64,000 nt of DNA from Epilithonimonas zeae. Its GTDB lineage: Bacteria > Bacteroidota > Bacteroidia > Flavobacteriales > Weeksellaceae. Shown here piece after piece: positions 1-64,000 of this stretch (within the stretch, counting starts at the first letter, position 1; each line of letters opens with the position of its first letter). Location of the stretch: NCBI RefSeq assembly GCF_900141765.1, contig NZ_FSRK01000003.1, positions 434,001-498,000 on the forward strand, read 5' to 3'. The translations under genes and the position numbers were made by a program. The notes under the pieces were generated by a model. It was not told the origin of the DNA. It saw only the letters and a list, made by a program, of their open reading frames with translations, and ran no database searches.

Positions 1-157
1 TTACATTAGGTTTACTAAATGTTGTGGTAAACATAAAGAATGTAATCAAAAGAAAACCTAAATCTACCATCGGCGTCATATCTACGCGGGTGTTCTGCTT
101 TTTCGAACGGACCTTGCCGCCTTTCCCGCTATCCTCTTTTACTTGAACTTCTGCCAT
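1..157 (-). CDS. exbD: ExbD/TolR-type biopolymer transport protein (partial)
   Basis: Only the first 52 codons lie in the window; the gene runs off the left edge. A short charged cytoplasmic start ([15 protein letters not shown]) is followed by [17 protein letters not shown], the single ExbD transmembrane helix with its conserved membrane-embedded aspartate. In this family the aspartate carries protons with ExbB to energise TonB-dependent outer-membrane import. It lies 11 bp downstream of a second exbD on the same strand, so the two are probably cotranscribed. The family call is firm; the partner receptor is unknown. Confidence 0.85.
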
Positions 158-168
158 TTCTAATAGAA

Positions 169-771
169 TTAATTAGATTTTTCTTGTGATGTGATCAACC
201 AAAATTTAAGAAAATCAATATCTCTTAAACCTTCAAATAAACTTTTCACTTTTGGATACTTTGTAGTTACGTCACCTTTAATCGCTAACTTATAGTTAGG
301 ATTAACAGCTAAACTCTGTTGTACCCAATCAATCAATTGTTTATTTGTACTATCCATTGGAATACCTGTAGTTGCTTTGAAAGCTTTTTGCTGATCTTCA
401 GGAAGATTCAAATAACTTTTAAGCTGTCCCATTGGTACTCCTACCGCTTGTACTTTTGTAAATGCTACTTTTTCTGGGTTAGTGAAACTCATTCCGTATT
501 TCTGACCCATTTTATCTAGAAGCTGAATTCTCTCTGTCCCATTTTCAACAGGTTGGAAATAGAATGTACCAGCTTGTGTAACATTTATTGTCATAAGACT
601 TGCATCAGGAAGCAATTTCTCTGATATAGAAGAAGGCGGTTTTATTTGTTCCACATCAGGTTTTTTGAACTGTGTGGTTAATATAAAGAATGTAAGTAGT
701 AGGAACGCAACATCACACATCGCGGTCATGTCCGTAACTACTCCATGTCTTTTTGGTTTAATTCTCGCCAT
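169..771 (-). CDS. exbD: ExbD/TolR-type biopolymer transport protein
   Basis: This 200-residue protein starts [10 protein letters not shown] and has one N-terminal transmembrane helix (about residues 13-33, [17 protein letters not shown]) with the conserved aspartate. A long periplasmic domain of about 165 residues follows. That is longer than the roughly 140 residues of proteobacterial ExbD but common in Bacteroidetes, where tandem exbD genes usually follow exbB. It lies 82 bp downstream of the proton-channel gene and 11 bp upstream of another exbD. Role by family: the plug subunit of the proton-driven ExbB/ExbD motor in the inner membrane. Confidence 0.88.
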
Positions 772-853
772 TATTATAAATGTCTTTGTTAACTAATTTA
801 TGAATTTTAAAAATGTAAAGCTTTACATTTTTGATAGTCGATACTTTTATTTC

Positions 854-1717
854 TTAGTGAAATTCAGCAAAAGACTGTTGGATGCTCATAGAGATCTCGT
901 CGATCTTGTAAGTCAATCCGTCAATTTTAGACGTAAAGAAGTTATAAAGAATAATTGCGATTGCAGAAGTACCAATACCTAAAGCAGTATTCATCAAGGC
1001 CTCAGAGATACCGATTGATAATGCAGCAGCATCAGGAGTTCCACCTCCACCACCTAAGGCAGCGAACGCTCTAATCATCCCGATTACGGTTCCAAGTAGT
1101 GCTACCAAAGTTGCAACTGTACCTAGAGTAGAAAGGATCATCATGTTTTTCTCCAACATTGGCATTTCAAGCGTAGTAGCTTCTTCGATTGCTTTTGTAA
1201 GCGCAGCCATTTTTTGTTCTTTGTCTAATGTAGTATCTTTAGCTAATGCTTTGTAAGTCGTAAGACCTTCTTTCACAACATTACCTACAGATCCTTGTTG
1301 TCTGTCACACTCTTCAAGAGCTTCGTCAACTTTGTTTTGGTTTAGCAAACTTCTTATTTTCAAAACGAAGTTATCAACGCTACCGTTTCCAGCTGCTTTG
1401 CTCAAAACGAATGCACGCTCGATAGCAAATACAATAACCGTGATCATGAATGTAATAAGGATTGGTACGATAAATCCACCCATATAAACCATTCCTAACC
1501 CGTGTGGATGTAATTCCTTACTTTCGATATCTGCGAAAGCGACAGAAGCTACTCCATCAATACGAGGGTCAGCAGTAAAGTTTGATGGGTTACCACAAAC
1601 AAATAAATAAATGGCAATACCTATCACTAATAAAATAGGAATAATTACCGCAGGATTAAGTCCTCCTTTTTTCTTAGCAACTACTTGCTCATCTGTGTTT
1701 GAAACATTCATTTCCAT
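854..1717 (-). CDS. exbB: MotA/TolQ/ExbB proton channel family protein
   Basis: This 287-residue protein has an extra N-terminal membrane segment (about residues 22-40) and then the three-helix ExbB core. The core comprises a helix near residues 78-102, a cytoplasmic stretch, and paired helices near 190-215 and 232-262 containing LSTLGTVATLVALLGTVIGM and ALGIGTSAIAI. With the two downstream exbD genes it would form the proton channel that powers TonB-linked transport or Tol-type envelope work. It is first in an operon read leftwards. The 286 bp upstream, shared with the end of leuS, holds no further gene that I can see. Confidence 0.9.
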   Translation of the reverse strand: MEMNVSNTDEQVVAKKKGGLNPAVIIPILLVIGIAIYLFVCGNPSNFTADPRIDGVASVAFADIESKELHPHGLGMVYMGGFIVPILITFMITVIVFAIERAFVLSKAAGNGSVDNFVLKIRSLLNQNKVDEALEECDRQQGSVGNVVKEGLTTYKALAKDTTLDKEQKMAALTKAIEEATTLEMPMLEKNMMILSTLGTVATLVALLGTVIGMIRAFAALGGGGGTPDAAALSIGISEALMNTALGIGTSAIAIILYNFFTSKIDGLTYKIDEISMSIQQSFAEFH

Positions 1718-2003
1718 ATTAAAACTAAATTATAATTGTTAAATTTTATCGTGTAAAATAAAGTCAAATATTTGGAAAATGCAAAATTATTTTCCGTTTG
1801 ACTTGTAATTTTTTTATCTACTAAATCCGCATTATTTAATTATTAATTAAATTAAAACCTTGTTTTTATGAAATCATTATCTCTTTTAGAAACATTAATG
1901 GAAGATATATAAAATTGACTTGCATAAATTACGATTTTAATTTCAACAAATTCCAATGTATAGGATAACAATTTTTCTTAACATTTCTTAAAGAATTCCA
2001 AAA

Positions 2004-4814
2004 TCATATAACAATATTAATGATTTTCTTTGGAACGAAGATGAAATTTTTAACTGATTTATCTCCTAAGAATCTTTTTACATCCTCATTCTCCATCATT
2101 ATTTTCTCAACTTCTTCTTTTCCTAAATCAGCAGCCAATTTGATTTTAAATTTCATCTTACCATTGAAGCTCACCGGATAATCTATCTCATCTTCAATCA
2201 GATAGCTTTCATCAAGAGTTGGAAACGGTTCAAATTCAATAGAAGCATTATTTCCCAGCAAATTCCATACCTCTTCGCAAATATGTGGCGCATATGGTGA
2301 GATAACAACAGCCAAAGGTTGCAAAATATTGCGTTTATTACATTTTAATTTCTGCAATTCGTTCACAGCAATCATAAATGATGATACAGAAGTGTTGAAA
2401 GAAAAATTCTCAATATCGAAATTCACCTTCTTTATTAAGGTGTGAAGGATTTTATATTCCTCTTTCGTTGGCTCTTCATCAGAAACAGAGAAATTATCAC
2501 CATCGAAATACAAATTCCAGAATTTTTTCAGAAAACCATAAACGCCGCTAAGACCTTGTGTGTTCCAAGGCTTGGATTGTTCTAATGGACCAAGGAACAT
2601 TTCGTACAATCTTAAGCCGTCTGCTCCGTATTCATTACAAATATCATCTGGGTTGACGACATTGTATTTTGATTTGGACATTTTTTCTACTTCACGACCT
2701 GTGATGTATTTTCCGTCTTCAAGAATAAATTCTGCATCAGCATAATCTGGTCGCCAAGATTTGAAAGCTTCGGTATCTAATTCATCTGTTGTTCCTTTTA
2801 ATAAAGATACATCAACGTGAATGGCTTGGGTTTTATATTCGCCAATCAAATTTTTAGAAACATATTGATTAGTTCCGTCAATTCTATAAACAAACGCACT
2901 CATCCCCAAAATCATCCCTTGATTAATCAATTTTTGGAAAGGCTCATTTTGTTCAATGTAACCTCTGTCTTTCAAGAACATATTCCAAAAACGGGAATAT
3001 AATAAGTGTCCGGTTGCGTGCTCGCTTCCTCCGATGTACAAATCAACTTGTCCCCAATAATCGGTCAATTCTTTTTTAGCAAAAACCGCGTCATCATTCG
3101 GGTCCATATATCTTAGGAAATACCACGAACTTCCTGCCCAACCTGGCATTGTAGATAATTCTAATGGGAAAACCGTTTTATCATCAATCAAGTCTGTGTC
3201 AACCACTTTCTGATTCGCCTCATCCCACGCAAATGTTTTTGCATTTCCTAATGGCGGGTCGCCGTCTTCAGTCGGCAAATATTTTTCAACCTCAGGAAGT
3301 TCCAAAGGCAAAGCGGAATTTGGCAAAGTGTACGGCATCCCGTCCTTATAATAGATAGGAACCGGCTCGCCCCAATATCTTTGTCTGGAGAAAATCGCAT
3401 CGCGCTGTCTGTAATTCGTTGTTCCGTGACCAATTCCTTTGTTTTCGATTTCAGCGATTATTTTGGATTTCGCATCCTTATAATTAAGGCCGTTCAAGAA
3501 ATCAGAATTCACACAAACCGAATCCTTAGAATCGTAAGCTTCTTCCTGAACATCCACATCAGATTCTACAACCTTGATGATTTCCAAATTAAATTTCTTC
3601 GCAAATCTATGGTCGCGCTCATCGTGCGCAGGAACCGCCATCACAGCGCCAGTTCCGTAACCCATCAGCACATAATCCGAAATATAAACCGGAATATTCT
3701 TGCACGTAAACGGATTAATAGCATAACTTCCCGTGAAAGCACCACTCACGTTTTTCACGTCAGCCATTCTATCACGTTCCGTTTTTTTGGAAGTTTCTTC
3801 TATATATTGGTCAACCTCAGTTTTTTGTTCCTGAGTTGTTAAATTTTGAACCAAAGGATTTTCCGGCGCCAAAACCATAAACGTCGCTCCAAAAATCGTG
3901 TCAGGTCTTGTTGTAAAAATCTCAATCGTTTCTCCGTTTTCAGTTGCAAATCTTACTTGCGCACCCTGAGATTTCCCAATCCAATATTCCTGAGCATCTT
4001 TCAAAGGTTGAGGCCAGTCCAAAGTTTTCAAACCTTGCAACAATCTTTCCGAATATGCAGAAATCCTCATACTCCACTGCATCATTTTCTTTTGAAAAAC
4101 TGGATAACCACCTCTTTCGGATTTTCCGTCTTTAATTTCATCGTTCGCCAAAACTGTTCCGAGAGCCGGACACCAGTTCACAGTCGTTTCTGCACGGAAA
4201 GCCAAACGGTAATTTAATAATATTTCTTCTTTCTTAATCTCAGAACTATTTTTCCATTCTTCTGAAGTGAAATTTAATTCCTCATTTTGATTGGCATTCA
4301 AACCTTCTGTTCCTTTTTCCTCAAAATGTTTGATTAAGGTTTCGATAGATTCCGCCTTGTCCGAATCTTTATTGTACCAAGAATGGAACAACTGGATGAA
4401 AATCCACTGCGTCCATTTATAATAAGAAGCGTCCGAAGTTCTCACTTCCCTGCTCCAGTCAAATGAAAATCCGATTTTTCTTAATTGCTCTTCATATCTC
4501 GTGATATTTTGTTCCGTTGTAATTGCAGGATGCGTTCCGGTCTGGATTGCATATTGCTCAGCAGGAAGTCCAAAACTGTCATAACCAACCGGATGCAAAA
4601 CGTTGAAACCCTGATGTCTTTTGAATCTCGCATAGATGTCCGACGCAATGTATCCCAGCGGATGACCCACGTGAAGTCCCGCTCCGGAAGGGTACGGAAA
4701 CATATCGAGGACGTAGAATTTCGGTTTGTCGGTTGAGTCGGAAGTTTTGTAAGTTTTGTTGTCTTCCCAGTATTTCTGCCACTTTTTTTCTATCTGCTGA
4801 TGGTCGTAAAACAT
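2004..4814 (-). CDS. leuS: Leucine--tRNA ligase
   Basis: A 936-residue class I synthetase that charges tRNA-Leu. The HIGH-type motif HVGH is at residues 48-51 inside FPYPSGAGLHVGH, and KMSKS is near residue 708. The CP1 editing domain contains TTRPDTIFGATFM and GTGAVMAVPAHDERD, which is diagnostic of LeuRS. The length fits Bacteroidetes LeuRS. It stands alone, transcribed leftwards and diverging from the glycosyltransferase gene at 5271, with a repeat-rich 456-bp gap between them. Confidence 0.97.
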   Translation of the reverse strand: MFYDHQQIEKKWQKYWEDNKTYKTSDSTDKPKFYVLDMFPYPSGAGLHVGHPLGYIASDIYARFKRHQGFNVLHPVGYDSFGLPAEQYAIQTGTHPAITTEQNITRYEEQLRKIGFSFDWSREVRTSDASYYKWTQWIFIQLFHSWYNKDSDKAESIETLIKHFEEKGTEGLNANQNEELNFTSEEWKNSSEIKKEEILLNYRLAFRAETTVNWCPALGTVLANDEIKDGKSERGGYPVFQKKMMQWSMRISAYSERLLQGLKTLDWPQPLKDAQEYWIGKSQGAQVRFATENGETIEIFTTRPDTIFGATFMVLAPENPLVQNLTTQEQKTEVDQYIEETSKKTERDRMADVKNVSGAFTGSYAINPFTCKNIPVYISDYVLMGYGTGAVMAVPAHDERDHRFAKKFNLEIIKVVESDVDVQEEAYDSKDSVCVNSDFLNGLNYKDAKSKIIAEIENKGIGHGTTNYRQRDAIFSRQRYWGEPVPIYYKDGMPYTLPNSALPLELPEVEKYLPTEDGDPPLGNAKTFAWDEANQKVVDTDLIDDKTVFPLELSTMPGWAGSSWYFLRYMDPNDDAVFAKKELTDYWGQVDLYIGGSEHATGHLLYSRFWNMFLKDRGYIEQNEPFQKLINQGMILGMSAFVYRIDGTNQYVSKNLIGEYKTQAIHVDVSLLKGTTDELDTEAFKSWRPDYADAEFILEDGKYITGREVEKMSKSKYNVVNPDDICNEYGADGLRLYEMFLGPLEQSKPWNTQGLSGVYGFLKKFWNLYFDGDNFSVSDEEPTKEEYKILHTLIKKVNFDIENFSFNTSVSSFMIAVNELQKLKCNKRNILQPLAVVISPYAPHICEEVWNLLGNNASIEFEPFPTLDESYLIEDEIDYPVSFNGKMKFKIKLAADLGKEEVEKIMMENEDVKRFLGDKSVKNFIFVPKKIINIVI

Positions 4815-4922
4815 TCTATAAAGTAAGAATTAGTAATGAATAATTTTTTTTAAGATTCACAAAGTTAAGATTTTGGAATAAATAGACAATTTTAAATTTT
4901 CGAGTTCACTTTTTTGTAATTA

Positions 4923-5040
4923 CAATAATTTGGGCAGCTTTTTCCGCCTTCCGCTCCCAATCTTTTTTGCAGACGATTTCGGTTAAGTTGAACTTGATGA
5001 CACGCAAAAAAGGATTTCCGCTCAAGTCGGGCTGCAGATT
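4923..5040 (-). repeat. Dispersed structured repeat, family A, copy 1
   Basis: Read on the minus strand, the order is outer arm CTGCAGCCC, GACTTGAGCGGAAATCC, the inner stem TTTTTTGC with partner GCAAAAAAGATT (loop about 35 nt), GGGAGCGGAAGGCGGA, and outer arm GCTGCCCAAATTATT. The outer stem is GCAGC/GCTGC and the inner stem AATC plus T6GC against GCA6GATT. It sits between the divergent leuS and glycosyltransferase genes. The open frames crossing it are artefacts. Confidence 0.8.
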
Positions 5041-5079
5041 CCAGCTTCGAATCAACATTTGTCATTAACCACAATGTTT

Positions 5080-5129
5080 GTCATTCCGTAGGAATCTAAA
5101 CAAAGCTGTCGAGATTCCTACGGAATGAC
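5080..5129. repeat. Palindromic GTCATTCC repeat, copy 1
   Basis: An inverted repeat: GTCATTCCGTAGGAATCT pairs with AGATTCCTACGGAATGAC across a short spacer containing CAAAGCTGTCG. Related copies lie at 38608-38661 and 42431-42475, all intergenic. It could form a long hairpin on either strand. No gene overlaps it. I read it as a short dispersed palindromic element of the flavobacterial type rather than a gene-specific terminator, because the flanking genes diverge from it. Confidence 0.75.
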
Positions 5130-5170
5130 AAATAGTATGAAATCATAAAATAACAGTCAGTATTAGACTT

Positions 5171-5199
5171 GTCACACTGAGCGGAGTCGAAGTGTTTCG
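5171..5199 (+). repeat. GTCACACTGAGCGGAGTCG repeat, copy 1
   Basis: The sequence GTCACACTGAGCGGAGTCGA followed by AGTGTTTCG recurs in reverse orientation at 44000-44028. The internal arms CACT and AGTG allow a small hairpin. It is intergenic, upstream of the glycosyltransferase gene at 5271. No function is assigned. Confidence 0.6.
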
Positions 5200-5270
5200 T
5201 AATCAAAAAGTCTTTTATCTTTCATCTATTATCTTTTAGTCTATATCTTTATCTTTGTAAAAAATCGCAA

Positions 5271-6026
5271 GTGCCGGAAATCTCAATCATCACACCGAGT
5301 TACAATTCTTCAAAACATCTGGATGAAACCATTGCTTCTGTCCTCAATCAAACTTTCCAAGATTGGGAATGGTTGATTACAGACGATTGTTCGACAGATA
5401 ATTCGGTGGAAATTCTGGAAAAACAAAAGGATTCTCGAATCAAAATTTTTAAAGCTGAAAAAAATGGTGGCGCTGGTCACGCAAGGAATATTTCTCTGGA
5501 AAATGCGACCGGAAGATTTATCACATTTCTGGATGCTGATGATTTTTGGGAACCCACTTTCCTTGAAGAAATGGTCAATTTTATGAAATCCGAAAATGCA
5601 GAACTGGCCTATTCCACTTATTCCCGATGCGATGAAAATCTGAATCCAACAAAAATAGGAGATTACGAAGCTGATACAATTGTGACATTTAATAATCTTT
5701 TGAAAACTTGTAGATTATCACTTTTAGCGTCGATGTATGATTCCAAAAGAGTGGGGAAATTCTACTTTCCGGAAGGTACAAAACGCGAAGATCACGTGAT
5801 GTGGCTGGAACTTTTGAAGGAAATTCCGCAAGGAAAACCTCTAAGAAAGACTTTATCAAAATACCGAATGTTGCCCAACAGCGTTTCCAGAAAAAAAACA
5901 AATATTATGAAAGACCAATATTTGGTTTACAAAGATTATATGAAATTTTCAACATTGAAATCGTTGTATTATACTGCGAATTGGGCATTTAATGGTTTTA
6001 TCAAATATTCTAAAATCTTCAATTAA
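5271..6026 (+). CDS. Glycosyltransferase family 2 protein
   Basis: A 251-residue GT-A-fold enzyme. Its N-terminus is ISIITPSYNSSKHLDETIASV, with the nucleotide-binding block TDDCSTDNS near residues 40-48 and the metal-binding DADD near residues 87-90 (ITFLDADDFWEP). The start used is GTG at 5271, which places the fold immediately at the N-terminus. Its stop overlaps the next start (TAATG), so the two genes are translationally coupled. The donor sugar and acceptor cannot be read from sequence. The neighbouring Kdo transferase suggests lipopolysaccharide work. Confidence 0.85.
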   Translation: MPEISIITPSYNSSKHLDETIASVLNQTFQDWEWLITDDCSTDNSVEILEKQKDSRIKIFKAEKNGGAGHARNISLENATGRFITFLDADDFWEPTFLEEMVNFMKSENAELAYSTYSRCDENLNPTKIGDYEADTIVTFNNLLKTCRLSLLASMYDSKRVGKFYFPEGTKREDHVMWLELLKEIPQGKPLRKTLSKYRMLPNSVSRKKTNIMKDQYLVYKDYMKFSTLKSLYYTANWAFNGFIKYSKIFN

Positions 6027-6652
6027 TGGAATATTCAAAAGAATTCAAGCAGGCTTTGAGCGAGTTTTCTCCGGCAGAAAAAGATAAGTTGATTTTCCGA
6101 TTGTTGAAGAAAGATAAATTACTTTCTAAAAAACTTTATTTCGAGCTCATCGACCCAGAAACGACGGATGACAAACGAAATATGATGGAAGAAATTATCC
6201 GTGAAAGAGTTTCTGAGATTTCTAAATATGTTGGGAATCAGAAATATTTTTTGGTTTTAATCAGAAAACTGAGCGCAGAAATCACAGAACACGTCAAAAT
6301 CACAACAGATAAATTTGGTGACGTTTATCTGAATTTATTTTTAGTTAATAAAGTCCTTGAACATAACGAAAAACTGGGAAGACAGAGATTCGATGCGGTT
6401 TACAAACTTTACATTTATCTCATCAATAAAATCATCAAAGCCTTAATCCAAATCAAAAAGCTAGACGAAGATTATTGGATGGAATTTGATGAGTTACTGG
6501 AAAACCTTAATGAGAAAATCGACAACAATATTTATTTAAGCAAACTTTGTGTCAATAATAGCTTTGATTTCAATTGGCTAAAATGTGAAAATATCCCAGA
6601 CCACTTGGACTTAATCATCAAAGACATCAAAAGTCAAGGCTTCTTACGATAG
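6026..6652 (+). CDS. Uncharacterised helical protein
   Basis: A 208-residue, highly charged, apparently all-helical protein starting MEYSKEFKQALSEFSPAEKD, with no signal peptide, membrane helix or motif that I recognise. Its start overlaps the stop of the preceding glycosyltransferase by one base, so the pair is cotranscribed. Its 3' end overlaps the convergent waaA by 9 bp. The frame is complete and its composition matches its neighbours, so I take it as real. I do not assign a function. Confidence 0.75.
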   Translation: MEYSKEFKQALSEFSPAEKDKLIFRLLKKDKLLSKKLYFELIDPETTDDKRNMMEEIIRERVSEISKYVGNQKYFLVLIRKLSAEITEHVKITTDKFGDVYLNLFLVNKVLEHNEKLGRQRFDAVYKLYIYLINKIIKALIQIKKLDEDYWMEFDELLENLNEKIDNNIYLSKLCVNNSFDFNWLKCENIPDHLDLIIKDIKSQGFLR

Positions 6653-7900
6653 GATTTTATTGATAATAATTTCAGTAGAATCTGGCTGAGAATTGACAAA
6701 TTCATTTGCCTTCTCTGCCATTTCCTTTAGATAAGACTTTTCACCGATTTCAGTTTTAGAATCTTTGTCAATCAATTCCGTGATGAAAGTTGAAGCTGCA
6801 ACAAAATCATCAAAGCTCTTTGCGCCTTTTGCCGCAATTAATGTATCTGCTTCCGGATTTTTCTTGTATTGATTTCCGAAAACCACGGGAACTCCATAAA
6901 CCGCAGCTTCCAGAATATTATGTAAACCAGCCGAATGAAACCCGCCACCAACAACTGCTAAATCCGCATAAGAATACAATTTGGAAAGTTTCCCGATTGA
7001 ATCGATTATTAAAATCTGAGAATTTGAAAAATCAGGTTTCTGAGAATTTTGCACACTGCTATATAATATAGCGTTCGGAAATAAATTCTTCAAATGTGAA
7101 ACTCTGTGCAAATCGTGCGGTGCAATTACAATTTTGGTTTCAGGAAGTTTTTTCACCAAAACCTGCGCAATATCTTCTTCTGCCTGCCAACTGCTTCCAA
7201 AAACAATTAGCTTTTGATTGCTTTTAAATTCATCTATGAATTCAAGATGATTATCTCTATCCAAAAACTGCTTTACCCTGTCAAATCTTGTGTCACCGGA
7301 AACCGTAGAATTGGTCAATCCAATTTTTTTTGCCAATGCCTGAGATTTGATAGTCTGATGAAAAAACCAATCGATGTTTTGACGAAGCTGTTTTGCAAAC
7401 CATTTTCCATAGCTTTCAAAAAACAGCTGATGCTCATAAAACAGTGCGGAAATCACATAGATTTTCGTTCCTCGATTTTTTAATTCTTCTAAAAGATTGT
7501 ACCAATAATCATATTTTACAGTGAAGAAAATCTCCGTCTCGAAAGTGGAAACAAACTCTTTTATATCTTTTTTTCTATCAAAGGGCAAATAACAAACGGC
7601 ATCAGCAATCTGCTTTCTTTTCTTCACATTTTCGTAACCGGAAGGCGAGAAAAAAGTGACCAAAGTTTTATGTTCTGGGAATTGTTCTTTTAGTTTTTCG
7701 AGAACTGGAAGACCTTGCTCATACTCTCCAAGACTTGCAGCATGCATCCAAATCACTTTTTGACCTTGGATTTTTTCTTCAACAATTTTCAAAGATTCGT
7801 TTCTTCCCCTAACTCCCTTTTTTGTTTTAGAATCAAACAGGGAAAAGATTTTCATCCCAAAAATCATTAGATGGATAGAAAGATTGTATAGCGATTTCAT
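6644..7900 (-). CDS. waaA: 3-deoxy-D-manno-octulosonic acid (Kdo) transferase
   Basis: A 418-residue GT-B enzyme that transfers Kdo from CMP-Kdo to lipid A precursor at the inner membrane. Features seen: an N-terminal hydrophobic anchor (about residues 4-22), the WMHAASLGEYEQGLPVLEKL block of the WaaA N-domain, a KYDYWYNLLEEL segment, and in the C-domain LIVFGSSWQAEEDI, VIAPHDLHRV and VVGGGFHSAGLHNILEAA. The length matches the family. The gene converges on the unknown gene at 6026 and is followed 3 bp upstream by the cupin gene, which it probably shares a transcript with. Confidence 0.93.
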   Translation of the reverse strand: MKSLYNLSIHLMIFGMKIFSLFDSKTKKGVRGRNESLKIVEEKIQGQKVIWMHAASLGEYEQGLPVLEKLKEQFPEHKTLVTFFSPSGYENVKKRKQIADAVCYLPFDRKKDIKEFVSTFETEIFFTVKYDYWYNLLEELKNRGTKIYVISALFYEHQLFFESYGKWFAKQLRQNIDWFFHQTIKSQALAKKIGLTNSTVSGDTRFDRVKQFLDRDNHLEFIDEFKSNQKLIVFGSSWQAEEDIAQVLVKKLPETKIVIAPHDLHRVSHLKNLFPNAILYSSVQNSQKPDFSNSQILIIDSIGKLSKLYSYADLAVVGGGFHSAGLHNILEAAVYGVPVVFGNQYKKNPEADTLIAAKGAKSFDDFVAASTFITELIDKDSKTEIGEKSYLKEMAEKANEFVNSQPDSTEIIINKILS

Positions 7901-7903
7901 CTT

Positions 7904-8248
7904 TTATTTTTCTACTGCAAATCTATCATTATTTGTTGAAGGATTAGATATGACAAGAAATTCCAAATCGAAATCTGATTGATTTTTTATCAAATGTTTT
8001 TTACTTGGAGTAATATGAAATCCTGAATTTTCAATCACTTCGAAAACCTCTTCATCCACGATAAAAGTGGCTTTTCCTTTTAAAATAAAGAAAAACTGTT
8101 GGGCGTTTTTATGGAAATGCAATTGCTCTTGTGAATTTGGAGGCATCGTTTCCTGTTTAATAGAAAGACTTTCAGAATTTAGTAAAACCCAACTATCACA
8201 ACTCCCTCCCCAATTATAATGTTCTGTATTTTGTTTTGATTTTATCAT
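7904..8248 (-). CDS. Cupin-domain protein
   Basis: A 114-residue single cupin domain: EQLHFHKNAQQFFFILKG (metal-ligand HxH...E type) and later SGFHITPSKKHLIKN. I use the ATG at 8248 (MIKSKQNTEHYNWG). Longer frames reach back to 8356 only through a dispersed repeat, and a -7 promoter motif lies at 8266-8273, inside that extension. Cupins of this size bind a metal or small molecule; the substrate here is unknown. It ends 3 bp before waaA on the same strand. Confidence 0.8.
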   Translation of the reverse strand: MIKSKQNTEHYNWGGSCDSWVLLNSESLSIKQETMPPNSQEQLHFHKNAQQFFFILKGKATFIVDEEVFEVIENSGFHITPSKKHLIKNQSDFDLEFLVISNPSTNNDRFAVEK

Positions 8249-8265
8249 CTTTATTTTTTCTGATA

Positions 8266-8273
8266 CAAATATA
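8266..8273 (-). promoter_or_regulatory. Bacteroidetes -7 element for the cupin/waaA unit
   Basis: The minus strand reads TATATTTG, an exact TAnnTTTG match, 17 bp upstream of the cupin ATG at 8248. I see no clear TTTG at the usual -33 spacing. It argues against translation starting further upstream. Confidence 0.5.
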
Positions 8274-8330
8274 ATTATTGATGTCTCTTTGAGAAAGTTG
8301 AATTCAATTTGAATGTTGAACTTTGCGAAG

Positions 8331-8470
8331 CGCAGCCCGACTTGAGCGGAGCTCATTTTTTGCTGAGGATTCTAGTGATGGCAAAAATAGCGGGAGCGGA
8401 AGGCGGAAAAGCTGCCATAAAAAATATAATAAAACGGTTTCGACGAATGTCAAATAGCTGCCCAAATAAT
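8331..8470 (+). repeat. Dispersed structured repeat, family A, copy 2 (duplicated tail)
   Basis: Order: CGCAGCCCGACTTGAGCGGA, inner stem GCT plus CATTTTTTGC pairing with GCAAAAATAGC, then GGGAGCGGAAGGCGGAAAAG and CTGCC. The outer stem is GCAGC/GCTGC. The inner base pairs are GCT/AGC where copies 1, 3 and 4 have AATC/GATT or the like. The terminal AGCTGCC occurs twice, 46 bp apart (8410 and 8456), and only the second continues into CCAAATAATT. It lies between the divergent cupin and rpmH genes. Confidence 0.8.
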
Positions 8471-8516
8471 TGGAATAATGAAAAGTGAAAAATTAACATA
8501 AAAAAGTTTTTAAATA

Positions 8517-8547
8517 TTTGCCACTCAAAATAAAATCTCTATATTTG
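8517..8547 (+). promoter_or_regulatory. Promoter of rpmH
   Basis: TTTG at 8517-8520, a 19-bp spacer, then TATATTTG at 8540-8547: a full match to the Bacteroidetes consensus TTTG-N19-TAnnTTTG. The start codon of rpmH follows 43 bp later. Confidence 0.8.
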
Positions 8548-8590
8548 CAATCTGAAAATTTAATAGAATTACGAACTAAATATATTAGTG

Positions 8591-8749
8591 ATGAGTAAAA
8601 GAACATTCCAACCATCTGAAAGAAAAAGAAGAAACAAGCACGGTTTCCGTGAAAGAATGTCTACACCAAACGGAAGAAGAGTGTTGGCAGCTAGAAGAGC
8701 AAAAGGCAGAAAGAGCTTAACTGTTAGTGCAGCGCGCGCTAAGAGATAA
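8591..8749 (+). CDS. rpmH: 50S ribosomal protein L34
   Basis: The smallest gene here, 52 residues: it starts [20 protein letters not shown], continues [20 protein letters not shown] and ends in [11 protein letters not shown]. This is the canonical L34 sequence with the [12 protein letters not shown] signature. It is very basic, as expected for an rRNA-binding protein. It has its own strong promoter and is monocistronic here; dnaA and rnpA, its neighbours in many bacteria, are not adjacent. Confidence 0.97.
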
Positions 8750-8884
8750 TTTCTTCAAAATTATCATATACAAAGATGTCTGGATTTGGTTTCAGACATT
8801 TTTTGTTGTTAAAATTTGCCAAAAGTAGAGGACAAAAAATAAGTTTTTGCTATTTTTGAGTTTCACAACTTTCAATTTGAAATT

Positions 8885-9595
8885 ATGCCGCACAGAAATG
8901 ACCCTGGAGTCGATATTATAGATTTGAGCAGTGCCAAAATTGTTCAGAAAAACTTCACTGTCCTGAATGATGTTGACCTTCATATCAAGAAAGGAAAATT
9001 CTGCTACCTGATTGGAAAAACTGGTTCCGGAAAAAGTTCTCTTTTGAAAGTTCTTTACGGACAATTGCCTTTACAAGGCGGAAGCGGACAAGTTGCAGGT
9101 TTTGATTTGAAGAAACTGAAACAATCTGATGTTCCAAACCTAAGAAGAAAATTAGGAATTGTGTTTCAGGATTTCCAACTTTTATCGGATAGAAATATCG
9201 AGAAGAATCTTCTTTTTGTCCTACAAGCAACCGGCTGGAAAGACAAACACAAAATGGAAGCGAGAATTGATGAAGTTCTATCCAGCGTTGGAATGAAAAC
9301 TAAAAAGCACAAAATGCCACACCAACTTTCCGGTGGCGAGCAACAACGTGCTGCAATCGCAAGAGCGCTTCTGAATCACCCTGAATTAATTCTTGCAGAC
9401 GAGCCAACAGGAAATCTTGACCCGGAAACGTCTAACGATATTATGACACTTCTTAAAAATCTGGCGGAAGAAAACCATTGCGCTGTTGTAATGGCAACGC
9501 ACGATTACCATATGATTCAGAATTATCCTGGCGAAGCCATCCGATGCGAAAACGGGCAGGTTTCTGTTTTGGATACAGCAGAATTGTTTGAATAA
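8885..9595 (+). CDS. ftsE: FtsE-type ABC transporter ATP-binding protein
   Basis: A 236-residue single ABC ATPase: Walker A GKTGSGKSS (about residues 44-52), Q-loop in GIVFQDFQLL, signature LSGGEQQRAAIARALL, Walker B LILADEPTGNLDP and H-loop MATHDYHM. The FtsE/LolD class is suggested by its length and by the DxxNLRRKLG-like and QDFQLLSDRNIEKN segments. In FtsEX it would couple to a membrane partner that regulates cell-wall hydrolases at division. No ftsX lies beside it, so the assignment to FtsE rather than a related exporter ATPase is probable, not certain. Confidence 0.75.
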   Translation: MPHRNDPGVDIIDLSSAKIVQKNFTVLNDVDLHIKKGKFCYLIGKTGSGKSSLLKVLYGQLPLQGGSGQVAGFDLKKLKQSDVPNLRRKLGIVFQDFQLLSDRNIEKNLLFVLQATGWKDKHKMEARIDEVLSSVGMKTKKHKMPHQLSGGEQQRAAIARALLNHPELILADEPTGNLDPETSNDIMTLLKNLAEENHCAVVMATHDYHMIQNYPGEAIRCENGQVSVLDTAELFE

Positions 9596-9617
9596 GAAAA
9601 TTATTAGTTATAGATAG

Positions 9618-9650
9618 AAAAAGCTCTTTGAAATTTCAGAGAGCTTTTTT
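9618..9650. terminator. Bidirectional terminator hairpin
   Basis: AAAAAGCTCTTTGAAA pairs with TTTCAGAGAGCTTTTTT across almost no loop. It follows ftsE by about 22 bp, and the last codons of the convergent methyltransferase gene lie within it, so it can serve both. Confidence 0.75.
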
Positions 9651-10340
9651 GTTGAATAGATGGAAGTCTTTTGTCAGCTCAAGATATTCATCGGAATAAA
9701 CTCTTGGCGATTTTTCGATAACAAAATTTTCTTCTTTCGTTTCTGATTGTTGGAATGAATATTCTAAAACTACTCTTTTGGGTTCAGCAGTTTCGATTCC
9801 TTTGATGATAACTTTTCTTTTGAGAAACAGATTATTCTCTCTACAAATTTGAGTGAATTGCTTATCTGAATCAATAGGAATAATAACCGAAAACAAACCT
9901 TCATCAGAAAGTAATTGTGAAGCTTTCTGAATTAAATCAGAGAAATCCAATTCTAATCTTTGTCTTGCCAGAATATCTTTCTCAGAATTGTTAATCTCAA
10001 AATATGGCGGATTTGAAATGATTAAATCAAATTTTTCTTCAGTTTCAAACCTTTTAAAATCCTGAAGCTGACTTTTGATTCTTTCAGAAAAAGGAGAATT
10101 GGAGAAATTATTTTGAGAAATTTTGACAGCTTCAGAGTTGATATCGATTGCTAAGATATTTGCATTTGGATTTCTCTGAGCTAACATTAATGAAATAATT
10201 CCTGTTCCAGTTCCTACTTCCAGAATTCGTTTTGCTTGATGAATATCAGATAAAATCCCCAGCAAAACCGCATCTGTTCCCACTCGGAAAACATCAGAAC
10301 TTTGCTGAATTGAAAATTTTTGAAATTGGAAATCCTTCAT
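9636..10340 (-). CDS. trmN6: TrmN6-type tRNA1(Val) (adenine37-N6)-methyltransferase
   Basis: A 234-residue class I SAM methyltransferase. It begins MKDFQFQKFSIQQSSDVFRV, with motif I LEVGTGTGIISLMLAQ and the catalytic N6-adenine motif NPPYFE, as in E. coli YfiC/TrmN. FRVGTDAVLLG near the N-terminus is also typical. I chose the ATG at 10340; ten extra upstream codons (MRNVGFHYYN) have no family support. Expected role: N6-methylation of A37 in tRNA-Val. A PrmC-like N6-glutamine methylase is excluded by its shorter length and the YFE context, but the substrate is inferred. Confidence 0.8.
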   Translation of the reverse strand: MKDFQFQKFSIQQSSDVFRVGTDAVLLGILSDIHQAKRILEVGTGTGIISLMLAQRNPNANILAIDINSEAVKISQNNFSNSPFSERIKSQLQDFKRFETEEKFDLIISNPPYFEINNSEKDILARQRLELDFSDLIQKASQLLSDEGLFSVIIPIDSDKQFTQICRENNLFLKRKVIIKGIETAEPKRVVLEYSFQQSETKEENFVIEKSPRVYSDEYLELTKDFHLFNKKAL

Positions 10341-10399
10341 ATTATAATAATGAAAACCGACATTTCGCACCTTCGAAGCTACAAAATTCGATTTGTCGT

Positions 10400-10440
10400 T
10401 TTTCTACCAATATTTCGCGACTTCGTCGCTTTACCACTTT
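10400..10440 (+). repeat. CTACCAATAT-hairpin repeat, copy 1
   Basis: TTTCTACCAATATTTCG followed by the small hairpin GCGACTTCGTCGC and TTTACCACTTT. A related block (CTACCAATATGTCGAGACTTCGTCTC) occurs at 53758-53850. It lies in the gap between the methyltransferase and the sensor kinase genes. Confidence 0.55.
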
Positions 10441-10445
10441 GAAAT

Positions 10446-11900
10446 CTATAAATTAGAAGGCATTGAGATGGTGAATGTCGCTCCTTTATCTGGCTCGGAA
10501 ACTACAGTTATCGTTCCGTTATAATCTTCAACCATTCGTTTTACCATCGTAAGACCTATTCCCATTCCACTGCTTTTGGAAGTGAAATTCGGGTCGAAAA
10601 TCTTCGTTATTTTATCTTCAGAAATCCCTACTCCATTATCTTCGACCGTGATTCTAATTCGTTTTTCAATTTTTTCCAAATCTACATTGATGACGGATTT
10701 TCTATCATCTGCTTTTGCCTGACTTGCGTTGGTCACTAGATTGGTGATGATTCTCGAAAGATAATCTCTGTCAATTTTCATCGGAATATTATCGTGATTG
10801 GCGTGAACAAATATATTTTCATCACTGAAAATCGTCAACACATTTTTCACTTCTTTATTCAAAGAAATTTCTTCATCATTTTTTTGAGGCAACTGCGCAA
10901 ATTCAGAAAACGCACTCGCTACTCTACTGATAACATCAATTTGCCCAATGATAATTTCACTAAGATTTTTAACTTTAGTAGCATTATCTGGGGCGTTCGG
11001 GTCAAATTTTCTCTCGAAATTTTGCATCATCAACTTCATTGGCGTCAACGGATTTTTCACCTCGTGAGCCACTTGCTTCGCCATTTCTTGCCAAGCTGAT
11101 TGCTTCTCGATATAACTGAGACGTTCGCGTTGGTCAGCAATTTCCGCAATCATTTTATTATAAGCCTTAACCAAAGCATTTAGCTCATCGTTTTTATAAT
11201 ATTTGATGGGATTGAGGTTCTTATCAAACAAGTTGATTTTACTAATCATCGAAGTAAATCGGATAATCGCTTCCGTCAAATTATTCGAAATAATCCAGCT
11301 AAACCAAATACTGAACAATATGATAAGGAGATTGACACCAATGATGTAAATAAAATACTCTTTGAAAACCTCCATATAAGCACTCTCGTTATGATAATAC
11401 GGAAAATATACATAAGCAATATTTTCCAACATATTATTTTTCAATACCATATATGAGGAAACAATCGTCGCTTTAAGTTTTTCGTCGTAAGCTTTATCAT
11501 CGTATTGTTTACCGTTTTTCTTGATGGCCTTTATAACATCAGACGGCATTTTCTTTTGGGCAACAAGATTCGGGTCTTTGTTAGACAAAAGATAATTACC
11601 ATTTAAATCATATATAATAATGTCGTGCTTGTTGATATCAGCAATTTCGTAGATTTCGTTTTCAAGAATTTTAGGAATATCATAGGTTTCTACCTGAGAA
11701 TGGCTGAGCGCATAATCCAAAGAAGACATAAGAGCTTCGGACTTGTTTTGCATATCCTGTTGGCTTTGCTTCTTCGCATTGTCTCTCAAAATCACATAAG
11801 ACAAAGTAGCCGAAGCGATGACACTTAGGAAACAAATAGCGAGAAATCCAATAAAAACCCTGTTTCTTAACCGGTAACCTTTATAATCATTTAATGGCAT
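10446..11900 (-). CDS. NtrY-like sensor histidine kinase (orphan)
   Basis: A 484-residue membrane kinase: a TM helix near residues 12-35, an extracytoplasmic sensor region to about 175, a second TM (about 180-205), a HAMP-like linker, then the H-box AHEVKNPLTPMKLMMQNF with the phospho-accepting His. The ATPase domain has N-box LVTNASQA, EDNGVGIS, FTSKSSGMGIGLTM and GATFTISMP. The H-box wording is that of NtrY-class kinases. The start is ATG 11900, with TACATTTG (a -7 motif) at 11910-11917, so the leader is very short. No response regulator is adjacent, so its partner and signal are unknown. Confidence 0.85.
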   Translation of the reverse strand: MPLNDYKGYRLRNRVFIGFLAICFLSVIASATLSYVILRDNAKKQSQQDMQNKSEALMSSLDYALSHSQVETYDIPKILENEIYEIADINKHDIIIYDLNGNYLLSNKDPNLVAQKKMPSDVIKAIKKNGKQYDDKAYDEKLKATIVSSYMVLKNNMLENIAYVYFPYYHNESAYMEVFKEYFIYIIGVNLLIILFSIWFSWIISNNLTEAIIRFTSMISKINLFDKNLNPIKYYKNDELNALVKAYNKMIAEIADQRERLSYIEKQSAWQEMAKQVAHEVKNPLTPMKLMMQNFERKFDPNAPDNATKVKNLSEIIIGQIDVISRVASAFSEFAQLPQKNDEEISLNKEVKNVLTIFSDENIFVHANHDNIPMKIDRDYLSRIITNLVTNASQAKADDRKSVINVDLEKIEKRIRITVEDNGVGISEDKITKIFDPNFTSKSSGMGIGLTMVKRMVEDYNGTITVVSEPDKGATFTISMPSNL

Positions 11901-11952
11901 TTTGCTTTTCAAATGTAGTTTTTCGTTTTTGGAGTTTATGCAATTGCCAATT

Positions 11953-12567
11953 CTACTGATATTTTTGCACCATATTAGACAATGGCGATTTCAAAAGTTT
12001 CGCAACATATTTTCCGATGATGTCAAATTCCAAATTCACAACATCGCCAATTTTCAAATGTTTCATATTCGTAAACTCCCAAGTGTACGGAATTATTGCC
12101 ACAGAAAACTGGTTCGTTTCGCTTTCAGCAACCGTAAGACTCGTTCCGTTCAGCGTGATAGAACCTTGCGGAACTGTTCTATACTCGTTGGTTTCCTTGT
12201 AAGAAACTGTAATGAGATAACTTCCATTCTGGTCTTCGATACTTTCAACGACTCCGGTTTTGTCCACGTGACCTTGCACAATATGACCATCCAATCTACC
12301 TTCGAATTTCAAACAACGTTCCAAATTCACTTCCGTTCCAACATTCCACGCACCAAGATTCGTTTTTTCAAGCGTTTCATTGATGGCCGTCACCTTATAA
12401 GAATCACTATTGATTTCCACAACTGTCAGGCAGCAGCCGTTGTGTGCCAGACTTTGGTCGATTTTCAATTCCTGAGTAAAAGGACAACTCAACACAAAAT
12501 CAATATTCCCTTCATTTCTATCGATTTTCTCAACCTTTCCGGTCGCTTCTATTATTCCTGTAAACAT
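11953..12567 (-). CDS. ribE: Riboflavin synthase (alpha subunit)
   Basis: A 204-residue protein with the two lumazine-binding barrel repeats. The first begins MFTGIIEATGKVEKI and contains GCCLTVVEI; the second begins near residue 97 with GRLDGHIVQGHVDKTG and contains GTSLTVAE. It dismutates two 6,7-dimethyl-8-ribityllumazines to riboflavin plus the pyrimidinedione. The start MFTGIIE is invariant in the family. It lies 52 bp upstream of the kinase gene on the same strand. I see no FMN riboswitch in the 216 bp upstream, which holds a family B repeat. Confidence 0.95.
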   Translation of the reverse strand: MFTGIIEATGKVEKIDRNEGNIDFVLSCPFTQELKIDQSLAHNGCCLTVVEINSDSYKVTAINETLEKTNLGAWNVGTEVNLERCLKFEGRLDGHIVQGHVDKTGVVESIEDQNGSYLITVSYKETNEYRTVPQGSITLNGTSLTVAESETNQFSVAIIPYTWEFTNMKHLKIGDVVNLEFDIIGKYVAKLLKSPLSNMVQKYQ

Positions 12568-12590
12568 TCTTTTGGTTTTATTGATTTTTT

Positions 12591-12671
12591 CAGGAGCTTA
12601 ATCCCGCTTTCCACTATATCTTTTTCTTTTTTAGCAAAAAAAGAAAAAGGATGTCGTTGCAATCGGGGCTA
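12591..12671 (-). repeat. Dispersed structured repeat, family B, copy 1
   Basis: On the minus strand: AGCCCCGATTGCAACGACAT, then CC and a T-run arm, a loop around GCT, an A-run arm ending AAAAAGAT, then ATAGTGGAAAGCGGGATTAA and GCTCCTG. Pairings are AGC/GCT and CCCG/CGGG at the base and TTTTTCTTTTTT with AAAAAAGAAAAA inside. The overall plan is the same as family A. It lies between the divergent ribE and pdxA genes. Confidence 0.75.
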
Positions 12672-12783
12672 TAAATATTGCATATTTTACTAACTGCTTA
12701 GTATAATATGTAAACAAATAGTTATAAAAACAACCTAAAAAACCTAAATTTGTAAAATTCTTTTAAATGTCAAAGATAAACAA

Positions 12784-13872
12784 ATGAGCTCCAAACATCA
12801 TAAAATCAGAGTAGGAATTTCAATCGGCGATTTCAACGGAATCGGACCCGAGATTATTCTAAAATCTCTGAAAGATAAAAGCATAACAGATTTTTTCACG
12901 CCGGTTATTTTTGGTTCGGGTAAACTATTCACTTATCAGAAAAATATTTTCAAGCTTCAGACCAACTTCAATTACATCAATTCTGCAAAAGAAGCACAGT
13001 CTGGGAAAATCAATATGGTGAATCTTACCAAAGAAAATAGCAATGTAGAATTCGGTGTTCCAACGGAAGAATCCACAAAAATGGCGATTGATTCTCTGGA
13101 ATCTGCTACCCAAGCTCTTCTGAATAATGAAGTAGATGTTATCGTAACCGCTCCTATTAATAAGGACGAAATGATGAAATATGGTTTCGCTCACGCTGGG
13201 CACACTGGTTATTTCGAAGAAAAGGCAGGCAAAAAAGCGGTAATGTTTATGGTAACCAACAATTTGAAAGTGGCTGTTTCTACACATCACATTCCTGTTG
13301 CTGAGATTGCACAGAATATCACCAAAGAGAAATTGAAAAAGCAAATCACACAATTGGTGAAAACTTTGAAAGAAGATTTCTGTGTAGAAAAACCAAAAAT
13401 TGCAGTCCTAGGGCTCAATCCACACGCTGGCGATGGCGGTGTAATCGGTAAAGAAGAAATAGAGATTATAGAACCTGCGATAAAAGAACTCTTTAATAAT
13501 GGAACTTTAGCTTTTGGACCGTATCCGGCAGACAGTTTTTTCCAGCCTGAAAAATATAAAGCTTTCGATGCTGTTTTGGCAATGTATCACGACCAAGGTC
13601 TGGCACCTTTCAAAACAATTGCTTATGAAGAGGGCGTAAATTACTCAGCAGGATTGCCTTTCATCAGAACATCTCCAGACCACGGCGTTGCTTATGATAT
13701 TGCGGGGAAAAATATGGCGGATGAGACTTCTTTTTCCGAAGCAATTTTTACAGCCATCCATATTTTTAAAAACAGAGAAGAATACCACGATTTGATGAGC
13801 AATCGTCTTCGTCCGAAAGCTTCTCACGCTAATAATGGGATAGACGAAGACCTTCCGCTTGAAAATAGCTAG
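12784..13872 (+). CDS. pdxA: 4-hydroxythreonine-4-phosphate dehydrogenase
   Basis: A 362-residue enzyme that oxidises 4-phosphohydroxy-threonine in the DXP-dependent pyridoxal phosphate pathway. Seen: ISIGDFNGIGPEIILKSL at the N-terminus, VTAPINKDEM, the metal site around GHTGYFEEKAG, VLGLNPHAGDGGVIGKEE, the MYHDQGLAPFKTI metal-ligand block and SPDHGVAYDIAGKN. The length is slightly above the usual 330. TAAATTTG at 12745-12752 is a plausible -7 element. It is followed by DUF177, rpmF, accB and accC on the same strand, a known Bacteroidetes gene order. Confidence 0.95.
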   Translation: MSSKHHKIRVGISIGDFNGIGPEIILKSLKDKSITDFFTPVIFGSGKLFTYQKNIFKLQTNFNYINSAKEAQSGKINMVNLTKENSNVEFGVPTEESTKMAIDSLESATQALLNNEVDVIVTAPINKDEMMKYGFAHAGHTGYFEEKAGKKAVMFMVTNNLKVAVSTHHIPVAEIAQNITKEKLKKQITQLVKTLKEDFCVEKPKIAVLGLNPHAGDGGVIGKEEIEIIEPAIKELFNNGTLAFGPYPADSFFQPEKYKAFDAVLAMYHDQGLAPFKTIAYEEGVNYSAGLPFIRTSPDHGVAYDIAGKNMADETSFSEAIFTAIHIFKNREEYHDLMSNRLRPKASHANNGIDEDLPLENS

Positions 13873-13930
13873 ACAAAAAATCAGTTTTTGAGGAGTAAAT
13901 TTTTGCAAGTCAAGTATTTCCAAAAAAGAT

Positions 13931-13961
13931 TTTGTTATTTAAAAAAAATAAATTATTTTTG
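13931..13961 (+). promoter_or_regulatory. Promoter of the DUF177-rpmF unit
   Basis: TTTG at 13931-13934, a 19-bp spacer and TATTTTTG at 13954-13961: an exact consensus promoter. The ATG at 13974 is only 12 bp beyond the -7 element, so the mRNA should have a very short leader. This rules out an in-frame ATG at 13932. Confidence 0.75.
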
Positions 13962-13973
13962 CAAACCGTTTTT

Positions 13974-14501
13974 ATGGACAGAATTAGAAACTATGACGTT
14001 GCCTTTTTAGGCTTAAAACCGGGTAAACACGATTTCATATTTGAAATTAATCAAGAGTTCTTTGATTTATTTGAGACTGAGCAGGAATTTTTTAATCCAA
14101 AAATCAATGCTAATGTTCTTTTGGACAAGCATACAACTTTTTTGGAGTTCTTCATTAATGTTTCAGGAACCGTTCAATTGATTTGCGACATTAGCAATGA
14201 TGAATTTTCTGAAAATATTGAGAATGATTTGAAAATTCTTGTAAAATTTGGAGAAGAATATGATGACAGTGATGAAGATGTAATTACCATCAATAAAAAA
14301 GATGGCGAATTCAACCTTGCCAACCTTATATATGAAGCGGTTGTTTTATCAATTCCGATGAAAAAACTGGCGCCATCTGTAAGAGACAATGATGAATATC
14401 AAAAAATATTAGACCAATACAGTCCAAAAATAGTCGAAGAGGAAAAGGAAAGCACAGACCCAAGATGGGAAGCTTTGAAAAAATTGAAAGATAACAATTA
14501 A
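13974..14501 (+). CDS. DUF177 (YceD-type) large-subunit accumulation protein
   Basis: A 175-residue acidic protein starting MDRIRNYDVAFLGLKPGKHD. The family's mid-region is visible (FINVSGTVQLICDISNDEF, normally CxxC-bearing; here a single Cys is visible), followed by IYEAVVLSIPMKK and a C-terminal DPRWEALKKLK, the hallmark ending. DUF177/YceD proteins are linked to 23S rRNA and large-subunit maturation and nearly always precede rpmF, as here (43 bp). The start is fixed by the promoter at 13931-13961. Confidence 0.88.
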   Translation: MDRIRNYDVAFLGLKPGKHDFIFEINQEFFDLFETEQEFFNPKINANVLLDKHTTFLEFFINVSGTVQLICDISNDEFSENIENDLKILVKFGEEYDDSDEDVITINKKDGEFNLANLIYEAVVLSIPMKKLAPSVRDNDEYQKILDQYSPKIVEEEKESTDPRWEALKKLKDNN

Positions 14502-14544
14502 GCAATAACAATATAATTCGTAAGAATTTTAAAAAGTACTAACA

Positions 14545-14748
14545 ATGGCACATCCTAAAAGAAGACAGTCGTCTACAAGAAGAGATAAAAGAAGAACTCA
14601 CTACAAAGCTGTAGTTCCTCAATTGGCAAAAGACGCTACGTCTGGAGAAATGCACTTATACCACAGAGCACACTGGCATGAAGGAAAACTTTATTACAGA
14701 GGAAAAGTTGTATTAGAGAAAACCGTAGAAACTACAGAAGAAAACTAA
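14545..14748 (+). CDS. rpmF: 50S ribosomal protein L32
   Basis: A 67-residue basic protein starting [20 protein letters not shown], the L32 signature, then [17 protein letters not shown]. It has no zinc-binding CxxC pairs, so it is the C-minus form expected not to depend on zinc. It is cotranscribed with DUF177 and followed by a strong terminator. Confidence 0.96.
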
Positions 14749-14779
14749 GATCTATCTTTGATAATCTTATACTTAGCAT

Positions 14780-14820
14780 AAAAAACCACTCGGATTTTAT
14801 CAATTTGAGTGGTTTTTTAT
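14780..14820 (+). terminator. Rho-independent terminator after rpmF
   Basis: AAAAAACCACTC pairs with GAGTGGTTTTTT around a loop of about 16 nt, with the T-run directly on the stem. It separates rpmF from accB, which then needs its own promoter; TATATTTG at 14821-14828 is a candidate -7 box. Confidence 0.8.
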
Positions 14821-14853
14821 TATATTTGGCGTTCAAAACAATTTAAAAATTTT

Positions 14854-15330
14854 ATGGATATAAAAGACATTCAGAATCTTGTAAGATTTGTTGCAAAGGC
14901 AGGTGTTTCCGAAGTGAAATATAAAAATAAAGACTTCGAAATCTATATCAAAACTCCACTAGGAGGCGAAGCTGTAAGCTATGTAACTCCACAAGTTGCT
15001 TATCAGGCTCCTGTTTCTGCACCGGCTGCAAATCCAGTTTCTGCTCCTGTTGTAAACTCTGATGCTGCTAGCGCTGCTGATGACAGCAAATATATCACTA
15101 TCAAATCTCCAATGATTGGAACTTTCTACAGAAAACCATCTCCAGATAAAGATGTTTTCGTAAACGTAGGCGATTCTGTAACAGAAGGGAAAGTGGTTTG
15201 TGTTATAGAAGCAATGAAACTTTTCAACCAAATCGAGTCAGAAGTTAGCGGAAAGATTGTAAAAATATTGGTAGAGGACTCTTCTCCTGTAGAATATGAC
15301 CAACCATTATTTTTAGTTGATCCATCTTAA
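14854..15330 (+). CDS. accB: Biotin carboxyl carrier protein of acetyl-CoA carboxylase
   Basis: A 158-residue BCCP. It starts MDIKDIQNLVRFVAKAGVSE and has an Ala/Pro/Val-rich flexible linker (about residues 48-80). The biotinyl domain ends with the biotinylation motif IEAMKLFNQIE, whose Lys carries biotin. I use the ATG at 14854; upstream in-frame codons run into the rpmF terminator. It carries the carboxyl group between AccC and AccA/AccD for malonyl-CoA synthesis. accC follows 88 bp later. Confidence 0.95.
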   Translation: MDIKDIQNLVRFVAKAGVSEVKYKNKDFEIYIKTPLGGEAVSYVTPQVAYQAPVSAPAANPVSAPVVNSDAASAADDSKYITIKSPMIGTFYRKPSPDKDVFVNVGDSVTEGKVVCVIEAMKLFNQIESEVSGKIVKILVEDSSPVEYDQPLFLVDPS

Positions 15331-15418
15331 TATAATTGATAAATTATAAGTGATAAGTGATTATTTAGTTGATGCACTTTATCTTAATTTTTAATTCTTA
15401 ATTTTTAATTATAAAAGG

Positions 15419-16777
15419 ATGTTCAAAAAAATATTGATCGCAAACCGTGGTGAGATAGCAATGCGAATCTTACGTACGGCAAAAGAAATGGGGATAAAAA
15501 CTGTTGCAGTTTATTCTACAGCAGACAAAGACAGTCTTCACGTTCGTTTTGCAGACGAGGCTGTTTGCATTGGTCCTGCGATGAGCAAAGACTCTTATCT
15601 TAAAATCCCTAATATTATCGCTGCTGCAGAAATCACTAATGCAGATGCAATCCATCCAGGCTACGGATTCCTTTCAGAGAATGCTAATTTCTCTAGAATC
15701 TGTGCGAAAAACGGAATCAAATTCATTGGAGCAACGCCTGAGCAAATCGAAAAAATGGGCGACAAAGCTACGGCTAAAGCGACTATGAAAGAAGCAGGAA
15801 TACCTTGCGTTCCAGGTTCTGATGGTTTGATCGATTCTTACGAAGATGCCAAAGCGACTGCAAAAGTGGTTGGTTATCCTGTGATGATTAAAGCGACTGC
15901 CGGTGGTGGTGGAAAAGGAATGAGAGCTGTTTGGAGAGAAGAAGATCTGAAAGAACATTGGGATTCTGCAATTCAGGAAGCTGTTGCGGCTTTTGGAAAT
16001 GGCGGAATGTACATGGAAAAACTGATCGAAGAGCCAAGACATATTGAAATCCAGATTGCTGGGGATCAATTTGGTAAAGCTTGCCACCTTTCTGAAAGAG
16101 ACTGTTCTATCCAAAGAAGAAATCAGAAACTGATTGAAGAAACGCCTTCTCCTTTTATGACGGATGAACTTCGTGAGAAAATGGGAGCAGCCGCTGTAAA
16201 AGCCGCTGAATATATTGGATATGAAGGTGTTGGAACTATAGAATTTTTGGTAGACAAACACAGAAACTTCTATTTTATGGAAATGAATACCAGAATCCAA
16301 GTAGAACATCCAATTACTGAGCAAGTTGTAGACTTTGACTTGATTCGTGAGCAGATTCTATTAGCTTCTGGAACGCCAATCAGCGGAAAAAATTATTATC
16401 CGAAAATGCACGCCATCGAGTGTAGAATCAATGCGGAAGATCCTTACGCAGATTTCCGTCCTTCTCCGGGGAAAATTAAAGAACTTAATATTCCTGGTGG
16501 ACACGGTGTGAGAGTTGACACGCACGTTTATTCCGGATATACAATTCCTTCCAACTATGATTCAATGATTGCAAAATTAATCGTAACAGCTCAAACAAGA
16601 GATGAAGCAATTGCAAAAATGAAGCGTGCTTTGGAAGAATTTTACATCGAAGGTGTAAAAACTACCATCCCTTTCCACAGACAATTATTGGAAAATGAGG
16701 ATTTCCTTGCCGGAAATTACACGACCAAGTTTATGGAAGATTTTGTAATGGACAAAAGTTTTGATAATCATATCTAA
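15419..16777 (+). CDS. accC: Biotin carboxylase subunit of acetyl-CoA carboxylase
   Basis: A 452-residue ATP-grasp enzyme. It has [20 protein letters not shown] at the start, the glycine loop [34 protein letters not shown] and [16 protein letters not shown], all diagnostic of AccC. The length is standard (about 450), so this is not a longer multi-domain carboxylase. It carboxylates the biotin on AccB. It forms an operon with accB and ends at a terminator. Confidence 0.97.
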
Positions 16778-16797
16778 AGATTATCATCCTTATAGAT

Positions 16798-16830
16798 AAA
16801 AATGCCTGACTTTAAAAGTTGGGCATTTTT
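16798..16830 (+). terminator. Rho-independent terminator after accC
   Basis: AAAAATGCC and GGCATTTTT pair, extended inside by ACTT/AAGT around a TAAA loop, 21 bp after the accC stop. Confidence 0.8.
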
Positions 16831-16879
16831 CGTTGTTATTATTGGATCCAAATTTATTATTTTTACAAAAATTAAAGAT

Positions 16880-18130
16880 ATGTCAACAGCAGTTCAGGAA
16901 AAGAATTCTCAATACTTCATCGACCTAGAAAATCAATACGGTGCACACAATTACCATCCGCTTCCTGTGGTTTTAGAAAAAGGTGAAGGCGTATTTGTTT
17001 GGGATGTAGAAGGCAAGAAGTATTATGATTTCCTTTCCGCCTACTCCGCTGTTAATCAAGGACACTCTCATCCAAAAATTGTAGAAGCTCTAATCAATCA
17101 AGCCAAAAAATTAGCACTGACTTCAAGAGCTTTTTACAATGCAAATCTTGGAGAATATGAGAAAAAAATAACAACTCTTTTTGGTTTTGATAAAGTTCTG
17201 CCAATGAATTCTGGTGCTGAGGCTGTAGAAACGGCTGTAAAATTAGCCAGAAAATGGAGTTATGAAGTCAAAGGTATTTCTGAAAATGCTGCAAAAATAG
17301 TCGTTTGCGAAAACAACTTCCACGGAAGAACTACGACGATTGTATCTTTCTCGAATGACCCTGATGCTAATCAAAACTACGGACCTTTCACACCTGGGTT
17401 TATAAAAATTCCTTACAATGATTTAGCTGCTTTGGAAGAAACACTTATAAATGATGCTCAGAATATTGCTGCATTTTTAGTGGAACCAATTCAAGGAGAG
17501 GCCGGTGTTTATGTTCCAGATGAAAATTATTTAAAAAATGCTTTAGAACTTTGTAAAAAATATAACGTCCTTTTCATTGCCGATGAAGTTCAAACCGGAA
17601 TTGCAAGAACCGGAAAATTGATTGCTTGTTATCACGAAAATGTTCAACCCGATATTTTGATTTTAGGAAAAGCATTATCTGGAGGAATGTATCCTGTTTC
17701 TGCAGTTTTAGCAAATGATGAGATTATGAATGTAATCAAACCTGGCCAACATGGTTCTACATTCGGAGGCAATCCAATTGCTTGTGCGGTTGCAGTTGCC
17801 GCTTTGGATGTTGTAGCCGAAGAAAAATTATCCGAAAGAGCGGAAGAATTAGGACAGTTATTCCGTTCGAAAATTGAAAAATTAATTCAGAAAACAGACT
17901 TAATCACAAAAGTTCGTGGGAAAGGTTTATTAAATGCTATTCTTATTAATGACACTCCAGATAGCAAAACCGCTTGGAATATTTGTGTAAAGCTGAAAGA
18001 AAATGGTCTTCTAGCTAAGCCTACGCACGGTAATATTATTAGATTGGCACCTCCTTTGGTTATTACAGAAGAACAACTTTTAGATTGTATAAACATTATC
18101 GAAAATACAATTTTAGAATTTCAAAAATAA
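16880..18130 (+). CDS. rocD: Ornithine--oxo-acid aminotransferase
   Basis: A 416-residue class III PLP aminotransferase. I use the ATG at 16880 ([20 protein letters not shown]), because codons upstream of it include the accC terminator. [20 protein letters not shown] is the ornithine aminotransferase N-terminal signature. Other motifs are [41 protein letters not shown] and the PLP lysine in [14 protein letters not shown]. It converts ornithine plus 2-oxoglutarate to glutamate semialdehyde. The glycosyltransferase gene begins 2 bp after its stop, so the two may share a transcript. Confidence 0.95.
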
Positions 18131-18131
18131 A

Positions 18132-18884
18132 ATGCAGCAGCTGAAAGAGCAGATAAGCGGACTCATCATCACTTATAATGAAGAAAAAAACATTCAGGAA
18201 GTTCTTGAATGTTTTGACTTTTGTGATGAAATTATTCTTGTAGACTCTTTCAGCACAGATAAAACTTTAGAAATCGCAAGGCAATTTCCGAAAGTGAAAA
18301 TTATTCAAAACAAATTTGAAGATTTTACAAAACAAAGAAATCTCGCTTTGGAGGAGACAAAAAATGACTGGGTCTTATTTTTAGATGGTGATGAAAGAAT
18401 TACACCGAAACTAAGAGAGGAAATTATCGAAACTGTTAAAAATCCTGATGCTAAAGATGCGTATTATTTTTACAGAACATTTTTTCTAGGAAGGAAACAA
18501 ATCAATTTTTCAGGCACTCAGAATGATAAAAATTTCCGTTTATTCAGAAAGTCAAAAGCACGTTATTCTAAAAATAAAAAAGTTCATGAGACTTTGGAAG
18601 TCAGTGGAACAACAGGAGTTTTAAAACATAAACTTCTTCACTATTCCTTTGAAAACTACGAGCAATTCAGAAATAAAATGTTGTCTTATGGTAGATTAAA
18701 AGGGCAGGAACTTCAACTGAAGGGCGAAAAATATAACTTCATCAAACAATGGAGCAAAGTTATTTTCAAATTCTTTAAAACTTATTTTCTAAAAATTGGA
18801 ATATTGGATGGTATCAATGGATTGAAAATCAGCTATCTTCAGAGTTTATACGTCTACGAGACTTATAGAACTTTGAAGCACTAA
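18132..18884 (+). CDS. Glycosyltransferase family 2, WaaE/KdtX-like
   Basis: A 250-residue GT2 enzyme of the short lipopolysaccharide-core type: GLIITYNEEKNIQEVLECF, then EIILVDSFSTDKTLEIA, FTKQRNLALEETKNDWVLFL and the metal-binding DGDERI near residue 88. The QRNLAL...WVLFLDGDE spacing is that of WaaE/KdtX beta-1,4-glucosyltransferases of the inner core. It directly follows rocD (1-bp gap). The sugar specificity is inferred from family resemblance only. Confidence 0.83.
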   Translation: MQQLKEQISGLIITYNEEKNIQEVLECFDFCDEIILVDSFSTDKTLEIARQFPKVKIIQNKFEDFTKQRNLALEETKNDWVLFLDGDERITPKLREEIIETVKNPDAKDAYYFYRTFFLGRKQINFSGTQNDKNFRLFRKSKARYSKNKKVHETLEVSGTTGVLKHKLLHYSFENYEQFRNKMLSYGRLKGQELQLKGEKYNFIKQWSKVIFKFFKTYFLKIGILDGINGLKISYLQSLYVYETYRTLKH

Positions 18885-18902
18885 CTCAAATTCTTAAGAG
18901 TT

Positions 18903-19772
18903 TTATTTCTTAATGTAAATAGGTTTTTTATTCTTATAAAATTGATCAACCAAGTTTTTGAGTTTTCTTTGGGAAGTAGATTCCTTTACCTTAATTGGAA
19001 TTTGAGTAAAATCTATTTCTCTTATCCTTTCTATAATTTGATCTAAAGAATAATTCTTCATGAAGATTTCTTTCAAAAAATGGCCAATGATTTTGTTCCA
19101 TTCTGGCTTATTTCCCCAATAATGTCCAACGACATGATCCGCAGGTTTCAGGGATGAATATTTATTCAATCCTAATGAGAAGGCAAATTGTTCTATTAGT
19201 CTTCTTGTCACGCCATCTGCACACATTGCGTCATTAATTTCTAAAGTTAAATCAAGACAAGCAAAATGTTTTGGAGAAATACCGATCAACCCTGCATTCC
19301 ACATCGTAGAATCATCGTCTATTTTAGTATTAAAATACGATTTTCCCTTCATTTGTTTCCACATCAGTTTTTCAGTTTTTGATGAAAGAGCCGATAGTTT
19401 TCCTTCCTCTACATGCATAAAATTTTGTCCATTTTTCATTCCATCCCGTATAGAATCCATATTCTGATAAAAAAAAGTATCTCCGTCTAAATATAGAATA
19501 GAGTCTAATGGATATTTTTCGGCCACTAATTGTAGCGCTTTGATTTTCACTCTCCAAAAAAATTGATATTTGCCTTCCCACTCTTTTATAATTGCACGGC
19601 TAATGGGTATTATTTCTATCTTATCCTGAAAAGAAGCAAATAATGATGGATCTTCTGCAACAACGATAATCCTGTCTTCAGTATTTTTATGCGCAAAAGC
19701 TGTGTAGACAGAAAAATAGACTTGCTGATAATTGTCCATGTTATTGCCAAATACCAGATAAATTATATTCAT
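18903..19772 (-). CDS. Putative GT-A-fold glycosyltransferase
   Basis: A 289-residue protein beginning MNIIYLVFGNNMDNYQQVYF. The central SILYLDGDTFFYQNMD carries a DxD-type metal motif (DGD, near residue 98), and MWNAGLIGISPKHF resembles the acceptor-side segment of GT8/GT32-like enzymes. No signal peptide is apparent. It converges with the WaaE-like gene, leaving a gap of only 18 bp, and diverges from the glycosyltransferase at 19982 across a hairpin with outward-facing promoter motifs. The fold is likely; the activity is unassigned. Confidence 0.65.
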   Translation of the reverse strand: MNIIYLVFGNNMDNYQQVYFSVYTAFAHKNTEDRIIVVAEDPSLFASFQDKIEIIPISRAIIKEWEGKYQFFWRVKIKALQLVAEKYPLDSILYLDGDTFFYQNMDSIRDGMKNGQNFMHVEEGKLSALSSKTEKLMWKQMKGKSYFNTKIDDDSTMWNAGLIGISPKHFACLDLTLEINDAMCADGVTRRLIEQFAFSLGLNKYSSLKPADHVVGHYWGNKPEWNKIIGHFLKEIFMKNYSLDQIIERIREIDFTQIPIKVKESTSQRKLKNLVDQFYKNKKPIYIKK

Positions 19773-19825
19773 ATCGGTGGAAATTTCGTTTAAAAATTTT
19801 TAATATAATACTAAGTTTATTCAAC

Positions 19826-19901
19826 TTTATGCCAAAATTAATAAAAACAAGCTGGTCTCGATTTTTTCCGCTTGATATATTTTTACTAATTTTGGCATAA
19901 A
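19826..19901. promoter_or_regulatory. Long inverted repeat with outward-facing -7 motifs
   Basis: The left arm starts TTTATGCCAAAATTAATAAA; the right arm ends TAATTTTGGCATAAA. The arms match over 21 of 22 bases, plus an outer-loop CAAGC/GCTTG pair. Each arm carries TAATTTTG reading outward (minus strand 19833-19840, plus strand 19887-19894), towards the genes at 19772 and 19982. The central spacer is about 17 bp. It could be a divergent promoter with an operator, or the remnant of a small palindromic element. Confidence 0.55.
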
Positions 19902-19981
19902 TATTCGGCAAGTATAGCCATTAAAAAGTAAAAAGGAATGATTTTTATTCAAATATAAATTTTTCTTCATCAAAAATTCTT

Positions 19982-20947
19982 ATGAATAACTATCCATTGA
20001 TTAGCGTAATCATCCCTTGTTATAATGCCGAAAGGTCGTTGGAGAAATGTCTGACTTCTGTAATTCAACAATCTTACAATAATCTAGAAATTATTTTGAT
20101 TGATGATGGTTCGACCGATAATACTTCAAAAATATATGAAGACTTCCAACGTAGAGATGACAGAATAAAAATTTTCCGGCAAGAGAATTCAGGTGTTTCA
20201 AAAACGAGAAATGAAGGTTTAAAAGTTGCCACAGGTGAATATATTTGTTTTGTCGATTCTGATGACTGGGTAGAACCAGATTATTGTTCAGAATTGTATC
20301 AGCTACTTATTGAACAAAATGCTGACATTTCCATTATAGAAGCCTCATACGAAGATGAAAACGGAAATGTTGTATTTGACAAACCCACATCAGAAGAGAA
20401 AGTATTGGACGGAAAAAGGGCGTTATCTCTTTTATTGGAAGACAATGTTATCCAAAGCCATCCGTGGGGGAAATTATACAAAGCATCTTTTTTTAACAAT
20501 GTGCGCTTCCCAGAAAACCTGAAATGTTTTGAAGATTACTCAACACTTTTCAAAGTTTTTGATAAAGCCGAAAAAGTTGTTAAATGCAATGATAAGCTTT
20601 ATCATTATATACAGCTTGATGACAGCCTCTCTCATAGTCTCTCTCCTGAAACTGCCTATTATTTTTATTTGGCGATAATGGATGTTTACAAATTTTGGCA
20701 AAGTAAAACACATCTTAAAAATAACGGAAAAGTCATAAAAGATTTTATCCGAAAACTTCTGATGGTTCTTAAACGGATTCTAAGAAGCACAACCGAAAGG
20801 GAAATGCGAACAGAAAAGGAAGAAATTCGACAATCTTTTAAATCACTTTTGGTATATCCTGCTAGAGATATTGGTATAGAATTTTATCTTCATGTAAGGC
20901 TATATTATTATTATCCAAATTTGTACACGAGATTGATCTCAAAGTAA
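19982..20947 (+). CDS. Glycosyltransferase family 2 protein
   Basis: A 321-residue GT2: LISVIIPCYNAERSLEKCLT, then ILIDDGSTDNTSKIYEDFQ, NEGLKVATGEYICFVDSDDW with the DSDD metal motif near residue 92, and HPWGKLYKASFF downstream, as in EpsJ/WfgS-like polysaccharide transferases. The C-terminal 90 residues are basic and probably peripheral to the membrane. It is the only rightward gene inside the polysaccharide block and converges with the gene ending at 21026. Confidence 0.85.
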   Translation: MNNYPLISVIIPCYNAERSLEKCLTSVIQQSYNNLEIILIDDGSTDNTSKIYEDFQRRDDRIKIFRQENSGVSKTRNEGLKVATGEYICFVDSDDWVEPDYCSELYQLLIEQNADISIIEASYEDENGNVVFDKPTSEEKVLDGKRALSLLLEDNVIQSHPWGKLYKASFFNNVRFPENLKCFEDYSTLFKVFDKAEKVVKCNDKLYHYIQLDDSLSHSLSPETAYYFYLAIMDVYKFWQSKTHLKNNGKVIKDFIRKLLMVLKRILRSTTEREMRTEKEEIRQSFKSLLVYPARDIGIEFYLHVRLYYYYPNLYTRLISK

Positions 20948-21025
20948 TACCTTTGATTATTTTCTGTATTGTATTTACAGAAAAATGACTTAAGCCTTTT
21001 TCAAATCTTTTACATAAAAAACAAA

Positions 21026-21856
21026 TTATTTGTCCGAAGATTTTTTTTGAATTCTTGGTAAAAACAAAAGAAATAAGCTGATCATCCATTTAAAAATCCG
21101 CCAAGCTACCGGATATTTTTTGATGTGTAAAACCTGCTTTACTCTTTTTGTTCGAGTCTCCTTAGCCAATTCTGCATCTTCTCTGAAGGCTGCAAAATAC
21201 TTATTGAGAGTTGTTTCTCTTTCCTGAATGTAAATCGGCAGGTTTTCAACTTTTGCAGAAATACCAGAGAAATCATAATAACAAATAATCTCCTTCAAAT
21301 GTTTGAACGATACATTATGAAGACAAACCATGATAATAAAAAACTCCCAGTCTGCACAAATTTTGTACTCTTCATTATAAAAAAAGTAGTCGTTAAATAA
21401 AGATTTTTTGATAAATACAGCCTGATGATTAAGCCCACCATCATAGAAAAAACCAAAGGTTAATTTTTCCGGAGCCTTAATAACTTTTCGATAACCTTGG
21501 TCATTAAAGAAAACGGAATCTCCATATAAAATATCTATATCAAAATCGAATTCAGCTCTTATCTTTTCCAGAACAAACTCATCATAAAAGAAATCGCCAC
21601 TATTCATAAAGATGATGTAATCGCCTTCTGCCTTTTTAATTCCTTTGTTCATTGCATTGTAGACCCCAGAATCTTTCTCAGAAACCCAGTAATTTATCTG
21701 ATCATTTTGTTCAATCAGTTCTTTGCTGCCATCAGTGCTTCCACCGTCAATTACAATAAACTCAAAATCTTTCCAGGTCTGAGCCCAGATAGATTCAAAA
21801 GTTTTAATCAGACCTTCTTTATTATTATAGTTGATTGTTAATACTGTTAATTTCAT
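21026..21856 (-). CDS. Glycosyltransferase family 2 protein, WcaA/PgaC-like
   Basis: A 276-residue GT2: MKLTVLTINYNNKEGLIKTF, FIVIDGGSTDGSKELI, GVYNAMNKGIKKAEGDYI and FMNSGDFFYDE (metal site near residue 85). The IDGGSTDGS and YNAMNKGI motifs characterise the colanic-acid/O-antigen subgroup. A hydrophobic C-terminal segment (WRIFKWMISLFLLFLP) may anchor it to the membrane. Its start overlaps the stop of the upstream glycosyltransferase by 4 bp, so it belongs to the leftward operon. Confidence 0.85.
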   Translation of the reverse strand: MKLTVLTINYNNKEGLIKTFESIWAQTWKDFEFIVIDGGSTDGSKELIEQNDQINYWVSEKDSGVYNAMNKGIKKAEGDYIIFMNSGDFFYDEFVLEKIRAEFDFDIDILYGDSVFFNDQGYRKVIKAPEKLTFGFFYDGGLNHQAVFIKKSLFNDYFFYNEEYKICADWEFFIIMVCLHNVSFKHLKEIICYYDFSGISAKVENLPIYIQERETTLNKYFAAFREDAELAKETRTKRVKQVLHIKKYPVAWRIFKWMISLFLLFLPRIQKKSSDK

Positions 21857-22986
21857 TTTCTCTTATCTTCTACTGCTTGTCTGTAAACCTCCAAACATTG
21901 TTCTGCTGCCACTTTCCAATCAAATTTTTTCACCTGCTCCAATCCTTTTTCGGAGAATAGTGTTCTTAAATTATCATCATCTAGTAACATTCTGATTTGG
22001 CTTCTTAAATCCTCTTCTGACGTACTATCAAAATATATACCTGCATCTCCAGCAACTTCAGGAAAAGATGCGTTATTGGACAGGATGATAGGACATCCAC
22101 AAGCCATTGATTCGAGAACCGGTATTCCGAATCCTTCATATTGTGACGGAAAAACAAAAAATTTCGCATTTTTATAGAAATGTCCCAACTGATCTTCCTC
22201 AAAATTCTTTTGCTTAATTTGTTGACTCAGACCCTTATCTTCGATGTAATTGATTTCGTCATCTTTGAATTCACCACCTCCTGCGGCTAATAATACCAAA
22301 TCTGGATTTTCTTTTAGAATTGGTTTAATAGCACTGACTAAAAATCTGAAATTTTTATAATCGGCTCTGGATCCGACGTATAAAACATAATTCTTTGGCA
22401 AATTAACTTTGCCGTACTCTTTAATTTTTATAGAACTGCCATGGTGAATGACATGAATTTTATTCGCATCAATATTAGGAAAGATTTTTAGTATGTCTTT
22501 TTTTGTATTATGAGAAACCGCAATGATGCGAGTAGCTTTGTAAATTAGTTTTTTTTTATTTTCTATAACCCTATAAGGATCATCAGAAAAATACTGTGGA
22601 AACAATTCGTGAATCATATCATAAACAGTTAGCACAAAAGGTTTTTCTCCTATTAAATCAAGAAAATAAGGATTGTAATAAGTGGGAATAAAAACATCAT
22701 AATTATTATTCCGGCAAACTTGTTTTAAAGACTTTTCTGATTTTTTCTTTCTGAGCGTTTTTGTACTTATTTTAAAAAATGATAGAAGATTATAAAATGA
22801 TACTAGAATTTTATTTTTAGAAAGAAGATTGCTTGTTTTGAGATAAAAATTATCGGTATAGTAAATTGGTAAAACAACTTCCAAATCATCCTTTTTCTCA
22901 AGTTCAGAAAATATTTCTGTGTAATATCTCGATATCCCACCATAAGTTTGCTGACTAAAAATCTGCGGATCTAATAATATTTTCAT
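21853..22986 (-). CDS. Glycosyltransferase family 4 (GT-B) protein
   Basis: A 377-residue retaining GT-B enzyme: KILLDPQIFSQQTYGGISRY at the N-terminus (GGISRYY acceptor loop), TVYDMIHELFP, VSHNTKKDIL, YVLYVGSRADYKNF, then FVFPSQYEGFGIPVLESMAC with the EGFGIPVLE nucleotide-sugar signature. It is similar in plan to the adjacent 407-residue enzyme, suggesting an old duplication. It overlaps the downstream GT2 gene by 4 bp. Confidence 0.87.
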   Translation of the reverse strand: MKILLDPQIFSQQTYGGISRYYTEIFSELEKKDDLEVVLPIYYTDNFYLKTSNLLSKNKILVSFYNLLSFFKISTKTLRKKKSEKSLKQVCRNNNYDVFIPTYYNPYFLDLIGEKPFVLTVYDMIHELFPQYFSDDPYRVIENKKKLIYKATRIIAVSHNTKKDILKIFPNIDANKIHVIHHGSSIKIKEYGKVNLPKNYVLYVGSRADYKNFRFLVSAIKPILKENPDLVLLAAGGGEFKDDEINYIEDKGLSQQIKQKNFEEDQLGHFYKNAKFFVFPSQYEGFGIPVLESMACGCPIILSNNASFPEVAGDAGIYFDSTSEEDLRSQIRMLLDDDNLRTLFSEKGLEQVKKFDWKVAAEQCLEVYRQAVEDKRK

Positions 22987-22998
22987 ATTGACTCAAGA

Positions 22999-24222
22999 TT
23001 AAAGACTTAATATTTTATTATAAATATCAATATGTTGTTGAACTGTCTTTTCCCACGAAAATTTTTTGGCTTGCATAAGCGATTTTTCACTTAGTTCATT
23101 TCTGTAAAACTTATCATTGTAAAGCTTCCACATAGACTTTACAAGACTTTCCTGATCTTTTGGATCCAATAATATCCCAGCTTCTCCTACGACTTCGGGT
23201 AATGACGATGTATCAGAAACAACACTTGGCGTGCCGCATTGCATTGCCTCAAGTGGCGGAAGTCCAAATCCTTCATAAAAAGACATGTAGTAAAATGAAT
23301 TCGCGTGACTGTAAATACTTGCCAAATCTTCATCAGGAATTCGTCCAGTTATGATAATTCTATCTTGAAAATCTTTTGCATGACCAAATTCATTGAATAT
23401 TTTATCAAAATCCCAACCTTTACCGCCAACTAAAACTAAACTAAGATCATGAATTTTTTTGTCAGAAATCAATCTCACAAAACTTCGAATGACGTGATCA
23501 ATATTTTTACGTGGCTCTAAAGTACTTAGGCTTAAAAAATACTTTTCTGGAATATTATATTTTCCTTGAACTTCCGAGAACTTTGTCTCGTTTTTACATT
23601 GATAAAAAAATTCTGGCGATGCTGCTAAAAGACTTACAAATACTTTATTAGGATCAATTTGTGGAGCATATTTCAATAAATCCATTTTTGTATTTTCGGA
23701 TACGCAGATTGCAAAATTATTCTTACCAATACTTGTAATAGTATTTTCCAGAAGTTCCGTATTAGAATTATATTCCGGTAACAATACTGGGATCAAATCA
23801 TGTATTGTTACAATTTTTTTAATATCTGGGAATTTAGCAAGACTTTCGTGAATTGGATAGAATAATGAATGATATATGTTGGCCGTATCAACTTCTTTAC
23901 TATAGCTTATTCTATAATCAAATAATCCAAATTTATTATAAAGTTTTCTGAAAAATTTCTCTTTACGAAAGGGAATAAATCTAATTCTTTTAAAAGAAGT
24001 GGCAGGTTTAATCACTACATGATTTTCACAAATAAACCGATCAATCTTTGAATTTGTATGTTTATCTTTGTTAAAATTAAAGTTAGAATATAGAACTTTC
24101 AAATCTGCTCTCAATGCAAAACGTTTGAAGATCTCATAAGCAACTCTGTATACTCCCGTTTGATTATTTTTATAGGAATTTCCTATAACTTCTAGATCAA
24201 ATATGACTTTTATTTTTTGCAC
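22999..24222 (-). CDS. Glycosyltransferase family 4 (GT-B) protein
   Basis: A 407-residue GT-B enzyme: [18 protein letters not shown] near the start, [45 protein letters not shown], and [19 protein letters not shown] with the [11 protein letters not shown] donor-binding motif. Mannosyltransferase-like (the STLEPRKN segment is frequent in mannose-using GT4), but the sugar is unproven. It lies 12 bp upstream of the 377-residue enzyme on the same strand. Confidence 0.87.
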
Positions 24223-24251
24223 GATAATAAATTCTTGTGTTTAATCTTTAA

Positions 24252-24905
24252 CTATAAAGTATCGTAAAAAGCATTTTGATTTCTTTGTCTATCAATATTT
24301 TTGATATGAACTAAACAATAATCTTCAGTATTAGATGGCATCTTCTTTACTTTTTTGAAATTGACAAGTACTTCGTGAATCTTATTCTGCCATCTTATAT
24401 CTTTTCCCAATTTAAAAATTCTGTTCTGATAATCCGGAAAGTTTATATAATCCTTTTCATTCAAATTCCAATTCCAATTTTTAATATCAGATTCTGTAAT
24501 TCCCTTAACAATATTTATCCGAGGTACCACGAAACAGTCATAGTTAAAATTTTTCCAAAGAAAGAATTTAAGGTTTTTTATGAGCTTTTTCTGAGGATAT
24601 TCATCGGCATCAATTTGAAATAAATACTGTTTGGTAGCGTGGGATATAAGATTATTTTTAAAGGTTGAAAAATCACCATCTAATTTGGAAGTAATCCTTA
24701 TGATTTTTCCTCCGTAAGAATCTAAAGTTTTTGTAACATCAGCATTTTCTTTTGTAACATCCTGCAATACAATAATTTCATCATTTTCGTCAATCAGTGG
24801 AATAAGAATATCCAGAAGTTTTTTCACTTCCTTAGCTTCATTATTTACAGTAATCCCATAAGTAACGCTATTTACTCTTAAAAAATTGAGAATCCTGTTC
24901 AGCAT
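24252..24905 (-). CDS. Glycosyltransferase family 2-like protein
   Basis: A 217-residue short GT2-like protein: VTYGITVNNEAKEVKKLLDI, DEIIVLQDVTKENA, LISHATKQYLFQIDADEYPQ with a DAD metal motif near residue 99, and WQNKIHEVLVNFKK (a HEVL acceptor-side element as in WaaE-type enzymes). It overlaps the upstream glycosyltransferase gene by 38 bp, so the two are coupled; a later start is possible but would remove the GT2 opening strand. Confidence 0.72.
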   Translation of the reverse strand: MLNRILNFLRVNSVTYGITVNNEAKEVKKLLDILIPLIDENDEIIVLQDVTKENADVTKTLDSYGGKIIRITSKLDGDFSTFKNNLISHATKQYLFQIDADEYPQKKLIKNLKFFLWKNFNYDCFVVPRINIVKGITESDIKNWNWNLNEKDYINFPDYQNRIFKLGKDIRWQNKIHEVLVNFKKVKKMPSNTEDYCLVHIKNIDRQRNQNAFYDTL

Positions 24906-26064
24906 AGTTTTTTATAAGTTTTTTTTCTAATCTTATTCCTTCTTTTATAATGATAATCGGTTTATAATTTTTAAATATCTTATAATACAGTTGTTTGAAA
25001 AATGAAATTCGAAATTGTTTCTGTTCTACTCTATTCGAAATTAACTCAGATAAATTATTCAAAATATGTAAAGTCTTCGAATTCATTTTACTGCCATCCA
25101 CATAGACCATAACATCGTGCTCTCTTTTTTCTGCTAATAGATGTATCTTTTCATTCAAATTAATAGAAGTATTCAGTTGTTCAGTTTCCAAATAACTTTT
25201 AAAGTCAAAATCTGTGTAAATTTGAGAGACTAAAGGCTCCAATCCTGAAAGAGTCTCTAAAGTTCCATTTTTCAGAATCAATCCTATATCATACTTTGCT
25301 TTAGATTTTGAAAAGGTAGGGAATCCCCATTTCCGGACAAAATTTCTTTGGGATTTTTTTTCAATTGATAGAGTTTTATTTCTGAACTCTTCGGAAAATC
25401 TTGATGTCTTACTTACAAAATGATAAGTAATGGCACTTACACATAAGAAAATTTTCTCTCCTGATAACCTTAACCGTAGTATCAAATCATCATCTTCACA
25501 AAACATAGGAGCAAACAGCGGATCCAAACCTCCAATATTTAATAAAAGATCTTTTCTACAAGCTAGAAAGAAACTAGCAGAATCTACGAATTGTCCGGGT
25601 TTTGGATTGCTATTTTTCTCATAATCATAAAAACCTTTGTAATCAAAATCATCAAAAGAATTACCAAAATCTTTCACCTCTTTCCAAAGCCGTTCATCTT
25701 TCCCGAAGATTGGAGGTTCAATTGTTTTATAATATATGATATTATGCTTTTCTAATGCGAGGTAAATTTCTGCAAGGAAGTTATTTCCTAAAACCATATC
25801 ATTATGTAAGAAACAAACAAATTCTTTTGTAGCAACTTTTAGGGCTTTATTATAGGTGTCAGATAATGTTTTATGATGATCTGAATAATAATATTTTAAA
25901 TTTTTATCCTGTAAAGAATCAAGCCATTCGTGCGTTCCGTCTGTACTTCCAAAGCTCACAAAAACAATTTCAATTTCGTTATATAATAAACGAGTATTCT
26001 CATAAAACTTCTGAGAATACTCTAAATTATTTTTTAAGCCAACAAGAAAAGATAAATTGTTCAT
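24868..26064 (-). CDS. Glycosyltransferase family 2 protein, rhamnosyltransferase-like
   Basis: A 398-residue protein with an N-terminal GT2 domain: EIVFVSFGSTDGTHEWL, HKTLSDTYNKALKVATKEFV, CFLHNDMVLG (HND metal site near residue 92) and CEDDDLILRLRLSGEKIF, the ED motif of GT2 catalysis. About 170 C-terminal residues are of unknown role. It starts 6 bp after the cupin gene on the same strand and overlaps the next gene by 38 bp, so it lies in the middle of one long leftward operon (26414 to 21026). Confidence 0.82.
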   Translation of the reverse strand: MNNLSFLVGLKNNLEYSQKFYENTRLLYNEIEIVFVSFGSTDGTHEWLDSLQDKNLKYYYSDHHKTLSDTYNKALKVATKEFVCFLHNDMVLGNNFLAEIYLALEKHNIIYYKTIEPPIFGKDERLWKEVKDFGNSFDDFDYKGFYDYEKNSNPKPGQFVDSASFFLACRKDLLLNIGGLDPLFAPMFCEDDDLILRLRLSGEKIFLCVSAITYHFVSKTSRFSEEFRNKTLSIEKKSQRNFVRKWGFPTFSKSKAKYDIGLILKNGTLETLSGLEPLVSQIYTDFDFKSYLETEQLNTSINLNEKIHLLAEKREHDVMVYVDGSKMNSKTLHILNNLSELISNRVEQKQFRISFFKQLYYKIFKNYKPIIIIKEGIRLEKKLIKNYAEQDSQFFKSK

Positions 26065-26069
26065 TCCAT

Positions 26070-26414
26070 TTACTCCCTATCATAATCATCCTCCAGCCTC
26101 ACAATATCCTCTTCTCCAAAATAAGTTCCTGTCTGAACTTCTATGAAAACAACAGGTTCTTCTGTAAGATTCATGATTCTATGTTTCGCTCCTAGTGGAA
26201 TAAAAATGCTTTGTCCATAAGTCAAAGGGATTTCTTCTCCGTCTAAAACAATAGTTGCATTTCCTTCAATAATTGTCCATTGTTCCTGTCTTTTGTGATG
26301 GAACTGGTAAGATAATTTCTGACCGGGATTTACTTCTATTCTTTTCAGTTTGTAATTTGGTTCATCCGCCAAAACATAATATTTACCCCAAGGTCTTTCT
26401 CCGATTTCTAGCAT
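26070..26414 (-). CDS. Phosphomannose isomerase type II-like cupin
   Basis: A 114-residue protein matching the C-terminal cupin of bifunctional ManC/AlgA enzymes: GERPWGKYYVL, VNPGQKLSYQFHHKRQEQWT, then FIPLGAKHRIMNL. It lacks the mannose-1-phosphate guanylyltransferase half, so it is a stand-alone isomerase-type domain. A role in mannose-6-phosphate/fructose-6-phosphate interconversion is inferred from the family. First gene of the leftward polysaccharide operon, supplying or tuning sugar precursors for the glycosyltransferases. Confidence 0.82.
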   Translation of the reverse strand: MLEIGERPWGKYYVLADEPNYKLKRIEVNPGQKLSYQFHHKRQEQWTIIEGNATIVLDGEEIPLTYGQSIFIPLGAKHRIMNLTEEPVVFIEVQTGTYFGEEDIVRLEDDYDRE

Positions 26415-26570
26415 AGCTTTTATTTTAATCTACAAAAATAGTATTTCGGAAAAGATTAACCAAATTCGAAAGGCAAAACGCTCAGAATTTCTTAATTTTG
26501 CACCACAATTTTTGAAATGAATCATAATACGATTGCATATGACTTTTAAAAGAAAATTAAATATCTACAA

Positions 26571-28292
26571 ATGAAAAAAGTAAGAGTGCGTTTTGCACCA
26601 AGTCCAACGGGAGCTTTACACTTAGGAGGTGTTAGAACTGCTTTGTATGATTATCTTTTTGCTAAGAATCAAGGTGGAGAATTTGTTCTTAGAATCGAAG
26701 ATACGGATACTGCAAGATATGTAGAAGGTGCCGAAGACTATATTATGAATTCTTTGGAATGGTGCGGAATTATTCCTGATGAGAGCCCAAAAGTTGGTGG
26801 ACCTTATGCTCCTTACAGACAATCTGAAAGAAGAGATATTTACGACAGATACAAAGAGGAAATCCTGAAAACAGATTATGCTTATTTAGCTTTCGATACG
26901 CCTGAAGAATTGGATGCCATCAGAAAAGACTTCGAAGCTAGAGGTGATGTTTTTGCCTACAATCATCAGACAAGACAGCAATTGAGAAACAGTATTTCTC
27001 TTTCTTCTAAAGAAGTTCAGAAATTATTGGATGAGAATGTTCCTTATGTGGTTCGTTTCAAAATGCCAATTGACAGAACACTTAATCTTCAGGATATCAT
27101 CAGAGGAAATTTCTCTGTGAATACAAATACGCTTGATGACAAGGTTTTGATCAAAAATGACGGAATGCCAACTTACCATTTTGCTAATGTGGTTGATGAT
27201 TTTGAAATGAAAATCTCTCACGTTATCCGAGGTGAAGAATGGTTGCCTTCTATGCCTTTGCACGTTTTGTTGTATGAAGCGATGAGTTGGGAAGCTCCTG
27301 AATTTGCGCATTTATCATTAATATTGAAACAAACGATTTCTGGCAAAGACTTTATTAGAAACATTAATAATTTTTCAATAAGTTTTTCAAATGCATTTAT
27401 TAATAAAAATAAAGAATACAGTTTTGTTGAAGTTAATACATTAATGCTTTCATACCTTCAAAATTTCTTTGATAAATCTACATTAGAAAAAAACGAAAAT
27501 GATGATAATCTTAATAGCCTTATAAAAGAATTTTTATCTAGTCTCTTTTCTGGAAAATTAAGCAAAAGAGATGGTGACATTTTTGGATTTCCAGTATTTC
27601 CTTTGGATTTCAAAGACCCACAAACAGGAATTATTTCAAAAGGTTACAAAGAATGTGGTTATTTCCCTGAAGCTTTCATCAATATGATGGCATTGTTAGG
27701 TTGGACACCTGCAAATGATAGAGAAATTTTAACAATAGACGAAATGATTGCCGAATTCGACCTTAATAAAGTTCATAAAGCTGGCGCAAGATTCGATCCA
27801 CAGAAAGCAAAATGGTTCAATCAGGAATATTTGAAATTGAAATCTAATGAAGAAGTTTTACAATTATTCAAAGATTTGGATGAGGTTAAAAGTTTAAATC
27901 TTTCTGATGATAAATTACTACAAATTGTTTCATTGATGAAAGAAAGAAATGCGACTTTCGTAGTTGACATTTACAATGACGGAAAATTCTTTTTTGAAGC
28001 CCCAACTTCTTACGATGAGAAAGCAACCAAAAAAGCTTGGAACGAAACCACTTCTGCAGTCCTAAAAGATTTCTCAACTAAACTGAAAACTTCAGAATTT
28101 GATTCAGAAACTTTGAAAAATACTATTCATCATTTTGCAGAAGAACATTCTATAGGAATGGGAAAAGTAATGATGCCTCTTCGTCTCGCTTTGGTAGGCG
28201 AATTGAAAGGCCCGGATGTTCCAGACATTATGAACATTATCGGGAAAGAAGAAACATTGGCAAGAATAGAAAAAGCTATTAGTTTAAACTAA
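26571..28292 (+). CDS. gltX: Glutamate--tRNA ligase with a 70-residue insertion
   Basis: A 573-residue class I synthetase that charges tRNA-Glu. The HIGH region is RFAPSPTGALHLGGVRTALY and the KMSKS equivalent is KLSKRDG at residues 330-336. Bacterial GluRS is about 500 residues. The excess is a 70-residue, very A+T-rich, Asn/Phe/Ser-rich block between residues 258 and 329, immediately before KLSKR and flanked by SGK on both sides; removing it leaves 503 residues. The reading frame is intact, so the enzyme is probably functional. TAATTTTG at 26493-26500 is a likely -7 box. Confidence 0.93.
   Translation: MKKVRVRFAPSPTGALHLGGVRTALYDYLFAKNQGGEFVLRIEDTDTARYVEGAEDYIMNSLEWCGIIPDESPKVGGPYAPYRQSERRDIYDRYKEEILKTDYAYLAFDTPEELDAIRKDFEARGDVFAYNHQTRQQLRNSISLSSKEVQKLLDENVPYVVRFKMPIDRTLNLQDIIRGNFSVNTNTLDDKVLIKNDGMPTYHFANVVDDFEMKISHVIRGEEWLPSMPLHVLLYEAMSWEAPEFAHLSLILKQTISGKDFIRNINNFSISFSNAFINKNKEYSFVEVNTLMLSYLQNFFDKSTLEKNENDDNLNSLIKEFLSSLFSGKLSKRDGDIFGFPVFPLDFKDPQTGIISKGYKECGYFPEAFINMMALLGWTPANDREILTIDEMIAEFDLNKVHKAGARFDPQKAKWFNQEYLKLKSNEEVLQLFKDLDEVKSLNLSDDKLLQIVSLMKERNATFVVDIYNDGKFFFEAPTSYDEKATKKAWNETTSAVLKDFSTKLKTSEFDSETLKNTIHHFAEEHSIGMGKVMMPLRLALVGELKGPDVPDIMNIIGKEETLARIEKAISLN
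27339..27557 (+). other. In-frame insertion inside gltX
   Basis: The 210 bp from 27348 to 27557 (plus the left flank) encode KDFIRNINNFSISFSNAFIN and following residues that are absent from the normal GluRS plan. The ends are TCTGGCAAA (27339) and TCTGGAAAA (27549), identical at 8 of 9 bases, like a target-site duplication. By hand count the insert is about 20% G+C, well below the rest of the gene. I see no internal palindrome or transposase. See findings. Confidence 0.65.
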
Positions 28293-28299
28293 TTAATTT

Positions 28300-28323
28300 G
28301 TCAGTCTGAGGCTCTCGAAGACT
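28300..28323 (+). repeat. GTCAGTCTGAGnCTCTCGAAGACT repeat, copy 1
   Basis: A 24-bp element found again at 44061-44084 (one base different) and inverted at 48448-48471. It contains the small inverted repeat AGTCT...AGACT. It lies 8 bp after the gltX stop; no function is assigned. Confidence 0.6.
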
Positions 28324-28390
28324 TTTTATTAATATTAGAATCCATTTAAAAAAAATAGATTATTTTTGAACGGTTTAATCCAAACAAAAT

Positions 28391-29347
28391 ATGGAGTATT
28401 TAGAATTTGAACAACCTGTAAAAGAACTGATCGAGCAATACGAAAAATGTGTACAACTAGGCACAGAAAGCGGAATTGATGTAGATGAATCCTGCAAAAA
28501 GATCAAAACAAAAATAGAAGAGACTAAGAAAAAAATATACGGAAGCCTTACGCCTTGGCAAAAAGTTCAGCTTTCCAGACATCCGGACAGACCTTATACA
28601 CTTGATTATATCAATGGTTTGGCAGATGCAGGGAGTTTTGTTGAATTGCACGGCGATAGAAACTTTGGGGACGATCCCGCAATGGTTGGCGGAATTGCCA
28701 GCATCAGCGGAAATACTGTAATGCTAATCGGAACTCAGAAAGGAAGAACTACCAAAGAACGTCAGCACAGACGTTTTGGAATGTCTAACCCGGAAGGTTA
28801 TAGAAAGGCTCTTAGATTGATGAAATTGGCAGAGAAATTCAATATTCCTGTGGTAACTTTCGTAGATACGCCTGGAGCTTATCCTGGTCTTGAAGCGGAA
28901 GAACGCGGACAAGGTGAAGCGATTGCCAGAAACATCTATGAAATGTGCCAATTGAAAACTCCGATTATCACCATCATCATTGGTGAAGGTGCTAGTGGAG
29001 GTGCATTAGGAATTGGTGTTGGAAACAAAGTTTATATGTTGGAAAACACTTGGTATTCTGTAATTTCTCCGGAAAACTGTTCAGCTATTCTTTGGAGAAG
29101 CTGGGAATACAAAGAGACTGCAGCCACTACAATGAAACTTACTGCTGATGATATGTTGAAGCAAAAATTAATTGATGACATTATCCCTGAACCACTTGGA
29201 GGCGCTCATTATGATAATGCTGCAACTTTCGACAACGTGAAGAAATTCATCTTGAAAGACATCAAAACGCTTTCTAAATTGCCAGTTGAGAAATTGGTTG
29301 CTGAAAGACAAGATAAGTTTATTGCAATGGGAGAATTCAAAGGATAG
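28391..29347 (+). CDS. accA: Acetyl-CoA carboxylase carboxyltransferase subunit alpha
   Basis: A 318-residue enzyme: [92 protein letters not shown] and [14 protein letters not shown], the crotonase-fold oxyanion regions of AccA. With AccD (not in this window) it transfers carboxyl from biotin on AccB to acetyl-CoA. TATTTTTG at 28361-28368 is a candidate -7 box. Monocistronic, ending at a strong terminator. Confidence 0.97.
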
Positions 29348-29390
29348 CATTTTCCTTATGGCGATTAGCTTTTTGCTATTGGTATAAAAT

Positions 29391-29429
29391 AAAAACCCCT
29401 TCAGAGTTTGAAACTCTGAAGGGGTTTTT
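29391..29429. terminator. Strong terminator after accA
   Basis: A perfect palindrome: AAAAACCCCTTCAGAGTTT pairs with AAACTCTGAAGGGGTTTTT around a single G. It can act in both directions. Confidence 0.88.
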
Positions 29430-29464
29430 ATTTGTATTGATTGACGACTGTTGATTGGAAGCCG

Positions 29465-29637
29465 AATCTGCGCCCTGACTTATCTTCAATTTAATATTTA
29501 ATTTATTTGAATCGATGAACCACTTCGTTAGGCTTGAGCGGAAATCCTTTTTTGCTTATACTTTGAGTTCTATTTAATCTGAAATCTTCGTGCAAAAAGA
29601 TAGGGAGCGGAAGGCGGAAATAGGCGCCCAAATAATT
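29465..29637 (+). repeat. Dispersed structured repeat, family A, copy 3 (interrupted, covarying)
   Basis: Outer arms are CTGCGCCC and GGCGCCCAAATAATT, pairing GCGCC/GGCGC where other copies have GCAGC/GCTGC: two compensatory base-pair changes. The inner stem is ATCCTTTTTTGC with GCAAAAAGAT, and the G-rich arm is GGGAGCGGAAGGCGGAAA. About 50 bp are inserted in the 5' arm between GACTT and TTGAGCGG. It fills the gap between the convergent accA and rpsB genes, together with the accA terminator. Confidence 0.78.
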
Positions 29638-29696
29638 CATAAAAAAAGCGATTCAAATAAATTGAACCGCTTTTTATATTTTAGAAAAGATTCTAA

Positions 29697-30458
29697 TTAT
29701 TCAGCATCGAAATCAGCATCTGCTTCTGCAGAAACTTTTTCGCCTTCTTCTTTAGATTTTTCTTTATCTGCTTTTCTTTGAGACAAACCATCTTTGATAG
29801 AAGCTGAAACAACGCTCAACAACATATCGATTGATTTAGAAGCATCATCATTTCCTGGGATTACGAAATCCACTTTTCTTGGATCTGAATTGGTATCAAC
29901 GATACCAAAAACTGGGATACCCAATTTTTTAGCCTCTGTTACTGCGATGTGTTCTCTCATAATGTCAACTACGAAAATAGCTGAAGGAAGACGAACCATA
30001 TCTGAGATAGAACCTAAGTTTTTCTCAAGATTTGCTCTTTGACGATCAACTTGTAGTCTTTCTTTTTTAGATAAAGTTTCGAAAGTACCATCTTTCTTCA
30101 TTTTATCGATAGAGTTCATTTTCTTAACTGCTTTTCTGATAGTTACAAAGTTTGTAAGCATACCACCTGGCCATCTTTCTGTGATGTAAGGCATGTTAAG
30201 TTCGGCAGCGTGTTTTGCTACTACTTCTTTCGCTTGCTTTTTAGTAGCTACGAAAAGAACTTTTTTACCTGCAGAAGTTAATTTTTCCAAAGCTGTACAA
30301 GCCTCGTCCAATTTAACAGCTGTTTTATGTAAATCTACGATGTGAATACCGTTTTTCTCCATGAAAATGTATGGAGCCATATTTGGATTCCACTTACGAG
30401 TCATGTGACCGAAGTGTACGCCAGCCTCTAAAAGGTCTTTTACATTTGCTTTTGCCAT
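29697..30458 (-). CDS. rpsB: 30S ribosomal protein S2
   Basis: A 253-residue S2: KDLLEAGVHFGHMTRKWNPN, MEKNGIHIVDLHKT, FVATKKQAKEVV, ERWPGGMLTNFVTIRKAVKK, and VFGIVDTNSDPRKVDFVIPGND. The C-terminal acidic tail (VSAEADADFDAE) is common in Bacteroidetes. It follows rplM and rpsI on the same strand with a 185-bp gap upstream. tsf, which normally follows rpsB, is not here. Confidence 0.97.
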   Translation of the reverse strand: MAKANVKDLLEAGVHFGHMTRKWNPNMAPYIFMEKNGIHIVDLHKTAVKLDEACTALEKLTSAGKKVLFVATKKQAKEVVAKHAAELNMPYITERWPGGMLTNFVTIRKAVKKMNSIDKMKKDGTFETLSKKERLQVDRQRANLEKNLGSISDMVRLPSAIFVVDIMREHIAVTEAKKLGIPVFGIVDTNSDPRKVDFVIPGNDDASKSIDMLLSVVSASIKDGLSQRKADKEKSKEEGEKVSAEADADFDAE

Positions 30459-30643
30459 GTTTTCTTGTTTTTTGTTAGTTTACTTTCCGCTTTTCCGCAA
30501 TCAACTTTACTTTAGATGGGAGTAAAGTTTGGATGCTAAACGTAACGGGCAATATTTTGTTTAGATAATAGAGCCAAGAATCGAGAACCAAGAAGAAAAC
30601 ATAAAGTCTTGTATCTTGTATCTGATATCCTGAATCTGAAAAA

Positions 30644-31030
30644 TTAACGTTTTGAGAATTGGAATCTCTTTCTCGCTTTTTTCTGACCTGGTTTCTTTCT
30701 CTCTACCATTCTTGCATCTCTAGTCAACAATCCGTGTGGCTTAAGAAGTAATCTGAATTCTTCGTTAATTTCACACAATGCTCTAGAAACTCCTAGTCTA
30801 ATAGCTTCTGCCTGACCAGTAATACCTCCTCCAAAAACATTAACAGTTAAGTCATACTGACCCAAAGTTTCTGTCAATAAAAATGGCTGATTCACTTTAT
30901 AAACTAAAACATCCGTACAGAAATAAGTTTTAGCATCTTTACCGTTTATAGTGATGTTACCAGTTCCTGGCTTCACATAAACTCTTGCAACAGAAGTTTT
31001 TCTTCTTCCGATTTTGTGTACTGTAGACAT
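30644..31030 (-). CDS. rpsI: 30S ribosomal protein S9
   Basis: A 128-residue S9: [40 protein letters not shown] and the universally conserved basic C-terminus [12 protein letters not shown], which reaches the P-site tRNA. It begins 5 bp after rplM, the standard L13-S9 operon. Confidence 0.97.
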
Positions 31031-31035
31031 ATTAA

Positions 31036-31491
31036 TTATTTGAATTCGTTAACATTGATTACTTTTGGCTGTTGAGCTTCGTGTTTGTGCTCTGTTCCTT
31101 CATATAAATAAAGGTTTTTGAATAAAGCCGAACCTAATCTGTTTTTAGGAAGCATCCCTTTTACAGATTTTTCTAATACTTTAAGAGCATCTTTTTTCTT
31201 AAGCTCCTCAGCAGTCATAGACTTCTGACCACCTGGATATCCAGTGTGCCAAATGTAAGTTTTGTCTGCCCACTTGTTTCCGGAAAGCGTAACTTTCCCA
31301 GCGTTCAAAACGATTACGTTGTCTCCACAATCTACGTGTGGCGTGTAATTCGTTTTGTGCTTACCTCTCAAAATCTTTGCAACGGTAGAAGCTAGTCTTC
31401 CCAACGGTTGCTCAGCAGCGTCTACAACAACCCATTCTTTATTTGCTGTAGCCTTGTTTGCCGATACTGTTTTGTAACTTAATGTATTCAC
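31036..31491 (-). CDS. rplM: 50S ribosomal protein L13
   Basis: A 151-residue L13: [67 protein letters not shown] and [20 protein letters not shown]. First gene of the L13-S9(-S2) operon. The minus-strand motif TACCTTTG at 31536-31543 is a plausible -7 box, leaving a leader of about 40 nt. Confidence 0.97.
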
Positions 31492-31535
31492 AATTTATCG
31501 TTTACGATTAAACATAATTTTCCCTTACGGGTGTG

Positions 31536-31543
31536 CAAAGGTA
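31536..31543 (-). promoter_or_regulatory. Bacteroidetes -7 element of the rplM-rpsI operon
   Basis: The minus strand reads TACCTTTG, an exact TAnnTTTG match, 44 bp upstream of rplM. I do not see a clear TTTG at -33. Confidence 0.5.
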
Positions 31544-31705
31544 GCAAAATTTTCTCGGATGAAAAATTTTCCCCAAAGAAATATTTTAAATTTCTAATTA
31601 TTAATGAGTTATTGAAATAAATCCTGACATTGATTTTAAAAATTAATTAATACTGGACTCATTATATAATGTTGCTTTTTTATATTTTTGAAAAAATTCT
31701 ATAAA

Positions 31706-32803
31706 ATGAGCCACGGAAAACTGAGAAAAGAAAAAGACTGCTTAAACTGCGGACATATTGTTGAGAAACATTATTGTCCCCATTGCGGACAGCAGAACAT
31801 AGAGACAAGGCAGCCTTTCTATTATCTTTTCACTCACTTTGTAGAGGATTTTACACATTACGACGGACAATTTTGGGGAACTCTTAAAAATCTGCTTTTC
31901 AAACCCGGTAAATTGACCAATACTTATCTGGAAGGTAAAAGACAAAAATTTGTTCCGCCGGTTAAACTTTACATTTTCATCAGTTTCATAACATTTTTCC
32001 TATTTGCTGTTTTCCCGCCTTTCGACATTAATTTTGAAGGAAAAAAAGACTCTAGAAAAGAAAAGATAATCTCACTGAATAGACTTGCAGAAACTTCGAA
32101 ACAGCTTGACAGCATCAGAGCGCAAGAAAAAATGAAGGGAACGGATTCTGTCACAATTAGTAAAGTTAATACTTTACTAAAAGATTCTGCAAAATTAAGT
32201 GATATCGAAGACAGCTTTGATATGAGTAAGAAACTGGATGATAAGTTTGAATATAATGGTTATACAACCAGAAAATCATTTGACTCTGCAAAAGCAAAAA
32301 ACCCATCATTCTTCGATTTCATCAATGTTCCTGTTGCTCACAAATTTTTCGAGCTAAAGGAAAAAGGTATTACAAAAGGAGAAATCCTAAAAAAATTGGG
32401 CGAGGTATCTTTTCATAATTTGCCAAAAGCCTTATTCATTTATCTTCCGATTTTTGCATTTTTCCTATGGATTTTCCACAACAAGAAAAAATGGTGGTAT
32501 TTTGACCACGGCATTTTTACACTGCATTATTTCTGCTTCCTGCTACTGACAATTTTACTGTTCTCAACACTATATAAGTTAACCGATGTTTTAAATAATT
32601 CAATCAATATCTTTATATATCTGCTGATGAATGTTCTATTCTTCTACAGTATCATTTATTTTTTTATAGCCCATTATAAGGTTTATCATACGCACGGTAT
32701 TATCAGTTTTATCATTGGAAGCATTTTGTTTATGTTTAATTTCTTTGCTTTTATGTTTCTGGTGATGGGTTTAGGCGTAGTCAGCTTCCTGATGATTCAT
32801 TAA
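31706..32803 (+). CDS. DUF3667 membrane protein with zinc ribbon
   Basis: A 365-residue protein. An N-terminal zinc ribbon (CLNCGHIVEKHYCPHCGQQ, two CxxC pairs, residues 10-28) is followed by the DUF3667 core, including YLFTHFVEDFTHYDGQFW and LLFKPGKLTNTYLEGKRQKF. There is one TM helix near residue 90, a charged cytoplasmic or periplasmic region, and four C-terminal TM helices from about 240 to 365. I use ATG 31706; an upstream TTG lies inside a -7-like box. The function of the family is unknown. Monocistronic with its own terminator. Confidence 0.83.
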   Translation: MSHGKLRKEKDCLNCGHIVEKHYCPHCGQQNIETRQPFYYLFTHFVEDFTHYDGQFWGTLKNLLFKPGKLTNTYLEGKRQKFVPPVKLYIFISFITFFLFAVFPPFDINFEGKKDSRKEKIISLNRLAETSKQLDSIRAQEKMKGTDSVTISKVNTLLKDSAKLSDIEDSFDMSKKLDDKFEYNGYTTRKSFDSAKAKNPSFFDFINVPVAHKFFELKEKGITKGEILKKLGEVSFHNLPKALFIYLPIFAFFLWIFHNKKKWWYFDHGIFTLHYFCFLLLTILLFSTLYKLTDVLNNSINIFIYLLMNVLFFYSIIYFFIAHYKVYHTHGIISFIIGSILFMFNFFAFMFLVMGLGVVSFLMIH

Positions 32804-32832
32804 ATATGATTTACTAAGATTTAATATAAATG

Positions 32833-32861
32833 AAAAACCTTTCAAGCTTTGAAAGGTTTTT
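32833..32861. terminator. Terminator between convergent genes
   Basis: A perfect palindrome: AAAAACCTTTCAA pairs with TTGAAAGGTTTTT. It follows the DUF3667 gene by 29 bp. Confidence 0.82.
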
Positions 32862-32880
32862 GTTTTGTACATTGAATTGC

Positions 32881-32967
32881 TGCAGCCCGACTTGAGCGGA
32901 AATGCTTTTTGTGTAGCGCAGCGGAACAAAAAGATTGGGAGCGGAAGGCGGATAAGCTGCCCAAAAT
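32881..32967 (+). repeat. Dispersed structured repeat, family A, copy 4
   Basis: The most compact copy: TGCAGCCCGACTTGAGCGGA, inner stem ATGCTTTTTGT with ACAAAAAGAT (loop about 16 nt, GTAGCGCAGCGGA), GGGAGCGGAAGGCGGATAA, GCTGCCCAAAATA. Intergenic, between convergent genes, and directly after the terminator at 32833-32861. Confidence 0.8.
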
Positions 32968-32971
32968 ATAT

Positions 32972-33322
32972 TTAATACCTCAACGATTTACTTTCCCGGA
33001 AACTCGCTATCATATAATAAGCTACAAAGACCGTAGAAAACTTGATAATGGACGGCAAAGCAGTTTCGAAATTGAAAAATATTAAGCCAATAGCTACAAG
33101 AACAATAATCCCAATAAAGGAGATTCCCATTTTCTTTGGAAGCGGCCACTCCGGATGGTCTACAAAATAAGCCAATCCCCAACCAATTCCGAAAGCAGAA
33201 GCAACATATAGTTCTACCAAAAATTCTGCGGGTTCTCCTGTAAAACGTCTCAAGAAAAAACTAATCAAGGTTCCAACTACAAAATACATCAGCGCTTTTA
33301 TCATTTCAAAAAATTTTGACAA
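32972..33322 (-). CDS. Small integral membrane protein
   Basis: A 116-residue hydrophobic protein with about four transmembrane segments (near residues 7-24, 38-53, 66-84 and 88-106): for example ALMYFVVGTLISFFLRR, AFGIGWGLAYFV and GIIVLVAIGLIFF. No motif or family that I recognise. It stands alone, convergent with the DUF3667 gene; the 271-bp gap beyond it holds nothing I can identify except A+T-rich sequence and the pncB promoter. Confidence 0.7.
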   Translation of the reverse strand: MSKFFEMIKALMYFVVGTLISFFLRRFTGEPAEFLVELYVASAFGIGWGLAYFVDHPEWPLPKKMGISFIGIIVLVAIGLIFFNFETALPSIIKFSTVFVAYYMIASFRESKSLRY

Positions 33323-33593
33323 AAGTAAGGATTGTAATTTGAAAATTACTTTTGGAAAGTTTTGCTTTAATTTAATCCATGAAGTCTAACACAAAAGCAC
33401 TATGAAAATATTTTCCTCTAACTGTTTTTAAGACATGAGAAAAATCAAAAATTTTCATATTGACGAAGTTAACTTTGTGCCTCAAAAACATACTATAAAT
33501 CAAAAAGAAAATCTTTGTGCCATTATGATAAATTCCACAAGATTCTAAAATCTCCTCAACAAAATTCCTTAGATTTGTTTAAATGATTTTTTT

Positions 33594-34769
33594 ATGCGCG
33601 AGGTAAGACTAAACTCTATTCTGGATAACGATTTCTACAAGATTACAATGCAAAATGCAGTAGTGAAATTATTCACGAACGAGATTGTAAAATACGAATT
33701 CATCAACCGGGGAAAACATCAGTTTCCGGAAGGTTTTGCAGAAGAACTTAGAAAGTCTGTCAACGCAATGGCAGAACTGAAGCTGACCAAAGACGAAAAA
33801 AAATATCTGAAAGCCACTTGTCCATATCTTGCTCTACCCTACCTCGATTTCTTGGAAGGTTTTCATTACGACCCTTCTGAAGTGAAGATTGAACAAAATG
33901 GCAACGAACTAAAAGTTTCGGTGGAAGGTCTCTGGTACAGAACCATTCTTTGGGAAGTCCCTTTGCTAGCACTTATCAGCGAACTTCATTATGAGATGAA
34001 TCATATGGAGCGACAAACCAACGAAGAGGTCATTAATAAAACTGTAGAAAAAGCGGTTCATTTGACAGAATTGGGCGTTCCTTTTGCTGAATTTGGAACA
34101 CGAAGAAGACATTCTTACAAAGTTCACAGATTGGTGATGGATGCCTTGATTCAGGATAAAAAATCGACTTTTACAGGAACTTCCAATGTTCATCTGGCTA
34201 TGCTTTACAACGTAAAACCAATTGGTACACATGCCCACGAATGGTTTATGTTTCACGCCGCAGAATTTGGTTTCAAAACGGCCAATTCTATTGCTTTGGA
34301 AAATTGGGTTAATGTTTACCGTGGCGATTTGGGAGTTGCACTTTCCGACACATACACCACGGATGTTTTCTTCCAGCAGTTTGATAAAAAGTTTGCAAAG
34401 TTGTTTGACGGCGTACGTCATGACAGCGGCGACCCGTTTGAATTTGCTGATAAAACCATTGCGCATTATCAAAAGCACGGCATCAATCCATTATTCAAAT
34501 ACATTATTTTTTCTGACGGACTGAATCTTGAAAAAGTTGAAGAAATCACCAATTACTGCAGAGGTAAAATCGGAATTTCTTTCGGAATCGGAACCAATCT
34601 TACTAATGATGTTGGACTTAAACCAATGAACATCGTAATGAAACTCATTAGTGTAAAAGGAATTAATAATGAATGGATTCCGACTGTGAAACTATCTGAC
34701 GAAAAAGGAAAATATACCGGCGACCCAAAAATGATAGAATTGGCGAAGGAGTTTTTGAGGATTAAATAA
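33594..34769 (+). CDS. pncB: Nicotinate phosphoribosyltransferase
   Basis: A 391-residue enzyme that makes nicotinate mononucleotide from nicotinate and PRPP in NAD salvage. Diagnostic segments are LDNDFYKITMQNAV, EFGTRRRHSYKVH, GTHAHEWFMFHAA with the activating His that is phosphorylated in this family, YTTDVFFQQF, VRHDSGDPFEFADK and FSDGLNLEK. The length is standard. TAGATTTG at 33570-33577 is a likely -7 box, 16 bp from the start codon. Monocistronic. Confidence 0.95.
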   Translation: MREVRLNSILDNDFYKITMQNAVVKLFTNEIVKYEFINRGKHQFPEGFAEELRKSVNAMAELKLTKDEKKYLKATCPYLALPYLDFLEGFHYDPSEVKIEQNGNELKVSVEGLWYRTILWEVPLLALISELHYEMNHMERQTNEEVINKTVEKAVHLTELGVPFAEFGTRRRHSYKVHRLVMDALIQDKKSTFTGTSNVHLAMLYNVKPIGTHAHEWFMFHAAEFGFKTANSIALENWVNVYRGDLGVALSDTYTTDVFFQQFDKKFAKLFDGVRHDSGDPFEFADKTIAHYQKHGINPLFKYIIFSDGLNLEKVEEITNYCRGKIGISFGIGTNLTNDVGLKPMNIVMKLISVKGINNEWIPTVKLSDEKGKYTGDPKMIELAKEFLRIK

Positions 34770-34939
34770 TACATTATAATAATGTCTGTTAAATTTATTT
34801 AAAGTTCAGTGCTGTATCAAAAAAAAAATTAACTTTACAATAAGTGAAAGTTTAAAATCTGAATATCAAGAAAAAGTCAACAAAATCTTTTGGCATCAAT
34901 TTTACTCTTTAAAAAACACAACTTAATTAATTTTATCCT

Positions 34940-35419
34940 ATGAAAAAAACATTCAAAATCGCTGCTCTTGCCTTGATGGTATCGATGACAGCCGTTTCCT
35001 GCAAAAAGAAAGTTTCTGATGCAGAATTAACGACCAACGCAACTACAGCAATCACTGCTTATCCCGGAACTTCTGTGGAAGTGAAGGAAGGACAAGCACA
35101 TTTGAGCGGAGTTTTCGCAACAGAAGCTGACAAACAAGCAGCTATTGCAGCTCTTAAAAAAGTAGAGGGCGTGAAAGATGTTCACGATATGGCAACTGTA
35201 GCGCCAATGGCTGCTCCTGTAGAAGTGAATATGGTTGACGCTGCTGTTCTAGCTAAAGTAAATACTGCATTGAAAGATATCCCAGGCGTAAAAGCTGAAG
35301 ATGTTGCGGGAACATTAACGTTGACAGGTTCTACAACTTCTGCTAACGCAAGAAAAGTGAAAGAGTCTGTAGATGCTCTTAAAATTGGTAAATACGATAA
35401 CAAAATCACTGTAAAATAA
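34940..35419 (+). CDS. BON-domain lipoprotein
   Basis: A 159-residue protein. A lipoprotein signal peptide (MKKTFKIAALALMVSMTAVS, Cys at residue 21) is followed by two BON-like domains (about 26-88 and 96-158). Each carries the pattern of a short alpha-beta repeat with EVKEGQAHLSGVF and VAGTLTLTGSTTS. BON domains bind phospholipid or other envelope ligands, as in OsmY, so a periplasmic envelope-stress role is plausible. It is 6 bp from the next gene and surely cotranscribed. Confidence 0.8.
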   Translation: MKKTFKIAALALMVSMTAVSCKKKVSDAELTTNATTAITAYPGTSVEVKEGQAHLSGVFATEADKQAAIAALKKVEGVKDVHDMATVAPMAAPVEVNMVDAAVLAKVNTALKDIPGVKAEDVAGTLTLTGSTTSANARKVKESVDALKIGKYDNKITVK

Positions 35420-35425
35420 TCACAA

Positions 35426-35842
35426 ATGAGTTTACAAGACAAATATGCAAGTGTAGTTTCAGCAGCTCAGTCTGCAGGACTATCTGATCTTTCTGTGCAG
35501 GAGCAAGACGGTGTTCTATATATCACAGGAAAAGCGTCTAGCAGCGCAGCAAAAGATACAGTTTGGAATGCTTTGGGCGCCATAGATTCCTCATATACAG
35601 CAACAGATATTAATATCGATGTGCAAGTTTCCGGATTGGCAGCTGGTGCTTCTTTAACTGTTGCAACAGATGAGTCTAATCTTAACATCAGACAAGAACC
35701 TTCTACAGAAGCTTCTATTGTTGGAAAAGCAGCAAAAGGTGAAACAGTAACTTTGGTTGAGCAGTCTTCTGACGACTGGTGGAAAATCAAAACTGCTGAC
35801 GGTGAGGAAGGTTATGCTTATGCAAGATATTTGAAAGCTTAA
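35426..35842 (+). CDS. BON-like plus bacterial SH3 domain protein
   Basis: A 138-residue protein with an N-terminal BON/LysM-accessory-like half (DLSVQEQDGVLYITGKASSS, residues 20-70) and a C-terminal SH3b domain (LNIRQEPSTEASIVGKAAKG, WWKIKTADGEEGYAYARYLK, residues 85-138). SH3b domains usually bind cell-wall peptides, yet no signal peptide is visible, so the location is unclear. It forms an operon with the BON lipoprotein and ends at a terminator. Confidence 0.78.
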   Translation: MSLQDKYASVVSAAQSAGLSDLSVQEQDGVLYITGKASSSAAKDTVWNALGAIDSSYTATDINIDVQVSGLAAGASLTVATDESNLNIRQEPSTEASIVGKAAKGETVTLVEQSSDDWWKIKTADGEEGYAYARYLKA

Positions 35843-35863
35843 TTTCAAAACTTAATAAAAATT

Positions 35864-35890
35864 AAAACCTCTGATTTTTCAGGGGTTTTT
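35864..35890 (+). terminator. Terminator of the BON operon
   Basis: AAAACCTCTGA pairs with TCAGGGGTTTT (one G-T pair) followed by a T-run, about 22 bp after the SH3b gene. Confidence 0.78.
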
Positions 35891-35923
35891 TCTATTTTTG
35901 ATGCCGAAAACTATTAACATTTG

Positions 35924-38578
35924 ATGAAAAAATTCTGGCTTATTTTCATATTCACTTTTCTGAAACTGAATGCGCAGACCTACAACGTAACAGGAAAAGT
36001 GACGGACGAAAATAATAATCCGTTGGAAAATATCACCGTTTCTTTGATGAAACAAAAGGATTCGGCGATTATCAATTACATTGGAACAAGTAAAAGCGGA
36101 AACTTCAGCATCAAAGTTCCTCCACAAAACGAAGCTTCATTTCTACAGATTTCCGGAGATAAACTCAAACCATTCTCTAGAAAATTCGAGTCCATTCATC
36201 AAAATGAAAATCTAGGAGCAGTAAAACTCAGCAAAGAACTTGTAACCAATATTGAGGAAGTCAAAATCACGGTTTCGCCTGTGAAAATTAAAAAAGATAC
36301 TGTTGAGTACAACGCTTCTTACCTGAAAGTAAAACCTGACTCCAAGATAGACGACTTGCTGAAAGAAATTCCAGGTGCTGAAATCGATGCGGATGGAAAA
36401 ATTACGGTTAACGGAAAATCAGTAAGCAAAATCCACATCAATGGGAAACCCTTATTTGATAAAGACGGAAAAACGGAACTGGAAACAATTCCTGCCAACA
36501 TCATCAAAAAAATACAGGTTACCACTTCCAAAACCAAGGAAGAAGAACTGACGGGAAGAGCGCCAATCACGGACAGCCTCACAGTGAATTTTGAAATGGA
36601 TCCTAAAAATAAAGTCGGAGTTACAAGCAACATAAGGTTAGGTTATGGTTCGGATGATCGTTATGACGGCGCCATTTTTTTTACAAAAATAAAACAGGAT
36701 TCACGGCTTTCTTTAGCGGCAGGCTCCAATAATATTAATGCCGGATTATCAGGAAAAACGGGTTCCGGAGCAGGAATTTTCAGTACAACAATTGTGAATG
36801 CGACCTATTCTAACAAGTTTGACAACTTCGATTTGGAAAGATTGAATGCCAATTATTATGAACGAAACTCCGAAACTTACTCCAAATCTGCCCGAACCAC
36901 CTTTCTGCCCGACTACAAATTAGATAGAAATACAGAACGTACTGGCGACAGAGATTTGCGAAGATTGGGATTCAGCACCAATTCAATTTTGAAACTTGAC
37001 AAGTTCACAAACATTATTTTCTCTTCCAATTTTAATAACAATACCACCGAAAGCACTTCTGACAATCAATCTGTAACCTTGCGGGATGATGTCCTTCTCA
37101 ACTCCAGTTCGGGTTCTGTCAAACAAAAATCTGTCAATAATGGTTTTTCACAATCCTTAGGAATTACAAGAAGATTTCAGAAACAAAGACGAACTTTTTC
37201 AGCGTCTGTCAGCAGCAACGTGATGGATAACAGTGGTACCGATTATAATCTTACGACGACCATTTTTCATCAGTCTCCGGAAGAAAACGATTACAGAAAC
37301 CAGCGCTCAGTTTCTAAAAATCAAAATACAGATTTTAGTTTCAATGCGAGATACGATGAACCAATTTCCGACTCGGCCATCGTTTCCACAGAAATTACCT
37401 ACAAATCTCTGTCACTCAAAAATGATAGAAAAGTTCACGATTTTGATACGGCAACAGGAGAATTTTCTACATATAACTCGCTATTGTCTAATACAATCAA
37501 TCAGGATATCAACTCGCTTTATGCTGTGATGGGTTATGATTTGAATAAAACCAAATTCCGGTTTTTCTTCAATGCTAATCTGGAAATCAACAACAACGAT
37601 TTTCATTCTTTCTTTAATAATGAAAATATCGATTTCAGAAAAAACTTCGTTTTCCCGAATTATAACACGAGATTCGTTTACAAGTTTTCCAGTAGCAAAT
37701 CCTTGGAACTATCCAACCAAAGCGATTTTACAGCACCTCAGATGACGGCACTCAACCCTTACATAGACCTTTCCAATCCGTTGCTTACGACACAGGGAAA
37801 TCCTGATTTGAAAAGCACATGGATAAATACGACTTCAGTTTATTTTGTGAATAGGAATCTTCCCAAGCACATGACTTACTCAACCTCGTTAAAATTCAAT
37901 TATACGGATAATAATGTTTCCGATTTTTCTTACTATGACGATACAGGAAGGCAGTTCAGGACTTTTGCCAACATTAGCGGAAACAAAACACTGAGTTGGG
38001 ATAGCCGTTTTTCAAAAACCTACAAATGGGATAAAAATGAATTCCGGATTTCGCCATCATTTCTGACAAGTTATACCTACAGAAAAGGTTTTGTAGATGG
38101 TGTCCAATACACCAACACGATTTACAATATTGCGCCGAAGATGACCGTAAGGCTCAACCTGAGGGATGTTCTGGATCTGACAGGTTCTGCCAATCTCAAT
38201 TATAACTTCTCCAATTACACCAATTATCGGATTGATAAAACACGTGCGGCTCAACAGAATTACACTATCGGAATGGTGAATTACTTTTTGAAATCCAATC
38301 TTTATTTCAGCAACGATATCAATGTGACTAAGAATAATAACATTTCCGCAGGTTTCAACAGGACCTCTTATTTCTGGAATGCCAGCGTGAATTACAAATT
38401 CTACAAAAAACAAATGACACTGCGATTCAACATCAATGATGTTCTGAATCAACGTCAAAATGCCATCAGAAACATCGGCGACAATTACATCGAAGACAGA
38501 GAAGAACTTGTGTTGAAACGTTATTTTATGCTCTCGCTGATGATGAATCTAAATAAGTTCGGAGGCAAGAAAAGCTGA
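35924..38578 (+). CDS. Outer-membrane beta-barrel protein, TonB-dependent-receptor-like
   Basis: An 884-residue protein: signal peptide (KKFWLIFIFTFLKLNAQ), an N-terminal carboxypeptidase-regulatory-like domain (TYNVTGKVTDENNNPLENIT, about 20-100), a plug-like region (GAEIDADGKITVNGKSVSKI, IPANIIKKIQVTTS, about 135-230), then a long beta-barrel ending in a C-terminal LMMNLNKFGGKK. This is the plan of the OMP_b-brl_3 group, which lacks clear TonB-box evidence. The substrate is unknown. Start ATG 35924; TATTTTTG at 35893-35900 is a -7 candidate. Confidence 0.82.
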   Translation: MKKFWLIFIFTFLKLNAQTYNVTGKVTDENNNPLENITVSLMKQKDSAIINYIGTSKSGNFSIKVPPQNEASFLQISGDKLKPFSRKFESIHQNENLGAVKLSKELVTNIEEVKITVSPVKIKKDTVEYNASYLKVKPDSKIDDLLKEIPGAEIDADGKITVNGKSVSKIHINGKPLFDKDGKTELETIPANIIKKIQVTTSKTKEEELTGRAPITDSLTVNFEMDPKNKVGVTSNIRLGYGSDDRYDGAIFFTKIKQDSRLSLAAGSNNINAGLSGKTGSGAGIFSTTIVNATYSNKFDNFDLERLNANYYERNSETYSKSARTTFLPDYKLDRNTERTGDRDLRRLGFSTNSILKLDKFTNIIFSSNFNNNTTESTSDNQSVTLRDDVLLNSSSGSVKQKSVNNGFSQSLGITRRFQKQRRTFSASVSSNVMDNSGTDYNLTTTIFHQSPEENDYRNQRSVSKNQNTDFSFNARYDEPISDSAIVSTEITYKSLSLKNDRKVHDFDTATGEFSTYNSLLSNTINQDINSLYAVMGYDLNKTKFRFFFNANLEINNNDFHSFFNNENIDFRKNFVFPNYNTRFVYKFSSSKSLELSNQSDFTAPQMTALNPYIDLSNPLLTTQGNPDLKSTWINTTSVYFVNRNLPKHMTYSTSLKFNYTDNNVSDFSYYDDTGRQFRTFANISGNKTLSWDSRFSKTYKWDKNEFRISPSFLTSYTYRKGFVDGVQYTNTIYNIAPKMTVRLNLRDVLDLTGSANLNYNFSNYTNYRIDKTRAAQQNYTIGMVNYFLKSNLYFSNDINVTKNNNISAGFNRTSYFWNASVNYKFYKKQMTLRFNINDVLNQRQNAIRNIGDNYIEDREELVLKRYFMLSLMMNLNKFGGKKS

Positions 38579-38607
38579 TCAAAATGATTAAAATATAACA
38601 CACAATA

Positions 38608-38661
38608 TTGTAATTCCGTAGAAATCTCGACAGCTAAGCTTAGATTCCTACGGAATAACAA
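38608..38661. repeat. Palindromic GTCATTCC repeat, copy 2
   Basis: TTGTAATTCCGTAGAAATCT pairs with AGATTCCTACGGAATAACAA; the spacer contains CGACAGCTAAGCT, the reverse complement of the spacer type in the copy at 5080. It lies between two convergent genes. Confidence 0.7.
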
Positions 38662-38670
38662 ACTGTATGG

Positions 38671-39639
38671 CTAAAACAAAACCTCTTTCGTCAAAATACT
38701 TTCGATATTATCCGGATAATCCACCTCTATCATTTGGTCAGAATTAATCCATTCACGGATTTTTATCGGGTCCAATTTATCCGAATTTGCAACACCTAAT
38801 TTGTCCAAAGCAAAAGCATTACACTCTTGTTCATATTGATTTTCAATCGGGATTACAAACAATTTTTTATTCATAAACAAAGCTTCCGCCGGTGTTTCAA
38901 AACCAGCATTACAAAGTATTCCTTCACAAGATTCGAACAACTCTAAGTATTTTGTTTCATCAATTGGGAAAATCTCCACATTATTGAATTTCTGATGTTG
39001 TTTAGCATATTTGGAAAAAACTTTCCACTGAACATCAATTCTTGTTAAGAAATTCGTAATGACTTCATCAGAAAAGCTTGGAAGATAAACTAGATAATGA
39101 CCTTTGTTTTCAGGATTCAGTTTTCTTATTTTTTGTCGGATGACAGGCTTTTTGATATGGGAATTATAGTTCTCGAAATGAAATCCTATTTTCTTCTCAC
39201 AAGGCACATAATGTTTCAGAATAAAATCTCCAAACCAATCTTTTTTATCCGGTTTCGGTGTTTCCTTGAAAGTTAAAGAAGCCTGATGACTCAATTCTAC
39301 AATGGGAAGATTCCTTAGTTTCGCTGCCCAGCCAGTCAGTGGTTCAAAATCATTGATAATCAAATCGTAGGCAGACAAATCCAAATCCTTTATCACCTTC
39401 GCTGCTCTACAGAAATTATTCTCAAAAAAAGTTTTTCTGTAAGATAAACCTCCCGTTTTGTTATAAAGCAAAGACACCCCTTTGAACCTGTAATCGATAT
39501 CAAAATCGGACTTCAACTGTGTTTGATGTCCACTGATTAAAGTGTCCACCAATGCGTGTTTTTTCAAAATCGGGATGATTTCCTGAGCTCTGGCAAGATG
39601 TCCGTTTCCTGTGCCTTGGAAGGCGTATAATATTTTCAT
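38671..39639 (-). CDS. Glycosyltransferase, GT-B fold (MurG/GT28-like)
   Basis: A 322-residue protein: KILYAFQGTGNGHLARAQEI (a GxGNGHLxRA loop of MurG/MGDG-synthase-like enzymes), LIINDFEPLTGWAAKL, LVYLPSFSDE, and GILCNAGFETPAEALFMNKK, the nucleotide-sugar-binding C-domain loop. It probably glycosylates a lipid or envelope acceptor. It lies downstream of the LpxH-like gene on the same strand, separated by a 21-bp tandem array, so the two may work together on an envelope lipid; that link is inferred. Confidence 0.8.
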   Translation of the reverse strand: MKILYAFQGTGNGHLARAQEIIPILKKHALVDTLISGHQTQLKSDFDIDYRFKGVSLLYNKTGGLSYRKTFFENNFCRAAKVIKDLDLSAYDLIINDFEPLTGWAAKLRNLPIVELSHQASLTFKETPKPDKKDWFGDFILKHYVPCEKKIGFHFENYNSHIKKPVIRQKIRKLNPENKGHYLVYLPSFSDEVITNFLTRIDVQWKVFSKYAKQHQKFNNVEIFPIDETKYLELFESCEGILCNAGFETPAEALFMNKKLFVIPIENQYEQECNAFALDKLGVANSDKLDPIKIREWINSDQMIEVDYPDNIESILTKEVLF

Positions 39640-39706
39640 AAGGATTAAAAAAATTAAATATTTGTGTTTTTATAGATAATCGTAAGATGTATTATGATTT
39701 GTAATA

Positions 39707-39937
39707 GTTTTCACTTCTCACATCTCTATTTTATATTCTTTCGATGTTGTTTTTATTTCTCTCAGCCCTGTTTCAATTTTTTGCGTAATTGTTATCAGTT
39801 ATAACAAATTAGTTTTCACTTTCATCACTTTTGTTTTATATTATACTAATGTGGTTTTCATTTTCATCGATGTTGTTTTATATTCTTTCACCTCTGTTTC
39901 AATCTTTAACACCTTAGTTTTAAATATGATAAGCAAC
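39707..39937. repeat. Degenerate 21-bp tandem array (11 units)
   Basis: Eleven consecutive 21-bp units, ten beginning GTT and most GTTTT: for example GTTTTCACTTTCATCACTTT(T), GTTTTCATTTTCATCGATGT(T) and GTTTTATATTCTTTCACCTC(T). The period is exact throughout with no indels. It fills the gap between the LpxH-like and glycosyltransferase genes, and the LpxH-like stop (39946-39948) adjoins it. On the minus strand the frame of that gene continues as heptads of type xxxKxKT but is broken by three stops; one plus-strand frame is open throughout. Confidence 0.8.
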
Positions 39938-39945
39938 TTTCTCAA

Positions 39946-40770
39946 TTACACAACCTGCGTCACGATTTTCATCAGCTCTGCACTGTCTATTTCCTTCATC
40001 TCTTCTGGTTCTTCATCGATTAAATTATGTTTTTCATCCTCATAAACAAAAAGTTTCCAGTCGCCATTATGATATTCCAAAGCCGAAAGATTTTCCACCC
40101 AGTCACCGGAATTCAGATACATACATTTTCCTTTTTTTCCAACCACTTCTCGGATTTGAGGCTGATGAATATGTCCACAAATCACATAATCAAAGTCATT
40201 TTCAATCGCCAGTTCGGAAGCTGTCAATTCAAAATCACCAATATATTTCACGGCTTTCTTTACATTATTCTTGATTTTTTTAGAGAATGAATATTTTTCC
40301 CTTCCGATTTTCTCAAGAAACCAATTCACGAGATTATTAATTGCAATGAGCAAATCGTAACCTTTTCCACCCAACTTCGCAATCCATTTGGAATGCTGAA
40401 CCGATGCATCAAAAACATCACCATGAAAAATCCAGGCTTTCTTGTCGCCCAACTTCAGAACGTGTTTGTTACAAAGCTTCAGTTTTCCTAATTCGAAATC
40501 TGTGAAATTCCTAAACGCTTCATCGTGATTTCCAGTGATGTAAAAAACCTCGGATTCTTTGGTTGCAAACGATATTAATTTTTTAACCACTTTCAAATGA
40601 GACTTCGGAAAGTAAGATTTCTTAAACTGCCAGATGTCGATGATATCGCCATTCAGAATCAGAGTTTTGGGACGGATAGAATTCAGATATCTCAACAGTT
40701 CTTTCGCCTTGCAACCGTAAGTTCCAAGATGCACATCAGAAATAATGACAATTTCAACATCTCTTTTCAT
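39946..40770 (-). CDS. UDP-2,3-diacylglucosamine diphosphatase-like metallophosphoesterase
   Basis: A 274-residue calcineurin-type phosphoesterase. The start is ATG 40770 (MKRDVEIVIISDVHLGTYGC). Motifs: SDVHLG, LILNGDIIDIWQFKKS, ITGNHDE, HGDVFD and YVICGHIHQPQI, the five metal-ligand blocks of the LpxH family, with GDIIDIW typical. LpxH cleaves UDP-2,3-diacylglucosamine to lipid X in lipid A synthesis. This longer Bacteroidetes form could be LpxH itself or a paralogue for another lipid. Confidence 0.8.
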   Translation of the reverse strand: MKRDVEIVIISDVHLGTYGCKAKELLRYLNSIRPKTLILNGDIIDIWQFKKSYFPKSHLKVVKKLISFATKESEVFYITGNHDEAFRNFTDFELGKLKLCNKHVLKLGDKKAWIFHGDVFDASVQHSKWIAKLGGKGYDLLIAINNLVNWFLEKIGREKYSFSKKIKNNVKKAVKYIGDFELTASELAIENDFDYVICGHIHQPQIREVVGKKGKCMYLNSGDWVENLSALEYHNGDWKLFVYEDEKHNLIDEEPEEMKEIDSAELMKIVTQVV

Positions 40771-40797
40771 ATTTGATTTAATGGCGATTTCATTCAC

Positions 40798-41160
40798 AAT
40801 CAGATTTATACAAAGAACGAATTCTAATTTAAACTGTGCGTGAATGCTATTTTATTTTTATTGATGAGAATCGGCTATTTTTATTTGATTGTCTTAATAT
40901 TAATTTAAAATATTAGTGGTTATTCTCTCAAAAATATTAGTTTTGTTCAGTTTCAATTTAAATTGGACTTTGAAAATGTTTTAGTTTCAATACTTGTAAT
41001 TCTAATTGCAAAGATTTCGAAAACTGAAAATATTTTTTAGGAAACAAAGATTTTTTGCTGAAAACAAATTGACGCTTGGAAAATTTATTTATTTGCCTTC
41101 TCAATTTCATTTCAATAAATAATCTTTGCGTTTAAAAATAATTTATAATAAAAGTTACTT
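40798..41160. other. Intergenic gap, no gene seen
   Basis: A 363-bp A+T-rich gap between divergent genes. I see no structured repeat of families A or B, no tRNA and no riboswitch. The segment near 41120-41135 (ATAATCTTTGCGTTTAAAA) resembles other short repeated phrases in the window. It presumably holds the two promoters. Confidence 0.5.
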
Positions 41161-42396
41161 ATGAAGGGTCAGAATAAACTGTTTTTTGCGATTATTTTCG
41201 CATTGATTTTGGGTGTTGTTTTAGGAGGAATTGTCCACACAACTTATCCGGACTCTAAGGAAGAATTCGCTCAAAACATCAAATTGCTGGGAACAGTTTT
41301 TATCCGATTGATTCAGATGATTATTGCGCCTTTGGTTTTCTCAACTTTGGTAGTTGGGATTGCAAAAATGGGCGACATCAAAATGGTTGGACGTGTAGGA
41401 ACTAAAGCAATGCTTTGGTTCATATCTGCTTCTTTGGTTTCTCTGTTAATCGGTTTGGTTTTAGTGAATTGGCTGGAGCCAGGTCACGTGACAAAATTAC
41501 CAATCCAGGATGCAGCCTCAGCTTCCGAAATTGTAAGCAGCAGCAAAGGTTTTACGATGGAAGATTTTGTAAAACATATCATTCCAAAGAGTTTATTCGA
41601 AGCATTTGCGACCAATGAAGTCTTGCAAATTGTGATATTCTCCGTAATGTTCGGGATTGCTTTATCCGCAATGGGCGAAGAATACACAAAACCAGTTATC
41701 AAAGGTTTAGATATAATTGCTCACGCGATTTTGAAAATGGTTGGATATATAATGTGGGTGGCGCCGTTGGGTGTTTTCGGAGCAATATCTGCGGTGGTTG
41801 CTACCAATGGTTTTACAATTTTCAAAGTTTATGCAATCTACCTTCGTGATTTCTTCTTTGCCCTAGGTGTTCTGTGGGTTGTGCTTTTGTTAGTGGGTTA
41901 TATGATTCTTGGCAACCGCCTTTTTGATTTATTGAGAAGAATCAAAGAACCTTTGTTGATTGCATTTTCCACCACAAGTTCCGAAGCAGTTTTTCCCAAG
42001 TTGGTAGAAGAACTGGAAAGATTTGGGTGTAATAATAGGATTGTTTCTTTCATTTTGCCATTGGGATATTCTTTCAATCTAGACGGAAGTATGATGTATA
42101 TGACGTTTGCCTCGATTTTCATTGCTCAGATTTACGGTATTGATATGCCTCTCGGGCAACAAATCATAATGCTTTTGGTCTTGATGTTAACGAGTAAAGG
42201 TATTGCCGGCGTTCCAAGAGCGAGTCTTGTCATCATTGTTGCGGCTTGCGGAATGTTTGATATTCCAGTTGAGGGGATTGCCTTGATTTTACCAATCGAC
42301 CATTTCTGCGATATGGGAAGAAGTATGACTAATGTTCTTGGGAATGCGTTGGCGACTTCTGCTGTGAGTAAGTGGGAAGGACAGTTGGAGAGTTAG
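41161..42396 (+). CDS. Dicarboxylate/amino acid:cation symporter (DAACS family)
   Basis: A 411-residue carrier with about eight membrane segments plus re-entrant loops. Signature segments: IRLIQMIIAPLVFSTLVVGI, IAFSTTSSEAVFPKLVEEL (serine-rich HP1 loop), GYSFNLDGSMMYMTFASIFI with the sodium/substrate NLDG motif, and LTSKGIAGVPRASLVIIVAA (HP2). It imports glutamate, aspartate or C4-dicarboxylates with Na+ or H+; specificity is not readable. Monocistronic. Confidence 0.92.
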   Translation: MKGQNKLFFAIIFALILGVVLGGIVHTTYPDSKEEFAQNIKLLGTVFIRLIQMIIAPLVFSTLVVGIAKMGDIKMVGRVGTKAMLWFISASLVSLLIGLVLVNWLEPGHVTKLPIQDAASASEIVSSSKGFTMEDFVKHIIPKSLFEAFATNEVLQIVIFSVMFGIALSAMGEEYTKPVIKGLDIIAHAILKMVGYIMWVAPLGVFGAISAVVATNGFTIFKVYAIYLRDFFFALGVLWVVLLLVGYMILGNRLFDLLRRIKEPLLIAFSTTSSEAVFPKLVEELERFGCNNRIVSFILPLGYSFNLDGSMMYMTFASIFIAQIYGIDMPLGQQIIMLLVLMLTSKGIAGVPRASLVIIVAACGMFDIPVEGIALILPIDHFCDMGRSMTNVLGNALATSAVSKWEGQLES

Positions 42397-42430
42397 ATAT
42401 TTATTTTACATTATATATAAATACAATTTT

Positions 42431-42475
42431 GTCATTCCGGAGGAATCTAAACTGCTGAGATTCTTTCAGAATGAC
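42431..42475. repeat. Palindromic GTCATTCC repeat, copy 3
   Basis: GTCATTCCGGAGGAATCT pairs imperfectly with AGATTCTTTCAGAATGAC across a short spacer (AAACTGCTG). In-frame codons of the serine hydrolase gene that extend into it are artefacts. Confidence 0.68.
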
Positions 42476-42542
42476 AAAATTTCTTTTTAATGATGTAACA
42501 AAACATACTTCAGAATTGTCCTTATGTCGTAAGCCAGTACTA

Positions 42543-43991
42543 ATGAAACAAGCATTCTTAATTCTATTATTCTTAAATATTTCATTTTTAGGATTTTGTC
42601 AAAAAATACAACAGACAAAAGCCATTGACAATTACCTGACCGAAGTGATGAAAACTTTTGAAATTCCTGGTATGGCGGTTGGTGTTATCAAAAATGATAA
42701 AATTATTTTTCAAAAATATTATGGCAGAGAAAACTTAGAGTCTGGGAAGAAAGTAGATGCTAATTCTCTTTTCAGAGTTTATTCTACTACAAAACTAATT
42801 ACAAATGTTGCCGTTTTCCAATTGATTGAGAAAGGACAATTGTCTTTAGAAGATAACATTTCAAAATATTTGGATAATCTTCCAAAAGAATGGCAAAATG
42901 TCAAAGTAAAAAATCTTTTATCCCACTCATCTGGCATTCCTGATTTTGAGCGTCATAATTTACCTACAGACATTTCCAACTCTGAAGTTTTTGAACGACT
43001 GTCCAAAGAAAAAATGGAATTCGAAACAGGAAATCAATATAGTTATAATCAGACTAATTATATGATTTTGGCGATGATTGTCGAAAAGATAAGTGGACAA
43101 AAATTTGAAGATTTTGTTCTGAAAAATCAATTTTCTGATGCAAAGAATAAAATCATAATCAATTCCAATTCTCTTGAAGAAATCCCCAATCGAATCCAGC
43201 TTTACAGATATAATGATTCTCTGAAACAGTTTAAAAAATCTACACACGTTGGCGGTTTGAGAGCTCATCCTGCGAATGGCTTAGCAATTTCGCTTCCTGA
43301 TTTTTTACAATGGAGCATTAATCTTGACACCAACAAATTCCTCACAGACCAGACAAAAAAGTTGATGTGGAAACCTTTTGATTATACCAATAAACAAGAT
43401 ATTTTTGCGCACGGTTGGGAAATTACCAAAACTGGAAATGTAACGTCTTATGGTTTTTCCGGCGGAAACATCAATGCTTACAGTATTTTTCCTGACAATG
43501 ATTTGTCAATCATTTTTATGTCGAACGGCTACAAATACAATTCTTTTCCCCCACTTTATTTTATAGTCAATCATATTGCAGGATTGATTGATAAACAATT
43601 AGCAAATCCGTATTGGTCAAGGGAAGAATCAGTTGCTTCTGAAATTATTAATAAACCTAATATTAAAAAGGAAATTTATGGTTATCTGATTGAAAATGAT
43701 AAAGTGATTTTTACTTACAAAGTTCCTAAAAACTTAAACGCTGAAGCAATAACGAAAATGGCTGTTGCTGGTTCATTCAACGATTGGAATCCCGGGAATA
43801 AAGCTTATCAAATGGTATTAAAGGACAAAAATACGTTTGAATTGGTGTTGCCGAAATCTCAATTCGAGAAAGGAAAGACTTATGAGTTCCGGTTTGTAAT
43901 GAACAAAAGTGGTTGGTTCACGACGCCTTACAGCGCACTCAACACCAATGGAAATCCGAATGATAATAATTTGACTTTTAGAGTTGATTAA
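42543..43991 (+). CDS. Secreted serine hydrolase (class C beta-lactamase type) with glycogen-binding-like tail
   Basis: A 482-residue protein: signal peptide (MKQAFLILLFLNISFLGFCQ), a class C beta-lactamase/DD-peptidase domain (about 25-375) with SxxK as STTK in FRVYSTTKLITN and YxN as YNQTN, then HAHGWEI-type GGH-equivalent segments. A C-terminal domain (about 390-482) has VAGSFNDWNPGNKAYQM and YEFRFVMN, resembling the AMPK/CBM48 glycogen-binding E-set fold. The fusion is unusual. The start is ATG 42543, placing the signal peptide at the N-terminus. Substrate unknown: peptide, ester or beta-lactam. Confidence 0.85.
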   Translation: MKQAFLILLFLNISFLGFCQKIQQTKAIDNYLTEVMKTFEIPGMAVGVIKNDKIIFQKYYGRENLESGKKVDANSLFRVYSTTKLITNVAVFQLIEKGQLSLEDNISKYLDNLPKEWQNVKVKNLLSHSSGIPDFERHNLPTDISNSEVFERLSKEKMEFETGNQYSYNQTNYMILAMIVEKISGQKFEDFVLKNQFSDAKNKIIINSNSLEEIPNRIQLYRYNDSLKQFKKSTHVGGLRAHPANGLAISLPDFLQWSINLDTNKFLTDQTKKLMWKPFDYTNKQDIFAHGWEITKTGNVTSYGFSGGNINAYSIFPDNDLSIIFMSNGYKYNSFPPLYFIVNHIAGLIDKQLANPYWSREESVASEIINKPNIKKEIYGYLIENDKVIFTYKVPKNLNAEAITKMAVAGSFNDWNPGNKAYQMVLKDKNTFELVLPKSQFEKGKTYEFRFVMNKSGWFTTPYSALNTNGNPNDNNLTFRVD

Positions 43992-43999
43992 TCTTAATT

Positions 44000-44028
44000 G
44001 AAGACACTTCGACTCCGCTCAGTGTGAC
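44000..44028 (-). repeat. GTCACACTGAGCGGAGTCG repeat, copy 2
   Basis: On the minus strand GTCACACTGAGCGGAGTCGA then AGTGTCTTC, the same phrase as at 5171-5199. It opens a 511-bp gene-free stretch (43992-44502) packed with short repeats. Confidence 0.6.
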
Positions 44029-44060
44029 ATTTTGATATTAATAGTTCTTCTTTCACGAAT

Positions 44061-44084
44061 GTCAGTCTGAGTCTCTCGAAGACT
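44061..44084 (+). repeat. GTCAGTCTGAGnCTCTCGAAGACT repeat, copy 2
   Basis: GTCAGTCTGAGTCTCTCGAA then GACT; one base different from the copy at 28300. It is followed at 44105-44158 by a degenerate relative of the GTCATTCC palindrome ending GTTTCTTTCAGAATGAC. Confidence 0.6.
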
Positions 44085-44202
44085 TTATAAATTCAAACTC
44101 CATAATGGCTGAGATTGACTTCGTCGAACCACTTCGTTGGGTTTCTTTCAGAATGACAAAATTGTGTTTTGTAGACGAAGTTAAAATCGGTAGACTAAAT
44201 CC

Positions 44203-44320
44203 ATAGCCCTGATGGGAGCTGCATCCTTTTTTGTCATTGCGGGGAAAATTTCTAAAGATTGCTTCACTTCGTTCGCAATGACAAAAAAGATATAGTGGAC
44301 AGCAGGTTCCCGGCTTCTGA
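44203..44320 (+). repeat. Dispersed structured repeat, family B, copy 2 (nested palindrome)
   Basis: ATAGCCCTGATGGGAGCTGC, ATCCTTTTTT, an inserted palindrome-like block (GTCATTGCGGGG ... TTCGCAATGAC), then AAAAAAGATATAGTGGACAG, CAGG and CCCGGCTTCTGA. Outer pairs are AGCC/GGCT and CCTG/CAGG, the latter replacing CCCG/CGGG of copy 1: a compensatory change. The loop of the element has been replaced by a different repeat. Confidence 0.75.
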
Positions 44321-44502
44321 AAAAAGTTGTAGAGTTGTAGAGTTTGAGAATTCGTGAATTTTTAATCTCTATTTCTCTCAAACTCTCCCACCCAACTTAA
44401 CCTGCCAAAAATCATTCAGATAGACAAAATCATAAATTCAATTAATTCTAAATTAATTTTAAAATCCGTAATTTTGTAGCCACTTAAAGAATAATAAATT
44501 TT

Positions 44503-45612
44503 ATGCTGACGAAATCAAAAGTTCAGGATTTTCTGAAAGAGATAGAAGTGGATGACCTTGTGAGTAATTTCCAAGTGATGGGCGATGATGTGTATATCGA
44601 TATGACATCTCACTCGCCTGCAATGCACGAGAAAAAGAAATTGGAAGTTGCTATGAAACAAGCTTTTGCTTCGGAATTCGGGGAACATATCAACTTGAAA
44701 TTGAAAATCGCTTCTCCTGAATTGCCTGCAACTCCTGTGACGAACGAAATCAAAGGAAAACAGATTCCGGGAATCCAGAATATCATCGCCATTGCTTCCG
44801 GAAAAGGTGGCGTTGGAAAATCTACTGTTGCGGCAAATCTTGCGGTGACGTTGGCAAAAATGGGTTTCAAAGTTGGATTGCTGGATGCGGATATCTACGG
44901 ACCATCTGTTCCTACAATGCTTGACACAGAAGGTCAAAAACCAATTTCTGTAGAAGTGAACGGTAGAAATCTGATGAAACCCATCGAGAATTACGGTGTG
45001 AAGATGTTATCGATTGGATATTTTTCAGGTGCTAACCAGGCTGTAGTTTGGAGAGGACCAATGGCTTCCAAAGCATTGAATCAGATGATTCGTGATGCTG
45101 ATTGGGGAGAATTGGATTTCCTTTTGATTGACCTTCCTCCGGGAACTGGCGACATTCATCTTTCTATTATTCAGGAAGTTCCGGTTACAGGCGCTGTGAT
45201 TGTGAGTACGCCTCAACACGTTGCATTGGCCGATGTAAGAAAGGGAATTGCTATGTTCAATATGGAAAGCATCAACATTCCGGTTTTGGGATTGATAGAA
45301 AATATGGCTTATTTCACGCCGGAAGAGCTTCCTGAGAATAAATATTATATCTTTGGAAAACAGGGCGCTCAGTTTATGGCAGAGAATTTGGGAATTCCGG
45401 TTTTGGGAGAGATTCCTTTGATTCAGAGCATCAGAGAAGCCGGAGATGTAGGAAGACCAGCTGCTTTGCAGGAAAATTCTAAAATCTCTGACATCTACAC
45501 CAAAACTGCTCAAAATATGGTTGAGAGTCTTGTAGAAAGAAACACCAATTTGCCACCAACCGAAGCTGTGAAAATCACGACGATGGCTGGTTGCTCGCCT
45601 AAGAAAAAATAA
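44503..45612 (+). CDS. apbC: Mrp/ApbC-family iron-sulfur cluster carrier ATPase
   Basis: A 369-residue protein: an N-terminal MIP18/DUF59-like domain (about 1-85), then a P-loop ATPase with the deviant Walker A GKGGVGKSTVAANLAV (about 102-117), DADIYGPSVPTML, DFLLIDLPPGTGDIHLSI and VSTPQHVALADVRKGI. Such carriers deliver iron-sulfur clusters to apoproteins. The CxxC metal site of many homologues is not obvious. TAATTTTG at 44469-44476 is a -7 candidate. The NifU-like gene follows 4 bp later. Confidence 0.9.
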   Translation: MLTKSKVQDFLKEIEVDDLVSNFQVMGDDVYIDMTSHSPAMHEKKKLEVAMKQAFASEFGEHINLKLKIASPELPATPVTNEIKGKQIPGIQNIIAIASGKGGVGKSTVAANLAVTLAKMGFKVGLLDADIYGPSVPTMLDTEGQKPISVEVNGRNLMKPIENYGVKMLSIGYFSGANQAVVWRGPMASKALNQMIRDADWGELDFLLIDLPPGTGDIHLSIIQEVPVTGAVIVSTPQHVALADVRKGIAMFNMESINIPVLGLIENMAYFTPEELPENKYYIFGKQGAQFMAENLGIPVLGEIPLIQSIREAGDVGRPAALQENSKISDIYTKTAQNMVESLVERNTNLPPTEAVKITTMAGCSPKKK

Positions 45613-45616
45613 TAAA

Positions 45617-45865
45617 ATGAATAATATTAATCAAATTCAAGAAGAACTGGTAACCAAAGTGATGGACGCTTTGGACAGCATCCGTCCGTTTTTGCAAAAA
45701 GATGGCGGCGATATTGAGTTAGTAGATGTGCAGGAAGACAAAGTCTATGTGAAATTACTAGGAAACTGCTCTAGCTGTGGTATCAGTGCTTCTACAATGA
45801 AACTGGGTGTGGAAAACACCATCAAACAATTTGCTCCAGAGATACAGGAGGTGATTAGCGTTTAA
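45617..45865 (+). CDS. NifU C-terminal-domain iron-sulfur scaffold
   Basis: An 82-residue stand-alone Nfu domain: MDALDSIRPFLQKDGGDIEL, VYVKLLGNCSSCGISASTM with the cluster-binding CxxC (CSSC), and LKQFAPEIQEV-like ending. It binds a bridging 4Fe-4S cluster. It is cotranscribed with the Mrp carrier, a natural scaffold-carrier pair, and ends at a strong terminator. Confidence 0.92.
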   Translation: MNNINQIQEELVTKVMDALDSIRPFLQKDGGDIELVDVQEDKVYVKLLGNCSSCGISASTMKLGVENTIKQFAPEIQEVISV

Positions 45866-45869
45866 AAAT

Positions 45870-45905
45870 AAAAATCCCGATTCAAAACTGAGTCGGGATT
45901 TTTTT
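45870..45905 (+). terminator. Terminator after the mrp-nfu operon
   Basis: AAAAATCCCGATTC pairs with GAGTCGGGATTTTT (one G-T) around a short loop. The convergent DUF1232 gene ends at 45921, so it may serve both strands. Confidence 0.82.
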
Positions 45906-45920
45906 ATTCTAAGTATTTTA

Positions 45921-46259
45921 TTACTCTACAATTTCTGCGTCGATGATTTTCGTATCAGGATTATTCTTCTGACTTTCCCAAAGTAAAAATTTGTCAACTT
46001 CTTTCATCAATAAAGGAATTGCTAAAGCTAAGATAGCCAAATCATCCAAAGCGCCAATTACAGGAACGAAATCCGGAATAATATCGATGGGAGAAATGAC
46101 ATAAATTAAAGCCAAAGCCGGCAAAAGGATATCTGTAAACTTCATTTTGTATTCGCCTTTGTAATACAATTTTATCATCCTGAAAACAGACGGAATCTTT
46201 TGCAAAAAACCTTTGTGTTTAATAGCTTCCTGAGCCAGTTTAAATTTTGAATATTTCAT
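45921..46259 (-). CDS. DUF1232 (YkvA-type) membrane protein
   Basis: A 112-residue protein with the DUF1232 core: KFTDILLPALALIYVISPID, IIPDFVPVIGALDDLAILAL and a C-terminal charged tail. The SPIDIIPDFVPVIGxLDD motif defines the family. Two short hydrophobic segments suggest membrane association. Function unknown. It lies 97 bp downstream of gpsA on the same strand. Confidence 0.87.
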   Translation of the reverse strand: MKYSKFKLAQEAIKHKGFLQKIPSVFRMIKLYYKGEYKMKFTDILLPALALIYVISPIDIIPDFVPVIGALDDLAILALAIPLLMKEVDKFLLWESQKNNPDTKIIDAEIVE

Positions 46260-46356
46260 TTTTGTTTTTGTGTTTATTTTTCAACGAATCAAATTTCGCA
46301 AATTCTATTCCAATCACTTAATAGAAAATCGTAATGTTTTGTTAATTAACAATTGG

Positions 46357-47373
46357 TTACGTCAATTTATCCGTCAGTTTCGCAAATTGTTTCTCCGCAT
46401 TTTTCCCTTCATAAAGAATGTCATAAACGGCATTAATAATCGGCAACTTTAATTTTTTCTCTTGACAAATAGCGTAAATACCTTTTGTTGCATAATAACC
46501 TTCTGCCACCATACTCATTGACTGGATGGCAGACTTTACTGTATAACCTTTCCCAATAAGATTTCCTAAGTTTCTATTTCTTGAGAATAATGAATAAGCC
46601 GTAACGATCAAATCTCCAAGATAAGCACTATCATTCACGTCTCTTGGTTCCGGATAAATCGCTTCCAAGAAGGTTTCCATCTCACGAATCGCATTGGAAA
46701 CATACACCGCAATAAAGTTATCTCCATAACCCAATCCACTTGCAATCCCGGCGCCTATCGCATAGATATTTTTTAGAATTGCAGAATACTCGTTTCCGAG
46801 AATATCACAACTTGTATTGACTTTGATATAACAGGAAGACAAAATCTCCTGCAAAACATCAGCATCCTCTTTCTGTGCCACAGCAACCGTCAAATAAGAC
46901 AAACGCTCCATCGCCACCTCTTCTGCGTGGCAAGGACCAGCAATGACCGCTTGATTTTTGAACCCGATTTTGAATTCATCTTTCAAATAATGCGCAACAA
47001 TATCATTATGCTTTGGAACAATCCCTTTAATAGCCGAACAGAATAATTTGTCCTGATATTCGCAAGTCAGTTTCTCCATAGATTCTGCTAAATAAATGGA
47101 AGGAACTGCCAAAATAATCACATCAGAATTAGAGACCAACTCGTTGATATCTGTCGTAATCTGCAGCTTCTTCAGGTTGAAAGAAACCGTTGTCAAATAA
47201 CTTGGATTGTGTCCGCGTTGTTCTATTGCGCCTTTCACAAACTCGTTTCTCACGCACCAATTGACAGTTTTACAGTTTTCGGCCAGCATTTTAACGATCG
47301 CAGTAGCAAAGCTTCCGCTTCCTAAAACGCCAACGCGCACGTTATTAGATGATTTAGTCGATTTCTTACTCAT
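46357..47373 (-). CDS. gpsA: NAD(P)-dependent glycerol-3-phosphate dehydrogenase
   Basis: A 338-residue enzyme: the Rossmann start VGVLGSGSFATAIVKMLAEN, VRNEFVKGAIEQRGHNPSYL, ILAVPSIYLAESM, CSAIKGIVPKHN, VIAGPCHAEEVAMERL, and the catalytic block LKNIYAIGAGIASGLGYGDN. It makes glycerol-3-phosphate for phospholipid synthesis. TAGATTTG (minus strand, 47398-47405) is a probable -7 box. It diverges from the M23 peptidase gene. Confidence 0.95.
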   Translation of the reverse strand: MSKKSTKSSNNVRVGVLGSGSFATAIVKMLAENCKTVNWCVRNEFVKGAIEQRGHNPSYLTTVSFNLKKLQITTDINELVSNSDVIILAVPSIYLAESMEKLTCEYQDKLFCSAIKGIVPKHNDIVAHYLKDEFKIGFKNQAVIAGPCHAEEVAMERLSYLTVAVAQKEDADVLQEILSSCYIKVNTSCDILGNEYSAILKNIYAIGAGIASGLGYGDNFIAVYVSNAIREMETFLEAIYPEPRDVNDSAYLGDLIVTAYSLFSRNRNLGNLIGKGYTVKSAIQSMSMVAEGYYATKGIYAICQEKKLKLPIINAVYDILYEGKNAEKQFAKLTDKLT

Positions 47374-47558
47374 TCTTTGTCGTCTTTTTCATTGCTACAA
47401 ATCTAATATAATTTATGATTTTACATCAATGTAAATCCCGTTTAACAATTAATTAATAAAAATTAACTTTCATTATAACAAATCACATTCTTAAGTACGA
47501 TTAACATTAGGAAAAATAAAAATTTATTATTTTTGCAATCCATTTTAAAAATCTATTA

Positions 47559-48440
47559 ATGGTCCAATTTCTAAAATCGAAAAAGAAAAAAAATATTGTT
47601 CTTATAATATTGCTGGTGATTTGTTTTATAGAAGGCTTAGTCATCGGGAAATTTTACAATGACAAAGATGATAAGGTCTATCAGGTAAACATCGTCAAAA
47701 TCAATAACGAGAAAGACAGCATCGACCATCTTCAGCTGAAAACCGATTTGGCGATGGTAGACCAAAGTATCCGCAGCATCGATGGATTCCTAAAATCTAA
47801 AAATGTTTCTGACATTCGCATAGAAAATTTGGCTAAAGACAGCCTTCAAAATGAAATTTATCTGGCAAAAGTGAGCAACCGATACAGCCAATATTTGGTA
47901 GATTTGGAACAAAGATTACAGCAAGTTCCATTGGGAATTCCGACAGATGGCTACATCTCTTCTAATTTTGGAATCAGAAAAAATCCAATTCCTCCAAAAT
48001 CTACAGAAGTTGCCAATAACTCTAATATCGCAGAAGAAAAAGACAGTCTTGGAAATGTCGTAAAAAGACAAGCTGTGGTAAAAGAAGACAGAAATGCATC
48101 CAGCAATGCGCCGGCAGAAAAAGACCAGATGCAGTTCCACAAAGGATTAGACGTAGCTGTAGCTTACGGAAGCCCTGTAAAAGCAGCCGCCGCAGGAAAA
48201 GTAATCTTCTCTGGCGTAAGAGGCGGTTACGGAAATTGTGTGATGATAGAACACGGCAACGGTCTTGTGACTTTGTACGGTCATCTTTCCGAACTTTTGG
48301 TTGAGGCTAATGACCGAGTGAAAGTAAACCAAATCATTGCAAAATCTGGCAATACAGGACGTTCTACAGGACCTCATCTTCATTATGAAGTTCATAAAAA
48401 TAATCAGCCGATCAATCCGAGGTTGTTTTTGAATTTTTAA
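47559..48440 (+). CDS. M23-family peptidase (LytM domain), membrane-anchored
   Basis: A 293-residue protein: one N-terminal TM helix (residues 16-32, VLIILLVICFIEGLVIG), a helical linker (about 45-125), then a LytM domain (about 185-293) with FHKGLDVAVAYGSPVKAAAA, GHGNGLVTLYGHLSEL-like and the HxH zinc motif in GPHLHYEVHKNN. All zinc ligands (H...D, HxH) appear present, so it could be an active peptidoglycan endopeptidase rather than a degenerate EnvC/NlpD activator. TATTTTTG at 47528-47535 is a -7 candidate. Confidence 0.88.
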   Translation: MVQFLKSKKKKNIVLIILLVICFIEGLVIGKFYNDKDDKVYQVNIVKINNEKDSIDHLQLKTDLAMVDQSIRSIDGFLKSKNVSDIRIENLAKDSLQNEIYLAKVSNRYSQYLVDLEQRLQQVPLGIPTDGYISSNFGIRKNPIPPKSTEVANNSNIAEEKDSLGNVVKRQAVVKEDRNASSNAPAEKDQMQFHKGLDVAVAYGSPVKAAAAGKVIFSGVRGGYGNCVMIEHGNGLVTLYGHLSELLVEANDRVKVNQIIAKSGNTGRSTGPHLHYEVHKNNQPINPRLFLNF

Positions 48441-48447
48441 TTAAATG

Positions 48448-48471
48448 AGTCTTCGAGAGCTTCAGACTGAC
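48448..48471 (-). repeat. GTCAGTCTGAGnCTCTCGAAGACT repeat, copy 3
   Basis: On the minus strand GTCAGTCTGAAGCTCTCGAA then GACT, an inverted copy of the elements at 28300 and 44061, directly after the M23 peptidase stop. Confidence 0.6.
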
Positions 48472-48489
48472 AAATAAAAATTTGTACTA

Positions 48490-49011
48490 ATGAATTTTCT
48501 GAATTTAGATTATCTTAAAAACGGTTCTGAAATACAGAAAAGAATTCATTTTGTCTTAGAAAAACATCAGATTTTTGATAAATTAAAGGAATACAATCCT
48601 ATTCTCACAGGCACTTTTCCCATTAATATCAATATCGAAAAAAGCGATTTGGATATTATTTTGGAGAGTGATGATTTGATTAAAGCTCAAGATTTTATCA
48701 TTAATGAATTTCAGAATGAAAAGGACTTTGAAATTCACTTTTGCAAAATGAATGGCGTTGATTCTCTGGTTTGCAATTTCACTATAGAAGAATTTCCGGT
48801 AGAGTTATTTGCTCAGAACGTTCCGACGAAACTTCAAAATGCTTATCGTCATATGATAATAGAATATGACATTCTGGAACAGGAGGGCGAAGAATTCCGA
48901 AAGCAAATCATCAATCTAAAAGAAAAAGGTTGGAAAACAGAACCTGCTTTTGCTGAGTTATTAGGCTTAAAAGGAAATCCTTACCTCGAACTTCTGAATT
49001 ATAAAAAATAA
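48490..49011 (+). CDS. DUF4269 protein (nucleotidyltransferase-like)
   Basis: A 173-residue protein: ILTGTFPININIEKSDLDII has the GTxP...SDLDI pattern of the nucleotidyltransferase-like DUF4269 family, followed by EIHFCKMNGVDSLVCNFTIE and EEFRKQIINLKEKGWKTEPA. No signal peptide or membrane segment. The activity is unproven. It ends directly at a terminator, convergent with tig. Confidence 0.8.
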   Translation: MNFLNLDYLKNGSEIQKRIHFVLEKHQIFDKLKEYNPILTGTFPININIEKSDLDIILESDDLIKAQDFIINEFQNEKDFEIHFCKMNGVDSLVCNFTIEEFPVELFAQNVPTKLQNAYRHMIIEYDILEQEGEEFRKQIINLKEKGWKTEPAFAELLGLKGNPYLELLNYKK

Positions 49012-49042
49012 AAAAACGCTCCAAAAAATCTGGAGCGTTTTT
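49011..49042. terminator. Bidirectional terminator between DUF4269 and tig
   Basis: AAAAAACGCTCCA pairs with TGGAGCGTTTTT around AAAAATC. The convergent tig stop is at 49063. Confidence 0.82.
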
Positions 49043-49062
49043 CACAATATATTTTGAGGAAA

Positions 49063-50397
49063 TTACTTCTTCAATACTTCAAGAAACTCATCGTGAGAGA
49101 TTTTAGTTTCTTTCTTTTTAGACTTCTCAAGGATAACGTCTTTCAGTTTCGCCATAGCTACTTCAGAAGAAATTTGTCTTACCTGGTTCTCATCTTTCAA
49201 CATTTCTGCAGCATATTTTTGAACCTCATCATCTCCTAAGTGGTGAATTCCATAGATGGCTAACTGGTTTCTTACCAATTGCTCAGCTTGTCCAAGAACT
49301 TCTGCATAATCCAAGTTGATCTCATTATCGTTCATCAATTTTCCTTCTAGGATTTGACCTTTGATAATATTTTTCTCGTTTTCAAGGATTTCTTTTGCTT
49401 GCTCCTCTGAAGTGATGTTCTGGTTAGAGAACAACAACCATTTGATTAAGAATGCCTCAGGTAATTTGATTTCTTCTTTCTCGTTTACTTGCTCCAAAAT
49501 TTTGTTTACGAAATGAACATCAGCATTTTGTTGGAAATACTCATCCAACTCAGTTTTTACTCTCGCTTTCAATTCTTCTTCAGTCGTGATAACATCTTTA
49601 CCGTAAACTTTGTCGAACAATTCTTGATTAAGTTCTGCCAGGTTCAATCCGTAGATATCTTTTACAGTTACTTCAACCTCGTTGTGGTGAAGGTGCTCTG
49701 CCTCTTCTTTAGAGAAACCTAATTGTTTTGCCAATTCTTCTTTAGCAGCAAGGTCTTCTTTAGAAACTTTTACAGAATCATCTTTCTTCAATTTTTTAAC
49801 CAAATCGTAAGCTTCTTTTTGCTCTTTAGAAATAGTTACATTTTTCGGAGCGTGGTGGTGCTCACCTTCTGCGTCTGCTTCTACAACCTGAGAAACTTCT
49901 AAAGCTACGTAAGAATCTTTACCTATTTTTTCTTCAGGAACTCTTTCTGCAAAACGCTTTTGCATATTTTCTACACTTGTAGAGATTTCTTTGTCAGAAG
50001 CTTCTACTTTGTAGTGAGGCGCTTCATATTTAGTCAAATCTACAGTGAATTCTGGCTCATATCCAACTTCAAAAGCTACAGATAAAGATTCTGCATTGTG
50101 GTTGAAATCGTTTACTGGCTGAGGAACCGGCTGACCAACCAATCTCAGTTTGTTTTCGTTTACATAACCGTTTAGAGCTTCAGAAACCTGCTTGTTGATT
50201 TCTTCGAAAGCGATACCAGCTTCATATTGTTTTCTTACCATACTCAATGGCACTTTCCCTTTTCTGAATCCAGGAACTTGCGCATTTTTTGCATAGTTGA
50301 TTAATTGCTTTTCTACTTTTTCCTTATAATCTGCTTTCTCCAATGTCACTGTAAGTAATGCACTTACCTCATCGTGGTTTTTAGCTGTAACGTTCAT
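49063..50397 (-). CDS. tig: Trigger factor
   Basis: A 444-residue ribosome-associated chaperone. The N-terminal ribosome-binding domain carries the signature GFRKGKVPLSMVRKQY (about residues 42-57), followed by a middle region and a long helical C-terminal domain. The middle has an acidic/His-rich stretch (EADAEGEHHHAPKN) and I do not recognise FKBP prolyl-isomerase motifs, as is usual for Bacteroidetes forms. It has a near-perfect promoter upstream and is monocistronic. Confidence 0.93.
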   Translation of the reverse strand: MNVTAKNHDEVSALLTVTLEKADYKEKVEKQLINYAKNAQVPGFRKGKVPLSMVRKQYEAGIAFEEINKQVSEALNGYVNENKLRLVGQPVPQPVNDFNHNAESLSVAFEVGYEPEFTVDLTKYEAPHYKVEASDKEISTSVENMQKRFAERVPEEKIGKDSYVALEVSQVVEADAEGEHHHAPKNVTISKEQKEAYDLVKKLKKDDSVKVSKEDLAAKEELAKQLGFSKEEAEHLHHNEVEVTVKDIYGLNLAELNQELFDKVYGKDVITTEEELKARVKTELDEYFQQNADVHFVNKILEQVNEKEEIKLPEAFLIKWLLFSNQNITSEEQAKEILENEKNIIKGQILEGKLMNDNEINLDYAEVLGQAEQLVRNQLAIYGIHHLGDDEVQKYAAEMLKDENQVRQISSEVAMAKLKDVILEKSKKKETKISHDEFLEVLKK

Positions 50398-50417
50398 TAA
50401 TTGAAATTTTTAGGTTG

Positions 50418-50448
50418 CAAAAGTAGGTAAATTCTGAGGAAATTCAAA
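50418..50448 (-). promoter_or_regulatory. Promoter of tig
   Basis: On the minus strand TTTG (50448-50445), a 19-bp spacer and TACTTTTG (50425-50418): an exact match to TTTG-N19-TAnnTTTG, 20 bp before the tig ATG. Confidence 0.78.
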
Positions 50449-50556
50449 ATTATTTACTTCCTTGATATTTATAAAAAAATCATAAAGTTTTCGCAAAAAA
50501 ATAAAGATGCCTTTTGGAAAGACATCTTTATTTCAACATATTAAATAAATATTGGA

Positions 50557-51117
50557 TTAATGAGCATCTACAGTAATATCAACATCTGTTTCACCTCCGG
50601 TAGTTTGACCTAGCTGATTAGCTGCAGAAGGATAATTTTGATTAACTGTAGCTGGACCGTGAACCAACTTGATATTCATTTTTCCGGTTTCCTGTGTAGA
50701 ATTAATGGTCCATTCTGTTCTAAGACCTAATTTTTGTCCATCTGTTCTTACAATATCATTAGCAGCTCTCACGACAACAATATCCGCATTAGCAGGATTG
50801 AATGTAATAAAATGATGATCCTTCTCTTCCTCTATCTCATCCGAAGAGTGGTAATGATCATCGTGCTTGATTTGGAAATCCAAAACAGCAGAATAAGTAT
50901 CGCCAGCGTGCAAATGCAAATGCCCATCTGCAACACCAGAAATTACACTAATAGTTTGAACATCACTAGCATTAGCTTTATTAGTTAATGTCAAAACTAC
51001 TTTTCCGATTTCATCGTGCTCGTGTACGTCTTCTGGAACATCATCATCGCTGTTTCTACAAGACAAGATAAAAAAGGCTGCTAAAAGTGCTAGTGTAATA
51101 TTTAATAATTTTTTCAT
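50557..51117 (-). CDS. His-rich lipoprotein of a probable metal-uptake locus
   Basis: A 186-residue lipoprotein: a signal peptide with lipobox Cys (LLAAFFILSC, Cys20), then several metal-ligand-like clusters: EDVHEHDEIGK, DGHLHLHAGD, KHDDHYHSSDEIEEEKDHHF and a C-terminal DAH. Such clusters suggest binding of zinc, copper or nickel. It is 28 bp downstream of a TonB-dependent receptor on the same strand and so likely a cell-surface or periplasmic accessory. The metal is inferred, not shown. Confidence 0.75.
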   Translation of the reverse strand: MKKLLNITLALLAAFFILSCRNSDDDVPEDVHEHDEIGKVVLTLTNKANASDVQTISVISGVADGHLHLHAGDTYSAVLDFQIKHDDHYHSSDEIEEEKDHHFITFNPANADIVVVRAANDIVRTDGQKLGLRTEWTINSTQETGKMNIKLVHGPATVNQNYPSAANQLGQTTGGETDVDITVDAH

Positions 51118-51145
51118 TTCGATTTAAATTTTAAGTTTGTAATAA

Positions 51146-53527
51146 TTAAAAATTGTATTTCAGAGTTACCACGAAGTTTCTTCCCGGCTCGTACATATAA
51201 TATCTAAGCCTGTTCAGATATTCTCGATACTCTGTGTTAAATAAGTTGTTGATTCTGAAATTGACATTCAGATGTTTGAATAAGTTGGCGCCCAATGTCG
51301 CATTGAAACTTGTATAGGCTGCAGGCGGCGTACTGAAATCGACAATCTCACTTCTCTCCACACCATCTTTTATAAAAGTAACAGGAAGATTGGCAATCGG
51401 ATAACGTTTCTGCCTGAACACATTGTCATTTTCTAATGTTATATAGAATTGAGACGGCTTGTGCAGCATAATTTCAATTGAGTTTCTGTTTCTCGCCGGC
51501 ATCATCAGAATCAATGGCTGATTGTTCGTTAGGTCATCGCCTCTCAAAACGCTGTAACCTGATTTCCATTTCAGATTATCCAAAATTGACAGTTCTGCAT
51601 CCATATCCACACCTAGCACTCTTGCTTTAACTTGCTGATAAGATTCTACAGGGAAAACGCCTCTGTTGGTGTTCAAAACACCCGTCGGAATTTGATTAAT
51701 AAAACTATCAGAATACATCAGATAAGGATTCGCTTCGATATGAAGACCTTTCAAGACATCAAACTGACCTGCCAAAGAAAGATTCACGTTGTTAATCGTT
51801 TCTTTTTTGATACTCAGATTCCCTTCCTCCATTATGGCTGCAGAGTGATGTAATCCGTCCGCAAAAAGTTCCGCAGGATTCGGCGTTCTTTCCGCTCTCG
51901 AAAGATTGAGTTTGAATTCAAAATCTTGAGTTGGTTTATAATTCAGACCGACATTGGCAGAGAGGTTATGATAATCCAGAATCGGTCTTGTCAGAATTCG
52001 GCTTCCGGATTCGCTTACAAAGAATTCCGAAAATTGGTTGGCATAGTTATCATTCCATTTATCAGAATCATAATATTTGTACGCATCATATCGGCTGAAG
52101 TCATATCTCACTGCAGCTTCTGCATTCAATTTTGAACTGAATCTATATTTGAAAATTGAAAATGCGCCGGCGTCATATCGGTAATAATCCGGAATCAGAC
52201 GTCTTGCTTTGGTTGCTGGGTCCGGGAAATTATCCTGAAAATTTCCTGAAATTCCACTTTCTAAACTCCAGTTCAAACGCTCAATCAAATGAACCAAACT
52301 GGCAGAATGCGTAATTAACCTCAAGTCCATTGATGGAACATTAAATAATTCTCCTCGTCTGATATCAAATTCCTTTCTTCGGTTATACTGAAAGCTGTAT
52401 TGAAAAGTCAGTTTCCCAAAATCGGCGAAACGTTTGTAAGCGGAAACTTTAGCAATATGATGCGCAACTTCCTGCTTAGGATTATCAATATCGTAACTGA
52501 AGTTATCCAAAAAATAAGGTTGCCCAAAATTCACAGCATTGTAGAAATCCTCCGGGCTCGACAAATGCGCCCCTTTGTAAATCCCGAATTCCTGATTGGT
52601 TCCGCTGTAAGAAACATCAAACCCTTGTAGAAAACTATGTTTCCCGAAAGAGAAATTAAAAGAATTAAACTCCTGACCCGTATTCTGCAATGTATGATGT
52701 GGAATATATTGGTCACCTGTTTTTCTGTAAGTTCCACCAGCTTTTATAAACCAATCATTTTCCCAGGATTTAAGGACTGTAGCGCCTAACTCGCCTCCTC
52801 TTCCATTAGAAATTCCGGAAAGTCTAATGTTGCCCATTATCGTATCTTTCTTGGGTAAAATAGCTGGCTCCAAAACGACAACACCGCCAACACCTTCATT
52901 GCCATATTTCAGAGCGGAAGCACCTTTTACAACATCGATGTGTTCAAAATCGTTGACATCCACATTGGGTGCGTGTTCTACTCCCCATTCTTGCTCAGCC
53001 ATTTTCACACCGTTGTTCAGAATAGAAATTCGGCTTCCGTACAAGCCACGGATAACAGGTTTTGTGATATTATTCCCCGTTTTCAAAGCTGAAACACCTG
53101 TGATTCTGGATAATAAATTTCCCAGATTTTCCGTGGAATTCCTCTCAATTTCTGTTTTGTCCAGCGTACTCATAATCACAGAACTTTTGGTTTTGTGACT
53201 GCCGTGGAGTGTAACGCCTTGTATCTCGTTGGAATGGTGCTCCAATGTGATGGCCAAATGCAAGTCTCTGTCGACTTTTACATTTTCAGTATAATCGTCG
53301 CAGAGAGGATGCTTTGCGACCAGTTGATATGACCCTGCAGAGATGCTACTGAATGAGAACCTTCCTTTTTTGTCGGTTTTCGTGGTAGAATTTCCTAACG
53401 TTACAACAGCATTTTCCAACATTGTTTTGTCATGAAAATCCTGAACAGTTCCCTCTACAGAATAGCTCTGCGCAGTTACTAATGAAAGCCCGAAAAAGAC
53501 CAACATCAGATTTATAATGTGTTTCAT
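51146..53527 (-). CDS. TonB-dependent outer-membrane receptor (probable metal or metallophore)
   Basis: A 793-residue receptor: signal peptide (MKHIINLMLVFFGLSLVTAQ), a carboxypeptidase-regulatory-like N-domain (about 22-95), plug domain (EIERNSTENLGNLLSRITGV, KPVIRGLYGSRISILNNGVK, VEHAPNVDVNDFEHIDVVKG, about 120-235), then a 22-strand-type barrel ending in a Phe (YMYEPGRNFVVTLKYNF), the sorting residue for outer-membrane barrels. His pairs occur in loops (HHSNE, HHTLQ). The neighbouring His-rich lipoprotein points to metal uptake. Energised by ExbB/ExbD with TonB. Confidence 0.88.
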   Translation of the reverse strand: MKHIINLMLVFFGLSLVTAQSYSVEGTVQDFHDKTMLENAVVTLGNSTTKTDKKGRFSFSSISAGSYQLVAKHPLCDDYTENVKVDRDLHLAITLEHHSNEIQGVTLHGSHKTKSSVIMSTLDKTEIERNSTENLGNLLSRITGVSALKTGNNITKPVIRGLYGSRISILNNGVKMAEQEWGVEHAPNVDVNDFEHIDVVKGASALKYGNEGVGGVVVLEPAILPKKDTIMGNIRLSGISNGRGGELGATVLKSWENDWFIKAGGTYRKTGDQYIPHHTLQNTGQEFNSFNFSFGKHSFLQGFDVSYSGTNQEFGIYKGAHLSSPEDFYNAVNFGQPYFLDNFSYDIDNPKQEVAHHIAKVSAYKRFADFGKLTFQYSFQYNRRKEFDIRRGELFNVPSMDLRLITHSASLVHLIERLNWSLESGISGNFQDNFPDPATKARRLIPDYYRYDAGAFSIFKYRFSSKLNAEAAVRYDFSRYDAYKYYDSDKWNDNYANQFSEFFVSESGSRILTRPILDYHNLSANVGLNYKPTQDFEFKLNLSRAERTPNPAELFADGLHHSAAIMEEGNLSIKKETINNVNLSLAGQFDVLKGLHIEANPYLMYSDSFINQIPTGVLNTNRGVFPVESYQQVKARVLGVDMDAELSILDNLKWKSGYSVLRGDDLTNNQPLILMMPARNRNSIEIMLHKPSQFYITLENDNVFRQKRYPIANLPVTFIKDGVERSEIVDFSTPPAAYTSFNATLGANLFKHLNVNFRINNLFNTEYREYLNRLRYYMYEPGRNFVVTLKYNF

Positions 53528-53651
53528 TTTTGTAAAATGTGTAATATGAGGTAGATGCTAGAATTTAGATTAGAGATATTAAAACTCAATTCTAAAGTCC
53601 ATCTTTTTTATTGAATTAATTATTGACGCAATTTTGGAGCGTTGAATCACA

Positions 53652-53740
53652 CGCAGCCCGACCTGAACGGAGCTCTTTTTCTTTTTTAGCAAAAAAAGAA
53701 AAAAGCGGGAGTGGAGGGCGGATAAAGCTGCCCAAATAAT
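53652..53740 (+). repeat. Dispersed structured repeat, family A, copy 5
   Basis: CGCAGCCCGACCTGAACGGA, inner stem GCTCTTTTTCTTTTTT with AAAAAAAGAAAAAAGC around AGC, GGGAGTGGAGGGCGGATAA, AGCTGCCCAAATAATT. The long T/A stem is similar to that of family B copy 1, a possible bridge between the families. It lies between the TonB receptor gene and the small gene at 53895. Confidence 0.78.
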
Positions 53741-53757
53741 TTTCGGATTTTTACCTA

Positions 53758-53850
53758 CTACCAATATGTCGAGACTTCGTCTCCTTTTAAATGGTTGATA
53801 TTTACGTTACCGAAATTACAAGACTTCGTCTCTTGCCAAAATGGTTTGAA
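53758..53850 (+). repeat. CTACCAATAT-hairpin repeat, copy 2
   Basis: CTACCAATATGTC then the hairpin GAGACTTCGTCTC, and a second related hairpin AAGACTTCGTCTCTTGCC about 50 bp on. Related to 10400-10440. Confidence 0.5.
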
Positions 53851-53894
53851 TTAATTCAAAGAAGTTCTCAACGGATTATTGAGAAAATTGGAAT

Positions 53895-54254
53895 TTAAGA
53901 AAGTGCGGGTGGACCGCGAAGCTGAATGGTTGATTTGGTTTGTTCCCAAATTTTTTCCTGAGCGGAGATGATCTGCTCGGTTTCTTGTGTGTGGTTCTCA
54001 AAATGAAAAGTGAACTGCTCCGGAACCAGCGTGTTGCCCGTTGCCAAAAAATGACAAGCCAGACAGTCACCTGATTGATTACTCGAAAGCTCCTTCGTAA
54101 TAGACTTTTCTGTTTTTTTGGAACCAGAATCTTTGAAAAAAGATTCGCCCTTGTGATTATGTAATTCTGAAGAAAACAAAACCACAAAAACATACATCGC
54201 GGTGAAAAATACCGAAATGATTTTCTGAAATTGTTTGTTTTTCTTGTTCAACAT
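53895..54254 (-). CDS. Small exported protein upstream of the TonB receptor
   Basis: A 119-residue protein: N-terminal hydrophobic segment (FQKIISVFFTAMYVFVVLFS), then SELHNHKGESFF, a CLACHF motif and an ending in LRGPPALS. Small secreted proteins with a CxxC-like motif and an RGPP/RAPP tail sit beside metal-related TonB receptors in several phyla and recall DUF2946; I offer that only tentatively. The ATG at 54254 is 5 bp after a TACCTTTG -7 motif (54260-54267), so the mRNA would be leaderless or nearly so. It precedes the TonB receptor on the same strand. Confidence 0.6.
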   Translation of the reverse strand: MLNKKNKQFQKIISVFFTAMYVFVVLFSSELHNHKGESFFKDSGSKKTEKSITKELSSNQSGDCLACHFLATGNTLVPEQFTFHFENHTQETEQIISAQEKIWEQTKSTIQLRGPPALS

Positions 54255-54342
54255 AGCCACAAAGGTAGAAATTTTTTATAACTGAATCTAATATTATGTT
54301 AAATTCTGGAAATATTTAGACTTTAAAAACAATGTAAAAAAA

Positions 54343-54411
54343 ATTCTCGCAGATTTGACAGATCCCGCAGATGATTCATAAATCTGCTTAATTTGCAAAA
54401 TCTGCGAGAAT
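54343..54411. repeat. Inverted repeat with 14-bp arms (CTGCGAGA type)
   Basis: ATTCTCGCAGATTT (54343-54356) and AAATCTGCGAGAAT (54398-54411) are perfectly complementary; inner CGCAGAT/ATCTGC segments add a second pairing option. It lies 26 bp after the stop of the nucleoid-associated protein gene (minus strand), so it may act as its terminator or be a mobile palindromic repeat. Confidence 0.65.
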
Positions 54412-54436
54412 AATTTTATCGAATTATTTCAAAATT

Positions 54437-55465
54437 CTATTTCTCTTCATCGAAGTATAAACGGTAATATTTCCCTTTATCATCCTGTCCGGTTTCTAAT
54501 TTGTCTCGGTCGCCGTGGATGTAAATGTGGAAATTTTTATCGAGTTTGATGATGGATTTGAAATGTCTCTGCTGCTTTTTAACCGCCTGATTGTTAATAG
54601 GAAAATCTTCTGCAATCGCAATCTGCATATCCTGCTCATAGTCGGATTTGAAGTTAGAAAAACTTTCGATCACACTGTCATCTACCAAAACTTCTTTGAC
54701 AAAATCATCGTATTTGAACTCTTCTTTATCTTTGAAGAAATTGATAGATTTATTCAAGAAGTCGGCTTGGTCAGCCTTAGAAACCTCAAATTCCTCAGGT
54801 AATTTTTGGGTAATGAAATCTTTGTAAACAGACAAAGTTTCCTGCGTGTAGAAGTACTCATTGTCGCGTTGTTTTACTTTTAGGAAATCCTCAAACCAAT
54901 AATAGATGTCGCCGTTTTTGTTGTTATCTATCACTGATAAAACGTAGCCACTTTCTTTTTCGCTGTTATAAATCAAAGCCGCTTTATCAATTTTTGACAA
55001 ACTGATTCCAAAATCTCTTTCGATTTCAAAAGATTCGTCCTGAGGATTGATTTTCAGAAAACCTTCTCTCTTTTCGGTTTTGAAAATCCCGATAGAATCC
55101 GTCTTCTCACTTTTGCCATCTGCAGACTCAAAAACTTCGCCTTCAAAGTAAACCAGGAACATCTCACCTGCCTGAACTCTCGGATTTTCAGCTGCTTCGT
55201 AAAGATGTTTGGCAATGTTTTCAGATTCCCACTGGAATTTGGATTTATCTTCAAAAATCTCCGACACAGCACTGTAAACAGGATTATTAACCAAATAAGA
55301 ATCACTGTAAAACTGAAACTGCTCCTCAGATTTGAAAGCATTGATGAAATAATTTCCCAGCAATTCTTTCATCTCATCTTCCAACTGAAGCTCTTCCTGA
55401 GAAAGCGTTAAAGATTCTCCATTGATTTTATTCCCGACTCTGTGAACTGTAATTTTTGAAAACAT
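54437..55465 (-). CDS. Nucleoid-associated protein, NdpA/YejK (NA37) family
   Basis: A 342-residue protein: start MFSKITVHRVGNKINGESLT, then EMKELLGNYFINAFKSEEQF, HLYEAAENPRVQAGEMFLVY, and a C-terminal IYIHGDRDKLETGQDDKGKY, typical of NA37 family members in Bacteroidetes. Homologues bind nucleoid DNA in E. coli; here the role is unknown and may be phage-defence or chromosome-associated. I use ATG 55465. TATCTTTG at 55485-55492 (minus) is a -7 candidate, 19 bp upstream of it. Confidence 0.85.
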   Translation of the reverse strand: MFSKITVHRVGNKINGESLTLSQEELQLEDEMKELLGNYFINAFKSEEQFQFYSDSYLVNNPVYSAVSEIFEDKSKFQWESENIAKHLYEAAENPRVQAGEMFLVYFEGEVFESADGKSEKTDSIGIFKTEKREGFLKINPQDESFEIERDFGISLSKIDKAALIYNSEKESGYVLSVIDNNKNGDIYYWFEDFLKVKQRDNEYFYTQETLSVYKDFITQKLPEEFEVSKADQADFLNKSINFFKDKEEFKYDDFVKEVLVDDSVIESFSNFKSDYEQDMQIAIAEDFPINNQAVKKQQRHFKSIIKLDKNFHIYIHGDRDKLETGQDDKGKYYRLYFDEEK

Positions 55466-55542
55466 TTTTTGTTGTTTAGGATTGCAAAGATAATTTATTC
55501 TCTTCTTTTCAACGAATGACAAATTATCTTTTCAAACACTTT

Positions 55543-56652
55543 CTAGTCCCTCTCAAATTTTTCTATCTTCAATTTCGAACTAAGCTCTTTAATATAAAAA
55601 GAAGCAATTGCCCGTGAAAATGTTGGCAAAAGTTCGCCATCATTAGACAAAACAATGATGGTGTAGCCTTCCTTCGGAAACCTCAAAATATCAGACAATC
55701 CCGGCCCGCCACTGTGACCGGCATACAAGACATTTTCTTTGCCGACAACCCAGCCAACTTTTGAAAAATCAGCATCTTTACCATCGATTTGGTCTGTTTT
55801 GTAAATATAATTTTCAGAAAAAGAATTTGGAAATTGGATCTCGTTGTCCAAACCGATGGCCCAGTTTGTCATATCATCAATCGATGCAAAATAGCCTCCT
55901 GCCGGATAAGTGTATTGAGGATACAGATATTTATAGGCCTTCATTTTTCCATTAAGGTCATAATAAGTAGTGATTTTTTCCGGGATGATATCGGTTCGCA
56001 AAAACTGACCATTCACTTTGTATTCCATATCGAAAGCACCATCATTCATTTTTAGAGGCATTGACACTTCATCCTTCAAAATCTGAACAAAAGGTTTGTT
56101 ATAAATCTGTTCAAAAATATAAGACAACACCATAAAATCCGACTGCCCGTACTGCTGTTTGGAACCGGTCTTGAAAATCAGTGGCAGTTTTTTAACAGCC
56201 TCGACAATTTTTTCGGTGGGCAGATAGACATCACTTTCGTAATAATCCGCAATTCCACTGGAATGATTAATCAGGTTTACAATTTTAATAGCCATCCATT
56301 CTTTTGGACAATCTTTGATATATTTCGAAACAGAATCTTCCAGATTGATTTTCTTGTCATACATCGTTTTCAAAAGTAGCGTAGATGTCAGCAGTTTAGT
56401 GCAGGAAGCTATTTGGAAATTGGTGTGTTCCGTGACTTTATTTTTCCAGTCGAGATTTGCAAAACCGTAAACCGTTTTCTTAATGACTTTTCCATTTTTG
56501 ACAACAGCCACAGCCATTCCCGGAATTTTCAAATTTTTCATCTGCTCGTTCACAAACTGGTCCACATTTTTGCTGATGGCACTCTCATTAGTTTGCCCGA
56601 AATGTAAAGCTGAATAAAGAAAGCCGAATGTCATCACGAGTATTTTTTTCAT
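55543..56652 (-). CDS. Secreted serine hydrolase (class C beta-lactamase type)
   Basis: A 369-residue protein: signal peptide (MKKILVMTFGFLYSALHFGQ), SxxK as SCTK in FQIASCTKLLTSTLLL, YxN-type YGQSDF (a Ser/Asp variation at the third position) and HSGGPGLSDILRFP (HSGG, the KTG equivalent). It lacks the C-terminal domain of the related enzyme at 42543. Possibly an esterase or D-aminopeptidase; beta-lactamase activity is not implied. Monocistronic. Confidence 0.85.
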   Translation of the reverse strand: MKKILVMTFGFLYSALHFGQTNESAISKNVDQFVNEQMKNLKIPGMAVAVVKNGKVIKKTVYGFANLDWKNKVTEHTNFQIASCTKLLTSTLLLKTMYDKKINLEDSVSKYIKDCPKEWMAIKIVNLINHSSGIADYYESDVYLPTEKIVEAVKKLPLIFKTGSKQQYGQSDFMVLSYIFEQIYNKPFVQILKDEVSMPLKMNDGAFDMEYKVNGQFLRTDIIPEKITTYYDLNGKMKAYKYLYPQYTYPAGGYFASIDDMTNWAIGLDNEIQFPNSFSENYIYKTDQIDGKDADFSKVGWVVGKENVLYAGHSGGPGLSDILRFPKEGYTIIVLSNDGELLPTFSRAIASFYIKELSSKLKIEKFERD

Positions 56653-56903
56653 AATTATTATGATTTAATTTTTATCACTATTTAATTAGTTATTCAAAGA
56701 TGAAACTTAAACCCAATTTTACAACTATATTTTTAGTTAAAATTATATTAAATTATTTTATGTTGATCTTCAAACCTTATCAATAGGGACAAAACACTCA
56801 ACTATAAAATTATGATTGAATTCTATAAAATAATAACACATTATAAAAACACATCATCACAAATACCCAGAATATTTTATCTTTGATACAAACCTTGATC
56901 AAA

Positions 56904-57218
56904 ATGACCTCATCCTCTCAAAAATATATGCTGTTCTTATTTTTATTAATGACATTCTCTCTGTCGAAAGCGCAAACCATAGAGGAAGAAGTAGCGAAAA
57001 AATCCTGCGAATGCATCCACAGCAAACTATCCCCGGAAGGAACCATCTCCCAAACAGAAACCAAAAGATGCATTTCCAAAAGTGGCGACGAAGTCCTGAA
57101 ATCCAAAGATCCACAAGAAGTCAAAAAACTGACAAAAAATATGGAAGAAACTGTCGAAAGACTAAAAATTGTATATCAGTTGGTAGGAAAATGTATTCCA
57201 AAAACAGATTCCAAATAA
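56904..57218 (+). CDS. Small secreted cysteine-containing protein
   Basis: A 104-residue protein: signal peptide (YMLFLFLLMTFSLSKAQ), then EEVAKKSCECIHSKLSPEGT and KRCISKSGDEVLK with four cysteines in all (a C-x-C pair, one mid, one near the end, VGKCIPKTDS), suggesting two disulfides. No family recognised. Start ATG 56904; the TATCTTTG -7 motif at 56878-56885 and an upstream TTG at 56883 rule out a longer form. Ends at a terminator. Confidence 0.68.
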   Translation: MTSSSQKYMLFLFLLMTFSLSKAQTIEEEVAKKSCECIHSKLSPEGTISQTETKRCISKSGDEVLKSKDPQEVKKLTKNMEETVERLKIVYQLVGKCIPKTDSK

Positions 57219-57250
57219 AAATCCCTCAGCAAAAAGCTAAGGGATTTTTT
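57216..57250. terminator. Terminator between convergent genes
   Basis: AAAAATCCCTCAGC pairs with GCTAAGGGATTTTT (one mismatch) around AAAAA, overlapping the stop of the small Cys protein; the convergent lipoprotein gene stops at 57255. Confidence 0.75.
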
Positions 57251-57254
57251 TGGT

Positions 57255-57896
57255 TTATTGTTCAGTGCCCTTCAGATCCGTTCTGTAAGTTTCCGTTTTC
57301 AATTGTGAATTGGATTTCAATTTCCCTTTCACCGAAACATCAAAACCGTTTTTCTTGATGAAAACACTGGAGATATATTGGTATTCATACTTGGCATCGT
57401 CTTTATATTTCTTTAGAGCATCCGCCATCACTTTATTGAAGGTCTCAAGAGAAACCTGACCAAAATCAAAAAGTTCATCCTCCAATTTAAAGTCTTCTGC
57501 ACCAATTCCAGAAACCTGAATGTCTTTTTTCTGCGGTTGGTGCCATCCGTCTACATTTCCAAGATATTGTATCTCTTCCACTCTCCTTTTGTCCACATTA
57601 TCCTGATAAACAATCGTCAGATACAAATAATCTTTTTCACCAGCTCTTTGGATCATCCCTTCTTTTGACGGACGGAAAATGTTAAAGGAAACTTCATCCA
57701 TCACTTTGGCTCCTGCGCCGGATTTCTTAACAATCTCATCGTACCATTTTTTCACTTCTTCCGGCTTAGAAAAAAACTGATAATCTATTTCTCCTGCCCC
57801 AACAGTTGCTTCCGTTGCAGAATTCACAGTTTCTTTTAATTTGTCACAAGAACTCAAGGTGGCAACAGCCATCATACAAACAAATAATTTTTTCAT
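57255..57896 (-). CDS. Uncharacterised lipoprotein
   Basis: A 213-residue lipoprotein: MKKLFVCMMAVATLSSCDKL with lipobox Cys at residue 17, then EEVKKWYDEIVKKSGAGAKV, and a mostly beta-rich C-terminal half ending SQLKTETYRTDLKGTEQ. The ATG at 57896 is chosen because it alone gives a lipoprotein signal. No family recognised. It follows the thioredoxin-family gene on the same strand, with a terminator-like hairpin between. Confidence 0.7.
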   Translation of the reverse strand: MKKLFVCMMAVATLSSCDKLKETVNSATEATVGAGEIDYQFFSKPEEVKKWYDEIVKKSGAGAKVMDEVSFNIFRPSKEGMIQRAGEKDYLYLTIVYQDNVDKRRVEEIQYLGNVDGWHQPQKKDIQVSGIGAEDFKLEDELFDFGQVSLETFNKVMADALKKYKDDAKYEYQYISSVFIKKNGFDVSVKGKLKSNSQLKTETYRTDLKGTEQ

Positions 57897-57968
57897 AATT
57901 TTTTGGTTTAGAATTAGTTGAAAATTATAAAAAAAATCAATACCGCAGATAATCTTCTTCAAAAAAAT

Positions 57969-57999
57969 AAAAATCCCCAGGTATGTCACTCGGGGATTT
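57969..57999 (-). terminator. Terminator after the thioredoxin-family gene
   Basis: AAATCCCC and GGGGATTT pair around a 13-nt loop, just beyond the stop of the gene at 58003; on the minus strand the stem is followed by TTTTTATTTT. Confidence 0.72.
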
Positions 58000-58002
58000 A
58001 TT

Positions 58003-58518
58003 TTAATTTTTCTTTACAAAAACCTGTTGTACAGTTTGAAGTTCAGTCTTGTTGAGATGAGATGTTTTCTCAAGCTTTGCTAAGAAAAAAGCAACCTCTT
58101 CTTTGGATGCAGGCGAACCGATATTTTCACATTTATCATCAAAAGAATCGGCCAAAATTTCACCTTTAGGATTTATCATCAGCCAAAAAGGAAGCCCTGC
58201 CGTTTCTCCTTTATATTTATTCATTAATTCCTGCCCACCGGGATTTTCTAAATTTTTCTTCTCGCCACGTTCCTGAACATCAATATAAGCCGTCACATAA
58301 TTCTTATCAAAAAGTGGTTGTGTTGTCGGCAGATTCATATTCTTTTCCATCAGCTTGCACCAGCCACACCAGGAAGCGTGGAATATCAAAAGGACATTTT
58401 TATTCTCTGCTTTAGCTTGGCTTAAGGCTTTATTCAGGACTACATCTGCTTTTTCCTGAGCGAAATTCATTTGGATTACAAACAATGCGAAGAGCACCAG
58501 AATTTTTGAAATTTTCAT
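58003..58518 (-). CDS. Periplasmic thioredoxin-family protein
   Basis: A 171-residue protein: signal peptide (KISKILVLFALFVIQMNFAQ), then LLIFHASWCGWCKLMEKNMN with a CGWC redox motif, YIDVQERGEKKNLENPGGQE and GLPFWLMINPKGEILADSFD. The cis-Pro loop (GLPF) is present. It is a thioredoxin-like disulfide enzyme exported across the inner membrane. It is transcribed leftwards after a 302-bp gap below dnaK that holds a hairpin and a candidate RNA. Redox partner unknown. Confidence 0.85.
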   Translation of the reverse strand: MKISKILVLFALFVIQMNFAQEKADVVLNKALSQAKAENKNVLLIFHASWCGWCKLMEKNMNLPTTQPLFDKNYVTAYIDVQERGEKKNLENPGGQELMNKYKGETAGLPFWLMINPKGEILADSFDDKCENIGSPASKEEVAFFLAKLEKTSHLNKTELQTVQQVFVKKN

Positions 58519-58591
58519 TAATTAAATATTTAGTGTAAAACGAATGTAAGGATTATTTCTTTCGGAATAAAATTCATCAATTAGTGGCAAA

Positions 58592-58700
58592 TAAAAAACC
58601 CAGCCGAGGCTGGGTAAAAACTAATAACCATGAAAACTCAAATTAAACATGAGAATCGCTTCAATTAGAAACAATAACCACGCCACGAAACTTTAAAGCT
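58592..58700 (-). ncRNA. Candidate small RNA or attenuator leader
   Basis: The minus strand ends in a textbook terminator: ACCCAGCC, TC, GGCTGGGT then six Ts (58615 to 58592), preceded by CATGGTTATTAGTTTTT and, about 55 nt earlier, GCGTGGTTATTGTTTC, an internal direct repeat. It lies between the dnaK terminator and the thioredoxin gene, so it could be a free RNA or an attenuator for that gene. The plus strand encodes a 12-codon open frame (MKTQIKHENRFN, 58630-58668) beginning at the same repeat. The 5' end is not known. Confidence 0.4.
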
Positions 58701-58766
58701 TTCATAATTAATGTTATAATTATGTTAAAATTCGAATTATCATTTTCCGCAAACTAAAAAATAACA

Positions 58767-58796
58767 AAAGTCCCCTTGCATACGCTAGGGGACTTT
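58767..58796 (-). terminator. Terminator after dnaK
   Basis: AAAGTCCCC and GGGGACTTT pair around a 12-nt loop, 25 bp downstream of the dnaK stop, with a T-run on the minus strand. Confidence 0.78.
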
Positions 58797-58820
58797 CTAT
58801 ATTGCGTGACTCGATGAGTC

Positions 58821-60713
58821 TTATTTTACCTCTTCAAAATCGGCGTCTTGAACATCTTCTGCTCCGTTTGCACTTCCTTGAGACTGTCCTGCATCAGCAC
58901 CTTGAGCCTGTTGACCTTGTGCATACATTTCTTCAGATGCTGCCATCCAAGCTGCATCAAGAGCTTCGGTTTTGACTTTCACATCATCTCCGTTTTTAGC
59001 TTCGAAAGCGGTTTTCAATTCTGCGTGTGCAGTTTCGATTGCTGCTTTTTTGTCAGCAGACAATTTATCACCGAATTCTTTCAATTGCTTTTCAGTTTGG
59101 AAGATCAATCCATCAGCTTTGTTGAAGATTTCAACTTCTTCTTTTCTCTTGTTATCTGCTGCAGAATTTTCCTGAGCTTCTTTTTTCATTCTTTCGATTT
59201 CCTCATCAGAAAGACCAGAAGATGCCTGAATTTTGATAGACTGCTCTTTACCTGTTCCTTTATCTTTAGCAGAAACGCTCAAGATACCATTTGCATCGAT
59301 ATCGAAAGTTACTTCGATCTGAGGAACTCCTCTTTGTGCTGGTGGAATATCTGTTAAATCAAATCTACCAATCTCTTTGTTATCGTTGAACATAGGTCTC
59401 TCACCTTGTCCTACTCTGATACTTACTGCAGGCTGATTGTCAGACGCTGTAGAGAAAACCTCAGATTTTTTAGTTGGGATCGTAGTGTTCGCTTCAATTA
59501 ATTTAGTAAAAACAGAACCCATAGTTTCGATACCTAAAGAAAGTGGCGTAACGTCTAACAAAAGAACGTCTGTAACATCTCCCGTTAAAACTCCACCTTG
59601 GATAGCTGCTCCGATAGCAACAACCTCATCCGGGTTAACACCTTTTGAAGGTTTTTTACCGAAGAATTTCTCAACTTCTTCCTGAATGATCGGGATTCTT
59701 GTAGAACCACCTACCAAGATTACCTCGTCGATATCTGAGATAGAAAGACCTGCATCAGAAAGCGCTTTTTTACAAGGCTCCATAGAACGTCTTACCAAGT
59801 CAGCAGATAATTGCTCGAATTTAGCTTTAGTCAAAGTCTTAACCAAGTGTTTAGGACCTGAAGCTGTAGCTGTGATATAAGGAAGGTTGATTTCAGTTTG
59901 AGGAGAAGAAGACAACTCGATTTTAGCTTTTTCAGCTGCTTCTTTCAATCTTTGTAATGCGATTGCATCAGATTTTAAGTCAACACCTTCTTCAGCTTTG
60001 AATTCGTCTGCCATCCAATTGATAATTACATCATCAAAATCATCACCTCCTAAGTGCGTATCTCCGTTTGTAGACAATACTTCGAAAACGCCGTCTCCTA
60101 AATCAAGGATAGAAACGTCAAAAGTACCACCACCTAAATCATAAACTGCAATTTTTTGGTCTTTGTGAGACTTATCCATTCCATAAGCCAAAGCTGCTGC
60201 TGTAGGCTCATTGATGATTCTTTCTACTTTAAGACCAGCGATTTCTCCTGCTTCTTTAGTAGCTTGTCTCTGAGCATCATTAAAGTAAGCCGGAACAGTG
60301 ATTACCGCTCTTGTTACTTCCTGTCCAAGATAATCTTCAGCAGTTTTCTTCATTTTCTGAAGCGTCATTGCAGAAATTTCCTGTGGTGTATATTCTCTGT
60401 CGTCAATTTTTACTTTTACAGTATCGTTTGGTCCAGCAACTACTTCATAAGGTACTCTAGAAATCTCCTGAGCATCTTCTTTGAAGTGAGTCCCGATAAA
60501 TCTTTTGATTGAATAAACCGTTTTCTTTGGATTGGTTACAGCTTGTCTTTTTGCAGGGTCACCTACTTTTCTCTCACCATCTTCTGTGAATGCCACGATA
60601 GATGGCGTAGTTCTTTTACCTTCTGCGTTAGGGATAACTACAGCATCTTTACCTTCCATTACTGCTACGCAAGAGTTGGTAGTACCTAAGTCAATTCCGA
60701 TTATTTTACTCAT
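58821..60713 (-). CDS. dnaK: Chaperone protein DnaK (Hsp70)
   Basis: A 630-residue Hsp70: [20 protein letters not shown] (phosphate 1), [73 protein letters not shown], then the substrate-binding domain from about 390 and a C-terminal Gln/Ala-rich tail ending [15 protein letters not shown]. It refolds proteins with DnaJ and GrpE, which are not in this window. A TGACAA/TTGTCA inverted repeat lies 76 bp upstream. Confidence 0.98.
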
Positions 60714-60788
60714 TTTTATATGTTATTTTTTGTTATTATTAATGATTACAATCTGCAATTCTCAATATCTGTACCACGACATAAAAAG

Positions 60789-60801
60789 TGACAAATTGTC
60801 A
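60789..60801. promoter_or_regulatory. Inverted repeat upstream of dnaK
   Basis: TGACAAATTGTCA: arms TGACAA and TTGTCA with a 1-bp centre, 76 bp before the dnaK ATG. On the minus strand it is followed by CTTTTTATGTCGTGGTAC. No TAnnTTTG is seen between it and dnaK, so this may be a heat-shock-specific promoter or operator. Confidence 0.45.
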
Positions 60802-60807
60802 TTAATA

Positions 60808-60833
60808 AAAAAACTCCGTACTAGACGGAGTTT
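60808..60833 (-). terminator. Terminator after the metalloprotease gene
   Basis: AAACTCCGT and ACGGAGTTT pair around ACTAG; on the minus strand followed by TTTTTATT, 24 bp after the protease stop. Confidence 0.78.
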
Positions 60834-60857
60834 CGTTTAAGTCAAATTTTAGTTAGT

Positions 60858-62108
60858 TTAGTTCTTGATAAACTTCATTGACTTGATGAAGTTACCATTG
60901 TCATAAGTTCTCACATAATAAGTTCCGACAGGAAGGTTTTTCACATCAATTTTGTCCGTTTCATTTTTGATATTAGCTCTTTTCACCAATCTTCCATCAT
61001 TACCAAAAATTTCCACTTCATTGATTTTCACCAAAGGCGAAGCAATTGAAATATAATTAACTGCAGGGTTTGGAAAAATATTAATCGAGTTTGATTTCTC
61101 TACATCATCAACACCCATAGTTGATGAGCAAGCGTTAGAATTCAATAAACTAGCTCTTGGTCCTACCATTGTATTCTGAGCGATTGTTTTTTGTCCGTTT
61201 GTAAAAAATGCCATCTGATTATCTTGTACGTAATCCATATAATTCATAAACATTGCACCATTGTTTGTCGAAATACAGGTATAAATATTTACGTTGGTTG
61301 GTTTCGTAAAGTGTGGATAATAAGTAGCAGGCGTATCAGCACAGAAATCATCCCAACCCGTTTTACCACAATTACTTTTTACTGGAGAATTACCATAATC
61401 TTCCACAGAACCCCAAGGATGTTCCAGTCCGAAATAATGGCCAATCTCGTGCGTTGCAGTCCTACCTTTGTTGTAAGGATAAACAACTGTTCCTGTAGTT
61501 CCAAACTGTTTATATCCGATAGCAAGCCCATCGTAAGCAGCACCAGCAGAATCCGGAAGGTAAGCCCAACCTAAATAATCTGCTGACATATTACCAACCC
61601 AAATATTAAGATACTTTGTAGGATCCCAAGCTACCAAACCCGAAGTTTTGTAATAATTGTCATCAAAATTGAAATTTGCCGTTACAGATTTTCTTTCGAT
61701 TCCTGTAGTCGCAGAACCATCTGGTTTTTTGGTCGCCATACAAAAAGCCAATTCCATATCAGCTGCGTTTCCCTGGAAGTAAGAAGGAACAACTGTATTG
61801 AAATCTACATTGAGTTTTCTGAAATCGTCATTCAACACTTTGATTTGAGAAGCAATCTGAGCTTCAGATATATTCATAGCAGTAGAGGAATATAAAACAT
61901 GCACAACAACGGGAATGGTTACAACACCTGCTCTTCTAGAACTTGCATAGTCATTGTGAACCAAATAATCTTTCAGAGCTTCTCTGTTTGCTTTCGCTTG
62001 TGGATTAGCAGCGTAAAATTCTGCCATCTTCTTATCCGTTCCACAAGTTCTTTGTCCGTAAGCACTCAAGCTTAGAACGCTTACTAATGTTAATAGAATT
62101 TTCTTCAT
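60858..62108 (-). CDS. Secreted zinc metalloprotease, M43 type, with T9SS sorting domain
   Basis: A 416-residue protein: signal peptide (MKKILLTLVSVLSLSAYGQR), an M43/pappalysin-like catalytic domain (about 60-320) with zinc motif ATHEIGHYFGLEHPWG (HExxHxxGxxH) and a Met-turn-like MNYMDYV, then a type A T9SS C-terminal domain (about 340-416: SINIFPNPAVNYISIASPL, GTYYVRTYDNGNFIKSMKFI) that directs export across the outer membrane. Probably secreted or surface-attached, degrading external protein. Monocistronic. Confidence 0.9.
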   Translation of the reverse strand: MKKILLTLVSVLSLSAYGQRTCGTDKKMAEFYAANPQAKANREALKDYLVHNDYASSRRAGVVTIPVVVHVLYSSTAMNISEAQIASQIKVLNDDFRKLNVDFNTVVPSYFQGNAADMELAFCMATKKPDGSATTGIERKSVTANFNFDDNYYKTSGLVAWDPTKYLNIWVGNMSADYLGWAYLPDSAGAAYDGLAIGYKQFGTTGTVVYPYNKGRTATHEIGHYFGLEHPWGSVEDYGNSPVKSNCGKTGWDDFCADTPATYYPHFTKPTNVNIYTCISTNNGAMFMNYMDYVQDNQMAFFTNGQKTIAQNTMVGPRASLLNSNACSSTMGVDDVEKSNSINIFPNPAVNYISIASPLVKINEVEIFGNDGRLVKRANIKNETDKIDVKNLPVGTYYVRTYDNGNFIKSMKFIKN

Positions 62109-62343
62109 ATTTATATTTTTTTTAATAAAAGGGAAGCAAATGTATTAAATTTTTCAAAACAACAAGATAATTTTATTAAAAATTTAAAATAATATCAAAA
62201 AGCAACCTGTACAAAGCATTTATACTCAATTTAAAATTTAATTGACATTCTCGAAACATTAGTAAGCTCATTAAGATTGTAGTTTTCGAACCCAAATTAA
62301 TACAATGAATTTTACTAATTTTGAGATAATCAAAAACCCGATA

Positions 62344-64000
62344 ATGCCACAAGAATTTAATCCGCGTGACGTCACTTGGCTCGGTTTCAACGCCAGAGTT
62401 TTACAGGAAGCAATGGACAAAAGTGTTCCGATACATCTCAGAATTCGTTTTCTAGGAATTTTTTCTAATAATTTGGATGAGTTTTTCCGCGTGAGAGTTG
62501 CAGGATTGAAACGTGCAATGGACTTTAAACAAAAACTTCTTGCCGAATCTTTCTACGATGCACCTTCCAAAATTCTTCAAAAAATCAATAAATTGGTTAT
62601 CCATCAGCAGGAAGATTTTGACAAAACATGGAAAGATGTTCAGCGCGAAATGGCAAAAGAAAAGGTTTTTATCAAAGATTATAAACATCTGACAGCAGAG
62701 CAAAAAGAATTTGTTGTCAAATATTTTGATGAAGAAGTGGAGAGTAATGTCATCCCGATTTTGCTTCACGACAATAAACCCATGCCTTACCTTCGGGAAA
62801 AAAGTCTTTTCATTGGTGTGGCAATGCGAAGAAAAGAATGGCAATACGAAAGTCAATATGCGATTATTGAACTTCCTGTAACCGCTAACGGGAGATTTGT
62901 TCTTTTGCCGACAGAAGACAAAGAACAAAAAGATGTGATGCTTTTGGAAGACGTAATTATCTATAATCTTCCGCATATTTTCTCCTATTTTGGTTATGAC
63001 GAGTATACGGCACATTGTTTCAAAGTGACAAAAGATGCAGAATTTGACTTGGATAACGACATCAAAACAACCTTAGCAGATAAAATCGAAAAAGGAATTA
63101 AAAGCCGACGAAAAGGAAAACCGACACGTTTTGTCTTCGATAAAGAAATTGATAAAGCTCTGCTGGAATTTCTCATCAAGAAATTAAGCTTAAGCAAAAA
63201 AGACAGTATTATTCCGGGACAGAAAATTCATAATTTCAGGCATTTTATGGATTTTCCTGATGTGTTCAAGGCTTATCAGAAACCTGTAGAAAGGACAACT
63301 TTCATCCACCCCGAATTTGCTAAAAAACAGAGAGTGACGGATGTGATCATCAAGAAAGATGTGTTACTGACTTTTCCTTACCATTCTTATGACTCTGTCA
63401 TTGACCTATTGAGAGAAGCAGCGATGGATCCTGATGTGAAATCAATCCAAATTACGGCGTACAGACTGGCATCGAGTTCCAAAATCGCCAATGCTTTGAT
63501 TAATGCTGTTCGAAATGGTAAAGAAGTAACGGTAATGCTGGAACTGAGGGCGAGGTTCGATGAAGAGTCTAATCTTTGGTGGAAGGACAGATTCGAGCTG
63601 GAAGGTGTAAAAGTTCTTCTCGGAATTCCGAATAAAAAAGTCCACGCCAAATTATGCATCATCAAGAAAAGAGTGAATAACCGAACCATCCAATACGGTT
63701 TTGTCAGCACAGGAAACTTCAACGAAAAGACGGCAAAAATCTATGGTGACCATTTGTTAATGACTTCCAACAGAGCAATAATGGCAGACATCAACAAAGT
63801 TTTTCTTGCCCTTAACAAACCAAAAGCAGACCCAACCATCGCTTTAAAAAGTTGTAAAACCTTGATGGTTTGTCCGGTTTTTATGAGAGAAAAAATCATC
63901 GCTCACATCGATAAAGAAATAGAAGAAGCCAAAGCTGGCAGAAAAGCAGAAATGATTGTCAAAGTTAATTCCCTGAGTGATAAAACTTTGATTTTGAAAC
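62344..64000 (+). CDS. ppk1: Polyphosphate kinase 1 (partial, 3' end outside window)
   Basis: The first 552 codons of an enzyme normally near 690 residues. MPQEFNPRDVTWLGFNARVL opens the N-domain (NPRDVTWLxFNxRVL); NLDEFFRVRVAGLKRA, FPYHSYDSVIDLLREAAMDP and, near residue 436, KVHAKLCII with the autophosphorylated His follow, then FVSTGNFNEKTA. It reversibly makes polyphosphate from ATP. I use ATG 62344; an in-frame ATG at 62305 lies before a TAATTTTG -7 motif (62316-62323). The second catalytic His is expected beyond the edge. Confidence 0.95.
   Translation, partial: MPQEFNPRDVTWLGFNARVLQEAMDKSVPIHLRIRFLGIFSNNLDEFFRVRVAGLKRAMDFKQKLLAESFYDAPSKILQKINKLVIHQQEDFDKTWKDVQREMAKEKVFIKDYKHLTAEQKEFVVKYFDEEVESNVIPILLHDNKPMPYLREKSLFIGVAMRRKEWQYESQYAIIELPVTANGRFVLLPTEDKEQKDVMLLEDVIIYNLPHIFSYFGYDEYTAHCFKVTKDAEFDLDNDIKTTLADKIEKGIKSRRKGKPTRFVFDKEIDKALLEFLIKKLSLSKKDSIIPGQKIHNFRHFMDFPDVFKAYQKPVERTTFIHPEFAKKQRVTDVIIKKDVLLTFPYHSYDSVIDLLREAAMDPDVKSIQITAYRLASSSKIANALINAVRNGKEVTVMLELRARFDEESNLWWKDRFELEGVKVLLGIPNKKVHAKLCIIKKRVNNRTIQYGFVSTGNFNEKTAKIYGDHLLMTSNRAIMADINKVFLALNKPKADPTIALKSCKTLMVCPVFMREKIIAHIDKEIEEAKAGRKAEMIVKVNSLSDKTLILK

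Follow-up and report, generated by a model that had tools for sequence, protein, structure and literature searches.

The dispersed intergenic hairpins of a 64,000-nt window of Epilithonimonas zeae (the whole stretch analysed: assembly GCF_900141765.1, contig NZ_FSRK01000003.1, positions 434,001-498,000, forward strand) are copies of Flavo-1, a known family of unexplained role. To our knowledge, Flavo-1 has been catalogued as an RNA for 16 years and its function is not known. New in this analysis are the fixed places that the copies occupy genus-wide, the combination of site-specific arms with swapped inner stem-loops, and a strand polarity; the available excerpts of the Flavo-1 literature (PMC2864571, PMC9723704, PMC9029176) mention neither replichore polarity, nor fixed places, nor block exchange. 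The explanation tentatively favoured, at slightly under an even chance, is that these elements are REP-like, replication-polarised non-coding DNA hairpins acting or spreading as DNA, and not RNA genes.

The first-pass annotation had distinguished five family A and two family B copies, every one of which was found at its place and on its strand (Table 1). It had also known of no named family matching them. Such a family exists: B1, B2 and, within family A, A1 reach the curated Rfam cut-off of 42 bits (covariance-model score), used as the membership threshold for Flavo-1 (RF01705). A4 and A5 lie below this value, and A2 (at E <= 5) and A3 are not among the RF01705 matches listed. The families are treated as classes A and B, represented by the class models R1 and R2, respectively. 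Window elements and RF01705 share sequence, fold plan and taxon, and the class B model finds class A genome-wide; class A differs from RF01705 in (i) a 5-bp GC outer stem; (ii) a 3x4 second loop; (iii) another 3' end. Class A is a Flavo-1 variant lying mostly under the RF01705 cut-off. At least 167 copies are present in the E. zeae genome, where 61 of the 120 listed RF01705 matches are at or above the cut-off. At E <= 1e-4 this genome holds 106 matches and the related genome G001 holds 88; all 23 genomes of the genus survey have between 44 and 117. Across Flavobacteriales the distribution is patchy, with a match in 71 of 196 genomes.

Table 1. Flavo-1 copies and the associated insert in the window, with model scores in bits
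Feature	Position	Strand	Description	RF01705	R1 or R2
A1	4925..5037	-	class A; between leuS and a glycosyltransferase gene, which diverge	42.6	R1 96.3
A2	8330..8424	+	class A; flanked by a cupin gene (then kdtA) and the gene of an ABC-transporter ATPase		R1 78.6
B1	12584..12674	-	class B (canonical Flavo-1); between the riboflavin synthase (ribE) and pdxA genes	76.7	R2 93.7
A3	29465..29636	+	class A; between accA and rpsB		R1 54.4 (over 29523-29636)
Insert in A3 5' arm	29482..29532	+	51 nt; second small dispersed repeat; ends GAACCACTTCGTTAGG		
A4	32880..32969	+	class A; next to a terminator-like hairpin that follows a DUF3667 gene	30.4	R1 89.9
B2	44201..44326	+	class B; upstream of the gene for an apbC-type P-loop NTPase	55.4	R2 64.9
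A5	53651..53740	+	class A, inner stem GCTC; in the upstream region of a TonB-dependent receptor gene, antisense to it	36.1	R1 93.8

Flavo-1 copies hold the same intergenic positions across the genus, as confirmed by their flanking genes. B1 is kept in 17/17 loci, A3 was found in 17 of 20 relatives, A1 in 11 of the 17 Epilithonimonas-type loci reaching its site and A5 in 10 of 20 relatives, the flanking genes being the same at each of these occurrences (17/17, 17/17, 11/11 and 10/10, respectively). A2 was found in 14 of 17 loci, one of them with a partial match, always between kdtA and the ATPase gene and at a varying distance from kdtA. B2 was found in 13 of 20 relatives, upstream of apbC in all 13; its other neighbour gene was confirmed in nine loci and not found in the remaining four. 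Among 20 relatives' loci, A4 is present in the sister genome G022 alone; all 12 relatives aligned at the site are without the element, L263 stops short of the site and L262 ends near it. As judged from these alignments, A4 is probably a recent gain. Comparison of filled and empty sites revealed no clear target duplication and no sharp border, the borders being blurred by AT-rich sequence. The 5' arm of A3 is split by the 51-nt insert, and this module recurs in other elements of E. zeae and of its relatives.

The shared plan of the elements begins with an outer stem and one purine-purine mismatch, followed by 2 bp and a 3x3 loop, then by another 2 bp and a further small loop, and it ends in an AT-rich stem with a free loop. 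The earlier claim that two families share one fold was borne out, as each class model detects the other class, and two of the paired replacements described are real: GCAGC/GCTGC to GCGCC/GGCGC in the outer stem of A3, and CCCG/CGGG to CCTG/CAGG in B2. The inner stem AATC/GATT ascribed to A1 and A3 had to be corrected for A3, which reads AATC/GATA with one mismatch; that of A4 is AATG/GATT, with one broken pair (a single G-G cell).

Covariation was measured as the number of cells changed on both sides and compared with 500 shuffles and with the partner slid by 1-3 columns. Paired changes exceed both controls and are not at chance level: 29 such cells were counted in the 34 own class A copies (5.2 +/- 2.0 in shuffles) and 53 in the 27 own class B copies (15.5 +/- 4.0). 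In the relatives' alignments, which were fitted to the model and are therefore biased towards it, the counts are 151 against 46.8 for class A (58 copies) and 66 against 21.8 for class B (28 copies). None of the 500 shuffles reaches the observed value in any of the four sets, and sliding the partner leaves 0-22 cells. Other counts discriminate less: "pairs changed on both sides" is reached by 15/500 shuffles for own class B and 9/500 for the relatives' class B, and "further pair types" is not above control, with 78 and 481 (own A and B) and 196 and 500 (relatives' A and B) shuffles per 500 reaching it. Folding energies of single copies are weak (z -0.1 to -3.8, ten strands), and the predicted fold of A1 differs from the covariation-supported one. 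The conserved mismatch is purine-purine in 195 of 196 elements and Watson-Crick in none (A·G 167, G·A 22, A·A 3, G·G 3, indel 1); two of the three G·G rows (A3 of the window and L103) carry an insert in place of the 5' outer arm. A count of the first 3x3 loop that presupposed no pattern gave GNA x GNA in 43/44 own and 27/28 relatives' class B copies, and TGA x GGA in 61/66 own and 58/58 relatives' class A copies.

By these comparisons the Flavo-1 fold is under selection. The earlier argument from paired changes to a selected fold stands in that the stems covary beyond controls; it does not stand in treating each change as an independent compensation. Part of the paired changes probably stems from gene conversion or template switching, because at one orthologous site entire inner stem-loops differ between species as blocks. 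Outer arms are site-specific and inner stem-loops are replaced whole; identity within site sets amounts to 65-80% in arms, 29-54% in loops and 37-74% in flanks. At its site B2 conserves an outer arm (CCCTGATGG / GGACAGCAGGTTCCCGGC) that is unlike those of most other copies. It is worth noting as a caution that recombination may yield part of the covariation in high-copy families. The block-wise exchange, the patchy distribution and the creation and maintenance of hairpins by template switching, reported in PMC8794818, fit functionless fossils whose palindromes are restored by template switching and whose arms are kept alike by gene conversion among at least 100 copies. Such an origin is considered improbable. 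Palindrome repair would erase the mismatch, which is kept purine-purine and reversed to G·A in 22 elements, an argument that neither gene conversion nor template switching explains; whole-element gene conversion would likewise erase the distinctive, site-kept arm of B2, and B1 is retained in all of its loci.

The gap census compared 118 own copies in gaps with the 288 gaps of at least 150 nt in the same loci, element-holding gaps included. Divergent gaps hold 23 copies, convergent 18 and tandem 77, the gaps available being 72, 37 and 179, respectively. Because divergent gaps are used, the copies are not simply terminators, in agreement with the first-pass annotation. A function as bidirectional or Rho-type transcription terminators is scarcely conceivable, even though the antisense strand is C-rich and the element 3' end, where it faces a stop codon, lies at a median distance of 26 nt in class A and 41 nt in class B: separate terminator-like hairpins were recognised by eye in the A3 and A4 gaps, and the elements differ from intrinsic terminators in not being confined to gene ends and in having, by eye, no T-run after the whole hairpin in the consensus of either strand.

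The orientation of the copies tends to be polarised with respect to replication. With GC skew as the proxy for replication direction, the G-rich strand in E. zeae is opposite to the leading strand in 83/118 copies (p 1e-5); with gene bias as the proxy, in 80/118. For convergent and divergent gaps alone the values are 28/41 (p 0.03) and 27/41 (p 0.06), respectively. On the sister chromosome G022, divided into two arcs that agree with the GC-skew sign in 17/20 samples, 95 of 127 copies are opposite, a number reached by none of 500 shuffles (best shuffle 88). Of the copies in tandem gaps, 56/77 are antisense to the genes and 21/77 in sense; the latter are counted against a DNA-level role. Antisense placement is found in 39/44 cases where tandem genes run along the replication proxy and in 17/33 where they run against it, and the polarity partly follows gene direction.

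These observations bear on the view that Flavo-1 is a structured RNA (an sRNA, or a leader or UTR domain) made from the G-rich strand and working through its fold. The strong covariation and the conserved non-canonical pairs are typical of RNA, and core pairs on the G-rich strand include a weak overall excess of G·U over A·C (29 against 12, p 0.01), reversed in the relatives' class A alone (5 against 8). In 16/17 loci B1 precedes the ribE start by 16-23 nt, in sense (by 63 nt in the other locus), and A1 lies in sense about 110 nt before leuS in the window and 80-112 nt before it in 11/11 loci. Such placement is expected of RNA leaders and counts against a DNA-level reading, although simple inheritance also gives a constant gene distance. 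The excerpted texts of PMC2864571 and PMC9029176 enter Flavo-1 as a candidate RNA and as one of the most abundant bacterial sRNA families, respectively. An RNA function is nevertheless judged somewhat unlikely. The foldable strand is mostly antisense in tandem gaps, as is A5 to its neighbour; the 5' flanks are weakly conserved, with no promoter box recognised in them by eye; RF01705 scores show no difference according to the strand of neighbouring transcription (p 0.84 and 0.57; smaller groups of 8 and 10 copies); and no function is common to the annotated genes next to the seven window copies. In the F. psychrophilum transcriptome, according to the part of PMC9723704 available, Flavo-1 matches are sense or antisense to transcribed regions and many are untranscribed.

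That a RAYT (TnpA-REP) transposase has these elements as its REP sequences, a link that the first-pass annotation had proposed to check, finds some favour in the Y1 transposase genes present in 21 of 23 genus genomes, and in the atypical hairpins that reportedly flank Bacteroidetes subclass 2.6 RAYTs, whose REPs are said to lack the GT[AG]G foot too (PMC6006769). The search for such a gene, however, gave no match in E. zeae for PF01797 (Y1_Tnp) at E <= 1e-3 or for a subclass 2.6-like RAYT protein at E <= 1e-5, and G001 has no Y1_Tnp match either, despite its many Flavo-1 copies. Among 37 Y1-type loci fetched from relatives (20 with 2-kb and 17 with 1.5-kb flanks; a subset of all Y1 matches), Flavo-1 lies near one, L241, whose gene has its own flanking palindrome, and the subclass 2.6-like gene of G010 is flanked by an inverted sequence of another kind. 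A RAYT origin of the elements is very unlikely and, for the E. zeae genome, largely refuted.

If Flavo-1 hairpins act or spread as DNA, the polarity could arise by two routes: new copies may be gained at replication forks during the single-stranded state of the DNA, or purging may remove those copies in which the lagging-strand template or the mRNA is the strand that can fold. Either entry or purging would produce replication polarity. The conserved mismatches would be read on the folded G-rich strand by a protein or by the replication machinery, and inner blocks may be swapped among at least 100 copies via gene conversion or hairpin template switching. No protein moving or binding Flavo-1 was found in the Y1/RAYT searches of the E. 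zeae genome. Individual copies, B1 for example, may have been co-opted as RNA leaders, in which case ribE and leuS offer a ready test of an RNA function. Replichore orientation, the use of all gap types and the antisense preference are hard to reconcile with an RNA gene. A more far-reaching proposal, conceivable but rather doubtful, is a chromosomal single-stranded-DNA hairpin system: at least 100 long-lived, replichore-oriented sites per genome and a factor reading the purine mismatches, with an onion-like mode of evolution (site-specific outer stems, exchangeable inner stem-loops) and with other small repeats using the system as a landing pad. Should Flavo-1 work at the level of DNA, the label "ncRNA" would be a misnomer in many of the annotations that Rfam has given rise to in Flavobacteriia, and the family would provide a handle on replication or chromosome organisation in this class.

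Compared with known systems, Flavo-1 resembles REP/REPIN sequences with their RAYT in being short, numerous, intergenic imperfect palindromes; it differs in the absence of the GT[AG]G foot (the stem foot is GCAGC in class A and TAGCC in class B), of a detected transposase in its own genome and of a flanking association in 36 of the 37 relatives' loci. IS200/IS605 elements insert at the lagging-strand template. Flavo-1 has in common with them a strand-specific hairpin, no clear target duplication (A4) and an orientation tied to replication, here as a tendency by the GC-skew proxy (83/118 in E. zeae, 95/127 in G022). In contrast to them, it has no gene, defined ends or target, and no Y1 gene for excision and insertion of this type was found in the E. 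zeae genome. The folded strand is also opposite to expectation: since the lagging-strand template does not carry the G-rich strand, this mechanism would make the C-rich strand the active one. With MITEs, which include RUP, ERIC and Correia elements, Flavo-1 shares a non-coding, dispersed element of about 100 nt and gain at single sites, whereas no terminal inverted repeat belonging to a known transposase was recognised in it, no target duplication is clear, and its positions are fixed in the long term. Integron attC sites are folded single strands in which unpaired bases are conserved and the terminal loop varies, and Flavo-1, with its folded strand, unpaired bases and variable loop, is like them by anatomy alone.

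All seven copies listed in the first-pass annotation, five of class A (A1-A5) and two of class B (B1 and B2), were recovered at their places in the window. The annotation knew of no named family for them, yet both class B copies and A1 match Flavo-1 (Rfam RF01705) at or above its curated cut-off of 42 bits; A5 and A4 score under the cut-off, and A2 and A3 are absent from the matches at E <= 5. Two class models were built from the source genome: R1 from 34 copies of class A and R2 from 27 copies of class B. Within the window R1 matches the five A copies and B1, and R2 matches B1, B2 and four A copies (A3 excepted). Genome-wide each model detects the other class, so the two families, which had been proposed to follow one plan, are variants of one kind.

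In the source genome RF01705 gives at least 120 matches at E <= 1, 61 of them at or over the cut-off, and R1 at least 125 at E <= 0.01; the union comprises at least 167 copies, one chance match (C1:1458312) being left out. All 23 genomes of the genus carry RF01705 matches (at least 44-117 each, E <= 1e-4), together with at least 38-145 R1 matches each at E <= 1e-3. In the Flavobacteriales survey at least 71 of 196 genomes gave a match, and 22 or more per genome are found mainly in the Epilithonimonas family and in one genus outside it. These copy numbers are lower bounds: at most 130-150 of about 650-4800 candidates were scored per genome (22 in the Flavobacteriales survey). Two tracts of the source genome hold no Flavo-1 among the matches listed, where the mean density would predict several.

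Side-by-side comparison of the copies gives a common plan, from the outside in: (i) an outer stem; (ii) CCG or CCCG with its partner; (iii) a purine-purine mismatch; (iv) two pairs, a 3x3 loop and two more pairs; (v) a second small loop; (vi) ATC or AATC with its partner; (vii) a T-run with an A-run, closed by a free loop. Covariation of the stems, earlier noticed by eye, lies far over shuffles and slid controls in the source genome's copies and in relatives alike; by the measure "further pair types" the copies do not exceed shuffles, and folding of single copies was uninformative. The mismatch was A·G in 167 of 196 elements, G·A in 22, A·A in three and G·G in three; the remaining element has an indel, and a Watson-Crick pair never occurs. 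Counted free of any pattern, the first 3x3 loop reads GNA x GNA in class B (43/44 copies of the source genome, 27/28 of relatives) and TGA x GGA in class A (61/66 and 58/58). These counts rest on the best-scoring rows of the source genome, 66 out of 101 in class A and 44 out of 119 in class B, and on every row from relatives at E <= 1e-12, 58 in class A and 28 in class B. Hairpins are reportedly created and maintained by template switching, according to the accessible text of PMC8794818. That process should turn mismatches into pairs; since the mismatch is kept, selection acting on the fold together with its mismatch explains the data better.

A part of the paired changes is probably due to exchange. 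At the B2 site (upstream of apbC) the outer arms AGCCCTGATGG and GGACAGCAGGTTCCCGGC, or near forms of them, recur among species, and the part they enclose varies between several whole stem-loops, e.g. ACGGCATCC/GATATAGTGG or GTGGAAATCC/GATTGCAACGG, both sides changing together. Inner stems are likewise swapped at the A1 and A3 sites, AATC/GATT against GCTC/AGC. From the alignments we read these swaps as gene conversion among copies or as template switching at the hairpin.

The copies occupy fixed positions. Among Epilithonimonas-type loci, a class B element is present in 17/17 reaching the B1 site near kdtA, and a class A element in 14/17 at the A2 site (one of them partial) and in 11/17 at the A1 site, always bordered by the two genes that border it in the window. 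The 62 Chryseobacterium/Kaistella-type loci, four of them too short for all three sites, gave no R1 or R2 match at E <= 0.01, although RF01705 does have matches in other genera of this family. Of 20 relatives, 17 have an element at the A3 site (accA/rpsB; both neighbours confirmed in 17), 10 at the A5 site (both confirmed in 10) and 13 at the B2 site (both confirmed in nine, apbC alone in the other four). Identity within the site sets is 65-80% in the arms, 29-54% in the loops and 37-74% in the flanks, the B2 values including two rows from elsewhere (L289 and the L271 row listed second), which the count of 13 leaves out. Among the 20 relatives A4 is shared with the sister genome G022 alone; of 12 aligned relatives without Flavo-1 there, four have a simple short gap and the rest other sequence. 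With sites so broadly shared, A4 excepted, the copies are mostly old, and new ones seem to arise. No clear target duplication was seen in the filled/empty alignment of A4 or in the comparison with G022. One G022 locus holds additional sequence, with an open frame and with a class B element bearing a B2-type outer arm, where the window has a short hairpin repeat instead.

The orientation of the G-rich, foldable strand was compared with gene and replication direction, genes being called by a simple codon-score method; of 119 elements, one was left out because it lay within a called gene. Of the remaining 118, 77 lie in tandem gaps, with the G-rich strand antisense to the genes in 56. By local GC skew this strand is opposite to the leading strand in 83/118 (p 1e-5). 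Gene direction cancels out in the convergent plus divergent gaps, and there the G-rich strand is opposite in 28/41 (p 0.03), or in 27/41 with gene bias as the proxy (p 0.06). Tandem genes running with replication have 39 antisense elements against 5, those running against it 17 against 16; from this dependence, gene direction and replication direction seem about equally important. On the single-contig chromosome of G022, at least 127 R1 matches were divided into two arcs, and 95 agree with an arc from 0.96 to 2.76 Mb (93 with equal arcs, 0.79 to 2.76 Mb); none of 500 shuffles reached this, the best giving 88. Sampled at 20 places after the fit, GC skew agrees in sign at 17. It served as the replication proxy in place of dnaA, which lies at the record start and is not an arc end.

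This replichore polarity, like the overall antisense placement, speaks against a structured RNA. The kind of non-canonical pairs seen would suit an RNA, as would the G-rich strand's weak surplus of G·U over A·C (29 to 12, p 0.01), which C-to-T bias leaves unexplained, unpaired columns of the source genome's class A copies having 10 C-to-T and 19 G-to-A changes. In class A relatives, however, G·U against A·C is reversed (5 to 8), and the stronger appearance in the source genome's copies alone was not repeated. Two sites are placed like leaders, both in sense: B1 precedes the ribE start by 16-23 nt in 16/17 loci, and A1 precedes leuS by 80-112 nt in 11/11. With the B1 spacing, the element would, in an mRNA, adjoin the ribosome-binding region of ribE. 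Against this, the score was not seen to depend on which strand is transcribed (in small groups), and no convincing promoter was recognized by eye in the 5' flanks. In the accessible text of a published transcriptome study (PMC9723704), Flavo-1 matches fall on either strand of transcripts and many lie outside any transcript, a mixed placement that also disfavours RNA. We regard a structured RNA as unlikely and tentatively favour an element acting at the DNA level, at slightly less than even confidence. A terminator role was rejected from the gap types and from separate terminator-like hairpins; a scan of window 1-20000 found 13 terminator-like sites against 12.2 in shuffles and flagged one 5-pair stem inside A2.

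A REP of a RAYT transposase, which the first-pass annotation suggested looking for, is a very improbable identity for Flavo-1. No Y1 transposase was found in the source genome by a Y1_Tnp search and then with a subclass 2.6-like protein, and Flavo-1, sought with Rfam and both class models, lies beside one of 37 fetched Y1-type loci of relatives; this origin was rejected for the source genome. In the first fetched set, most Y1 genes of relatives resemble class 1.2 as given in the accessible text of PMC6006769, the motif being judged by eye. Matches to Acido-Lenti-1 (RF01687) just below the cut-off adjoin tnpA genes like those of class 1.2, a hint that a hairpin at transposase ends may underlie this "RNA". 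On either side of a subclass 2.6-like Y1 gene in the genus genome G010 lies one half of an inverted pair, CCCCGATGTCGCGGATTTGCAATCCGTG, which has CCCCGAT and GCGGA in common with Flavo-1 and is a candidate REP of the atypical kind.

Smaller repeats accompany the elements. A module ending GAACCACTTCGTTAGG is inserted after GATT in the 3' arms of Flavo-1 elements, as well as within a different dispersed hairpin repeat, with a longer form in 5' arms and no target duplication seen; the source genome has 11 copies in 934 kb of loci, and the scanned loci of relatives have 20. In G022 the 5' arm of one element carries a 57-nt AT-rich insert that the orthologous copy of the source genome lacks, a recent nested insertion. 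Another dispersed hairpin, of type GTCATTCCGTAGGAATCT...AGATTCCTACGGAATGAC, lies upstream of several Flavo-1 copies and in many element flanks of the source genome.

Locations of elements, inserts and accompanying repeats
Feature	Location	Remark
B1 (spacing to ribE)	window 12584-12674	and relatives
GAACCACTTCGTTAGG module	window 29482-29532, 44126-44141; L082, L103, L091, L093, L127, L134, L268, L279, L285, L300	
GTCATTCCGTAGGAATCT...AGATTCCTACGGAATGAC hairpin	window 5069-5141, 38606-38663	microRNA-like matches under Rfam cut-offs
GTCATTCCGTAGGAATCT...AGATTCCTACGGAATGAC hairpin	window 42431-42475	
Short hairpin repeat	window 42396-42492	
Extra sequence in G022	L271:15875-16784	
57-nt insert	L307	orthologous copy L105:4001-4087
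Acido-Lenti-1 matches	L220:2382-2426, L224:1779-1824	
CCCCGATGTCGCGGATTTGCAATCCGTG pair	L232, about 1780-1813 and 2457-2489	
Tracts without Flavo-1	C1 1.475-1.84 Mb, 1.98-2.21 Mb	

In the accessible text of papers naming Flavo-1 (PMC2864571, PMC9723704, PMC9029176) no function, fixed positions or replication orientation is mentioned, supplements and subscription papers lying outside the search; the accession also occurs in PMC3765529 and PMC7682815. What is known is the Flavo-1 family, of which class A is a variant mostly under the cut-off. The additions to it are the polarity, the positional conservation, the mismatch kept and reversed, and the exchange of blocks.
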